Source of the DNA: Polytrichum commune
Taxonomy: Eukaryota > Streptophyta > Polytrichopsida > Polytrichales > Polytrichaceae
DNA: 64,000 nucleotides
Direction of reading: 5' to 3'
NCBI GenBank assembly: GCA_950295325.1
Contig: OX485804.1
Location: 18,042,001-18,106,000 of the forward strand
Shown: piece by piece, positions 1 to 64,000 of the stretch
Layout of the letters: each line of letters begins with the position of its first letter
Position numbering within the stretch: the first letter of the stretch is position 1
Translations under genes and position numbers: made by a program
Notes under the pieces: generated by a model
The model's database searches: none
What the model was told of the DNA's origin: nothing
Seen by the model: only the letters and a program-made list of their open reading frames with translations

Positions 1-629
1 TAAAACAAGACGCACGCAAATGATGGGAACTAATATGCTTGGAATTTACAGCTGCAGTGACATCCCAACTGCAAGCTTGCCACTTCCAGCATCGAAATTG
101 GTTTCTGTGGCCTCAGGAGAGCACCAAAGAAGAAGTACCAAGCGTGCAAAGCTTCTTTGTAATAATGCATGGTGTGGGCCTTGTTCCGTTCGGGGAGTCA
201 TTAGGGTGGGGACCTCCGTTAATGTTTAGAGATTTGATAGCAGCAACTAATGAGAGCAAGGGCTAGTGAGCAGTATGGGAGCTAGGGATCAGGCTAGAAG
301 AATTGGGGTAGGGATCATTCAAGTCATGTATGCATTTTTTGAACGACCGCAAACATTGAAACCAAATTGCATTTGGACAATTGAGGCTGTCAATGTCATA
401 TTTCTTGTTTGAACTAGTAGTACCATGTCTTTTTTTTTTTAAAAAAAAAAATTAATTTTATTATCTCATTGCTTCTTGGATGTCAAGTCTGCTCTCTCCT
501 TGGAACACATGATCAAAATCTGGGAACTTATGAAAGCTTAAGACGTAGAGAGAGAGAGATGTGGCACCTTTATAAAATTTTCTCTCTCTAAATATCTATG
601 AGACATTGTTACAAGGGAGTCCACTATTG

Positions 630-1250
630 AAATGAAATTGATTTTAAAGTCCATGAAGCCAAAAGGTTAAGAGACTAGAAGTACATTAGTATGGAGTCCA
701 AGAGGTTAATTTCCTAGAGTGGCAGAGTGTAGTGGCCTCTATGAGACAACAACTAACATCAACATGATGGTCAACGTGGTAGCAAGACCTGAGATTATAT
801 TTAACTCTATATTCTAAAATAAAGAAGCAAACCTCTCTCACCACTAGCGATGATAAAGGTCCGGACATCCCAAACACAAAGTTTTGTGCTTCATTCTCAC
901 CTACATTACAAGAGCAAAAGTGGCACAATCTATGATCTCTATTGAAAGCAAAAGGCTTTATAAAGTTGAGCGCAATTACTGACATGCTTCAAGCCTTTTA
1001 TTTTGTTATTTCTGACTTCATTGTGGCTCAAAACCATAATGATGGTCAATGTGATAGCAAGACTTAGGCTGCGTACCTAGCTCTACATTTCAAAAAAACG
1101 GAAGCGAACCTCTCTCTCTAGTAGAGTTGTAAAGGTCTGTGCATCGATCCCAACACAAGGTGTGCTTCATTTCCATTTTCTGCTACGTTGTAAGAAACAG
1201 AAGTGGCACAATATACAAGTACGTCCATTGAAAACAAAGGTGTAAATAAA
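630..1250. repeat. Dispersed repeat, two diverged tandem copies
   Basis: Two related segments lie in tandem, about 630-990 and 1000-1250. Both carry a line of the type AGTGGCACAAT followed by a purine-rich stretch and a matching CATCAACATGATGGTCAA or CATAATGATGGTCAATG line. A third relative lies at about 52690-52940 (CTAGAGTGG, then AAAAGTGGCAT). The minus-strand ORF at 686-985 runs through the repeat and shows no known domain, so I treat it as repeat content rather than a gene. The repeat may sit in an intron of the minus-strand gene whose first exon is at 1258-1659. Confidence 0.5.
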
Positions 1251-1257
1251 TACTTAC

Positions 1258-1659
1258 ATGTTTGCCTTCAAAGTGTTTCTTCTGAGTCCACCGCGGTTCG
1301 ATGTCATCAAGGTAGCCATACTTGGTAATTGGACCCCAAACGTTGACAGGATACGTGATGCCTGTGTCCATACTCGTTTGGGCTCCCATCATGTCCTTGG
1401 GCGTGCGCGGGGGAACAGGGGTGATCACCCCCGGTGGCACAAACGAAGGCGTCCTCGGAGAGCGCATGGGAGTACTCGAAGAAGCAGTCTGCTTCGGCGA
1501 TTTTGGCGATTTTGGCGACATTGGAGATTGAGACTTCACAACAATTCGAGCTGGTGGCTTTGGCGAAGCAGGTTGAACAACAGCCAGTGATTTCTGACCT
1601 GAATTAGGAGTGTTCAGTGAATCGGCGGGTGTCGCAGTTGAAGCACCTTCTTCGCCCAT
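1258..1659 (-). CDS. First coding exon of a Ser/Pro-rich protein of unknown family
   Basis: The minus-strand ORF opens at ATG 1659. It reads 134 codons to a strong splice donor, CAT|GTAAGT, at 1258/1257; beyond that the frame gives low-complexity residues typical of an intron. Residues 1-95 are rich in Ser, Pro, Thr and Lys with SP/TP pairs (SPMSPKSPKSPK, RTPSFVPP, PRTPKD), like a disordered, possibly phosphorylated N-terminal tail. Residues 100-134 look ordered (GPITKYGYLDD, PRWTQKKHFEG). I do not recognise the family. The rest of the gene should lie to the left, partly outside the window; no second exon could be fixed in 1-1257. Codon quality and the clean donor argue for a real gene. Confidence 0.5.
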
Positions 1660-3896
1660 GTTGCTCAGGTATTACCGTGATACCACAAAAAACACAGTCG
1701 CTCAATGGGATGCTGAGAATTTTACACTTCAGGAATCGTCTTTTAGTAAACTGAATGTATTCTTCCACAGTCCCAATATCATTATATGGGTGACAACCGA
1801 GCAATCTTCAGAGTGGCTTCTCACATTGATCTTCCATGTTGCTGCTCAGATTCACCGCCCCCTGCACGGGAACTCGAAACTATGTTGATGTGTTCATGTT
1901 TGGAAAATCACGATGATTCTGCTGGACTCTAAACGGAATGGGTTAAGTTTCGCTTGAATCATCTGCACAGTCAGCTAATGGTTATTCCTGGTATTGAAAG
2001 ATCAAAACCACCACTACAGCGGCTGGCAGTTGAAGGGTTAAGTCATCACCAGCAGCAAATTAATCCCAAATTAATGTGCATGGCATATACTGTATAGGGG
2101 AATTAACTGGTGAGGGAATTATTAAGACTCTCCAAACTGAGTTTCATTTCTGAAAAAGGAAAGTTAGAGAATTCATCTACACACTTTGGTGAAGCCATCA
2201 TCATCCCACAATGGCTACATCCCGACTGAGCAACTCCATTCCAAAACACCAAGCCAATGAAAGATGCCATGTTTTCTATGAAGAATTTGAACTATGGACC
2301 TGCATTCGTAAGATTACAAGCATTTCTAAGACTACAAAGTCTACAAAAGGTCAAAGATTTCTTAGAAGTGAAGAATAATACCTAGTGGTTGGGTGGTGAC
2401 CCTTCCTTGGCACCAAAGGTATCAACAATTTCTTGTCAACGCCACCCCATGAGTTTCCAAGGATCATGTTGCTCTTTGCTGGAATGAAAACAAAATTTAA
2501 AAAAAGAAGTCAATCATCATGAAGTCATTCGAAAGAGTATGAGACGTGATCTAAAGGGGACTCACTCCTTCACATAGCCCTTCCTTAGTATATGCTATGT
2601 GAGCTGCTGCCGGAGGAGAAGGCTGCAAAATGTCCGGGAGGAGAATAATTGAACTCTTGCGGCTGCTTCAAGCTATAAAAGTAACTCTAGAAAAAGGGTC
2701 CCAACCGCCTCAACAAACTTCTTTTCATCACGTTCGGCTGACTCCACCATGTGCTCAATACACCGTATATGGTATTTAGTGTCACGCACACTTTGGAGTC
2801 ACTTTGTGCTATCACTTTGTACTATGGATCTCATTTTTTACCAACAAAGGTCAAATTGGTTGTTTGGACACTATATACCATTAACTTCTTCGCTTTCTAC
2901 TGGTTATTTGTCTCTCTCCTCTGGCGACCCCTCCCATCTCCCTCCCTCCCTCCCTCCCTCCCTAATATTTGCCTATGAAACTCTTTGCATTGATATCTCA
3001 ACATCTTTGAAAATCGATTTCGTTAATGAGGATCAAGTTACTCGTTGAGTTAAGGGAAGGCGGGCCTCAGAGCTCTTCACCCACTTCTTGTACCATATGA
3101 AACACGTAAATTACTATTGCAAGATGAATGACAATTCCAAGTCGTGGCCGTCGTCATTTCCTGAGTCTTGATTTTCGAGCTCATAAATATCTAATTATTC
3201 TTTGTCAAAGTGACGATTGTTGTGCTGATTAAATTGGTCATTAAATATAGGCTCCCTTTATTGTGTTGACTATTCAGCTTAGAATGGTTAATAAATTTTG
3301 AGCTCGTGGTTGAATTTCTTTTAGACACGTGTTTTTTTGGTGTCCGTTCTTACGTCCACCACACGTAACCACATAAGTCGACCTCTCAAATAGGTATGGG
3401 TGTTTGATCAAGATTAGTATCATGTTCTTTGAGAACTACACTAAATAGTGCTATCATTATGAAGACTTCCGACCAATGCCTCACATAACATAAATTAATC
3501 ACCTTACATCAAAAGTAACACAAAAAAGAAATAATCACCCACACTAATTATCATTTTAGAAAAACAAATTTGTGGCCAACGCTAAATTTCTACTAAAAAT
3601 TCAACATGGGGTCAAAAATAATGTGGCCCATACTAAATCTCATTATGAAAATTAGCACGGGCTCTAGAAAAGTACTCTGGCCCCCAACAATAGGACTACT
3701 TAGGGCCTGCCCACACCTGCTGGTGGGCGAGGCAGTGGAAGGCCCCCACCAGCAGGGAGGGACTTTTCGTCCAAAAAGTTGACCCACCAGCGACTGGGCG
3801 CAAGGCCCTTAATATTTGGCCGTTCGCAGGTAGCCCGGGTAAGTTTTCGGGTTTAGGACCAGAAACTTACTAAAGTGCGCAAGAGTGACAACGGCC
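1660..3896. other. Intergenic, no gene seen
   Basis: No ORF here shows a recognisable domain. The stretch just right of 1659 would be the promoter side of the minus-strand exon. A (CCCT)n simple repeat is at about 2929-2963. A GC-rich imperfect hairpin at about 3710-3760 has arms of the type CCCACACCTGCTGGTGG and CCACCAGCAG. It is related to the hairpin at 4725-4792. Confidence 0.6.
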
Positions 3897-4405
3897 GTTT
3901 GAGTTCATTGGCCCGTGTTCGGGGAAATTTTTGGGCATATTGGTTGAAATCCTACCGTAGGTTACTAGAAGCTTAGGCTTAAAATAATTATTACCAAGTG
4001 TGCCTTAACACCTAGGCAGTTCTTGACTTTGTTTGCTCAAAAAATTAAAAATTAAAATTGGGTTAGCTAGCCACCCAAGTAATTTAAAGTCTAAAGCCTA
4101 GAACTCGATGATATTCTATAGATTCTATAGATTCCTCTTAAATGATCGGTAATTTTCCTGTAGTCTTCAACTTCAACCGTTTATTTCTCAAACTCAACCG
4201 GTTCATTTGTAACTAACTGCCGGTTCTCCCCGATCATTGGTTTGAGTTTAGTGGCCCGTGTTCGGGGAGATTTTTGGGCATAATTGGTTGAAGTCCTACC
4301 ATAGGTTAATAGCATCTTAGGCAGAAAATAATTATTTACAAATCTACCTAAACTTTTTGGAAATTCTTGACTTTGTTTGCCTAAAAAATTAAAAATTAAA
4401 AATGG
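3897..4405. mobile_element. hAT-type MITE, tandem or nested copy
   Basis: Two direct repeats of about 165 bp (3897-4061 and 4240-4405) start with GTTTGAGT and continue GGCCCGTGTTCGGGGA, TTTTTGGGCATA and TTGGTTGAA. Between them, up to 4239, lies the right half of the MITE family seen complete at 6517-6725 and 60137-60362, ending TCTCCCCGATCATTG. GTTTGAGT at 3897-3904 and 4240-4247 behaves as an 8-bp target duplication around an element at 3905-4239. A second left end follows directly. The left end differs from the other copies by a short insertion (GGCCCGTGT). I read this as an element-TSD-element arrangement. Confidence 0.55.
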
Positions 4406-4724
4406 TAAGTTACGGGTTCAATTCCTGCCAAGGATATTAACTCTTCAAATTTAAAATTTTGAACATGCCTTTCATTTCACTTATTCAAGATTTTGTACTA
4501 AGAAATGATTTCTAATAACTTTTCATACATTTTAAAAACAATTAGTGCCGATATGAATTCCATTTAATCGGATATTGGCCAATGAAAATATGACAATATA
4601 GGCAATTGGCCGATTGATTTTACAGAAGACCGGCTCTTACCGATGTAAATTGGAAAAAATCCGACCCTTCGTAGCAACTACCGGCAATTAGCCACTGAGG
4701 CTTCAAAAACTTCCCGAACTCTGG

Positions 4725-4792
4725 CCCACACATGCTGGTGGCGGCGAACGGACTTCGTCCGTTCACTGCCCCCCGCCACCAGTATGTGTGGG
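4725..4792. repeat. GC-rich foldback hairpin
   Basis: The arms CCCACACATGCTGGTGGCGG and CCGCCACCAGTATGTGTGGG flank an inner stem, CGAACGGAC / GTCCGTTC. This makes a near-perfect hairpin with a short loop. Related fragments with CACACTTGCTGGTG or CACCAGTATGTGTGG appear near 3710, 41240, 41400 and 61890, so this is a small foldback repeat family. Confidence 0.6.
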
Positions 4793-4799
4793 GAGGGTA

Positions 4800-6060
4800 T
4801 TAGTGTAGTTAACATACTACAAGTGGGATATTCATCGAGTTCTCCATGTTGATGACAGGTGTTGCACTTCACACTCTGTGAATTGCATGAAGATGCCATG
4901 TGTCACTTGGTAATTGATTGGAACTTGTGGAGAAGTTGATGTGGCATTTGGCGAGCAAAGTGCCTCATCGACAAGAATGTCAAAAGTAATTGTCTTTTCA
5001 AGGGTGAAGGGGCTCATATGCTTTTGAAGTGAAAACTCCGCAGGGTTCATGACGTCCTGTGACAGTGTTCATCAGTGTTGTCAAGAATTGGAGCTCTTGG
5101 ATGGATTTCTTGGGTTGTTTTCGTTTTGTGAGTTTCTTCAGCATTCAGCTCCAAACGATTTCAAGCCCGTTGGCCGGTCATTCGAAGCATATGAAATTTC
5201 TGGTTCTGATCAATGCCTGGTACAAGGAGATGATGAGCTTGAGCAAGTGATAATCAACGCTACCGAATCGAATACATCATAATACAGTAATTTAGCCATG
5301 CTACCAGGCAAATTTGTGCCTGCTTTGTGGGCCCAGGAATTGGTGGAGATTAACTGTCCCCGAATTGTGCCCATGTAATTCGATCCTGGTGAATTCCACC
5401 AGCACGCAATTCAGAGCCTGAATCTGGGTTCTCCCCAGTTAGTTCTTTGTCTACATGTAGGAAGGGTGTATTATAAAAAAAAAAAATGGTGCATACTAAT
5501 GTTACGATGCTCAGAGCTTTCAATTTTGGCACGTGGATGTGGCGCCTTTGGCAATGGGCGTGAATGGCATAAATACACATTATTGTCTTTGTTGAGAACC
5601 AAACATGGAGAATAGAGTTGTGCGTGTGTAAGTCTGGGCTTCAAACTCCCGTTGAGTTTGCTAAAATGTGACTTTGAGAGTTCATGCATAAACACATCCA
5701 AATTTTTCTCATTGGTTAACTTATCGTATTTGGAAGAGTGATGTTGAGCGATTTTTTTAGTTTGTCCTACTAAAACTTTGAGAATATTCTTTGGGGGGGT
5801 GGCAAGAAGACATCCATGAAATTTCACTCAACTTTCAAAATAGGTTCTGACAAACGACATGCTAACGAACCCATGATAGAAAAAAAAATCTCAAAGAATG
5901 ATCAAACCCATGATGTGGTCCGTCTGCAAGAGAATTTATGCATAACTCGAATGTCAAGTTCTACGCATAACTCTAATTTCAATTCAAGAAGAGATGATGC
6001 CCTCCACCCTAAAATTTCTTAGGTAAACGGCACATTTAATCGCATCCACCTCATCAATTA
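4800..6060. other. Unassigned sequence with weak ORFs
   Basis: ORFs of 70-118 codons occur at 4832-5050 (-), 5049-5282 (+) and 5471-5827 (-). None has a domain, signal or splice pattern I recognise. I cannot support a gene here. Confidence 0.5.
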
Positions 6061-6132
6061 GAACATGTCTTATACACGATCCAACAACATATTCACAAAA
6101 TTCACCAAGGATGGTGCATACTCTCATCCTAA

Positions 6133-6322
6133 CACTAGTAGAAAACTATGCCCCAAAAAATCGCAGTCGAAATCGGTTGTAATTCTTTTGACCAGCCTGA
6201 TATGCAATTGTCTAAACGATTACATATTTTTCTTTTACAATTTGCGGCTGCAAAATTTTGGGACAATTTTGGGACACTTGTTGCGCAATTGCTTGGCCTC
6301 GAAAAGCTTCAAACTAGGTGAT
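6133..6322. mobile_element. Diverged CACTA-like MITE fragment
   Basis: It opens CACTAGTAGAAAAC and carries ATTCTTTTGACCAGCCTGAT, the internal signature of the complete element at 33793-34121. It seems to end near a degraded CTAGGTG. The right arm is too diverged to place firmly. Confidence 0.5.
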
Positions 6323-6516
6323 GTATTGGGCATTGCTCTCTAATTAGGATTCAGATTTAAATTCATTCCATTTCTTGATGCAGCGCACAGGTGCTCCCAG
6401 TTATCACTACTGTATTTATACTTGCTCGCTCAAGAACCCATTTGTTGCACCAATACTCTGTGTCTCTTTTACGTTTGATATAATGTTGTGGGTGCGTGTT
6501 TTCTCACAGGCTGGAA

Positions 6517-6725
6517 CAATGATCGGGGAGAACTGGCAGTTAGTTAAAAATGAACCGGTTGAATTTCAAGACTGCAGGAAAATTACCGATAATTTTAGAG
6601 GAATTTATAGAATTAACCCCAATTTAATGAAGGAAAACCGGAGGAGGTCAACATGTAAGCAGTTGGACTTGCAAACACTAGCTAGGATCTCAACCAATAA
6701 TGCCCAAAAATCTCCCCGATCACTG
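6517..6725 (-). mobile_element. hAT-type MITE, complete, 209 bp
   Basis: The terminal inverted repeats are CAATGATCGGGGAGA (left) and TCTCCCCGATCACTG (right), so the element ends in CA...TG as hAT elements do. It is flanked by a perfect 8-bp target duplication, GGCTGGAA, at 6509-6516 and 6726-6733. The interior is the reverse complement of the copy at 60137-60362. It has no coding capacity. The 8-bp duplication and CARTG ends fit the hAT superfamily (established knowledge). Confidence 0.85.
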
Positions 6726-6733
6726 GGCTGGAA

Positions 6734-8100
6734 TGATTTTTAAGGTTGCACTTTGGTAGAGTGGGTTGAAGTTAGTTGCACCCAATTAATTACACAATTG
6801 TAGCATGATAGTTAGTTGAGCTTCCTTGTTGAAGATGGAGCTTTGATGACCTTGTAAGCATTGTATTTCTCTTCTGACTTGTAGTTAAATTATGCCCTGT
6901 AGGTTATTTTGATTTGGAAAGTTTGGGTCATGCAAGAGCATATTTGACATCATCTGAAGATGCATTTCAAATGTTTTGTGCATCTGCTCACTTGAAACCT
7001 CGACTGAAATTTGTATTTCGCGAGGGTCTGATTTTGAGAACAATCCAAGCGACATAATTGTGCTTGACATACAAAGTTAGATGTGTTTTTTTTAGCATTT
7101 GTTAATTATGGCTTGGCTGTGTGCACATTGATTTCCTCGTAGACAAGGAATGCCCCCGGAAAAGAGATGAGATTTGCACCCGTCACAAATCCCAAATGTT
7201 CAGAATCACAACCCCAAATGTATACAGGATGCACATTTGATAGTGTGACAAGCATTTGACAAGTGCAAATCTCAACATTGCCTCGGAATAACATCAACGA
7301 ATTTGACTTGTTGGGAGATTTGTTGTCTATGGTGGACAAATGTGGCCGATATTATATAGTTCATGAGTTTTCTCAACTCGAAGTTACGATTTATGGCTGA
7401 CGATTGTTTTATAGAACCACCATTCAAGGTTCCTATCTGTTTTCTTGATGTTCTTGTGAATGCGGATACCGTAGGTTGATAGCTGGTCCGGCACAAAATA
7501 ACTCTAAAAATATATTGAGAAATAATAATAGACACAACTTGTCAAAACTACTTTAATTTACCTTATGTTTTTGCTAGAATATGGCAAGTTCTCAATCTAC
7601 ACAAGCTTATGTAGTGTTAATAATCCATTATTAGGTGCAAGATAGAGGAGGGGTTCGCATTATATTCCAAGTCATCCTTGGTCATTGCAAAAAATATGGA
7701 TTAACACAAAAATGTACTAAGAACTTAGTTTGTGTCCTTAATAACTTTTGGGACCTCAATTCCACATAGAAGTTGCACTTATTTGGAATTGTGTCCAACT
7801 AGAAGGAAGTTGGTACATGAAACAAAGTACTACGTCCAAGAATAACTTTGTGGTTTGAAAATTTTATGCAAAAGATATGAACGAATTTCAGCAAGCATTT
7901 TCAAGAAGTGAGGAGGTTTGAAGAGAAAATGTGCAATAAACTGATTTTTGAAGCTTGACTATGCTAAGAAGTATACTTTTCTAGAGTTGCGTTAGACTAA
8001 GGAAACTTAGACATTCAAATATAGTACCACTGCAACAAACAAAAGTGCAATTTGAAGTTTTTATACAAAAAATACGGACGTATAGATACAAGAGGACTAC
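6734..8100. other. Intergenic, no gene seen
   Basis: Minus-strand ORFs at 7106-7339 and 7272-7535 overlap in different frames and look like chance or decayed sequence. I see no domain, promoter or RNA gene. Confidence 0.5.
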
Positions 8101-8121
8101 CATGGCTTCATCTCTCAAGTT

Positions 8122-8360
8122 TATATAACATCATATTAAACATTATGGGACTTTTGGGAGTCCCAAAATTGCAAAACATGTACATTTTGACCAAAATTCT
8201 ACGTGGGAACGTGAATGGGAACGTGCATGGGAACTTGCCAAAGATTATGTGCGTGTGTATGGGAACGTAGGAACACGGGGGGGGGGGGGGGGGCACTCAA
8301 TTGGGAACCTCAATACGAGGAGTATGGACGAGATTGGGGAACTTCTATGGGAACCATGGC
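8122..8360 (+). repeat. Left inverted end with subterminal GGGAAC boxes
   Basis: The core ATTAAACATTATGGGACTT (ending at 8153) is followed by GGGAAC boxes at 8205, 8217, 8229 and 8261, with more near 8303, 8338 and 8351. The first three are exactly 12 bp apart. The partner block is 29872-29975 in reverse orientation. A run of about 16 G interrupts at 8278-8293. Regularly spaced boxes just inside an inverted end resemble transposase-binding subterminal repeats (inference). Confidence 0.6.
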
Positions 8361-8733
8361 ACATGGCTGGGCCATAACGTTCGCCAATGTACACCACTTA
8401 CACACGATATTTGTGATATTCATAAATAGTTGCCTGCGTACAAATTTTCACAGCACATACGTACAGTGTCCCACCGCACATGTTTGAAATTGCGGGGAAG
8501 TTAGGGTTTAGGGTCCCTACATTGAGGTCTGAAAATCCATACATTAATGGGACCACACCATGCATGATGATATGACATTGGTTGAAATTTGCACATATAG
8601 CAATTAAGGCCGTATCGACAAAAAAATGAGATGTTTGGTTCCAAACGTACTGCCCTATCACCTACCGCAGATCACTAGGGTCTTGACACTGGCTCATCTA
8701 ATCCCGTATCACCTTCAATTCCAGTGTCTTTGA

Positions 8734-11700
8734 TCACCGGGATGTGCGTCCCCCAGATTTACGTCTACCACCTCCATGTCCACGGCCCCCTCGATGCCCA
8801 CTAGACTCCCCGTCGTCCCACCCACCCTCCCTGTTCCCACGCTCGACTGTTGAACACCGTCGAAGATTATCTTTGGCAAAACCAATTTGCTCTGCTGGGA
8901 TAGTAACCTTTAATGGCTCCACATCTTCCTGTGCTGGCAGAGGCCAGGCTGCCAAAATGCAATCGATCGGCTGCCAGTCGGAAACGGAGTATTTCAAATC
9001 TCGTTTCCACTTGAAGTTTGGGTTTGAGTCCCAATCATTCCATTTCTTTGAAAGGTCCCTCGCGGTTGAAGTGGGAGTGAACCACTGTACAAGTATTTGA
9101 CGTGGATGATCTCCCGTGACCGCCAAGTTCGGTACAGACACAGCCCGGCATACCCAAATGGGTCTACCTATATCTTGTTCTTGGGGACGCAATATTAGCA
9201 TATGCCCCTCGTGCACATTCTCTGCGATGCGGAAAGCTGCTGCAGGACGAAGGTTTGCTGGACCAACATAATGGTCGTCCGGTTGGTGCTCTTCCCGAAG
9301 CTCTCCATTCTGCAAGAAGGGATGTGCATCTGCTTCGACTCTACTTCGTGGCCAGAATCCCTCGCATAATGGCAGCCCAACAGTGTATACGTTTTTGAGG
9401 GGTGCATCTAATGCCTCCTTCACCCCTATCCAATATTGCAAAATATGCATGTGTGAACCCATATATGCTCCTGTCGTGTCATGGTCACATATTGATTGCC
9501 AATAGTCAATGAACCCTTGCAATCCCACAAGAACCTCCTCCAGCTTGGCCATACCTCGCGGTGGTGCAGGAAAGGGGTCCCCGGATGGAATACATGGCTC
9601 CCCTTTTATATTTGATTTCCACATCTTCACACCGTCTTTGGGCAACCACTCCCCATGCGTGCTTAGCACTTTGTATTGCATAACTGGCCAACCATCATCT
9701 CGGACATAGAATTTGAACTGTTGAGCCTTGGTGTGCCCAATGAGTTTCTCCTTACCACTTGGGATATGCTCGCTGACGAATGTTCTCCAATCTGGAAGTT
9801 CCTCTATCATGTGTGGAATGACAGGAACCTTTTCCATGTCCATGTATGATTTCATAAGAAGGGGTATAGTGGGATAGCCGTGTTCACGCAGGTCCATACT
9901 CCACCTTCCAAATGATGCATCGATGTCAACATGGGTGTGGCCAACCAATAGATAAGATACATGTACCTCCGTGAATATTGCTTTCGCCGTGAGCATAGAC
10001 CAAAATGCCTTTACAAACCTACACTTGTTGTCCTTCCAACAATTATCAAGCTGAACATGCAGAATGGGTGGAAGAGGAACTGTAGGTGTGGGCTCCGTGG
10101 GTGGGGGTCGTAATCCTCCCAAACATACATCGCTCCCATTGAGAACAACACAATACAAAGGTGCACGCCCGGAACCATGAAAAAGACGCTGGGATGATGA
10201 TATGGGAGGTTCCTCCAAATCGCGTAAAAGTCTCGCGAATGAGCCCACAGTATGGTTGCAATCTCCAGGGTACATGTCCAGTGCATAGTGGGCATATCTC
10301 TCATCTCCATGTCCATGGGCCATCATGCCTGTTACAGAAAGTGGTAGCTTTGTAAACATATCGGTGTCTTTGTTCTTGGAAGCAAAGCAAGGCGATGCGG
10401 TTTTGCCATGGTCCATTTTGTCGTGGATAATCGTCAACACCTTTTGGGGATGCTCAATTGAAAGAGCCCTCATGCATTGGTAAGCGTTGCGAGCCGATTC
10501 TTGTTGTGCTAGGTGTTTTTCCAATTGTTTCGAAAACCCTGTGTGTGCGGCTGAACCTTTCATATGTTGAAGTATAATTGCGGACAACGAATCACACTTC
10601 CCACAACGCGCAAAATTATCACCAACCCTCTTCTTTATGTAGTGCTTAAAGTAGGTATTTCGAATTTTGCTCAGAGTTGAAATAGATATTGGGAGCACTC
10701 CGCATTTGTCATTCACCTGCCCATATAGTATTAGTATAACATTAATAATACTTCACATGAACCATGAACCAAAGTGTATGAAATACGTTCATAATTGCCC
10801 CCTCGTGTCTATTCATTATACACAAACCCAACTCGATTGAATGTTTGATCTCCATTATCAATGCGGGTAATTGGACTATACCAATTGCGTACCTCATTGA
10901 TTGTAACCAAGAACTTCTTCCATTTGGTTCCGCGAGGCAAGACCATTTCTACAACTCGTGTACCATTTGGCAATGTGCGAGCCTTGTGAGGCATCATATT
11001 TGCTTTGTCTTCCAGTAGTGTCGAAAGTGTGGCTGTAGCTTGCTGGGTGGATGTTCGATTCCTTTTCTTATTTAGGTTCCCATGATCGCGTGGACGCATA
11101 CCATTCTTGAATTCCGACCGGTTTCTGTAGAACGTCGTTTTCGAGACGGCAAAAATGTGTCTCCATGCCTTCTCGCAGACATTGCGCCCACTCAAGGTGA
11201 CGACCTTCGTTGAACTTACAGGTAGTACATGTAATTGGCCATGGACTTCGAGTTGCTTAGCATGTCTCATCCGTGGCGAACAAGTGTAGAACTCCGTTCG
11301 TAGCGCAAGTGCCTCTTCCCTGGGAAAATATCTAGTGCACTCCCTATCACAACACACGCTAGCAGATAGTTAGTGGATGCTATTATTATTGAGAATTTGT
11401 GATTTCTTTGTCGGTCTGTTCTGCGGCGTCGTGCGTGATGTTACATATGCCCTCTTCCCCTCTTTCTTCCGTCTTTCTAGCAACGTGTTTTGCACACGCA
11501 ACCTGCGTGTGCTCACTAGGAGGTGGTGTGCAAGTGTATACCTCTGTTGGAAAACCCGATCAAGAGGCCATATTCGCAAGGAGAACATCCATCCCATATC
11601 CATCATTCCCTCTAATGGCTCCATAATAAGCACACCAATATTGTCTATTCCTAGACATTTGTCTTCAACACAATCCATCGGATTGACGTTGCAGCAAATT

Positions 11701-11987
11701 CCTTTTGCCACATTTTGTCCACTCACATTTACAAGCATAACAGGACTATGCAGCCATTCCTCCCTTCTCAGCCCGCTGCAGTCTACATCAATATCCTCTA
11801 TGCCAGCATTAGTGTCGTCTTCCGTGAACACCGCTTCAGATAGTGAAGATCCCTGCATCGTATTATCAGGTAAGTATGTTTGTCCGTACTCATGTCAGAT
11901 ACCACAATATGAAGTTACATCACATTGCAAAGTGGGGCAGTAACTGACCTCCTCGGAGCTCAAATGCTCTACTTCAGGTTGCTCCAT
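8734..11987 (-). CDS. DUF7869-type transposase-like protein, four exons, 955 aa
   Basis: Exons are 11987-11949, 11852-11542, 11358-10824 and 10716-8734. Donors are GAG|GTCAGT, AGAG|GTATAC and TTT|GTGTAT; acceptors end in AG; phases match (0, 2, 0) and the joined frame is open for 955 codons. The start is ATG 11987, giving a Glu-rich N-terminus. Exon 3 has the NVCEKAWRHIFAVSKTTFYR line typical of the N-terminal part of these proteins. In exon 4, counted from its first codon, there is CxxC at 38-41, HDKMDHGK at 98-105, VQLDNCW at 221-227 and GHTHVDID at 259-266. The last two are hallmarks of DUF7869. D102, D224 and D264 are candidate acidic residues of an RNase-H-like fold (inference). The C-terminus is Gly/Arg-rich. 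No break is visible, so this gene may be functional. The first two introns are the least certain part. Confidence 0.75.
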
Positions 11988-12600
11988 TGCCCTGATAACA
12001 ACACATAACTTCATTAACCATATTATTGTGCCGCCTACATAAAGCTCTATTACATGAGAAGTATACACGAATATGGAAACCCATACCCAAATATTAAAGC
12101 ACAACACTGGGCGTGGACATTCAGTAGTTTAGGCGAACATTGATCAACAATAATAAATACAAATCATATTTTATTGACCATGATCAAACAAATACACATC
12201 ATATTTCAGTATGCCTTTATCATGGACCAAAGATATTGATGACACTTTAGTTGTTCAAGTGGGTGATATTTATAGAGGGGTCCCCACGAAATGATGTCCC
12301 TGTTTTCGGAATTCAATGGGGCTTTATCAATACTGATTACACTGCGACCTTGACAGTAGCAATTAAAGGAGCCCAATTGAATACAAGGATATTAGACACT
12401 ATGCTATACGCGGAGGTTAGTATCATTGGAACCTATTCAGAGCACCGATTATAGGTTTATGACAATTACGCGTTTATCCGTCTTGTAGATTGAAGATGTG
12501 TTCGAGGATGTAAATACCGGTGGCCGCCCTTCACAACACTTCATTATGTTAAAGGATGAGCTACACCTACACCTACACCTACACCTATTAATGGATTAAA
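11988..12600. promoter_or_regulatory. Upstream region of the transposase gene
   Basis: This sequence lies just 5' of the minus-strand ATG at 11987. It is AT-rich, with an ORF at 12251-12454 (+) that has no recognisable domain. A short (CTACAC)n repeat at about 12561-12588 borders the palindrome cluster. No promoter element can be fixed by eye. Confidence 0.35.
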
Positions 12601-12604
12601 TGAT

Positions 12605-12964
12605 TTCCTCTCGGCGGAGAGGAACTTGGCGTGGAGATTCCTCTCGGCCGAGAGGAAAATTCTCTCCATGGTCTTTACACCCCGTGGGCGCGTGACTAGG
12701 ACTAGCGGACCATGTCCACTTGCTGATCACATGGAACCATTCTCCACTTCAGTCTTCAAAGTTCTCATTTGGATTTAGGTTGGAGCGCAGTTTGGCGCCG
12801 TAACTCGGATATCGGTTCATCCCGCGTTGCCAGTTCTGATAACAAAAAATGGCCCAATTGGAGCTCTCATTCGGTGCCAGGGTACAGGGTGTCGGGTTTC
12901 CTCTCGGCCGAGAGGAAACTTGGTGCCAGGGTGAAGGGTGAGTTTTCCTCTCGGCCGAGAGGAA
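12605..12964. repeat. Palindrome cluster 1 (four copies)
   Basis: Copies of TTCCTCTCG-NN-CGAGAGGAA lie at 12605-12624 (one arm mismatch), 12638-12657, 12898-12917 and 12945-12964. The centre is GC in all four. Three copies are followed by AACTTGG or AAACTTGGTG, so the repeat unit is longer than the palindrome. The cluster is 0.6-1.0 kb upstream of the transposase ATG. The same palindrome occurs upstream of and inside the ParB-like gene at 18.5-21.8 kb. Confidence 0.85.
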
Positions 12965-13010
12965 ACTTGGTGGCAGTGTTCATGAGGAAAAAAGGGCTAT
13001 GTCAGCTGGG

Positions 13011-13057
13011 CCGTACAACTGTACGGCTGCCACGTGGATGAAGTTGTACGGACAACT
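13011..13057. repeat. Two short palindromes of another type
   Basis: CCGTACA-AC-TGTACGG (13011-13026) is followed by AGTTGT-ACGG-ACAACT (13042-13057). Both share GTAC/ACAACT words and sit directly beside palindrome cluster 1. Stacked two-fold symmetry like this suggests protein-binding sites, but nothing proves it. Confidence 0.6.
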
Positions 13058-13059
13058 GA

Positions 13060-16000
13060 TCGTAGGATCAACGGCAAAAGAAAACATACACTACTTAAAC
13101 CGGCACCTGTAAAAGAGAGCATGTGTTGGGTTCTGAATGCGTGTAGTGTCGACAATGAGAGGTATGGAAATGCCTCAAGAGTGAGAGTCGGAGACGGTTG
13201 TGGGTATGGGCCTTATATAGTAGATGGGAGATTGGTGGTTTTGAAATAGACGGGATCCTCTCTTGTACGGAGAATCAGCAGTTGAGGAGGTGTAGAGAGA
13301 ATGATTGTTTGGCGAGTAGATGTGCTTTCTAGTTGATAGTACATATAATGTACATTCTACACTACCTTCCATTGAATGCGACTGATCTCAAAATTTCGAA
13401 TTTAGTGTACATATATCCTCTCCAATGTGTTCATTGATTGTTGATCGTGGTCTAGTGTGATGAACTCTCAATCCCACTGTAGTCCAATCTCCTATAAACA
13501 TGTGTCATTATGGTATTTGTTCTTTCACAATCACCGAACCACGCACCGACCAGTGGGCCATGGTGGCAGCATGCAATATTTAGTAAATGCCAAAAAATTT
13601 ACCCTAAACCCTTAACCAAAAAAACGGCAAGATGAACCATCATTAATATCCATGGGCCCACTATATAATTGCACTCAAAACAATGTGCCATTGATATATG
13701 AATTTAAGACATTAAAAGGTAGAGTGGAAAAAAAGGCTAACCCCAAACCCCAAACCATCTTGGAGTGTGAAACTAAACATTGTTGTAACTTAATATCATG
13801 TCACACTTGTCTATAGCAAACATGATCCAGTGGGTGACTTGTGGCGAATTCCAAAAATGTGGGGTCAATTGCCATTTCGTAGATGCTTCCATGTTAAGTT
13901 CTTTGTTTGTTAAAATTATGAAAACAATCACTACACTGATTACCCAAATTGGTGAGGGATGGCTAATAGTGTTGTTGGGAAAGTACACTAAATAGGATGT
14001 TGAGTGTTTAATACACTAAATGAGAACAAATACACTCAATATCAATAACCATTAGTGTTAGTAAAGATATGGGAAAAATTGGGATATAATAAGGGATGTG
14101 GTAGTCGGGAAGAAAGCGGTACATTTATGTCCAGCACTAATGGTTAAAGAATTGAAAATTAGTTTTGAGCAAGGTAGGGTGGTGGTAGCAAACCCCAAAT
14201 ATAATCAAACACTAAATATCTTATTTAGTGTAGTGAAGGTGATACTAAAGTTCTTTATGCTAGGGATTTAGTGGCAGCAACAGAGCTAGGAAGCATTGGT
14301 CATCGTGAGTAATATTTATAACATCATTATTCATTTAAAGTATTGGCACTGTTCGTTGACAAGCAATGTGTTTGCATACGAAATGTTTAATCACACTACT
14401 AGCACCTTAGAGAACGCACTAATTTTCTCAAAATGAGCATGTATTTGTGAATTCAAAGATGTATGTGGAGTTTTAGAATGAGTCTTCGTATTATTATAAG
14501 ATAGCTATGTCCAATTTTGGTTCCTTATCTTAATCAAACACCTAGTATATGTCAGTGATATGTGGTTTGATGTGGCTCCAAGAATGGATAATAAAAAGGA
14601 GCTTTATTTTAAGGTATGAGGAGCCAAAAAGCTCGCGATGGGACTAGAGGTACATGTTGTCAAAAAGGCTAATTGCGTGGAGTACTAAAGCACAAGGGCG
14701 TCTACGAGATAGCGGTTGATATCAACTTTATGATCCACTCGGAAAAAGACTTGAGAGTACTATGATCTAAAATAGGGACAACGGTCAAAATCATCATATG
14801 GTCTCCAAAAATGATTAAGAAATGGCTATATCATGACTTGGATAAGGTAACCACTTGTTTCATATCCAACGATAAGTGGGTGCAGAGGTAAAAAATGTCC
14901 ATATAAGAAATGCTTAACTTAGCTCACTTACTTATTGACTTTATTAGTTTTTTCGGTAGCTATGATCTATAATTGACATGATTAAGTATGCCTCCTTGAT
15001 GCCTTTGACCTTGAAATGTGAGTGTATCTAATCCAGTATAACACCACAATGGGCCCACAATATATGTGTGAAATAGTGGAAGAGCAAGATTTAAATGAGA
15101 TGCATGAAAATGGGAAAATGTTTAATGCACAGCCACATTTTAAGAACTAAAAAGAAAAGAGGATGTGGACCCAAGCAATGGGAATCATTACTAACCAACT
15201 AGATGATGGTCTCCATAACATTATTTAGTTGTTATTGAGTGTTCCGTTATAATAATAGTAGGGCTCGGGGCAATCACATCCCCCTTCCATTTCGTTATCG
15301 CGTGCGTTTACCAGGTACGCAACTCCCGTATTATGTGGCCCTGATTATAATCACTTACAATGCGTTTTATTCCAATATTGAGTGATGCAATTTGTTTTAA
15401 TGTAGGAACCCCTTGTGGCCCTTCTAACAGAGGATCCAAAAATGTAATTATATGTATGAAACAAATATGTTTTGAACCATATGATTGCATTGAAAACCTG
15501 ATTATTTGGTTTTTTTGATACATGTACCATAGGTCAAACTACCCAACTTTTTGGAATTTTTGATAAAATTTCAACATTGTGAACGACTTATAATTTTCAT
15601 GGCAGGCAACTAGTCGTGGTTTATAACTCTAATTGGAGGCAACTATTCGGGTGGATTTTTAGAACTATGTGTAGGCAGCTTTTTTCTCATCTCATTTTAT
15701 TTAATTTGGTCTTCAAAAAAATGAGGGGTTGATATAAAACTATTCCCAGTAGGCAATGTTGAGAAGGCATAATTTGAAGCATCACATCCGATTTAATGAA
15801 TTCTTCAAAACCAAGTGCAGCCTCCATGTAACAGGTGAGGCTATATTTACAACGTTACAACATTACACCATGATTATAGAGACATGGATGCATTAATGAT
15901 CAAAGTTGGTTCAACATTTTCCCATTACCATTTTGTAGATGTGATTTTTCCACTCACAACGTGAACTTTGGCCCAAATATTATGAGTTGCATGGCATGGA

Positions 16001-17148
16001 TTTTAAAAGAGACATGTGCCCAACTTGGAGGTCATGTCATCATAATCAAAGTGTTGTAAGGTCAAGGTTTTGTGTGCCAAAAAAAACTATGTGTTACAAC
16101 TTAATGTATTTCAAGTACCTTCTCTTGCATATTTATCATATGTTCTTAAAGAAAATCTGTTTTGTGTGTTTATTATAGTCAAATTTCATGAAACAGTTTG
16201 GCACGCATATGGAAGATTTACTCATCACTAGTAATGCTTCTTATTTGAATGAAATACTCATGTTTTATAAAGATAGGTTGAGATAATTTGAATGAATTGC
16301 TCATGTTTTATAAAGGCAATAATTTGAAGGGTTGCTTGTATTTCATAGGGAAGGGTAACTCTAAATTTTCCCTTTCAAAATGAAGGGTTACCTCAAAAAC
16401 TGCCTTTCATGTATGTATTGAAGTTTTGTTGAAAGTGCACATTACCATGTTTATCATTTAAGTGACGTTGAAAACTATAAAACAAGTAAGACCAAAGAAC
16501 ACACATGGTTAAAAGATAGAACTATTTCATTAATGAAACATGGATGTTTGAGTACAATAAAACGGTAATGACATCTCAACATATTGATATCAATGATAAT
16601 GTCGAGGACAACAAGAAAGCAGTAGTATAAAGATGTAAGAAACTCACAATCTAAATCGCATTTGAAATCTTTTATGAATCATTCATGCACCTCTCCCAAA
16701 TATCTTTAAAATCAAGAGACTCCATAGGAATCTTCGCCATACTCCATTTTGAAGGGTTTAATAAAAATCACCCCTTCTTTTTTGAAGGGTTGCAAAAAAA
16801 ATTTGAAGGGAGTGTGAAGTTCTGGACCCCAAGAAAAGGGTAATAGCCATTCAATTTTTGTCCCTGCTTTATATCATGGTGCTTGCATAATAATTTATCT
16901 ATCACTTAACAGACGAGGAATTGCCAAAGTGCAAGAAAATAAAATTGTAAGACAAGATCCATGTTCAGGGGTCTCTTTTGAGGTATGAAGCCCGCCTTTA
17001 CATAAATATATATAGGTTTGCCTATGTGCCCCCCCCCCCCGGTCCAAACGTACTCTATCGACACATGTCGATTGGAGCTCCCCTACACGGGCTATTAGTC
17101 GGTATAGAGGGTCATCATGGGTAGGTGAGATGATCTTGGCCGTTTATA
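13060..17148. other. Gene desert inside the 22-kb candidate
   Basis: About 4 kb of AT-rich sequence holds only short ORFs without domains. Repeated GAAGGGTT words appear at 16320-16400 and 16745-16815. A run of about 10 C is at 17031. I see no RNA gene, transposase or long ORF, so the role, if any, is unknown. Confidence 0.5.
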
Positions 17149-17424
17149 ATGACGGCTCAATGTAGGCCGTCGATGCGGGCCACTATCCGAGGCCCCCGGG
17201 TGGAGTCCCTTCGGAATCATTGCGCCTTTTCATTTGTGGCCGCACCTCCTCACTCCCCTCCTCCCTCTCTCCCTCACTCCAACTCTCTCCTTCTCTTTTC
17301 CTCGCATTGCCTCACATTTCCTCGCCTCATTGCATTTCCACGCAATCTCCCACTACTCCAGGTTTGGGCGCGGAGGTGCATATCCAGCGGCTTTGGAAAT
17401 CTTCGGCGCGCCTCACAACTTCTG
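17149..17424 (+). promoter_or_regulatory. Putative 5' untranslated exon of the ParB-like gene
   Basis: This is a GC-richer block with a strongly pyrimidine-rich leader (CTCCCTCTCTCCCTCACTCC). It ends at a good splice donor, CTTCTG|GTGAGTATT, at 17424/17425. The next matching acceptor is TTTTGCAG at 20144-20151, five bases before the ATG at 20157. Spliced that way, it would be a leader exon and the intron 17425-20151 would hold the minisatellite and two palindrome clusters. The ORFs through it change frame freely and I do not treat them as coding. Inference. Confidence 0.4.
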
Positions 17425-17639
17425 GTGAGTATTCCACCACTACACCAGATTTTGCTTAAAACTTCATGTTTGAATGTTGGTATGGAGCGATTTGATGCAC
17501 ATTCTTTGAGTCATTATCAGTATGTTTGTATGTGCTTTGAATCTGTTGGTCTTGTGCGATTTCTATGAACATCTGAAAATAACTGGTGCATCTCTCAAGT
17601 CAGATTTGTGCTCTCTCCACTTAGAGTATGTGTTTGAGT

Positions 17640-18030
17640 TATCTATTAGGTTTGAATGTGTTGAGTTGTTGAAAGTGCTGAGTTGTTGAAAGTGCTGAGT
17701 TGTTGAGTTGTTGAAAGTGCTGAGTTGTTGAGTTGTTGGGTTGAATGTGTTGAGTTATCTATCAGGGTTGAATGTGTTGAGTTGTTGGGCTGTTGGGTTG
17801 AATGTGTTGAGTTGTGTTGAGTTGTGTTGAGTTGTTGAATGTGTTGAGTTGTTGGGTTGTTGGGTTGAATGTGTTGAGTTGTGTTGAGTTGTTGAATGTG
17901 TTGAGTTATCTATCAGGGTTGAGTTGTTGAGTTGTTGGGTTGAATGTGTTGAGTTATCTATCAGGGTTGAATGTGTTGAGTTGTTGGTTGGGGTGAAGAA
18001 ATTTCAGGGTTGAATGTGTTGGGTTGAATG
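17640..18030. repeat. TTGAGTTG minisatellite
   Basis: Irregular tandem copies of GTTGAGTTGTTG, TTGAATGTGTTGAG and TTGAGTTATCTATCAGGG run for about 390 bp. Higher-order units are visible: the ATCTATCAGGGTTGA block recurs at about 17758, 17909 and 17955. It lies in the proposed leader intron of the ParB-like gene. Confidence 0.85.
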
Positions 18031-18539
18031 CTTTAGGTTGCTGAAATATCTTGCTTGAATAAGTAAACATAGTATCTTCAATGTTCTGTTCCTCAACTTC
18101 CTCAAATAATGGTGGATCTAGTTGAATATCAATGTAGCAATTGTAACTGTAGTGGCATTCATCAATGTAAACACTAAACCCTAGAAAATAAACTAAGCAA
18201 ATGTTCTTCTTTTCAATCTCCAGTGACTATATTGTATTTGTTGTTGCCGAACTAGTTCCAAAGTTTGTCTTTCTTCTGCGTTAATTGTTTGTGTGATAAT
18301 CATGCAGTCTCATTGAAAAATCACATCTTATTGCAAGAAATTGAGCCATTGCAGTCTGATAGAGCCATTGACACAATAGTTATGTTTTGGCATGTGCATT
18401 GATATCAATTGCATGAATTCAAAGTCGGTCTTTAATGCTTGATTCAACTCAATGTTACAAAACTCAAAATAGTGTCACAAAATAGTGTGGATAACTTATC
18501 CCTCACACAAACCCTCCCTCAAGCACCAGGATGGGAGGG

Positions 18540-19145
18540 AAAACTTCCTCTCGGGCGAGAGGAAGATTTCCCTGGGGGTTCGCATTTTCAGAGCCCCCCA
18601 CCCTCACTCTCACACTTGAGGGTGAAAACTTCCTCTCGCTCGAGAGGAAGTTCTCCCCTGGCCTCTCATTTTCAAAAGGCCCTCCACACCCTCACTCTCA
18701 CACTTGAGGAGGGTGAAAACTTCCTCTCGCTCGAGAGGAAGTTCTCCCCTGGCCTCTCATTTTCAAAAGGCCCTCCACACCCTCACTCTCACACTTGAGG
18801 AGGGTGAAAACTTCCTCTTGCTCGAGAGGAAGTTCTCCCTTGGCCTCTCATTTTCAAGAGGCCCTCCACACCCTCACTCACACTTGAGGAGGGTGAAAAC
18901 TTCCTCTCGTTCGAGAGGAAGTTCTCCCCTGGCCTCTCATTTTCAAGAGGCCCTCCACACCCTCACTCACACTTGAGGAGGGTGAAAACTTCCTCTCGCT
19001 CGAGAGGAAGTTCTCCCCTGGCCTCTCATTTTCAAGAGGCCCTCCACACCCTCACTCACACTTGAGGAGGGTGAAAACTTCCTCTCGCTCGAGAGGAAGT
19101 TCTCCCCTGGCCTCTCATTTTTAAGAGGCCCTCCACACCCTCACA
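18540..19145. repeat. Palindrome cluster 2: seven units of 85-91 bp
   Basis: Palindromes start at 18544, 18629, 18720, 18811, 18900, 18989 and 19078; the steps are 85, 91, 91, 89, 89 and 89 bp. Each unit is a palindrome with arms AACTTCCTCTCG / CGAGAGGAAGTT and a two-base centre, then a conserved tail (GGCCTCTCATTTTCAA, CCCTCCACACCCTCACTC, ACTTGAGGAGGGTG). The centres are GG, CT, CT, CT, TT, CT, CT. The copy at 18811 has one arm substitution. The 91-to-89 change is loss of one TC or CT pair in the tail. The ORFs through it (18439-18798, 18704-18976) are products of the repeat. Confidence 0.9.
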
Positions 19146-19787
19146 CACTGACGTCTCCCTAGCCTACAATCCTTTTTCAAATATTCAAAGATGTCAATTC
19201 TTCGAGTCATTTCTCTGTCAATATCGTCATCCTTGCACCAGGCAGAAGCACGTTTCAAATCAAGCTCATTGATGATCACATTACAAAGAACTGGATACTT
19301 GGAACCAAGATGTGTAATTACCGACAATCTTGAGTATGTGCTGTGATGAATGCTTAATAGAGAAGTTTTTGATAGAGCTTGCGACTAAAATTACTTTGGT
19401 ATGCAAACGTCTTCATACATTATTAATCGATTTTGGCGATTTGTGGTTGGAAAATGGCAGGTTCGTTATCTCAGACAGTTTCGTGAGTTGCAACTCCCTT
19501 GCCTTGAATTCAACCCTCTTTGCAAGGTACAAGTTCGACTTCAAGAAAATGATAAAGAAAAAGAATGTCATTGTTATTTACAACTGATATGTGATGTTTG
19601 TTCATCAATCCCTACTCATGGGGAGCGTGGGAACTGGTTTAATGTTTAATTAGTCTATATTATGTTAGTAAATCAAATATGGATGAATGGATGCATGTCT
19701 TTTATTTTGTTTTTGGTTTCCATCAATTTATAATGATGTGGGTTAGGTATTCGATGACAAACCCCTATCAACATGACAGCAGGAAAG

Positions 19788-20022
19788 GGAAAACTTCCTC
19801 TCGAGCGAGAGGAAGTTTTCCCCTGCGCTCACATTTTAAGAGCCCCTCCCAACCCTCACACGCAGACTTGAGGAGAGGGAAAACTTCCTCTCGACCGAGA
19901 GGAAGTTTTCCCTTGCACACTCATCTTATTAGCCCTCTCCTAGCCCTCACTCCCTAGACTTCAATCCACCCCTATCAACATAGAGCAGGAAAGGGAAAAC
20001 TTCCTCTCGACCGAGAGGAAGT
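19788..20022. repeat. Palindrome cluster 3 (three copies)
   Basis: The palindromes are centred in 19794-19815, 19884-19905 and 20000-20021, with centres AG, AC and AC. Symmetry extends past the core: the first has 17-base arms from GGGAAAAC, the second 18-base arms from AGGGAAAAC, and the third 19-base arms with one mismatch. The last lies 135 bp before the ATG at 20157, just upstream of the acceptor of the proposed leader intron. Confidence 0.9.
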
Positions 20023-20156
20023 TCTCCCTTGCACACTCATCCGTCACAGTATGTAAACCCTATTTATCAACGTACGCGATAGCCTCAAGGTGCAAGCTCT
20101 CTCAAGCTTGCTTTATTCCACAAATACTAACCATTTCAATTTGTTTTGCAGGTGAC

Positions 20157-21590
20157 ATGGAGAAGGAAGTGCTATGGACAGACCTTGTTGGGACAATGGA
20201 AATAGGGCAGAAGGGTGTCTATTGGGAATTAAAAGACACTCACTTGAGACACTGGTCAATTCAGGTACACAGGAGGGACAAAGAATCTCCGTTAAAACTA
20301 ACCCTCGCATACAGGGTAGGAAAAAATTGGATTCCAAACCTAGGAAACGCAATAACCCTGGCATCGGTCGGCGATCGCGACCAGCTTAATGTAACGGTGC
20401 TCGAAGGACTCGAAGAACGCACTTTGTCCATCGACTGCAAAAGACATAGATTTCACCTGGAGCCATTCACCCAATCAATCGAAATGCTTTCTCATGCGGA
20501 TAAAGAAGAGATGGAGAGAGTGATGGTCTCCGGTGTATCGAAGAAGGAAATTAACTTCCTTCTTGAAGCAATAGGTGATATCAATTCGAGAGAGGCAAAC
20601 GAAATGGAGGCTCTTAGGACGCAAAAGAAGAAACAAGCGGAGACACTTCTGAAATCTAGGACTGATGATGAGGGGAGTAAGAAGAAGAAACAAAAGAAGC
20701 AAAAACCCGGCGATCAAGATGTTGAAGGAACAAGAGAGGTGGCAAAGAAGCCCAAGAAGGCTTCTGGTGAACTCGTTCCCTTGGCAACGCCTACAAACGC
20801 GACGCCAATTATGCAAAGCCATCCCCAAGAGACATCAAGTGCAAGGAAACCTCCGGCCTCAAAGAGAACTACTGATGAGGAGCGGAAGACAAAACCTAAG
20901 AAGGCGAAGGCTGCGGATGCATCGGAAGAAACTCTACTAGTGCTCACCGCAACAGAGAGGGGCAGAGTCATCGCACATGGCGAGGAACCAAGCCTGGAGG
21001 AAGCTGCAGCGGACCGCAAGAAATTTGTCCAATTATTTGGACACTTATATCCTTTCGGTATCGAGAAAGTTTTTCATGTCCACATAAAGAAGATGTTGAG
21101 CGCAAAGTCTTATCAGGTTACTCGCCCATTGGATGATGTCGGAGTAGCTCTCATGAAAAACTACCTTATACAGACCCCACCAGCGTGGCCCAATCACAAT
21201 CTATGTCTCATGCCGAAACTCAATAAGGGTGAGACATGGAGAGAAAGAATGACCTGGGACGATATCAAGGACGACAATTTTGTGATCATCAATGGTCAAC
21301 ACAGCGTGGCTGCTTCGAGGCAGATTATAGGGCACAAGGATACAGATCGAACACTCAAGGATAAATTGAAGATTTGGCCTTGTACGATTGTTTGGACCAA
21401 TGATCCAAACATGACAGTTCGTCTCTCCTATACTCTAAACAACTCTAATTCTTTCAACAAGTTCACTCCTACTTGGACAACACAAATTATGTACTGTCGT
21501 AGGGTGTGGGTGAAACTAGGGAGGCCCTCTAAACAACGGATCAACGCTGTGGGGACAACTATAGACCCCAAAATGAAGGAGGCATGGAGA
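20157..21590 (+). CDS. ParB-like/FCP1-like mosaic gene, exon 1: ParB/Srx-like region
   Basis: The exon has 478 codons from ATG 20157, which follows an acceptor (TTTTGCAG) at 20151, to the donor AGA|GTAAGT at 21590. Residues 1-130 form a compact region (VLWTDLVGTMEIG, LKDTHLRHWSIQVHRRD) that I cannot name. Residues about 165-260 are Lys-rich and disordered (KKKKQKKQK), a likely nuclear-localisation and linker region. Residues about 375-390 carry FVIINGQHSVAAS, matching the GQH/GHHR-type box of ParB/sulfiredoxin-fold proteins; canonical Arg after His is Ser here. Known members bind DNA or nucleotides; the function here is inferred only from the box. The gene is transcribed away from the transposase gene. 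Confidence 0.6.
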
Positions 21591-21654
21591 GTAAGTTTTC
21601 ATACACCCACTTTCATTCCAACTTTTATTTTTGCACTCCCACATGCAGACTCCT

Positions 21655-21803
21655 CTCCCATCCCTCAATCAGGGATCAAAGGCTTGAGGGAGGTGAGGGA
21701 ACTTCCTCTCGGCCGAGAGGAAGTTCCATCGCCTCCCTCAAGCCCTTGATCCCTGATTGAGGGATGGGAGGATTCATGGAACTTCCTCTCGGCCGAGAGG
21801 AAG
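21655..21803. repeat. Palindrome cluster 4, including a ~110-bp palindrome, in intron 1
   Basis: Two copies, 21702-21723 and 21782-21803, both have a GC centre. The first is the middle of a much longer palindrome, 21661-21764. Its arms of about 52 bases (TCCCTCAATCAGGGATCAA, GGCTTGAGGGAGG) match with about 3 differences and extend a few bases further with a gap. The cluster lies wholly in the intron 21591-21868. A hairpin this long in a transcript would be very stable. Confidence 0.9.
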
Positions 21804-21868
21804 TTCCCTCGCCTCTACCCTCCATTCATAGTTACTTCAACTTGTGTTCTAACACTTCTCCATTGCAG

Positions 21869-23247
21869 AATTTCACGACAAGCATGGAGGCTTCATTTAC
21901 CGCCATTGCTAGAGGGATCACCCACAATGACCTTAATGCTGAGCTGGCACTCATCATGGCAGATGATGAGACCTCAAGGATGTGGAAGAAGGTATTTCAA
22001 GGACACGAGAAAGGGACCCTTATTAACCCGGACAAACCAGGCTCCACCTATTTAGAAGAATATCTGGACACGCAACAGAAACAGCGAGCCCGCCACGACA
22101 AGAAAAAATCGGCAACACCATTCGAGAAGAAGCCGTATGTTTGTAAGCCATTGACCAGGGAAACTTTCAGGGTGATGGCAGGCCTAACACGGCCCGACTA
22201 TCTTCTGTGTGCGAGACGTATCCTCGAGGTGAGGCCTGGCGAAGAGGTTCCTAGAGTCTCTCTCCGTGTCACGATGTCACGACCTTGAAGTCGTGGTGTA
22301 ATTTTAGGAAGTGGAAGAATATTCTTCTGCAAGAGTTGTCAGCACACGACCCAGACGATCTTGGCATTTGGGGAAAGGACTCGGAGGACAATGAATGCCT
22401 TAATAGATCTGTTTGGGACAAATTCAAGAGGGACCATGGCATCACGAAGGCCAAATGGGTGAAGCTTTATCAGGTTGCAGGTGATGGTTGGCTAAATAAG
22501 AAGCGGTTGCCGAACTACAAGAAACTGGACCCTACCCCGGCATGCTTGCGTTTGTTGTAAGAGTGGCTGCAAACACCGGTAGAAGAGAGTCAAGGACAAG
22601 TGATCACTCGATATGTAGATTATAATTCTCTGAAGCGGAAGTTGGTGATCCCTAATCAGGACAAGGTCGACACTGATTGGTTCTCGAAGTTCACCATTAC
22701 AGGGGGCTTCATCGACTTTAGATTCATCCCGGGGTGTGTCGATAAGGCAGTATCATCGTCGGTGGTCGAGTCCTTGGTGAAGTATGTTGCAAACCCGATC
22801 TGGGTCCCGGGCCTCAAAAAAATCCCCGCTTGGATGATTGTGTCCGATTTGCGCAACCACCCCACGGCTGAAGAGTTCATCTCCGCCTTGATTCGCAAGC
22901 ACCCGGGGACGTTTCTGAACGTTCCGTCAGTTTATCTACCTTGTCACGCTGAGGATCAAACCTTCAACAAGGAAATAGATTGGCTAAGGACTACCCCTCT
23001 TTTTTATGTGGACTTCCTCACTTGCCGAAGTATCCTCCCGCGCCACAAGCAGTTTCGATGTCCCATGATAGCGCCTGTAACTCGGCGTTACAATGTGAAC
23101 CCGAAGGAGTGGTCGGAGCTTTTATACGAAGCGAACAGAGGCGAGTTGCGAATGGAGGTTTACAACTCGTTTCTCAGCAACCTTGGAAACTCGGGAGGAG
23201 TTGTGATAAATCTATTCGGCGGGTTGAAGCCTATTGCTGCCGCATTT
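21869..23247 (+). pseudogene. Mosaic gene exon 2, with a frameshift and a stop
   Basis: The exon runs from acceptor TTGCAG (21868) to donor TTT|GTGAGT (23247). It encodes about 460 residues of no recognised family (SMEASFTAIARG; CNFRKWKNILLQEL; KLVIPNQDKVDTDWF). Two lesions are visible. The opening frame closes at TGA 22286 and the coding continues in another frame from about 22255-22290; the exon length (1379) fits loss of one base. An in-frame TAA at 22558 then splits LRLL from EWLQTP. Both flanking segments look coding, so these are real defects or sequencing errors, not intron borders: no matching donor-acceptor pair resolves them. This copy of the gene is therefore probably not able to make full-length protein. 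Confidence 0.6.
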
Positions 23248-23325
23248 GTGAGTACATACAATATCCGCAACCTTGCTTTTATTCGCAGGCTTGTTTATCT
23301 ATTCTGATATTTTTCATGTATGCAG

Positions 23326-24498
23326 ATGAACGAACAGCATGTGTTCTCGTGCATGGACTCTAGCTTCATGCACACGCTTCCCGAGAAGATAGATTACGTT
23401 CGGCGACTTCGGGCTGTGGACTTTCAAGATGACCAAGAAGACCATGAAGTTGTAGGTGACGGAGATGACCACCCTCAACCTCAGCAAGAAGCACCCCCTG
23501 CACTGTTGCTGGAGGATGTTTCGCGAGATCCGTCACCCGGTTTGGACATCGACGCCATGGACGTTGATAGAAACGAATCCGAGGGCGAGTATGAGGAGCC
23601 CGAAGATGACGACAAAGAGGCGCCTAGTGAACATGATACAGAGGAGGCCTCCAGTAGAGGGGAAAGCGCCCATATGGATACGCAATCGGATGAATGCGAA
23701 TCCATTCACACACAATCACCACAACCACAGTCCGCTTCACCTATGCGCGGCAGGGTCTTGGAATTTGAAGAGGACGAGCATGTCACCTCTCTAGCGGAAG
23801 GTGACCCGGCCGAAGACCAGTATCGCGACGAGGATCACGAGGGAGATGCCAATGAAGAGCAAGATGCCGAGTACTCGGACCGTGAGGAGGAGTTTGAGGG
23901 AACGCTCCAGGAGGAGCTCGAGGGGGGCCTTGACGACGCACAAGAAGGGGCTTGCGAGGGAGCACAAGAAGAACGAGAGGTGGCTCAAGGAGAACATGAG
24001 CAGGCTCGTGTTCAAGAGGAGGCCGAAGGTGATGCGGCTGAGCTCACACCTGAAGTGGCAACCACCTCCCGGCCTTCCACGGCGTCAATTGTGTCTGAGA
24101 GCGAAGAAGAACTGCCACCGCCCAGTGCCCCAAAATCCAAGGCCTCCAAGCGAGGCAAGCACAAGGACCGGCATACGAAAAGACATAGTTCTCGGGTTCC
24201 AGAGCCTGTGATAGCGGAGTCTGTATTGGAAGACAAGATTGTGGGGATCTTGAGAAGCACACTGCCGAACATGCTGTCGGGTTTGCTCCAAGAAGCGTTG
24301 GGCCTGGCAAAAAATACCCCCCCTCAGCAAGTGCCGACACCAACACCCACAGTGGATGTTGCAGTCGGTGCAGCCGAGCCCGAAAGGGTGGACGATCAGG
24401 TGGGCGCATCGCTCCCAGTTGGCGTGCAAGCAGTGGATGTCTCCTGCGTGGATGCAGCACCGACAACCATCGACACCTCCGACAAGGCCGAGGTCAGT
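23326..24498 (+). CDS. Mosaic gene exon 3: acidic disordered linker
   Basis: 391 codons lie between acceptor TATGCAG (23325) and donor AGT|GTAAGT (24498), phase 0 at both ends. The first 30 residues (NEQHVFSCMDSSFMHTLPEKIDYVRRLR) look ordered. The next 250 are extremely rich in Glu and Asp with Gln/Ala runs (EDDDKEAPSEHDTEE, AQEGACEGAQEEREVAQGE), a disordered acidic region like those of chromatin-associated proteins. A basic patch (KASKRGKHKDRHTKRHSSR) follows at about residues 265-290, then a short hydrophobic helix (ILRSTLPNMLSGLLQEALG). No catalytic motif is visible. Confidence 0.55.
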
Positions 24499-24795
24499 GT
24501 AAGTATTCGATCCCCGTGAACATTTCAGTATGCAAGTTTTTCTGTTCAAGTGACTAAATCTCCACCTGGATATTTGATCCAGGTCGGTGATGGCGCGGCA
24601 TCTTGAAGCTAAAAGTGGACTAGGACGAGTAGAATAAATAGAGTTAGGGGTGTTGATTACCCGGAACTCATCCCTTGTGGGGAGGAGATGCAATATGTTC
24701 GACCATTTATTATAAATAAAGTGGATTCCTTTGTCTAGCACATGTATTTTCTAGTTTGCATTCAATTGTCCTTAATGATGTCTTGCAATTCACAG

Positions 24796-25461
24796 GCTTG
24801 CCTGCACAACCCAGAACGAGTGGATGCATCACACACTGCAATTTTGTCTATTCAAACGTCACTAACTCCAATCGACGACCACCACATCAACCCCTTGCCT
24901 ATTGTGGTTCCCATACACACTTCGGATGCAGCGGTGGTCACCCGCGCTCCACCCACGGCCCCGTCACCGCCAGAACATCTGCAAGCTCAGGTTCCATCGC
25001 CGCGTATGGCACTCTCGCCGACTGGCATCAAACAAGTGGCAAATTCTACAATTAGTGACATCATTCAAGAAGTTATCCAAGTGCCACATTCTGCGCAGCC
25101 TCCACTTGAGCCCTCACCTTTGGAGGTTGTCGAGCTATCGCCGCAAGGTGTGGATGATGATGTTGCCAACGAAGAGGCTTCAACTCCACCCGTGGAGTGC
25201 CCTCAAACAAAGCCACAGTCGCATGCGACGGCATCCACGAGTGCTGTCAATGTTATCCCATTGGACTCGTCGAATCCAGAAGCCACCATAAATGCTCCAC
25301 AAGCTGTTAGGAGGTATTTGACACATTGGCCACAAGGCGAGAAGGCTCCCCATCCAGTATTCAACAACGTTAGTTGCCAAGATTTCCGGACGACGCACAA
25401 CAACCAAGACGATCAGAGACGGCGTGCCGAGCTTCTAAAAGTGGTGCCTTCACATGTCAAA
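24796..25461 (+). CDS. Mosaic gene exon 4: Pro/Ser/Thr-rich linker
   Basis: 222 codons run from acceptor TTCACAG (24795) to donor AAA|GTAAGT (25461), phase 0. The composition is Pro-, Ser-, Thr- and Val-rich with low complexity (PPTAPSPPEHLQAQVPSP). A more ordered tail, VRRYLTHWPQGEKAPHPVFNN, precedes a basic helix (DDQRRRAELLKVVPSHVK). I recognise no family. It continues the disordered middle of the protein. Confidence 0.5.
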
Positions 25462-25586
25462 GTAAGTTTATTCCATCCAATGCATTCGTTAAAAGGCACG
25501 TTAGTTTCGATTGACATATGTGTATTTCGACCTTTTCACCTCCCCATTTATTTAAATTCGCGTAGTTTTGGGTTTAGGCTCCACAG

Positions 25587-25802
25587 CATTCGATAGCGCC
25601 TTTGGATGCGCCTCTACCAAAAGACGTCGTCTATGATAAGCTATTTGTTTACGATGACACATACCCAAAGATCAATAGACCTTGCCAAGTTTTCACAAGG
25701 GAGATGGGAATCGCGTGTGCTAAAAGACTAATGTCTAAGTATCCCGAAGATCCTTCCCTAGGGTACTCTGAGCGATGGGAATTCAATCCAATACAGTACG
25801 AG
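25587..25802 (+). CDS. Mosaic gene exon 5
   Basis: 72 codons run from an acceptor at CCACAG (25586; TTTAG at 25577 is an in-frame alternative) to donor GAG|GTATTG (25802). A second in-frame donor, ATG|GTATAG, lies at 25889/25890. The peptide (DAPLPKDVVYDKLFVYDDTYPKINRPC, then GIACAKRLMSKYPEDPSLGYSERW) looks like an ordered domain, but I cannot name it. Phase 0 on both sides fits its neighbours. Confidence 0.45.
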
Positions 25803-25982
25803 GTATTGATCGTGGCCCATTTCTCCCTGTCGTTCGAGTTCGCCCATACCACACGTGGTTTGGAGGACTACACAATGAACTACTTAATGGTATAGTCCAT
25901 CATGCCTAGGTTTGCGAGGTCATTCTATGTTTAATTTATATGTAGCACATGTCAAAAGCTCACAGTGGGTTCATGTCGGCAG

Positions 25983-26768
25983 GCGCCTGCTGCTACACCC
26001 AGTCGAAGGTTCATTGTGGTGTTTGATTTAAACGGCATATTTTGCCACTGTTCCCGACGTAACCCGGGTATGGTGACTGTGCCCACTTGGATAACTTACG
26101 ATAAAGCACCGGACAAACCTCCGGCCTTGGTAGGGCCCAAGGTTGTCCTACCTAGACTGGGATACAAGGTGTTTTGGTTGCGGATGTCCTCCATGTTCCA
26201 TGTTTGCATATGGTCATCCATGAAAAAATCCACTGTAGACCTTGTGGTGGAGTATCTATTTGCCGGGGGCCCAAAACCCGCATTAGTACTTGGCCAAGAG
26301 GATTGCACCTTGTTCAAGGACATGTGGAACAATGTCGTCATGAACCCTTTGAAGCCAGAAGCTCCTTTGTTTTTGAAAAGTTTACTCAACAAGTTTTGGT
26401 GGCCGCCTATATCCTTTGATTCTGGAAGGATCACAGCTGCACCCTCGAACACCATTCTAGTAGACGATTGCCCTTACAAATATGTTTGCAATCCGGACGA
26501 GTGTGATATCTTTCCCAACCCATTCACATCCAATCGGGTGCAAGACGCAGACATGGCAAAGGTCCTCCTTCCTTACTTTCAATCATTGTTCTACTCACCA
26601 ATGTCCGACGCACGCGAATTTGTGGTCAGCCGTAGGTTTGGGCAACAACCTGTACGGCATAACGATGCAGTCAAGGTGGCAGTTTTGAAATCCAACGGGC
26701 TTGAAGAAACCGACTCGGAAATTGTAGAAAAGTTGCAAATCGATCGAATAGAAGTAGCAAAGAAATAA
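25983..26768 (+). CDS. Mosaic gene exon 6: FCP1/NIF-type HAD phosphatase-like domain
   Basis: The exon starts at acceptor GTCGGCAG (25982) and is open to TAA 26766-26768. An in-frame donor, AAG|GTGGCA, at 26675 would allow splicing to exon 7 instead of stopping. The motif order matches the FCP1-homology (NLI-interacting factor) family: RFIVVFDLNG at the start, CIWSSMKKSTVDLVVEYL in the middle, then NTILVDDCPYKYVCNP and DIFPNPF. The catalytic DxDGT box reads DLNGI: the first Asp is kept, the second is Asn. Plant NIF proteins with DLNG are known, so activity is doubtful but the fold is well supported. A phosphatase-like domain linked to a ParB-like box inside a mobile element is unusual. Confidence 0.65.
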   Translation, partial: APAATPSRRFIVVFDLNGIFCHCSRRNPGMVTVPTWITYDKAPDKPPALVGPKVVLPRLGYKVFWLRMSSMFHVCIWSSMKKSTVDLVVEYLFAGGPKPALVLGQEDCTLFKDMWNNVVMNPLKPEAPLFLKSLLNKFWWPPISFDSGRITAAPSNTILVDDCPYKYVCNPDECDIFPNPFTSNRVQDADMAKVLLPYFQSLFYSPMSDAREFVVSRRFGQQPVRHNDAVKVAVLKSNGLEETDSEIVEKLQIDRIEVAKK

Positions 26769-26813
26769 GTAGGATTGTATGTCTAGTAACATTGTATTTT
26801 ATGGTATCTTCAG

Positions 26814-26993
26814 CTTCCTCCTGCTGGGTACACACCATCCAGTTCCACGCCATCAGCTTTTGCGTGCCCCACTTCGGGGCTCTCACGCGGTCCAATAGAG
26901 GCGAAACAAGTTTCAGAGTCGCACAACCCAATGGAGGTTTCACCAGTGAAGAACAACTTGCACCATGTGCAATGGACAGATGGATCAACTCTG
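26814..26993 (+). CDS. Mosaic gene exon 7 (short linker)
   Basis: 60 codons run from acceptor CTTCAG (26813) to donor CTG|GTAATT (26993). The open frame is Pro/Ser-rich then mixed (LPPAGYTPSSSTPSAFACP; NNLHHVQWTDGSTL). Phase 0 agrees with the exons on both sides. The case rests on splice sites and the open frame only; using it requires the internal donor of exon 6. Confidence 0.4.
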
Positions 26994-27229
26994 GTAATTT
27001 ATTATTGTGTCATTTATTATTATAGTGTTATTTATTGTTTCGACAACATTATTGTGTAAAGGTTATTATAATATCAAACACACATTTCATTACCAATTCA
27101 GGGTCATTAGCATAAGTATACTTGAATCTGTATAAATCCAAACTCGCTTGAACGTGCATGTGTACGCAATTTTGGTTCAGTTGCTACCGCATATGCGAGT
27201 TATGAAATCATGATAAGTTGCAAACATAT

Positions 27230-27405
27230 ATATGTATGGGTGTATATGTGTATATGTGTATGGGTGTATATCTGTATATGTGTGTGTATATGTGTATGGG
27301 TGTGTATATGTGTATGGGTGTATATGTGTATGGGTGCATATGTGTATATGTGTATGGGTGTATATGTGTCTATGAGTGTATATGTATGCACGAGTGTATG
27401 TAAAT
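27230..27405. repeat. TGTATATGTGTATGGG microsatellite
   Basis: About 175 bp of alternating purine-pyrimidine repeats built from GTATATGTGTATGGGTG. It lies in an intron of the mosaic gene. It yields long artefact ORFs on both strands. Confidence 0.9.
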
Positions 27406-27446
27406 TAGTAAGCCAAATAAATGCGTGTCACTTTGTCACCGTGCAG

Positions 27447-27920
27447 GGTGTTGATCTCAATATGGAACCCGCAGTGGAAGATTGTGCATCCCCTTGTGAA
27501 ACATTGCCCGTCCTGCGCTCTATCTCTACACGCGACCACCAAATCTCCCTCATTGAATCAAGAGGCCCTAACTCAAGGGGTGTTCACATGTTACGTGCGG
27601 GATTGGCGAGCATTGGCAAAACTTATGACCCACAACCTATCACGACCACAGTGCCAACGATACTTTTGAACACGCAAGGTGCTGACTTCAATATGAAACC
27701 ATTGGGACCACCTTCCACCCGCGAGCATCAAATAGAGCTTATTGAGTCAAGAGGTCCTAATTCAAGAGGCGTCAATCTATTGCATGCGGGGTTGGCTGAC
27801 CTCGCGACACACACAGAGCACGGTCCGGAAACGGTTAGCCTCCCCTTGGAAGGCCCAAAATACCACAATCAATGTGATGGACAGATGATTTGTCTGTACC
27901 CTAAATATGCTAGAAGTTAA
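27447..27920 (+). CDS. Mosaic gene exon 8 with an internal duplication
   Basis: The exon starts at acceptor GTGCAG (27446). It is open to TAA 27918-27920, with an in-frame phase-0 donor, ACG|GTTAGC, at 27833. Two near-identical motifs lie about 65 residues apart: HQISLIESRGPNSRGVHMLR and HQIELIESRGPNSRGVNLLH, each followed by AGLA. Each is preceded by a D-NM-P peptide (GVDLNMEP, GADFNMKP), so the whole module is duplicated. The family is unknown to me. SRGPNSRG could be a short linear binding motif (inference). Confidence 0.5.
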   Translation, partial: GVDLNMEPAVEDCASPCETLPVLRSISTRDHQISLIESRGPNSRGVHMLRAGLASIGKTYDPQPITTTVPTILLNTQGADFNMKPLGPPSTREHQIELIESRGPNSRGVNLLHAGLADLATHTEHGPETVSLPLEGPKYHNQCDGQMICLYPKYARS

Positions 27921-28775
27921 ACAATCCCGTGACCAATTGTGCGGGCATTCATATGTGTACACAATATTTAGTGCAACACTCAATATATAAAAGTGGCCAG
28001 ACACTCCCAATACCCAACGCATTGTCTTATATCAAGTCGGTTCACATGTCAACCATGCTCTCATTTTGCTTACCATATCCACATGCTTGTTTGCACCCAA
28101 TGTATGGTTCTTGCTTGTCCTTCATAAATCCATCATCGAGCACTCCCCCATGTATGGGTGGAACATGTAGTGCATAAACGATACAGCGGAAGCTCCATGT
28201 GAATGTTTTCGTTCTGTCTTGCATAACTGCTTCATGGGAAGCTGCCCCTTCATGTAACCTATTTGTCCTGCCAAAACTCTTCTGTGATTGGACACAACGC
28301 GTAGGGCGCCTTTGTCTTGAATGCACACTCCCAGAGGAACAACCCATGTGTGCACCATGTAAATCCGCCCTTAAGGTATAGACACCCTATAACCGATAAC
28401 GATCCCATCACCGACAAGTAGAGTAGCTCATAAATGCACATGGCTTTACTAGAAGTCGTTATGAATATATATAAAATGCGAGGACAATATGACTGTGGAG
28501 GGGAAGTTGTTTCCCATAGATATTGTCGGTCATGTGTGAAGCTATGTGTTGGTTATGGGCTTTGACCGACTTTCGCACAAAGAAATTTTACACAATCAAT
28601 TTTGAAAAAAAGGTCATTATTCATGAACCTTATTTTCCTACGCACAAAAAATAACTCCTCCTTGATATTCCAAGATATGCTATGCTGAAATGCTTAAGTT
28701 TTCGGTTATAGGTATCTATACCTCACATGTTGAAGTGTTATTCACACTTGTTCGTACTATTCAATGCCGTGTCAG

Positions 28776-29678
28776 GATGCCCCTCCCAACCCGGCCAGTT
28801 CCCCCCCAGCTCCCCAGCCAACTAGGTTCGGGGAGGTCATTGCGAGAATGCAAACAGCTGAACTGGAACGCCTGTTAGGCCTCCCAATGGAAAGGAGGAG
28901 TATGGACGACGAGTTTAACAACTTAGCTTCAGATATTGATGTGTGCATGGAACGGTTCATGCAACTACAATCATTTATGACCACTGCTTTAGATAGATAT
29001 AAAGGATGCCGCTTGGTTGGAATGGATGCACACATGCTTGGGAGATTGGTGGTATACAGTGCCGATATAGGGCTCACCATCCCACAAGTGGAGGCACTCC
29101 AACAACGTCTCCCAGAGTTGCACTTAATAGAGAACGATATGTGGGAAGCTACTCAAGCAATCGAGCCCCATTTAGATGACTTACTCCGCCGTGATTCAGA
29201 AGACATGTTGAACCATGTCTATGACATCACGGATGAGAACCTCCCAATCACACCATTGTTGGAAGCCTGTCATATTGCCGATCCACAGAATGATGAAGGA
29301 GACCCAGTGGAACCCACAATGGGGGAGCGTAACATTGATTACGAGTTTTACTACTTAGCATCGCAGATCCATGACGTAACGCGCGAGTTTATGGGACTAC
29401 AGAGGACCATGACAACTGCTCTACAGAGATATACGGGCACTCTTTTGCTCGGCGATCGCATACACCGCCTTTGTATGTTGGTGTTAGCGGCAGAACACAT
29501 TGGCTTTGACTCTCAGCAAAAAGCCTATCTTGGGAGCAAAATACCGGACTTGGCTTACATGGAGAAAGTTACATGGGAGCAATCTCGGGAAATCAAACCT
29601 CACTTGCCAAACATCTTTGAGTCCATGGCCAAACAGGACTCCACAATTTGCGAAAGCCAAGGCACAAATGTAGAGTAA
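28776..29678 (+). CDS. Mosaic gene last exon: tandem pair of ~145-residue modules
   Basis: 300 codons run from acceptor GTGTCAG (28775; an ATG at 28764 is an alternative start) to TAA 29676-29678. A Pro-rich leader is followed by two homologous modules. Module 1 holds MDDEFNNLASDIDVCMERF, MTTALDRYKGC and LPELHLIENDMWEATQAIEP. Module 2 holds IDYEFYYLASQIHDVTREF, MTTALQRYTGT and IPDLAYMEKVTWEQSREIKP. Both look all-helical. I do not recognise the fold. The stop lies about 270 bp from the right inverted end of the 22-kb candidate. The 0.85-kb gap after exon 8 means this could also be a separate small gene. Confidence 0.55.
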   Translation, partial: DAPPNPASSPPAPQPTRFGEVIARMQTAELERLLGLPMERRSMDDEFNNLASDIDVCMERFMQLQSFMTTALDRYKGCRLVGMDAHMLGRLVVYSADIGLTIPQVEALQQRLPELHLIENDMWEATQAIEPHLDDLLRRDSEDMLNHVYDITDENLPITPLLEACHIADPQNDEGDPVEPTMGERNIDYEFYYLASQIHDVTREFMGLQRTMTTALQRYTGTLLLGDRIHRLCMLVLAAEHIGFDSQQKAYLGSKIPDLAYMEKVTWEQSREIKPHLPNIFESMAKQDSTICESQGTNVE

Positions 29679-29871
29679 TTTAAGTTATGGCATGTTACAG
29701 GCATTTATAGCACAATATTCAATCGAGTGGACGCCTCCTAGCATAGAATTGGTGTTTCAATGAAGAGGATTGTGGGTGCAAACCTCCTGTTGTGTGACAG
29801 TCTATGCAAAAGCCCATTGGAAGCAAAGAGTATTTGTCTTGCATGGGCATGTCCATCCAAAGTGTCTACGA

Positions 29872-29975
29872 GTTCCCAATGAGTTCCCAATGAGTTCCCC
29901 ATGAGTTCCCCACATACATCCCAGAAGTCCCAAAATCATCCTAAAGTCCCATAATGTTTAATATCGCGTTATATA
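29872..29975 (-). repeat. Right inverted end with subterminal boxes
   Basis: On the plus strand GTTCCC boxes start at 29872, 29883, 29894 and 29905, exactly 11 bp apart. The inverted core follows at 29944-29975. Read on the minus strand, this is the same order as the left end: core, then GGGAAC boxes inward. The 11-12-bp spacing would put the boxes on one face of the helix. Confidence 0.65.
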
Positions 29976-30650
29976 TCCCACATGGATTGTGGACTTATAC
30001 ATCTCATGGGGAGGACTTATATACTAAAAGGTATTGGCCATGAAATGTGTAATGTGAATACCTCATACCTACTAACTGAGTATATGTGTAATGGTTGGAA
30101 TTGTAATAAAGTAATATGAAAAGTGTCAAAATTTTCAAATATACTATTTTGAAGTGACTTTTGGCACTTTGGATAATTATACGACATAGTTTTGTTGAAT
30201 TGGCTATCTAGCTATAGTAGTCATGTTCTAAAATCCATAAATGTCCATCTGAAAAGGAATCAATATGCCCTCCAACCAGAAGTGTCTTAGGGTAAGTATA
30301 TCCACCTCATTTACGAATTTGTTAGGTGGTTTACAAGTTTTTCAATGATGTGTAGAAAAAGAAAAAGGAAAAGAGCATCAGTGAGATTTCCTTCAACATG
30401 AATAATTCTCGGGGGGTGCACCTTTCATTAAAACCTAGAATCATGTGCGTTCACTGCATACTCTAAAAACCCCCTATATACAAGTTATTTTTTGTGAAAT
30501 GAAGTAATACACATACAATTGCAACAATAAATATACAAATGACAATATGTATGCACAAAAAAACATGCATTCATATATAGTCATTAACATAAGTATACAA
30601 ATATACTTTTGAACAATAATCAACCCCTATAATATGTATAACAAAATATC

Positions 30651-30926
30651 CTAGGTTTCATCAGCAAAGTCGTTGAAAACTTTTTCATCTCCCGGATGTA
30701 TCTCATAAACATTTGATTCACCAATATATGTCATTGTAGCCAATGCAATTATTGTCTCTAAGTCTACCATCAAATGATCAGTAAGATCATATGTCCACTT
30801 GTTGTTAGCCCATTTTTGATACCAACATAAACCAATCTCCACGTTTGATGGACAGTCCATCAAGTCAATTGGATCCCTATACTCCACTGTGAGCCCAAAA
30901 TTGATGCCCACATTGGTTGTTAACAC
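30651..30926 (-). pseudogene. ORF remnant in the CTCGGGGGGT element
   Basis: 91 codons on the minus strand contain VEYRDPIDLMD, NVEIGLCWYQK, WTYDLTDHLMVDLETI and YIGESNVYEIHPGDEKVFND. The same peptide occurs at 35544-35807 with few changes, most of them conservative. It is therefore a fragment of a protein once carried by this transposon family. I do not recognise the family, and no full-length version is in the window. Confidence 0.5.
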
Positions 30927-32204
30927 TTGTAAAATATTACAAGTGGTATTTTGGTGATTTATGATTATTCACAAAAATATAAAAAGAGTGAAGCTTGAAG
31001 AAAGCTTAGTTTGAATCATTAGGCTTTTGTGGAGTGGATTTAAGTAGGAGAAGGACAAACCTTGGTAAAGTGTGGTAAGTAGAAAGCCAAGGTTAGTTAA
31101 ATGTTTGAATTAGGATCCTTGTTGATCATTTGAGGGAGGAAGGCTTAGGAGATAGGATAAGAGCCTACAAAGTAGGAGGAAATCTCGAAGGCTTATCGTG
31201 AGCCTTGAGGGTGCTCACCCCCTCAAACTCACTATATAATCCCTCATTCTTCCCTCACTCATCCTCTCTTTACTTCGTGCTCTTTGGCACTCCACGTGTT
31301 ATATGTGTGGGTGCGTGGGAAGCAAGATAGGAGCACGTGTGTGTGCATAGATGTAAGGTTAGGAGCCAATGCTAGTTGGCCTTGAAGAGGGTTTGACCTC
31401 TTGTTAGTAATAGTTGGGCGTGAATGATTTAAAGTTCAATTTATGGCTTTGTTTGAATACTTGGATTTACATTGATTAGCCTTATACTTATGCGGATGTG
31501 CAAAGTCTCTTATTGGAGCATTTAGTTTTGTTGGACTTCATATGAATTTTTGAGAGCCAAAAAACCGAAACTATGTCCAAACTTCCAAAAACTAGTGAAA
31601 AAATGTAGATTCAAAGGGAACAGCGTAGAATTGCAACCATATACTTTGTGGCAGTAGAAATATTATTGCATATTCATGTAGAGGACTTCATTACCTATCC
31701 ATGGATACCAAGAACTCATTTTTTGGACTTCATATGAATTTTTGAAAGCCAAAAAACCGAGACTATATCCAAACTTCCAAACTTCGAGATTAAGGAGTGT
31801 AAGAAGACATAGTATAGACTTGGCTAAGTTGCGTATATTCCAACGATAGATTGGAATCATACATTGTGTTACAAAGAGAGAAATCTCTACATGTCATTAT
31901 AAACTTCTCCATTCGGGCTAGGACGAAATTGAAGGGTGGAGGCTTTTTGGTGACATCCACCCAACGATTACCAAACGATTTCCAAACGATTTCATCCAAT
32001 ATGAAAACTTATGATATGTAGTATAGTAACAGTACCATACAAGTACAATTATTGTATACTTTTTAAAGGCCTTCCATATATGTACGTAACTATAAATTAT
32101 AACATGTATACCATATGTATACGTAATACGGCAAGGTCCGAATCAATACCCCTCCTGTGCACTCACGTATACTCGTACATGTTTAGTACAGTGCACCCCC
32201 CAAG

Positions 32205-32350
32205 GATAGATAGATAGAAACTCCGGTCCCTTTAGGGGCCGGCGTGAATAGAGTGTCCGTTCGTAATGCCAACAATCCGATGCCCACAGGACATGGGGAA
32301 GCTGGGACAAAACTACTCTCCTCTTTCGAGGATGGACACTATAGTATCCA
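32205..32350. repeat. Dispersed repeat, partner at 37060-37215
   Basis: Shared landmarks are GATAGAAACTC, GGTCCCTTT, GGCGTGAATA or AGCGTGAATA, AGTGTCC, TTCGTAATG, CGATGCCCAC, TTTCGAGGATGG and CACTATAGT. Here it lies between the inner and outer right ends of the transposon at 30408-32524. The second copy, at 37060-37215, is not next to such an element. Confidence 0.7.
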
Positions 32351-32532
32351 GTAACAAATAATAGGGGCCCGTCATGGCCCACGAGGGAGTATATTTTTTA
32401 AGGGCGGGACGTTGGTACCAACACACTTGCACCAATCCCTAATCCTGAGATGGGAATAAGTGTTGAATACATTTAAGTTTAAGTTTTGAGTTATGGGGGA
32501 TCTAGATTTTGGGTACCCCCCGAGGAATAATT

Positions 32533-33792
32533 GATGATTTGCATATTAACTTTCCAATGACAAGTATCAATTAACAAGAAACCAATGATGGCACCTTCTA
32601 TAATCTTGCTTGTTTTCCACCGAACAAATATCTATCTATCTATCTATTTATCTATAAGAAAAGAAAAGCAAAGAACTTATTTTGTAGAGCTTGTTGTGCT
32701 CTTTCTAGAGACACCAAGAATGCCTCCTATGAGTTTGGCTGCAATAGTTGTTCAAAGTTCAGTTCCATATATGTTAAAGTCGAATTTCAATATTCTCTCC
32801 CTCGATTCTTGGCCATAGAAAGCAAATGTATATTACTTTGGATTCAAATTCTCAATGGATTTCATATCCATGACCATAATTGAATGAATATGAACATTTT
32901 GTGTGGTTAAATACTCAAGTGTAATTAGTGATGTTGCGTGCTATTTCCATGCACGATGGTGTAAACTACGGATCACACGTATAGGATGCAAAGGGCTTGG
33001 GGGTGGGCTTTTCATTGGAAGTCACTTAAATGATGTGTGTGGTTCACTATGAAACTAAACCCCCTATATAACCAAGACTGGAGGTTATTTTTATAAATTA
33101 ACATTAATAGAGTTACTTTAGACCATACATTTGTGTATATGTGAACAAAATGCAAATGTAAGGTAGATGATGCTATCGTAACAATTCCTTGAAGGATGTT
33201 TGGCCTCTCTTAATATGCATTAAATTCTTTAAAAGTAAATTGGAATTGAATGACAAAGTGTTTAGCATCAAAATTGCTTGAAGCAATGCCTTGAATAGAA
33301 AAATCCTTATTATCTTGAAAAGGAAAATGTTAGGTAACCTCCTCATGTGCTCTTTGAGTTTTTGACCCCAAGGAGAATATTTCAATTTTTGTAGGGTTCA
33401 ATCTTGGTATTCGAAATTGCTCCATCATTGTTGTGTAGGCCAAACCTTGGTGAGCTTTTGAGAGATTGCTTTCAACTCGTTGAGGTTTAAGTTTTGCAAG
33501 TACATTGGATTCATAGTATTTACGAGCTTTATGTTACGGCCCATCAACACATGTATTTCCTCCTTCTTTCCTTTACATTCTTCTTTCTTGCAAACATAAT
33601 TGCTAGGGAACAAATCCACCTATGAAAATAAGTACTAAGCCACCTCTGCCCACCATGACCACTTAGACATGGACTAGAGGCGGTGAATGAACATCGCATG
33701 TTAATGTAAAACGAACATTTTTCTTTCTATGTTCTTTTTGCTAGGAAACACTAAATTTGAGGAGATTGATCTTACATGATGCTTTGTGTGTG
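32533..33792. other. Intergenic, no gene seen
   Basis: A (TATC)n repeat is near 32628. The segment 33100-33230 reappears in inverted orientation at 48620-48745 (AGGCCAAAC, GATGTAAGGTAGATGA-type words, AGAGTTAC). ORFs at 32585-32818 and 33173-33619 have no recognisable domain. Confidence 0.5.
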
Positions 33793-34121
33793 CACTAGTA
33801 GAAAACCGTGCTAAAAAAACAGCAGCCGGAATCGGCTACAGTTCTTTTGACCAGCCTGATCTGTAGTCGCTCAATGACTGCAGGTTTATTCTTTCGTTTT
33901 GTGAGTGCAATTTTAAGAATTTCGGGGCATGTAATGTACCATTGGAAAGGTATTTTCAAGACCTTTCCGACGTTATATTACACGCCCACAAATTCCTAAA
34001 ATTTGAGTCACTAAATGAAAAAGAAAAATATGCAGTCGTTTGGCGACTGCAGATCAGGCTGGTCAAAAGAACCACAACTGATTTTGATTGCGATTCTTTT
34101 TGGCATAATTATCTTCTAGTG
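33793..34121. mobile_element. CACTA-like MITE with ~110-bp inverted arms
   Basis: The element begins CACTAGTAGAAAA and ends TTATCTTCTAGTG. Long imperfect inverted arms share GTTCTTTTGACCAGCCTGAT, TGTAGTCG or TGCAGTCG, and GACTGCA. The middle has no coding capacity. The CACTA start fits the CMC/EnSpm superfamily (established knowledge). No perfect 3-bp target duplication is visible (GTG left, ATG right). A diverged relative is at 6133-6322. Confidence 0.7.
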
Positions 34122-35300
34122 ATGTTTAGCAGGTTTTTGGGATATGTGCATTGTAGTGGTGTCGTAGTTTAGGGTTTGTCACTCTCCCAAAGATGCAGTC
34201 CTTGGTAAATAAATGATGCCCATTACACTGTTGTTACTGACTACATAAAAGTGTAAGGAGGCCAAACAAGCGAGGTTCAAAGTGTTGAGGCTGTTGAGGC
34301 TGGGGTTGGTGAATCCAAAGAAAAGAGGTTCAAAGGCTGGTGACAATCTGTATAGCTGTGAATTTACTATCGTGTGATTTGGTGTTTATTGGTTATATTG
34401 GAGGCTGCAAACACAATGTGAAAGTACAAAAACAATTAGAAAAAATAAAAATAAAATGTCGAAATAACAAAACTGCACAGTAAGAAAATCAACAAATTCA
34501 CCACAATTTATAGCTTGATTGTGTTACTGACGGTGTTACTGCAAACTGTAATAGCATGATTAATACTGAAGCAAGGGTAATGGGATCCCTTATATACACC
34601 TACTGCAGGTAGAAATACTGAATGGCAAAGTCGGGTAATTATGGGCTCATGTTTGTACATAGTAGAGGCACCTATTCCCAACCAAGATCATGTCGTCAAT
34701 CTATAAGGTACCGGAATTTTGATCAAACCACAACCAACAGTGTCATGACACATGTCATGATTTTGAATGCTAAAGTGAAGAGGAATGGGCGCTTAAATGA
34801 GGGGTTATGGCAGACTCCAGACATTAGTAATATGTTCGTGTTAACTTTTGGCTTTAAAATTTCATAGTAATTTCAATATAAGGATTAAAATCATTGAAAA
34901 TTTTGCAGTTCTCTTGATTTCTATCTTCCTATATAAGAAAAATTTACACCGGCTTATACTTCTCTAGATCTAGCGTACGAACGTTTAAGCAATTTGTTAT
35001 GGGTGCCACTACTCTACATCACTTGGATAGAATTGTGAATGGCAATGATGCAAGAAGCAGGTCCCGTGGCACATGGTGCCAAGCTTATCTAAATTCTAAT
35101 ATACGCACCACAACAAAGTGTCAAAACAACCATGGTCATTACAACACGACCCCATTTTCAAAAAAAAAATGAATGATTGTGTTAGTGGTGCCCAATCCCT
35201 TCAATGGGTGTGGAAGAATCAAATTGATTCAAATTCTTGCTCAATAGTGTTGTCGTCTAGGCCCCACATTCTAGTAGTGAGCTTGATGACATAAGGAACC
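34122..35300. other. Intergenic, no gene seen
   Basis: AT-rich sequence with short ORFs only (the longest is at 34622-34867). I see no domain, RNA gene or clear repeat beyond short words. Confidence 0.5.
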
Positions 35301-36016
35301 CTCGGGGGGTGCACCTTTCATTAAAACCTAGAATCACATGCGTTCACTGCATACTCTAAAAACCCCCTATATACAAGTTATTTTTTGCGAAATGAAGTAA
35401 TACACATACAATTGCAACAATAAATATACAAGTGACAATATGTATATACAAAAAGACATCCATTCATATATAGTCATTAACATAAGTACACAAATATATA
35501 TTTTTAAATTAATCAACCCCTATAATATGTATAACAAAATATCCTAGCTTTCATCAACAAAGTCGTTGAAAACTTTTTCATCTCCCGGATGTAACTCATA
35601 AACATTTGATTCACCAATATATGTCATTGTAGCCAATGCAATTATTGTCTCTAAGTCTACCATCAAATGATCAGTAAGATCATATGTCCACTTGTTGTTA
35701 GCCCCTTTTTGATACCAACATAAACCAATCTCCACGTTTGATGGAGGGTCCATCAAGTCAATTGGATCCCTATACTCCACCCAAAGATTACAAAACTTCC
35801 TCCGCATCCAATATGAAAACTTATGATATGTAGTATAGTAACAATACCATACAAGTACAATTATTGTATACTTTTTAAAGGCCTTCCGTATATGTACGTA
35901 ACTATAAGTTATAACATGTATACCATATGTATACGTAATACGGCAAGGTCCAAATCAATACCCCTCTTGTGCACTCACGTATACTCGTACATGTTTAGTA
36001 CAGTGCACCCCCCGAG
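35301..36016. mobile_element. Short derivative of the CTCGGGGGGT transposon, 716 bp
   Basis: The inverted ends are CTCGGGGGGTGCAC (35301) and GTGCACCCCCCGAG (to 36016). The flanks AAGGAACC (35293-35300) and AAGGAATC (36017-36024) are an 8-bp target duplication with one change. Compared with 30408-32204 it lacks about 1.1 kb from the middle and is otherwise closely similar. It is a typical internal-deletion derivative, mobilisable only in trans. Confidence 0.75.
35544..35807 (-). pseudogene. ORF remnant in the short CTCGGGGGGT element
   Basis: 87 codons, nearly the same peptide as at 30651-30926 (VEYRDPIDLMD, GLCWYQKGANNKW, YIGESNVYELHPGDEKVFND). Most differences are conservative, but the sequence is truncated at the internal deletion. 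Non-functional as it stands. Confidence 0.5.
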
Positions 36017-36024
36017 AAGGAATC

Positions 36025-38460
36025 ATGCAAGTTAGAATGAATGAAAAGCCTACATGAAGCCCACATGAAATCGTACATGTCATGAAATAGATAATGTTGG
36101 TCTACCGGAACTTGAGTCAAGCCCACCCCAAAGTGGTGGGTCTAACACAAAATTGGGAGACCATGACCCCTCAAAGTTTGACGATTAGTGATTTACTATT
36201 CCTTATTGAGTGGAAGGGCCTACACAAATAGGATGGTAATGAAATAGCATTAAGGTGATTATCTAGTTCCGTAATATGCCTTCACAGAAATTAAATAAGA
36301 GTCATTGGTGTGACTAACACTAATTTTCCAACCTTTCATAAACTTTCAAAGTACTTCACTTTGATGTAACAATTATTGTATAACAATGGACCAAACTAAA
36401 TGTAGAAATTAAGTTAGTGCAATCAACAATTATGAAGACACTTCAAATTACACAACTTCATGTGTCTTCAAACGGTAGTAAGTGAAATCGATTTGATCTC
36501 AATAACAACATTGGGACAAGGCCTCGTGCTCATCACCACCAATAGAAGTCCAATAGGTATAAAACTCCTATTGCCTACTCATTGTTGAGGGAGAGAGAGG
36601 TAACCTTCTAAACCACTTCCCATTCTCAAAAATTGAGGGTTAAAGAACTCTAGAGGGTTGTCTTACTTTTGCAAATCAATGGCAAATGAAAAAGTTTGAT
36701 GTATATGATCTTCCTGTGTGAGATGAGGATGCAACATTCATCCAAAAGACTTTGAAAAATGATTATTGAGGAATTCATTTTACAATGAGTGACCGTAGGA
36801 CATGCTCTAAGAGCATCTCCTAAGTTTCTGGAACAAAAATGCATCCCCTACTAGGATCCTATCTAGGTGGCGTCAATGAAAATGTCATCTAAGAAATCAC
36901 ACAAAAATCTAATAATTTCTATTCATTAAAATAGAACTTATTAGAAAAACACTGCAGTTCTTACTTTTGTTGTAATGCAATCCTACTTCTAGTAATAAAT
37001 TAGGTGCTTGCAATTAACAGTTGAATCCACCCATGATGAAGGATGGTCCTCTTCCCACTCACAAGATAGAGATAGAAACTCTGGTCCCTTTGAAGGGGCC
37101 AGCGTGAATAAAGTGTCCATTCGTAATGTCAATGACACGATGCCCACCGGACAAGGGGACATTGGGGCAATACTACGTACTCTCCCCTTTCGAGGATGGG
37201 CACTATAGTGACACACTATACTAGTTCCTAGCTAGCCACTAGTGCCTTGAACACTCCCACTCACAAAAGCTTATATTTTATCCAACCCTTTGTTCGATGA
37301 AGAAGAAAAGAGGCCCACCTTCAAAATCATCACTGAGGACTTGTCTCTCTTTCAATAATAATCGGTGGCCAAAGAACATACATATAGACTACATGGGTGC
37401 GACACAATATTATTCAGCTACTATCAACCATTCTATTTTTAATAATAACAGTGATAGTGTTTATCTTGAGTCTATCAGGTTGAATATATATTTTGTAGAG
37501 AATATAAGTTGAGTATAATTTCAAATAGACTTTGGTTTATTTCCGGCCCCACCCAATGTATAATCTGCGCTAAAATAATGTTATGAACTCATGAGCATGC
37601 AACATTGGCTCAGAATACCTCAAAAGCCTATTATTCATCGAGAGGATCAATTTCAAGTTGTTGTGTTATTAGTCTAATGTTGTCATATTTATGCTAATTG
37701 TTAAGTTATTAGACTAACCCATAGCCTAAGCCATATCATATGCTTGATTAATTGCTTGAATGTTTCATTTTTATTTATTTCTATCTTAAGTGTGTGCTTA
37801 GCACCCTACTTGTTGCCTTATTAGTCCAATGCATGATTATTGTGTTATTAGAGGAGTGGAGAGGAGACAAGAAGAATTTACCTTCTAAAGATTGATGGTA
37901 GAGATGAGCCCAATCTGGCTCATGTTGAGAGCTCAAGATGAGGAAAAGCTCATCCCGATTTCTTCAAGCCGGTCCAATGGTTTGGCGCCCAAATTATGCC
38001 ACATAGGATGCCACATGGGATGAGTGAGTGTTCAGGTTGGCCCTCAATCTGGCTCCAAGTATAAAGTGGTCCTGAGTATAATGTTCTCCCTCTTTAGTAT
38101 GACACATTTGGGAAACACAAAAATTGTTGTATTATCGAGGTGTCGTATTCTTGTTAATATGACAAATGGCATAAAATTGTCGTACTATTGAGGGAATACA
38201 AAAACATAAGCAGTATGAGCTTAAATATAAATATATATATATATATACAACGAGTTTAAGCAATATAGATTGTTTGAAATAATAACTTATAACTCCAAGC
38301 AAATACAAATATTCTCAAGAACTCTTGAAATAGGAGTTCAAATACCTCTGGTGTTGCCTACTCAAATTAGCAATTGTCATCTTATCTAAATTCCCTACTA
38401 GCTTTTGTAAACTAATTATTTCATTAACACCAAAATATAAAGAGTTCTCTAATAAGAAAT
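36025..38460. other. Repeat-derived intergenic sequence, no gene
   Basis: It includes the dispersed repeat at 37060-37215 (partner 32205-32350). A second repeat at about 37340-37570 contains CTCTCTTTCAATAAT, CTATCAACCATT and TTCCGGCCCCA. Relatives of that repeat lie at 40200-40310, 40390-40510 and 49040-49225. A short (AT)n run is at about 38228-38246. None of the ORFs is convincing. Confidence 0.5.
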
Positions 38461-38469
38461 TAAACAACA

Positions 38470-39385
38470 ATGATGCATGATATTTAGCATCACTAAGCTA
38501 TATTGTAGGTGGAGTAACATCATCCACATCTACTGAATGTAGATCAACATTAAGATCAAAGTCTTGTGCATAATCGATCCCCAAAGTAGCATCCACCAAC
38601 TCTTCAATTCTAGCTCAATAATTTCTTCCCCTTCCATCTAAATGTAAGTCTCAATTGACATCTCATCATCACCCAATCGCAACTTTGAAATCTAAGCACC
38701 AAGTTCATATGATCATCTTGCATTCTATTCTTCTCCCTTTCGTCAACTAGGGCAACATCAACATTCCATGTTGCAAGTAATATACGTGCCCTCTAATAAT
38801 ACTTGACTATTTGTGCATCCAACTCACTCCATACTTCATAACTCCACATGATAGCATGTTTGATGTTGGGCACCACCTTCTTTAAGTCCTTCAATGTAGC
38901 ATCATCATATTGTGATAAAACGCATTGCAAAAGTTTCTTCTTGTACTGAATTTTGAAGATGCTATGATACCTTGATCCAAAGGTTGGATTACGCTTATAA
39001 CATTGGGAGGAAAGAATACTAAAGAAGATGCATTATCCAAAATCATAATCACCTTTCAATTTTGGCCTTTGAACTAATTGTTGAGTTGCAAAATCCAAGC
39101 TTCAAATATATCCCCCTTCCTCCAAGCTCTTTTATTCGAGTGTCACCGAACATGCTCATGAGGTTGCCACCTTCCAAAACACTGTGGTTGCTTAGACATA
39201 TAAATCACAAACAACTTCAACTTATCAATCCCAATTGAATTAACAACAAGAGCAAGTGTTACACGCTCCTTCTGTAACTTCTGACCCTTAGCCTTCCCTT
39301 GTGCTAATGTTATATTAGGATGTGCTCTAAAATACAATCCAGTCTCATCCATGTTGTAAACATCTTCGAGCTCATAATCTGACAA
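38470..39385 (-). pseudogene. Tigger/pogo-type DDE transposase relic
   Basis: The minus strand starts at 39385 with YNMDETGLYFRAHPNITLAQ and KERVTLALVVNS, the DDE_1 signature of Tigger/pogo transposases (first Asp in MDETG). Open frame ends at 39143. In shifted frames further along come VIMILDNASS (near 39040), with the second Asp, and VISVIQPLDQGII (near 38980), with the third acidic region. Then come KKLLQCVLSQYDDATLKDL and AIMWSYEVWSELD. The CENP-B-type N-terminus is missing. Frameshifts and stops make it a pseudogene. Confidence 0.75.
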
Positions 39386-39783
39386 AAGAATAGAAAGGAG
39401 ACCACTCTAACCCTAACCAAGTCCATTCTACACTAGTAACCCTAATTATCATTGAGTTCCCAATGACAAGTGAAGTTCCCAAGTAGTTCCCAAATGAAAA
39501 TGAATGTATTTTAGATATACATAACATACATGAAAGAATTTTAGTATTAACTACCACTTTAATATGACAAAACATAGATTCTAAATGTCCCATTATTGAC
39601 TGTCGTAGTCGTGTAAAAGAGGGAGTTTTGGACTAAAAAGTTGGGTCTTGGCAAAAATGTGTCGTAATATCGAGGGTGTTGTATAAATGAGTGTCGTACT
39701 AACGAGGTTAGACTGTAGGAGTTGCTATAATATGAAGCATCATGCGCGGAGTGGAAGAAGGGGATTGATCATGCATGTTGTGG

Positions 39784-39817
<34 letters not shown>
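39386..39817. other. Spacer with a CT microsatellite
   Basis: No gene. A (CT)n tract of about 27 bp at 39790-39816 abuts the MITE at 39818. Spaced AGTTCCCAA words near 39450-39500 superficially resemble the subterminal boxes at 29872-29910, but no inverted core accompanies them. Confidence 0.55.
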
Positions 39818-40204
39818 GAGCATCACCACCCATCCTACAAAATGCAGGGTGGATCATCCTCATAATAAGTTCAAGTCACTCGGTTTGCAAGCCGGGTGAC
39901 CCACCCATGACTTGTATATAAGGTGATAAAACAAGGAAGAAACAAAAGCAAGATGAATCTCATTGGCACCTTGGAAATCGGAGAGGAATATGGAGTTTGT
40001 CCTTTGTTGTTTAGGGGGCTCCTTTTTGTTTTGGGGGCGGAGCTCTGACTTGCAAAATGACCCCAATTTGCAAGCCAACCTCAACTTCCAAACCGGCCCT
40101 ACCAACAAATCATCCATTTTGCAGGATGGGTGGGGCACTTTTGCAAGCCGCCTCTCACAATATAAGTTGAGGTCATCCGTTTTTGAGGATGGGTGGTGAT
40201 GCTC
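39818..40204. mobile_element. MITE, 387 bp, 3-bp TSD
   Basis: The ends are GAGCATCACCACCCATCCT (39818) and AGGATGGGTGGTGATGCTC (to 40204), a 19-base perfect inverted repeat. TCA flanks both sides (39815-39817 and 40205-40207) as a 3-bp target duplication. The interior repeats TTGCAAGCC and ATGGGTGG words. There is no transposase; ORFs across it are incidental. The superfamily is not assigned; a 3-bp duplication would fit PIF/Harbinger or CACTA. Confidence 0.75.
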
Positions 40205-40839
40205 TCAATAATCACTGGCCCATGAAGATTTCGAAGATACATGGACTTTATGAGTATATGCGACACTGGCTCAAAAAGCTTTGTCAGCAGAGCATGGAAA
40301 TAATGATATCATAGTGACCATGGGGATTGCATGGGAAGGCAGTGTGGGAGGGTAGGAAAAAGAGGCTACACTTAGCCATGCTCAGGCCGACTTATCTCTC
40401 TTTCAATAATCCATGGCCACTGAAGATTTCTACTGTATATGAGCTTTATGGGTGAGATGATCATGCAACATTGGCCCAAAAACTTCAAAAGCTTATTACT
40501 GAGAGAGTTATTCTACAATGACCATAGGAATTATTTTAAAGCACCTTCAACACTGTCATTACATCTCCCTTCAATTCCTACTTCACAGCAGTAGCCGAGG
40601 AACTTGTGAACTACTACATAAGGAGCCCTTAAGACATAGTGGTAGACGCACAACCGTTGCTACTCTGTATGTATTGGTAATGCCCAAGAATGTGTAAGAC
40701 AATAAGGGACATGTGTTGATGTTGATAATTTAGTAATCATGTAAAGTTTAATACAAAGAGGTTGAATGATTCCGAAGATAACATTTTTTAGCATTGAAAG
40801 AGGTTTGACTAGGGACAATTTGTTTGTCTCTCATTTCAT

Positions 40840-41790
40840 TTAGGTGTCTCAAATCTACGTTGACTGATGTAGAGGGAGATATGGTGTAATGCAATTGTGA
40901 TCTTTATGTCTCCTCTCCCTCCAAAGTAGTGTTGGAGGGGATGTGATGGTAGTGGTGGAGGTGCTCTAAGGAGCAACGGGGGTTGGCAAGAGAAGGAGTA
41001 GCCGTGTGGTAGGAAGAGAGGTAGTGGGCTTGGAGAAAAAAACGGTGCCTCTAAATCTATGGTGACAAGTGTAGAGGGAGATATGGTGGATGAAATGGTG
41101 ATCTTTATGCCTCGTCTCCCTCTAAAATAGCATCGGAGGGGATTTGCTATCATTGGTGGAGATGCTCTAAGGAGCAACAAACAGTGGGCAAGAAAGGGGG
41201 TATTGGACGGGGAGAGATTTCTGGTACTCTAACACCATCCCCACACATATTGGTGGGTGAAGCTAGTGGACGGCTCTTGCCAACATGGACCATTTTATTC
41301 TCCCTTTTCACTAATGAAGCTCACTAGATGTAACGTAGAGAGCATTTGATCATTCGTTGGTAGGATACTAGGTTTTTGGAGGACGGGGGTAAGTTACACC
41401 CACACTTGCTGGTGCCAACCCAACAAACATTGGTATGTTCACTAGCTTCCCACACCAGTAAGTGTGGACATGGTTTGAAATTCATGTTCACTGGTGTAGA
41501 GGGTGATGTGGTCGGACATAGTGATGATCGTTACACCTACTTACCCTCTAAAATAGTGTTGGAGGGAATGTAGTGATAGCGGTGGAGATACTCCAAGAAG
41601 CAATACGGGTAGGCAAGAGAATGGATAGCCGTGTGCCAAGAATAGGGGCAGCGAACAAGAAGAACATTTTGGTGCCTCTAAATCCACGTTGACTGGTATC
41701 AAGGGAGATGTGGTGGGATGCAAGGGTGATCGTCATGGCACCTCTCCCTCTAAAGTGGTGTCTAAAGAACACTACTTTAGTGTTGGAGGG
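40840..41790. repeat. Cluster of ~200-bp repeat units
   Basis: Four partial units start near 40850, 41050, 41480 and 41690. Shared words are GTGTAGAGGGAGAT or GTAGAGGGTGAT, TCTCCCTCTAAAAT, GTTGGAGGGGATG or TCGGAGGGGAT, GGTGGAGATGCTC and AGGAGCAAC. The third lies beyond a different insertion (41205-41480) with the foldback words CACACTTGCTGGTG. No coding function is evident. Confidence 0.6.
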
Positions 41791-42358
41791 GGATGTGGCG
41801 GGCGGGGTGGGGATGGGGTGAAGCTGGGCGGAAAGGAGCGGTGGGCTTGAAGCTGAATGCTGGCAGCTGGGGAGCCCCACACCTCCTCATTCTTCCCTCC
41901 ACTTCCACATTCACACTCATCGCGAATTCACTGCACACAGCTTCTCCCCCACACAACTGCGACAGGAGGAATTTGAGGGAATCCAATAGTACCACCGTTT
42001 ACCAGCAACACACATAAGTTATGACGCTGCAAAGCCAAACATAACTTATTTAGTAGACAGAAAGGAAGAAGAGAAAGGAAGGAAGGAAGGAAGGAGGTGT
42101 CACAACCCCGCACACACACACAACTCTCAGGAGGCGTCGTGGGACACCACAACGGAAGAGGGAGGACGCAAATTGGGGAGGAGGTCAAATTTAACACACG
42201 GGAAGACTGACTCACCGATCTGGGGGTTGCAACAAGTGTTGGTGACCGTCTGTTTGTGCCGAGAGAAGCGGAATACAGGAATTGGGCTAACGGTGGGCTT
42301 CGGTAAGGAAGGTGGGTGGTTTGTTTAGAGTTATTCATCGGGGAGATTGAGAATAGTC

Positions 42359-46677
<4,319 letters not shown>

Positions 46678-49600
46678 ACAATCTGCCTTGTAAGTCCTCT
46701 CTGTATTATATTTGCCCTCAAAACATTGATTTTTTGAAGGTGGTTGAGTTGGAGTTTGTGGCCACCTTCAACCACAATTACAATTTTTTTCTCATTTCGA
46801 TGCAACTACTTGAAGAGTTAATTTGGCCTCAATGATTGTCCTCCTAGTGGTGCAATCCGTGGATGGAGATAAAAATATTATGTATTCTAGTGGAAAGTTT
46901 GTCCAAGATTAATTGCCTTCTACAAATCCTATCCCATGCTTTGGATTTGAAGTTCTCTCCTGGTACCACTCAGTAATTTCAACAAAATTATAAACAAAGA
47001 AAGTGAACTACAACCATTGCAACTACTTCCAAGTACACCCATAACTTTATTAAGCAATGCGCGTTTGTTCATGTGGGTCCTATGGTTATATTCTCAGGGC
47101 CCACATCAATGAACGTACACTGCTTAATAATGACATGCCTTGTATCATAGTTGGCTACGAGGTAGAGTATTTTGTGATTGTGTTTGTCATCATTGCACCT
47201 TCGCTTAAAAATAGAACCAAAAAAACTAAACGACAACCATCAACTACCATGCCAATGGTGGCGTGGAAATACACATTGATTGAAAAGTTACTCACCTTGA
47301 ATGAAGTAGTCTCTACTCAATGCCTTCTCTCTGTACAATATTAATCTTCAGGTGCATGTTGAGGTTGGGAAAGATTAGTTGCAGATTTACTTTTCACATA
47401 AATTGGAGATCCCATGGAATTTGCAGGAGTCCCTGTACTACTGTAGCCTTGTCACCAAGCCTTGAAAATTGTAAGTTTCTGGATAAACAAAGTATCAAGG
47501 TGTTTTCCTTACAATTTTTGAATCTACATAGTCCAACAGTTATTAAGATGAATATGTATGTGTATCCAATTAGCCAAGGGTGGCTTAAACCCAAGGCCTT
47601 CAACCCAGATCCCATGGGAACTCTGAGGTGCAGTGGCCTAAGGCTGGAATAGCACTCTTCAAACCCAAGTTTACAACTCATGAAAGTTGGGTGACTTGTT
47701 TCAGGATTGGATCATAGGGTAAATCACTTTCCGAGCACTTGATTTATGGTGCATTCTACCATCTATAGTCCACCCAATCATAATGGGGTGTCCGGGTGAC
47801 CCGAATCTATGTAGCCAACCATGTGGGAACCTAGAGACTTGACCTTGGGGCAGATAGGTGTTGGCGGGCTTGTTTGCACCTATTCAGGGTATTCACCTCT
47901 GGAAGGAGGCAATAGTCTTTGGGGGGCGGGGGCCTCTTATTCTCATAATGCCCGTGTCAGGATTACATATAGACTTGGACCAAATCAAAATTGAAGCAAC
48001 ACCATAATTCATGCCGGCGGTAACATTGGAATAGTCTTTCTTTCTTTCTTCAATCAATTTCTATTGAGTTGATGCGAGTGGATTGCATTTTCAAATTGAT
48101 CTCCTTTGTTGAGTGTTATCAAAGAGCTCTAGTTTGCAATTTTAGGGTGCCAAGTGAAATGTTTAGAAGACGCAAGCATAGTCCAACGCATAAGTGTAGC
48201 CTACGCACTAAGAAGTATATTGTTACATCCTATATTACAATCTCCAAGGGTAGATAGTAATATATAAATTTGACAATGAGGTGTTCCTTCTTGAAGTATT
48301 CATTCTACTATTGACATGTTATGGAAATCCCAATCTTTATTCAAACACCTACTTTTGGGTGCAAAATGGTTCAATATTCTTTTAAGACAAACACTTCTAA
48401 TTGTTCTAAGAATCAATACAATGGCGCGTTGGTCAATACTGCAAAAATTCAATGTTAAAGATCAACACTTACGTCTTTTTGCACACCTATAATAACCACT
48501 CATGAAAATCACATATCTTCTTTTTGGAAATTCTTCACAAATTGACATGTTGTCACCTTGGTCCCATTATTACAGCATTACATTTGTACAAAGTCTCCTA
48601 ATCAACTCTATTTTTTTGGGGAAAATTTATTTGATATCAAGAGAGGCCAAACCTCCTTGAAAGAACTATAGTAGCCTCATCTACCTTACATCTGCATTTT
48701 GTTCACATATACAGATATGTAGTCTAAGGTAACTCTATGAATAGTGTCACGTACACCAGATGAGTTATGTACCACATGTCAAAAGACCCACTAAGTTAGT
48801 AGCGTCACCAACTCCAAACGTCAAAAAGAAGCAACCAACAACTAACATTTCTTGTGCATCCCCTTTGTGTTTAGTGCACTGGACATGAAATACCATAAAT
48901 ATTGTAGTCAACATAAAGCTTACTTAATAGTGAGTTGTACCTAAGCATTGCATTCTTAAAAATATAAAATACAAAATCTTGCACCAAAATTGAAACTTGC
49001 TATATTATCAAATGTAATTGAATTTGACAATTGTACCAAGCCATAACATTATTCAATTGCTATCAACCATTTCATTCTAATAATATCAATACACTACTTC
49101 ATCAAAGTTTTTTAGCATGTATTTGTCAATGCAATGCTCTGTTGTGAGAATAAACATGGTATAATTTCGAATAGCTTATTCCCGGCCCCATCCAACATAC
49201 AAGCTCAATTGAATAATGTTATGGTAGGCTTTGTTGCTCTCCCTATGTTTGGATCCAACAATATGTGATGATATAGACAAAAACCTTCACCATTCCTCGC
49301 CATGTAGTAAGCATCATACTTATGTCATCAATTTCAATACCTACACTGCTAACATATGAGTCCCAGGCGATCAACCAACATCGTTGAAAGAACAATCCAG
49401 ATCTATCGCTTCGATGGACTGTAGATTTGTAGATCTTCCAGTGACATAGGACAAGTTTTCAATGGTGCGGGATAATTGCCCAGAATTTATATGCTTGTAG
49501 TGCTAGTTCCTACTAGTAGCATCTTTGAGAACCCCAAAATATCAAATAAATGCTAAGAATACATACATGGGATCCATGTTATGACAAAACTACATTATTC

Positions 49601-50340
49601 CTTGGTCACACGGCTCAAGTGCAAACTTGTGATCATTGCACTAATGCAAAGGAAAAAATTGTCTTCTTGAGACTTGAAGGAGGTTGCCCTCTTATAAATG
49701 TGCACACAACCACCTACTATTTCTCAAACAACAGAATGTTGTAGACCTTAACAAGTGTTGCGGTCACTAACCTACTTGAGAGCCATTTTTCCTAGTCATT
49801 ATGAACAATTGTTGAGATGTTGGTATAAGTTCACTTGTCACTCGTGTTTTCTCCGGTGGTTGGAATGAATACTTGAACGTACAACTAATAGGAGATTTTC
49901 TTTTTGCTCCGCTTCTGATGCCCCCATTTAAACAAACCTGCACTGCAAATGGATCACACGATTCACAGTTGTGAAAAGCTAAATCAATCTTGATAGTCAC
50001 ATCCTTAAATAGCCTCATGAAACATCGTTTCTATGTTGATGGTCGTCTTCTGCACCTCAAATAAATAAATAAATAAATAAATAAAAGTAACATCGGAGTT
50101 TGAATTTTACTCCAACGTGAATGGGAGCATGTTTCTCACTACTGTGTTCATGTTTAACTAAGTGTCACCATAGGAGTACTTCCTCCCTCTCAAGAGGTGG
50201 GATTCGATAGTTTCCGAGGAGTGTAGTATCTACCGCATAATAGGGCATGTGATGGTATAGGGGTCTGACTGAGGTACAGGGGGGATCGAGGGGGGGTGTC
50301 CTACTAGGGGTTGTTTTTTTGTCCAGCTTACGTTTGTTGA
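46678..50340. other. Intergenic, repeat relics, no gene
   Basis: The OPR 3' flank comes first, then dispersed repeats: 48620-48745 is the inverted partner of 33100-33230, and 49040-49225 is related to 37340-37570. An (AAAT)n microsatellite is at about 50058-50085. ORFs (47057-47344, 47320-47652 and others) show no domain. Confidence 0.5.
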
Positions 50341-50343
50341 GTA

Positions 50344-50865
50344 TTAAGTATGTAAGTATTTGATGGCAATTTGGTGTAGGTGTTTCATAAGTGTTTTTAT
50401 CTCAGTTTTAGGTTTTTCTAGTTTTTCTAGTTCTTTAATTGGTTGTTCATGAATAGCCCCTCTAACACCTATAGTGATGGTGATGAGGGGGTTAGCTTGC
50501 CAGCCGGCTCTTCTAATTGTTTCTATGAGTGTATTGTATTTAGTGATTTTTTCATTGCGTGCATTATTTGGAAATTTGTCGTGGAAATAGGTAAATTCAA
50601 TGAATTGTATGGTATGTGATGGGGTAGGCCTTAAAGGGGGTTGGTTGTCTAGTATGGGAGCACCAATTACGCATAATATGTCTGGTCCTAGTTTAGCTAG
50701 ACATGTGCATGATGTGATGGTACATGTGCATTGGAGTAGCCATTGTGGGATTGTGTTGTCTTGTGGTCTAGAGTCTTGACGGCCTGCATTTACGAGTGTA
50801 TAGTATCTTGTGTGTTTATTTGATTGGAGCGTATGTACAATTTGGTGGAGCACCTTGAACATCAA
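50344..50865 (-). pseudogene. Retroelement-like C-terminal fragment, possible PD-(D/E)XK nuclease
   Basis: 173 codons on the minus strand. In order: YTLVNAGRQDSRPQDNTIPQ, WLLQCTC, CLAKLGPDILCVIGAP, IQFIEFTYFHDKF, KYNTLIETIRRAGW, PLITITIGVRGAIHE and a helical tail. PDIL, the Glu of FIEFTY and the Lys of KYN have the order and spacing of a PD-(D/E)XK restriction-like fold. That matches the idea of an endonuclease or C-terminal module of a non-LTR-type retroelement, and resembles reverse-transcriptase-linked ORFs I have seen from algae and protists. No reverse transcriptase is found next to it, so it is a truncated piece. The assignment is inference; no stop interrupts the ORF. Confidence 0.4.
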
Positions 50866-52680
50866 AAAACCTTGTGACTACTATACATCAAAACTAGTCT
50901 CTAGATAACTAAACACTTAGAAATCAGGAAATTGGAGGGCCAATCACACAAAGCTTGAGCTCAAGCTTGTGAGCTTGGTGGGTCGAGGGAATAGGATTTT
51001 CACCTTACATAATTGGATTTGTAGTCAATAGATTTAAAAAGTCTATGAGTTGAAGTTTGGGCTTGAACTTCAAAATCAAAAAGTAAAATAAAATAAAGTA
51101 GGGACTAACCTTTAGACATAGCTTCATCATCTTAGGCGCATCATGTAAGGGTTCAAATTCTTTTACTTGGCCTCAGAGCACTAGTAAGCTTGAGCGTGAA
51201 CTCTAGTTGTGTGGGGCAACCCCATGTAAGGTGAGTGTGCCCATCATGAACTGTGAGCTATAATGAATTCTAACATATAAGTATCCAAGTCTGAAATATA
51301 CACATTTAGAAGAAACCATCATTTATAGATCATCTATGACTTGAAGGGTTCAAAATACATTCATCTTCACTTTTAAAATGAAAAATTGGCTCTCATGTTC
51401 TTTATTTGGATTTGCTAATGTATTCATACATTTATTATTATTCTATTTATTATTTTGTTATCAAAGTTCCTCTACATATGTTGAAGTTCAAAAAATGTCC
51501 ATAAAATATAGGTGCACTCACTTTATATCAAAATTGGTCTCCATATACTTGGAAACCTAGAAATCATGAAACATAGAATCTACAAAATCAACCAAACTTT
51601 CTAATAGAATCAATTTTAGTTTCATGTCTTCTTGAATTTTAATTATGCATTTAGTACTAGCACTATGTTCTTTAACATTGTAAAGTGTGTTGCCCTGATA
51701 CCGAGGGGATGTCCATTCGTTGAGCTCTAAGAAAAAAAATCAAACAATAGGGTCCTATGGTTCCCAAAGTTCCTAATGCAGGATTGAGGGGACGTGCCGG
51801 AGTTAGGTGGAGCCCACCTCCATGAAGGAAACTAAGGAGCACTTGCATGTGAGAGGGAAGTACAAAAATAAAGAACATAATCTCTCTAAATACGACAAGG
51901 TAAGCATGGTTTCAAGAACAAGAAAAATCCTCCCTATTCCTTTGCTATGATTCGTTAGCTAGGGTGTCGGATATAGGACACTTGGTGAGAGAATTTAGAG
52001 CCAAGTGAGTGTGTAATTAGCTCATTAGGTGTAGGGTTCCAAGACGCATGATGTTTTTGTAAAGAACATAGAGGTAATGAATAAACAAGAATTGATTCTA
52101 TGATAGAAGTTGTTCAAGTCTAAAATAAGACCTTTTGAAATCTAATACTGCACACTCTAGCAAAATACTAAAAAAAATCAATATTGACAATTAATTCAAA
52201 AAAATAGAGCAGATTTTTGTACGATTCCTCTACATGAAAAAAAAAATTCATGCCAATTGCCAATGTACATAAATAACAACAATTGCTCAAGATGTAGTCT
52301 TCTATAATAAGGCAGCATACCTTACACCAGATAACAAGCTACATGTTCACTGAAAGTCGAAACCTGTAACTTTTACAGGAATGTGGACATGATTAAGCTA
52401 ATAACTCATTGAACATCTAGCTTTCAAATCCGCAGATAGGCTACGACCTTCACAATACGCTCAACAACTAGCCTCAAAAAAACTACAGCCCAAAAATTTA
52501 GCAGAAGGCTTCAACTACAAAGAGACCCATTGCAAGTCCAAATATCTTCAGCAAGATCACCACCAGTCAGGTCAAGATACGAACCGATAATATAAATTTA
52601 GGACTACTTTCTAGAACCTCAACTTGCTGTTGACAGTCTGGGCAAATAATTTTGCAGCAAGTATCTAGAGGTAATGACAT
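50866..52680. other. Intergenic, no gene seen
   Basis: Short ORFs only (51378-51560, 51672-51878). Words near 50880-50930 (ATCAAAACTAGTCTCTAGATA, AAACACTTAGAAATCA) recur loosely near 51528-51570 (ATCAAAATTGGTCTCCATATA, AAACCTAGAAATCA), suggesting a diverged duplication. Confidence 0.5.
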
Positions 52681-52689
52681 GAAGTGAAC

Positions 52690-52940
52690 TGAAATGAAAT
52701 TGATTCTGAAATTGAAATGCAATGCAACTGAGGATACATCAAGATGGTTTCAAACAAGCTAATTTTCTAGAGTGGTGGACTAGGGTCCTATGAGATGGAC
52801 TTGAGGCTCCCTAGAACTACATTCTCAAATAGTGATGGAAACTTATCTCTAATGGGGTTATATAGGGGACACTCCAAACCAAAATGTGCCCAATTTTCAA
52901 ATGTATTATAGAAGCAAAAGTGGCATGGTCTAGAGATAGG
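52690..52940. repeat. Third copy of the 630-1250 dispersed repeat
   Basis: It shares GAAATGAAATTGATT, TTTCTAGAGTGG, CCTATGAGA, and AAAAGTGGCA followed by GGTCTAGAG with 630-960. Strand and order agree. No coding content. Confidence 0.5.
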
Positions 52941-53499
52941 GTTAGTCAATCATCATCGAGTTTCAATGGCAAGTCTATGGTTCGAAGTGCGGTAGGCAGC
53001 AATGAAATCAGTGAGTGTAAACAGCAGAGACGAGAACTCCATTTGGAATCTCTAGTGGAATGTGTTTTTTTAGACATTCTCTTATGACTTCCCCTGTGTA
53101 TTCAGTAACTCCCATAACATTTTGAAAGAAAATCCACATACAGGAAATAGAGCAAAAAGTACGTTCTGATTTACTTGCAAATAATAACGATGGAATCGTG
53201 TGGCAAACAACACAAGAAATTTGGTCTTTTTGGCTGTATGAACTATAGCAATTCTATGAGGTGTCTAACCATGTAATCAGTTACGGAGTGAAGAATGCAA
53301 CTTAAATACTACCAGCTGGTAACAACATTAAAACATCTGAATCATCAGTTCATCAAATGAAGTGGGTTTTTATTGGTCTCCGATCATAAAGTTGTCAAAC
53401 TTTTACTATCAGTTAGCTCCTTTGTAGCTGGTGCTGATTAAAAATACACCAGTTTTACTGGGGACCTCCTTCCTTCAAATGCCAACCACGAGGTTAGAC

Positions 53500-55850
53500 T
53501 AGGGTTTCAACATTCAGATAAATTTGTGACCTTGACTCACAATATGATTACTGCAGCAGTCCTTTTTCTCAGGTGCTCAAAACACAGACAACATCATCTG
53601 CCACTCTTTGACATAATTGGGCAATTTTAGCATTAGTTGCTAAAAGCTGACGTAGAATTTCAACATTCAAAGTTTTTGTGATCTCTCACATTGCTGCAGT
53701 CATTTTTGCTAAAAAAACAGCCAACATGAATTATATCTGCCACCTGTCTCTAAATTGATATAAGCACTAGATTATTGCTCAAAGTTTCCCTAGAGTGTCA
53801 ACGCTCGTGAGAGTTTTTTGTAATCTCTTCTTACTGTATATAATGTCATTTTTCTCAGGTGCTCTACAAACAGATATGATAGATCTGCCACCTAGAACCT
53901 CTTTGACATAAGAACTTGCTCAATCTGGTAACACGTTGCCCTAGAGTTTCGACGCTGAAAGCTTTGGTGATCTAGTAAGATATGTGAGCCTAAAACGAAC
54001 ACTGATTTTGAAGTGGTCAGAATCTCGTAAAATGTAGTCCGTCCCTTCATTTTAGGATGCGAGTCGTACATTGGTAACCATTAAACAAAAGTTTTCGTCT
54101 TAAGCTCACATACCTTCAAAGATATGGTATTGATGGTGGAGCTTAATTTGCAAAAGGTTCAAGACAGTTGCCAGCTCTCAAATCCTGCAAACACACCCAG
54201 AGTTACAAGATGTGTGACTCAGTTTTGAAAATTTAATTTCAACTAGGACACTTTGCAACATGTGTAATCTGATTTGCCTCGCACGGTCATGTTTCCTGTT
54301 TTCAGTATTCTAATAAAGTTGGGCATTTCAATGTGGATTCAAGGTAGTTGGAGCGCATAGTGATGTCGCGTTTTCCGTCACAATCAGTTCTTTTCAAAAC
54401 TGATGAGCAAAGCTACAAGGATGACAAATTACATTCGATCCACAGTTCAGAAAGGTGATTTGAATTCATTGAAAGAAAACATTGGCAACATTCTCTGACA
54501 TCAGTTCTCTGAGATGCCCACATTCTGTGGGAAGTTGAAAGCATTAATAGGCAAGGACAAAGGTTGATTGGAGAAGAGAGACAAGTAAGATGAGAAGACA
54601 TCAATTAATATCTGCCGGTTGAATGACTTCTTTCCTTTGGCCTGATCTAATTGTGAAGCTGAAATTTTGAGATTACCAGCAGTTGGCAATCAGGGCAAAA
54701 GTAGGGCAATCCGGAGAAGGGCCGGCGTGGGGTTGATCAGTTAAGAACACTCCTGTCTCTAATTGCCCTGCAAGACATTTGACCGAAGAAGCAATTAGCA
54801 CTTTCAAACAAATGAATCTGTAGATAGGAAGCATCATTTCAAGTTGAGTTTACAAGTAAGTGGTGCTCAAAACAAAGTCAACATGATCTGCCACCTCTTT
54901 GACATATACACTAATTGCTCAAGGTTGCCATAGAGCTCCAGTCTTCAAAGTTTTGTGATCTCTGACGTTATTGCAGTCATTTTTCTGATCAAGTACTGCT
55001 CAAACACAGACAACATCATCTGCCACCTGTTTGACACAAGCACTAATTTCTCAAGTTTCAACATTCAAAGTTTTGGTGATCTGATCTCTTACAATACTGT
55101 AGAAGTCATTTTTCTCAGGTGTTCAAAATACAGACAACATCATATGTCACTTACCTCTTTGACATAGGAACTATACTGCTCATGGTTACCCTACAGTTTC
55201 AACGCTCCAAGTTTTTTATGATCCCTTATATTGCTGCAATCATTTTCTTCTGGACACCCTTATATCCACAGGTGATTAGGTTAAATTGCAAACCTGTAAG
55301 GATTCGCAGTATCAAACGAATGACATCGTAGATAGGAAGAATCAAGTTGAGTATATAACTGGTGCTCAAAATACAACATGATCTGCCACCTACCTCTTTG
55401 ACATAAGCAGTAATTGGTTAAGGTTGCTCTAGGGTTACAGCATTCAGAGTTTTATGTGACCTCCCACAATATTACTGCAGTCCTTTTCCTCAGGTGCTCA
55501 AAACACAAACAAACAAACATCATCTGCGACCTACCTCTTCGACATAATTGGTTATAATTAGCACTAGTTGCTCGAGGTTTCCCTAGAGTGACTTCAACAC
55601 TTAGAGTTTTCTGTGATGATATCTTACATTACTGTAGGGCCATTTTTCTCAGGAGCTCAAAACACAGACAACGACATGATCTGCCACCTACCGCTTTGAC
55701 ATGGGTTTGACATAAGATCTTGCTCGATTAGGTAACAAGTTGTCCTAGAGTTTCAGCGCTCAAAGTTTTGGTAATCTCTTCCGTTGTTACACTCCTTTAA
55801 TTGTCTCTGGACACCCTATCTGCAATGAACAGGTAACTCTGAGACCTGTG
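53500..55850. repeat. Degenerate tandem array of ~130-bp units
   Basis: A block with TTTCTCAGGTGCTCAAAACACA, GACAACATCATCTGCCACCT, CTTTGACATAA, GCACTAATTGCTCAAGGT, CCCTAGAGTTTCAAC and TTTTGGTGATCT recurs at least nine times. Copies lie near 53570, 53705, 53855, 54875, 54990, 55120, 55365, 55495 and 55655. Spacing is 115-160 bp where copies adjoin. An unrelated segment (about 54000-54850) interrupts the array. Divergence is high, so the array is old. I see no open frame across units. Confidence 0.7.
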
Positions 55851-55859
55851 AGCTAGGCA

Positions 55860-57590
55860 GCAGTGACTCATTACACCAGATTGCAGGTCCATTCTTCACA
55901 TGTACATCACCTTCCAGTTTTTCCAGAATGCAGCATTTGATGTCCCCATAGAGTCGATAATACATTCTCCTACCTGAGGGTATACATATATCCTTTTTGT
56001 GTAAGAGTCTCACATTAACTCCGCAGGTGCTCAAACAGCGTGCAGGAATATCATTATGTGAAGGCAGAGAAGAACTTCGGCAGATTTGTGAGTTAGAGCA
56101 ACACTAACCTGGTTGCGCTTTCAAATCCTTAGCATGTTGCTCCTCAAGAAATGAACTCCAATACCTCCTCAGTCTGAAGCCTTTGGTAACTTACCTCACA
56201 AGGTAACCTGCACCCTCAGGCTTAAGCAAGAAACAGATATTGAAACCTCATTGCAAGTCATACTGCACTTTAAGACAAAAAAGGATGCGGTTAGGGCAAA
56301 GCACAGCAATGGAACAACAAACCCAACAGGTTCCAACTTCCAAGCGTGAAAATTTTCACCTGATAGTCTTCTCGAGTACTCATCCTGTGCTCACAGCACA
56401 AAAGGCCTGAGATTCAGAGTTCGAAGAAGAAGTTGTTCTGTGGGTTACATGTTGTTCTCTCATTCCAACTACTCAGTCCATCTCTACTGCACGCCCAACC
56501 CGTTTCCCTACATGTGCAAACATATACCCAGCAACAATGTGTTCATATCCTCAAAGACAAAGAATTTAGTACCTGCCGTGTCGAAGTTCGCTGTTGATGC
56601 TTCCTGCGAGTGTGCCCAAGCAGAAAGGAGGTCGCAAGTGACTTGCGACCTCGAATGCATAAACCTAATAAAATAATCAGCTCCTGAGTTCAGACCTCGC
56701 CATCTCCATGCAGACAACTTGACTTGAGTGTCATCTTAAGTAACTAAAGAATGAATTGGATGTTTGCCTGTTGACATTCAAAACTATAGAGTGATATAGT
56801 AAGTACGAAGATTAAATGGTTTTTTACATGACATGAACATGAGATTGGCAAGAGAAGAGCATGTAGTATTTTGCTTTTAATTTCCTTCATATCAATTTTA
56901 ATCGAAGCGATCATTATTTGTCATGATTATGAAGTATATATATTAGATACTAAGTTCATATTAGATAGTAATTCACAGTTTTTATTCACATGCATACGTT
57001 GCATGTTATGTTTCATCATGATTCTACGAAGTCCAATAATTGCATGTTATATCTAGCACTTAAAACATTCATATCATATCCTTGTTATAAGTATTATTGC
57101 TTGTACCTTCTTTATAACATTAGCATCACTAATATTTGTTGTAACTTGTAAGTAATTTATTCGTTGTATAATCTAAACAAACTAAAATAATGAAATCATC
57201 ATATTAAATTTAGAGATGATTTTATGAATTGTGTTATATTTTTCATTATGTGTTAGATTGATTTTTATGTTTTCACTATCACAAATGAATATGACATAAT
57301 ATATCATATAGAAATATATAATGATATTAATTTTATCTCATGTCTCAATATGAATTTGAATAAAATAATATAGACAACCATATACTTTTATGTAATAAGA
57401 ATTCAAAATTAAAGTCATGACATTCCATGAACATGTTCATTGAAATTTGATCATGTGACATGTGTTAAATCACTCAGACAACTTTAAATTTTAAAAGTGG
57501 TTCAATAGTTGGGTAGGACCCAAACAAATTATAGATGGTACAAAAATTTGGGTAGTACATCATTTTTAGCTCAAACTCCAACAACTTTGG
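55860..57590. other. Intergenic, increasingly AT-rich
   Basis: ORFs at 55816-56034 (-), 56440-56676 (+) and 56508-56717 (-) lack domains. From about 56760 the sequence becomes strongly AT-rich and stays so to about 59100. No gene is supported. Confidence 0.5.
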
Positions 57591-57596
57591 ATCTTC

Positions 57597-58055
57597 TGTA
57601 CCACCTAGATCCTCTTTCTTTATGACATATTATTATAACTTTAAAATTTTGTGGTCCTTCAAAAACTAAATCATATAGTAAGTCATTTTGTACCACCTAG
57701 ATCCTCTTTCTTTATAATATATTATTATAACTTTAAAATTTTGTGGTCCTTCAAAAACTACGTTATATAGTAAGTCATTTTGTACCACCTAGATCCTCTT
57801 TTCTTATAACATATTATTATAACTTTAAAATTTTGTGATCCTTCAAAAACTAAGTCATATAGTAAGTCATTCTGTACCACCTAGATCCTCTTTCCTTATA
57901 ATATATTATTATAACTTTAAAATTTTGTGGTCCTTCAAAAACTACGTCATATAGTAAGTCATTTTGTACCACCTAGATCCTCTTTCTTTATAATATGTTA
58001 TTATAACTTTAAAATTTTGTGGTCCTTCAAAAACTAAGTCATATAGTAAGTCATT
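57597..58055. repeat. 92-bp AT-rich satellite, five copies
   Basis: CCACCTAGATCCTCTTT starts at 57601, 57693, 57785, 57877 and 57969: an exact 92-bp period. The unit continues ATTATTATAACTTTAAAATT, TTGTGGTCCTTCAAAAACTA and ATATAGTAAGTCATT. Copies differ by only a few substitutions, so amplification is recent. Confidence 0.95.
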
Positions 58056-58550
58056 AAATTTCTTATTTCTAATGAGAACATTCAAATCGATTCTAAAATT
58101 ATTATCAAGTTATCATATAAAATAGACATCAATAAGATAATATTATGTTTGATATCTAAATATTATTTCTGTATAATATTGATTATAAAGTTACATATTA
58201 TTTAATCATTTATAAACACATACAAATTTAAATAATGAGTACATAAAGATATAAAATTCCAACAATTTATATTGTATTCACTTCATAATTTTATTTATTC
58301 ACAAAAGAATATTACATTGATATTTACATACGTATATAAATCTGAATATTAAAATACCATGCATTTAATTTTTTTATATCAGAGCGTGGTCTAACATAAA
58401 GTCTTGAATTTTAAAATATGAAATCATAAAGGTAATCATTATTTTTTACGTAGTTAAAATTTCATGCACATCAATAATTATCATCATAAGAATAAATATC
58501 ATATTAAATTTATTCATATGCATGTACAAATCGTACCACAAATAACATGT

Positions 58551-58995
58551 CATATTTTAGAAAGGGTTCATACCATCAAAATCTGATTGATTATAGCTGA
58601 AGTCAAACGTTGAAATATGCATATTGTGCATGAAACAAACAGACGTCATGTAATTATTCGTACTCATATACGCATCTTACGATAAATGACAACATGTTAT
58701 ATTTTAGAAGGGGTTCATATCATCAAAATCTAATTGATTATATCTGAAGTCAAACGTTGAAACATGTACATTGTGCATGAAACAAACAAACGTCATGTAA
58801 TTATTCATACTCATATACACATCTTATAATAAATGACAACATGTTATATTTTAGAATGGGTTCATATCATCAAAATCTGATTGATTATATCTGAAGTCAA
58901 ACGTTGAAACATGTACATTGTGCATGAAACAAACAGACGTCATGGATTTATTCATACTCATATACACATCTTACGATAAGTGACAACATATTATA
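58551..58995. repeat. ~147-bp AT-rich tandem repeat, three copies
   Basis: The TATTTTAGAA start recurs at 58551, 58698 and 58846 (steps 147 and 148), with a broken fourth start near 58992. The unit has GGTTCATATCATCAAAATCT, TGAAGTCAAACGTTGAAA, TTGTGCATGAAACAAACAGA and ACTCATATACACATCTTA. Copies are about 90 percent alike by eye. Confidence 0.9.
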
Positions 58996-59099
58996 TTCAA
59001 GTCAACACTCATAATATCATCAGATTGAATCAATCATTACACCAGTCAGATACTGAAGCACATGTTCATCGTACATAAAACACAACGTATGATGTTTTC

Positions 59100-60130
59100 A
59101 TGAGAATCAGTTAAAAATCATCAGTTTTTACAACCCATGCACTTATTCGCATGCAAAAGCCGTCGCAAAGACACCTTCTCTTTCAATCAAACAAACAAAC
59201 AAAAAAACAAACAATCATCGATCCACGAGACCGCAACAAACTCTACATCACAAATCATTGCAATCCGTTCGTTGGAACCCAAAAGAGCAATTGCTTTCCA
59301 GACGCGCATGGAGAATCATCAACGATGGCTCCATGTCCTTCCACATCGTCTTGCCCTCCTCATGCAAGTAGCTTCTAAGCGGCACGCCCACCAATTGAGG
59401 AGGCTAGGCGGCTCACTTGAAGCTCTCCAAGGAGTCCCCATGCGAAGTACATATACACTCACATAAGAAGTCAAAGTGTCGAGAGTCCCGCGACTCATGC
59501 ATTTATAAATGCAGGCTCTCATCGAGCAGCATGAGACAAGCAATCTGCCAATCAAGGACGGCATCAGCGTGACGATGCAAGCTAGTGTAGCAGCGGGGAT
59601 AGGCCTAGATGCAGCTATAATTACGTCCTCCACTATACTGTACACAGTGATTGCTACAACGAGGCTAACGAAGTTAAGAACAAGTACACAGCCACAGCAG
59701 CTAGGCTAGGAAAGCAAAGCAAAGCAAAGCAAAGCAAAGGCTAGCTTGCTCATAGGCTGCAAGCTTGCTTGCTTGCTTGTTTTCTGCACCTGGCAGGCAG
59801 CTGCCTACTTGGCTACAGTTATATAAGTACCCTTCTGACAAAAGTCTTTAAGGTCGGCTGCCCTGGCCTGGCTTTCTAGTGTCCATTTTGGAGGCTCTAG
59901 GGTCTAGCCTCAAGGCACTGACCCTCCGCGTCCAGCGCTGACACACCATGCATTTTATTATTGCCGCGACAAGCGTTTCTTGGCTCCCGGCTCTTGCTGT
60001 TTTCTGCAAATAATACTAACTTAATAAGTTAAGGGAGGGGTGTGTATATATGCGGGTGGGTGGATGGTGCTCGCTTTGTGTTCAGGAGTCCAAGTCAACT
60101 CCCACCCTGGAGAGTTGTACACAAGGAAGC
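59100..60130. other. Unassigned GC-richer block with weak ORFs
   Basis: After the satellites, base composition shifts abruptly toward GC. ORFs of 66-109 codons overlap on both strands (59137-59466 +, 59319-59645 -, 59509-59709 +) without known domains. An (AAAGC)n repeat is at about 59714-59739. A TATATAAG box at 59820 could be a promoter, but no gene follows that I can define. I make no call. Confidence 0.4.
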
Positions 60131-60136
60131 TTGAAG

Positions 60137-60362
60137 CAGTGATCGGGGAGATTTTTGGGCATAATCGGTTGAGATCCTAGTGTTTGCAACTCCAACCGGT
60201 TATATGTTGACATCCTCCGGTTTTCCTTTATTAAATTGGGGTATATCTTATAGATTCTTTTAAAATGATCGGTTATTTTCTTGCAATTTTGAACTTCAAT
60301 CGGTTATTTCTCAAACTCAACGGGTTCATTTGTAACTAACTGCCGGTTCTCCCCGATCATTG
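60137..60362 (+). mobile_element. hAT-type MITE, complete, 226 bp
   Basis: The ends CAGTGATCGGGGAGA and TCTCCCCGATCATTG are flanked by a perfect 8-bp target duplication, GCTTGAAG (60129-60136 and 60363-60370). The interior is the reverse complement of the copy at 6517-6725 and shares AAATGATCGGT, CAAACTCAA and TAACTAACTGCCGGT with the copy near 4130-4239. No coding capacity. Confidence 0.9.
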
Positions 60363-60370
60363 GCTTGAAG

Positions 60371-61532
60371 TGGTGCGTGACCACGCCATCGTTTCGGGGT
60401 TGGAACTCGATCCAAATGGTGTGTTTGCGTATCTATCAAAACAATCGGGTTGGGAATCGGACCTTTCCTTATTTACTATGGTTGTTGGCAGTATATGGTT
60501 GTTGGTTCTTTGATAGGTCTTTTCTCGGTTGTGTTCACTAGTTCAGTGTGGATAAGTTGGTAAAATTTGAAGATTTGCTTTCAAACTCTTTTAAACATGT
60601 GTTTTTATGGTGTTTGGTCTTTGGTCCTCACCTAGCCATACACCAGTCGAATATAGGTGCCCGGTTGAGAAAAGTTATCACATGCACGTCTTCATGGTGG
60701 GTTTAGAGTGTACGGTTGGGTCCAAGACATCGTCCGGACCAAATCGTCGGTTGATTGCAAATTGACTAGATGAAATTGTGAATTAACCGAATGAAATCAA
60801 CAATTAGAGGCACCCAAACTGTCACTTCTTTCATTATCATGGTGGAAATGAGCTTGGGGCCTCATATGGGGGCCACAACGGGGGGTCCAGCCAGCCCCCA
60901 ACCAACCTGGCCGGTGCAAGCCCCCCCCCCCCCGGGAGTTGGTGCCGGAGGAGTTTTGGCTCGCTCTGCTCAAAGTTTCCGCTTTGCTCGTAGTTGGTTT
61001 CTTTGTACACTTAGGATTTAGGGTTTAGAATACATAAGTGGTGACCGAGTCTGCATGTCCTGAACCTACCTTCCCTTGTTTGTGAACTTCCCAACCTCTG
61101 AGATAGGTAGGTATGTTGAATTAGGTCGATCTCGAATGTCGAATACGATACCTACACTATGCCATACAGATTGGACAATGTGCTCAAAATATAGACACAT
61201 ATAGTTTTGTGTATCCTATTTCTTGTGAGTATGCAGAAGTTGTGAAAGATTTGTCAAGAATGTTTGATGCAATTTTGCAACATTTGTGGGTTGTTTTAGA
61301 ATGATAGAAGGTTAGTCAGACATGTCATTTGCTAATCGTTTTTTCAACACTCATCTTACCCTAAGTTGAGCCCAAAATCTGGTGACAGCCGCTGGGAAAG
61401 TTATGACTTGGATGTTTTTGAACATGGAGAAACCATGAGGCATTTGACAAATGTTGTTGGACTTCTAGCATTGCAAGGAAGCAATCCGACATGCGACTAC
61501 AAAGTTTGCGACAAGGGGGCTCATACTCCACG
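60371..61532. other. Intergenic with a half-MITE
   Basis: At about 60872-60945, GGGGGGTCCAGCCAGCCCC plus a run of about 12 C matches the left half of the small element at 61533-61665; the right half is missing. No gene is recognised. Confidence 0.5.
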
Positions 61533-61665
61533 CACAGTGGGGGGTCCAGCCAGCCCCCCTTGCCAACCGACCGGTTCGAGGCCTTGTCTCATGCTCCCTA
61601 GTTAGCCGCCCCCAAAGCCACGGAGGTCAGGCTAGCTACGGGGCCGGCTAGACCCCCCAATGTGG
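61533..61665. mobile_element. Small GC-rich MITE or foldback, 133 bp
   Basis: The ends are CACAGTGGGGGGTCCAGCC and GGCTAGACCCCCCAATGTGG, inverted with a few mismatches. A related left half lies near 60872. No target duplication could be fixed. No ORF. Confidence 0.55.
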
Positions 61666-63360
61666 CCCAACTATCAAAAGGTGTGTCCTCCTTTTGATTA
61701 GGTCTGCATCCTAAGTGTTTCATGCATTAAAGGAAAATTCTATGACCGGCATCTCCAATTCATGTGAACCCGAGAAACTAGATTTTTTATGTGGTGTTTT
61801 TCCATAAAAAATGTGACTTTTAGAAATGTCAATAGGATATAGACTTATGTTGGATATGAGGAAGGGCCCTAGTAAATTTTGTTAGCCACCAGTATGTGTG
61901 GCCTATAAGCCTAAAAGTTGGTTCTAAAAACACGGCCTTCACACCATTGACATTATCTAGTGCAAAGCCTAGTTGGCAAATGATGTGGCATGGTTTAAAA
62001 GGTGAGTCCAAGTTCTTTTTTGGGGTGGGGTGGGGGCCAAACGGAAAGACAAAGAAGAAGAAGAAGAAGAAGAAGTCCCCAAAGTTCTTGATACATGTTA
62101 CAATTTGTACTCTACTTTTTGGGCCTCAAAATCTCATAAGTTGTCTTGCTAGGCTTTGAGTTGGGCACCTATGTTATAGCATGCCTACACTAGAATCAAC
62201 AATTGATCCATAAGAGTGGGAGACTTTCCATCTTGATAGAAGTTTATGTCTTTGTATGCATTGAAGTGAATGGGCGGATTGCAATACATTACATCCAATG
62301 ACTCAATGAGGTTATTGTGAAGAGAACAAAAAGTCCTTTATTGATATCAGTAGATTATAGAAAGAGATAAACTTTCTCTATAAGAGGGACTCCTATGATG
62401 ACCGACTTGCTCTACTGTGCACATGACTATTACCTATTTACAGTGAAAACAAGCAGTCAACTTTACTATGTAGATACACTCCAATCACGTGCATGTTTCT
62501 GTTTTATGGGAAGATTTGATCAGCCTGCATCCTAAGCTCTTCTTTTTGCAAAAAAACAAAACTACTCTATGTTTGATATTTAGTGTCATATGGTAACCGT
62601 CCGGATGACACTTCTTATGAATAAGTGAACAAAAATTGTTATGGATGGTGGATGAGGTCATCCATTTGGCCAAAACTCTAGCTTTTCTTGTCATCAACTT
62701 GTGATGAAATATTGTCACAAAGTCCTGCAATTTGGATGAAAGATCACTTGGTAAGTGATAGTAATTGCAACATTGTGAATTGCAATATTGTGAATCTACA
62801 ATCCCCCCCAAAAAAAAATTTACAAGGAATGACAAATAATGTTGGGTTAACATTTGGTGTTGGTGACACTACATTGCGGCAAGGCCACTTCAGACACGAG
62901 TCAAGAGCCGTGACCTTGTAATGGTGAGGACCCGTGACTCTCATCCAAAGGCCGTACCATGGGTGTTGAGAAAGCCGTTTTATGTAGTCATGGGCCGTCA
63001 AGCATAGTGTGAAGTGAGAATGGACCATGTTGCGGGACCATTGCATATTTTGTTAGCAGGTTAAAAAGGGGAGGATGTGGTTTTATATAATATGTTTCAA
63101 ACTCTATCAATTGAGAGAATTACTTGGTGTCGTTTGTCTGTCCTGAAATCTATCCTGGAATTTGCCCTGTAATCTACGTCAAGACTCTATAAATGTTACA
63201 GGTTGGGAGTAGCAAAAAAATAACATATATAGAATTATAACAAGTAACACTTATAGAATTCATACCGATGATTAATAACATTTATAGAAATAACACTTAA
63301 AATTTTCGAAAATGAAGAACATAACGTTTTATTAAAAAAATTAAAAATGATAATACATAA
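61666..63360. other. Intergenic, no gene seen
   Basis: A (AAG)n repeat is at about 62049-62074. A foldback word, CCACCAGTATGTGTGG, is at 61886. ORFs (62485-62853 -, 62688-62921 +, 62744-63046 -) overlap in conflicting frames and have no domain. Confidence 0.5.
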
Positions 63361-63365
63361 TTCAA

Positions 63366-63908
63366 CTAAACTAATTGAAAGAAATAATCTATATAGTAGT
63401 AACTTGACGAGATTCTTCCAACTAAACTAACCGAAAAAAAAGAGTCTATAGTACTTTGACGAGAAGCTTCCAAATGATGAGATGAAACTTCCTTCTGGAG
63501 TCCTTGAATGCTCTTGATGTGTGATAGGGCACCATTTGGTCTTTGTTCAAAGTATTTCTTCAAAGTCTCTAGAGAACGCTCAACAACACTAAATCCTACA
63601 ACTTCTTCTACCACATCAACCATAACCTTATCAACATCAATTTCTTGATGTTCTAAGGAATACATATCCAAAAACTCCTCATCGGTAGGTTCATAGAGGT
63701 TGTTTAAATCAAACTTCATCTCATAATTGAGGTATTCATGAGCATTCATCACATCACCCACCTCATTATTAGATGACAACAACATCAGTTGATGAAGTAA
63801 AGTAGCAACTTCATCAACCTCTACCAAGGGCCTAGCTTCCTCTATCTCCCTCTCAATGGAGATCGAAAGAACACATGTGTGCCTCCAACAATTTTGAATT
63901 GTTCGCAA
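63366..63908 (-). pseudogene. Tigger/pogo-type transposase, C-terminal fragment
   Basis: 180 codons on the minus strand open with TIQNCWRHTCVL, the I-NCWRHT line that follows the DDE domain in many Tigger/pogo transposases. It continues with an acidic region (EIEEARPLVEVDEVATLLHQL; EPTDEEFLDMYSLEHQE). The end reads LETLKKYFEQRPNGALSHIK, then SRQSTIDSFF, a common tail of these proteins. The catalytic part would lie upstream, beyond the right edge; 63909-64000 does not continue it. It could be the last exon of an intact element. The relic at 38470-39385 is of the same broad family. Confidence 0.55.
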
Positions 63909-64000
63909 AGAATATGAGATAAATGTGATTACATGTTTTAAATGTATGCTCTCATATATTATTACCTTGATTTTCTCAAAAATAACATTTATAGAGGTGC

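Follow-up and report, generated by a model that had tools for sequence, protein, structure and literature searches.

A giant DNA transposon of the moss Polytrichum commune with divergent DUF7869 and ParB-like genes and palindrome arrays

In a stretch of 64,000 nucleotides of Polytrichum commune (contig OX485804.1, positions 18,042,001 to 18,106,000; hereafter the window), two genes pointing away from each other lie between inverted sequence blocks. Do these blocks bound a mobile element, and what would the second, ParB-like gene do for it? A preliminary description, made from the sequence alone, had proposed a giant DNA transposon with a DUF7869 transposase and a ParB-like cargo gene.

Ends, copies and gene pair

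The 29/32 inverted match of that description (8122-8153 and 29944-29975) is present, and can be written as 36 nt at 89% (8122-8157 with 29940-29975). Pairwise alignment placed the true ends 5 bases further in at both edges, so that those bases lie outside the element: the transposon runs from AAC at 8127 to GTT at 29970, that is, 21,844 bp. Copies could be aligned to exact termini and showed a 4-bp target duplication in 15/15 terminus pairs tested, the combination of terminal inverted repeats and constant-length duplication that defines TIR DNA transposons. The inverted repeats are the genuine ends of a giant DNA transposon. Inside them, GGGAAC occurs seven times in the left 300 bases and GTTCCC four times in the right 300 (8 and 4 in the 42 kb outside the element), and neither 300 bases holds the repeat in the opposite sense.

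With as many as 2 mismatches allowed, the 20-base core of the terminal repeat is found 81 + 98 times in the genome, versus 3 + 1 for a reversed control. Among the 73 exact core matches listed, a count by eye gave at least 25 facing pairs, with a spacing of 20-73 kb in 22. A chance inverted repeat is ruled out by the core counts and the 15/15 target duplications. Besides this one there are six near-full-length copies, 96.5-98.6% identical. Some families hold many equally scoring open frames, a hint of recent activity, and marks of host methylation are present in element copies.

A divergent ParB-like match lies within 60 kb of 53 of the 66 scored DUF7869 matches, against 0.35 expected (with a guessed length for chromosome C6), and the gene layout is the same in a distant family. 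The two genes do co-occur elsewhere in the genome; independent occurrence, which would have spoken against the proposal, is limited to a minority (13/66 DUF7869 and 11/64 ParB-like matches without a partner within 60 kb). In the window the genes point outward, and some 580 and 270 bp separate their outer ends from the inverted blocks, in agreement with the preliminary description. Purifying selection is seen in the dN/dS of the DUF7869 gene, the ParB-like gene and the FCP1/NIF exon. The proposal of a giant transposon that pairs a DUF7869 gene with a divergent ParB-like one thus stands, on its duplications, its further copies and this linkage, and the two genes are its conserved core. One part of the proposal has to be changed: linkage and purifying selection make the ParB-like gene a conserved partner instead of cargo.

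The DUF7869 exon shows a dN/dS of 0.12-0.17 against subfamily b. The exon upstream of it has one in-frame stop in this copy and is open over 360 aa in copy C1:76.8M. We infer that this protein is the transposase from its place within the element, and from neither fold nor assay; that DUF7869 is the catalytic domain of Sola1 is a guess. A PDB sequence search with the transposase gave no match, and a literature search covering few subscription papers found no text naming DUF7869.

Table 1. Features of the transposon (window coordinates)
Feature	Position	Strand	Details
Target site duplication ATAT, left copy	8123..8126	.	
Left terminal inverted repeat	8127..8157	+	AACATCATATTAAACATTATGGGAC...
Left subterminal repeats	8205..8354	+	7 x GGGAAC
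Putative transposase gene, DUF7869 exon	8737..10752	-	672 aa, open in this copy; PF25273 E 1.5e-39
Putative transposase gene, upstream exon	10812..11894	-	dN/dS 0.17
Palindrome array 1, upstream of transposase gene	12605..12964	.	TTCCTCTCG-NN-CGAGAGGAA, 4 sites
Palindrome array 2, upstream of ParB-like gene	18545..20020	.	10 sites; part in 89-bp tandem repeat
ParB-like gene, first exon	20157..21590	+	478 aa, open; dN/dS 0.135
Palindrome array 3, presumed intron 1 of ParB-like gene	21703..21802	.	2 sites
Second exon, amino-methyltransferase-like	21869..23244	+	dN/dS 0.144
Acidic, low-complexity exon	23326..24500	+	dN/dS 0.34
Proline-rich exon, weak constraint	24790..25470	+	dN/dS 0.61
Short conserved exon preceding NIF exon	25578..25895	+	dN/dS 0.48
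NIF/FCP1-type HAD domain exon	25977..26768	+	263 aa; PF03031 E 4.1e-9; dN/dS 0.42
Exon with duplicated STR(D/E)HQI..IESRGPNSRGV module	27440..27920	+	dN/dS 0.33
Exon with two similar helical modules	28770..29678	+	dN/dS 0.39
Right subterminal repeats	29872..29910	-	4 x GTTCCC
Right terminal inverted repeat	29940..29970	-	...AATATCGCGTT
Target site duplication ATAT, right copy	29971..29974	.	

ParB-like and methyltransferase-like exons

The ParB/Srx-like box read earlier in the first exon has no Pfam match; in the predicted model, which is of middling confidence, residues about 304-435, with the motif INGQHS, take the ParB/sulfiredoxin superfamily fold, and KorB is among the structural matches. 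The models of this exon and of the second have mean pLDDT of 54 and 51, and Foldseek with both returned no match below E 0.001. Members of the superfamily carry an Arg in a nucleotide box of the GERR or CHR type. This type is absent here, the box being (I/V)(D/N)GQH(S/T) in all 10 rows that cover it, among 11 aligned; because GQHS or GQHT lacks the second Arg of the GERR type, CTP binding is doubtful. No helix-turn-helix domain was identified in the protein, a ParB profile found only unrelated PDB matches (E 0.25 or worse), and the ParB-like and second exons had no protein match among phage records. A DUF4100 match in the ParB-like exon was weak (E 0.1-0.14) and was set aside.

The methyltransferase-like exon and the palindrome arrays are additions to the preliminary description. 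This second exon has 463 aa in an open relative, and a frame change and a stop (22558-22560) in this copy. Its low-confidence model predicts, over residues 245-463, the whole permuted Rossmann fold of an amino-type DNA methyltransferase, and an N-x-(F/C)GG segment resembles SAM motif I. The DPPY-type catalytic motif, [DNS]PP[YFW], occurs in 0/8 aligned rows (three of these rows being partial), and a DFR is invariant in the same 8 rows, from families down to 21% identity. In the model, DFR would occupy the catalytic place of the methyltransferase motif, and with the motif so replaced we expect a DNA- or SAM-binding module, not a methylating enzyme. A PDB sequence search with this exon found no match. 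Further downstream, the FCP1/NIF-type domain is confirmed by Pfam, and the frame 28734-29678 shows the duplicated helical modules. The ParB-like and NIF exons putatively form one protein.

Palindrome arrays and their possible role

Inside the element lie 15 palindromes, 14 of one kind, versus 3 unrelated ones in the 42 kb outside, which rules them out as background. They are 20-26 bp long, and elements carry eleven to eighteen sites. Their sequence depends on the family, with a CG-NN-CG centre common to all and similar positions between families. For family c, the one counted genome-wide, there are 210 sites (reversed control: 0), and 50/50 distinct sites listed lie within 3 kb of the two genes. 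Between families d and e the changes are mirrored in the two halves of the palindrome. The palindromes show low diversity, but some of the sites scored belong to tandem repeats, which align with less certainty, and the long central noncoding DNA lies lower still, at 0.017. When families a and b are compared, dS is about 1.0 in the ParB-like and second exons versus 0.24-0.52 for exons of the transposase gene and for the 3' exons, so that the block with most palindromes has its own history.

Such family-specific, mirror-image sites suggest a self-addressed system that controls or protects the element. On balance, we favour an anti-silencing or self-marking system made of the ParB/methyltransferase-like protein and its own family's palindromes. 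We infer that this protein binds the palindromes, as a symmetric dimer; from there it would spread or recruit factors, and the divergent promoters and the element would thereby be kept open against host cytosine methylation, much as with VANC of VANDAL transposons, here with bacterial-type parts. Several observations count against this: the unpaired genes, the 20-base palindrome core shared by families a and b despite ParB exons about 75% identical, the finding of no palindrome in pieces (L056, L062) of a copy that is more distant, the still lower diversity of the central noncoding DNA, the low pLDDT with no Foldseek match below E 0.001, the altered ParB box and the lack of an identified helix-turn-helix domain. 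The palindromes may instead be used by the transposase or by a host factor. A more detailed version is offered only tentatively: a eukaryotic transposon superfamily would have adopted a bacterial ParB-parS-like module, fused to a dead methyltransferase, and its families would evolve private palindromes together with matching clamps, which load at these sites, spread over the 22 kb and shield the family's copies from host CG/CHG methylation.

Alternatively, the protein could be enzymatically active and mark the element's own DNA by N6-adenine or N4-cytosine methylation, with the palindromes as recognition or loading sites. The predicted whole fold and the N-x-(F/C)GG segment are consistent with this, and the Ectocarpus authors propose it for their ParB-methyltransferase protein (PMC12477816, available part); with the catalytic motif missing from all 8 rows and DFR invariant, we find it unlikely. 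A KorB-like transcriptional regulator or transposition co-factor, with the palindromes as operators of the divergent promoters and no anti-silencing, would fit the placing of the arrays, ahead of each gene and within intron 1, as well as KorB among the model's structural matches. Yet 11-18 sites, tandem expansion and an intron location exceed what operators need, and the copies bear host methylation marks, so we doubt this reading too. It is less probable still that the palindromes work independently of the ParB-like gene, as RNA or DNA hairpins (for recombination or as small-RNA triggers) or as transposase sites: mirrored d/e changes would equally preserve hairpins and some palindromes lie near the transposase gene, but the sites sit near gene starts, away from the termini where a transposase acts, and their block has its own history. 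Passive capture of the ParB/NIF region is very improbable given the 53/66 linkage, the layout kept in a distant family and the purifying selection, even if giant transposons often carry accessory genes whose function is unknown (PMC12477816, available part).

Known systems and significance

Polinton/Maverick elements carry DNA polymerase B and a retroviral-type integrase; they duplicate 6 bp, and are ruled out here by the 4-bp duplications and by the lack of such Pfam matches in 10 element frames. Sola1 elements duplicate 4 bp, as does the moss element, a length that other superfamilies share. Bacterial ParB, Noc and KorB use parS-type palindromic sites. The moss protein resembles them in the predicted fold of one domain and in the repeated palindromes near its gene; it differs in its altered nucleotide box and in that site binding is putative, and Pfam found no ParA in the 10 element frames scanned (the smaller exons lay outside the scan). 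NCBIfam gave only matches below cut-off, PHROGs none and Rfam nothing at gathering score, and viral contigs yielded no confirmed match.

The Sola1 transposon Sola1-1_Ec32 of Ectocarpus, 21.5 kb long, carries on the opposite strand a gene that combines ParB with a DNA methyltransferase (PMC12477816). Going by the available part of that account, the two elements are alike in size, in a transposase with an opposite-strand gene and in a ParB-like domain joined to an N4C/N6A-type methyltransferase domain, a likeness that covers layout and domains. The Polytrichum element adds the NIF exon and further exons and is without the DPPY-type motif; its palindrome arrays find no mention in that part of the account. 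The earlier view that this is not a described element type is partly wrong, given the Ectocarpus precedent. The palindrome arrays are a new feature here within the literature searched (ParB with transposons). The same paper cites ParB-methyltransferase proteins from transposons of green and red algae (refs 50 and 51, the latter Petroll et al. 2025), which by that citation would be the same type of accessory protein. We noticed no other direct precedent for ParB in transposons in a search covering few subscription papers.

In the VANDAL/VANC anti-silencing system of Arabidopsis, the element-coded VANC proteins are DUF1985 proteins with a 9-bp motif; such short motifs form tandem arrays in noncoding DNA, among it introns and the stretch ahead of the transposase gene, and differ between families (PMC5735166, available part). 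Family-specific motif arrays in noncoding element DNA are found here too, so the likeness would be one of working. VANDAL/VANC combines DUF1985 with a Mutator-type transposase, whereas Pfam matched neither in 10 element frames, and the sites here are 20-26-bp palindromes whose binding is putative.

The role of this class of transposon accessory protein has so far only been suggested (PMC12477816, available part). The element offers a predicted protein-site pair in which families with differing palindromes are built-in specificity controls, and families with many open frames make tests in living plants look feasible. If this pair is real, it may be a source of sequence-specific epigenome tools, and the transposon would hold another anti-silencing system besides VANC, independently built, in which a eukaryote puts ParB-like loading to use.

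Ends, copies and gene linkage

The inverted ends claimed in the preliminary description are present as a 36-nt match (89%). In the 408-Mb assembly (the window begins at C2:18,042,001), the 20-base core of this repeat found 81 + 98 matches with up to two mismatches, compared to 3 + 1 for the reversed control. Among 73 exact places listed, we counted by eye 25 facing pairs of the core, 22 of them spaced 20-73 kb. Aligning several copies, as had been proposed, yielded both exact AAC...GTT termini and a 4-bp target duplication of no fixed sequence in all 15 terminus pairs. GGGAAC subterminal repeats, oriented toward each other, are found at both ends. Six further near-full-length copies could be aligned end to end, and the seven copies show pairwise identities of 96.5-98.6%; one near-full-length copy bears a 2-kb deletion, and internally deleted short copies measure 5.6 and 4.55 kb. 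The element has defined ends and has moved in the past. At C1:53900894-53901661, just ~0.77 kb separates two facing termini, which may delimit a miniature, non-autonomous relative.

Linkage was assessed from 66 scored matches (of 2,320 candidates) to the DUF7869 exon of the putative transposase gene and 150 (of 880) to the ParB-like domain. Of the latter, 64 entered the pairing test once 5 second fragments had been set aside along with 81 distant rows at 27-34% identity. A divergent ParB-like match lay within 60 kb of 53/66 DUF7869 matches (random positions expect 0.35), at a spacing of 9.5-13.1 kb in 34 cases. The suspected co-occurrence holds for this majority and fails for 13/66 DUF7869 and 11/64 ParB-like matches, which have no divergent partner within 60 kb. 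Both genes belong to the element: even in a distant family (piece L066), with a ParB exon only 25% identical over the alignment, a DUF7869 gene sits in the same divergent place, with 49% identity over 503 residues of its main exon. Many of the 81 distant rows lie in open frames >440 aa. Eighteen of them have one score in common, and 8 family c rows likewise have one in common among themselves, which suggests a recent expansion of related elements.

Sola1 target duplications are 4 bp long. This length and the parallel with the Ectocarpus element Sola1-1_Ec32 point to an affinity with Sola1, yet we treat the element as a candidate and do not file it as a member.

Features of the window
Feature	Position	Remarks
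Element, AAC...GTT	8127-29970	
dS-contrast region	20157-24500	compared with subfamily b, pieces L049-L052
Dispersed repeat	4122-4298	one of three copies outside the element; aligned pieces of the three 83-95% alike
Dispersed repeat	6517-6726	inverted relative to the other two
Dispersed repeat	60137-60362	
FMN oxidoreductase domain frame	46165-46677	PF00724, E 4.7e-17; probably exon of a plant OPR-like host gene
Tandem array	57597-58055	92-bp units, 5 copies
Tandem array	58544-58997	147-bp units, 3 copies

Family-specific palindromes

The window holds 16 copies of TTCCTCTCG-NN-CGAGAGGAA (≤3 mismatches), every one within the element. The DNA upstream of the transposase gene has 4 of them and that upstream of the ParB-like gene 10, with 2 more in intron 1 of the latter. 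At this threshold the palindrome is absent from the other 42 kb and from 20 shuffles. Counts are 11-15 in the six other near-full copies and 13 in subfamily b, where some sites have 1-3 mismatches; the locations are again introns and the DNA upstream of the two genes. Families a and b have a 20-base core in common and differ outside it; the palindromes are kept despite most noncoding DNA being no longer alignable. Diversity is 0.024 in palindromes versus 0.060 in flanking noncoding DNA, a measure that is only suggestive because the long central noncoding stretch is lower still (0.017).

A blind scan for perfect palindromes gave the cores CACTTTCACTCG-AT-CGAGTGAAAGTG in family c, TTTACGAACG-NN-CGTTCGTAAA in d and TTTACGGACG-NN-CGTCCGTAAA in e, the last two separated by a single change mirrored in both arms. 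Arm pairing as such is no evidence, because the scan itself selects palindromes; the evidence is their repetition, shared placement and shared centre, CG-NN-CG in all families found. The same scan found no palindrome in L056 and L062, which are parts of a single, more distant copy. For the family c palindrome, the genome has 210 sites (≤1 mismatch; reversed control, 0), and each of the 50 distinct sites among those listed is no farther than 3 kb from a ParB-like or transposase match. Site number varies between elements through 73-75-bp tandem units, with 14 upstream of the ParB exon at C1:63.20M and 3 at C2:57.19M.

Selection, apparent mosaic structure and marks of methylation decay

Copies of family a, to which the window's element belongs, were compared with the subfamily b copy at C1:37.76M, 31 kb long including a Copia retrotransposon nested in its ParB-like gene region (L049-L052, element positions 18490-22608). 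The transposase gave dN/dS values of 0.12-0.17; in the ParB-like gene they were 0.135 (ParB exon) and 0.144 (second exon). The acidic exon came to 0.34, the exons with the NIF domain, the repeats and the helical modules, together with the short one preceding NIF, lay at 0.33-0.48, and the proline-rich exon reached 0.61. Both genes and the NIF exon are under purifying selection. dS was ~1.0 in the ParB and second (methyltransferase-like) exons, 0.88 and 0.59 in the two exons that follow, and 0.24-0.52 in the 3' exons and those of the transposase. This contrast gives the element a mosaic appearance, in which the ParB block would have diverged earlier or been exchanged, perhaps between families. 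The window copy is damaged: the first transposase exon contains a single stop, and the second exon of the ParB-like gene contains both a frame change and a stop. Other copies bear different lesions.

In columns where at least 6/7 copies agree, we counted 171 transitions over 1,427 CG sites, 135 over 1,072 CHG and 313 over 6,630 CHH, against 69 over 5,787 A and 66 over 5,694 T. This pattern is the signature of decaying 5-methylcytosine at both CG and CHG, so that the copies have probably been silenced in the manner of plants. The CHG decay and the OPR-like exon at 46165-46677 suggest that the host is a land plant.

A proposed role for the ParB-like protein

The two domains of the protein, a ParB/Srx fold and an amino-methyltransferase-like fold, are assigned at model level. 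Two described systems resemble this one. VANC (Hosaka and colleagues; PMC5735166) is likewise encoded by its element, whose introns and upstream noncoding DNA contain arrays of motifs that are specific to the family and expand in tandem, and the Sola1-1_Ec32 protein, of the same type as ours, is suggested by the Ectocarpus authors to bind and epigenetically mark its element's own sequence (PMC12477816). Binding to the palindromes, perhaps as a symmetrical dimer, might be followed by spreading and anti-silencing. Joining the arrays of the first system to the protein type of the second, we propose that the ParB/methyltransferase-like protein probably recognises its own family's palindromes and, through them, would protect or regulate the element.
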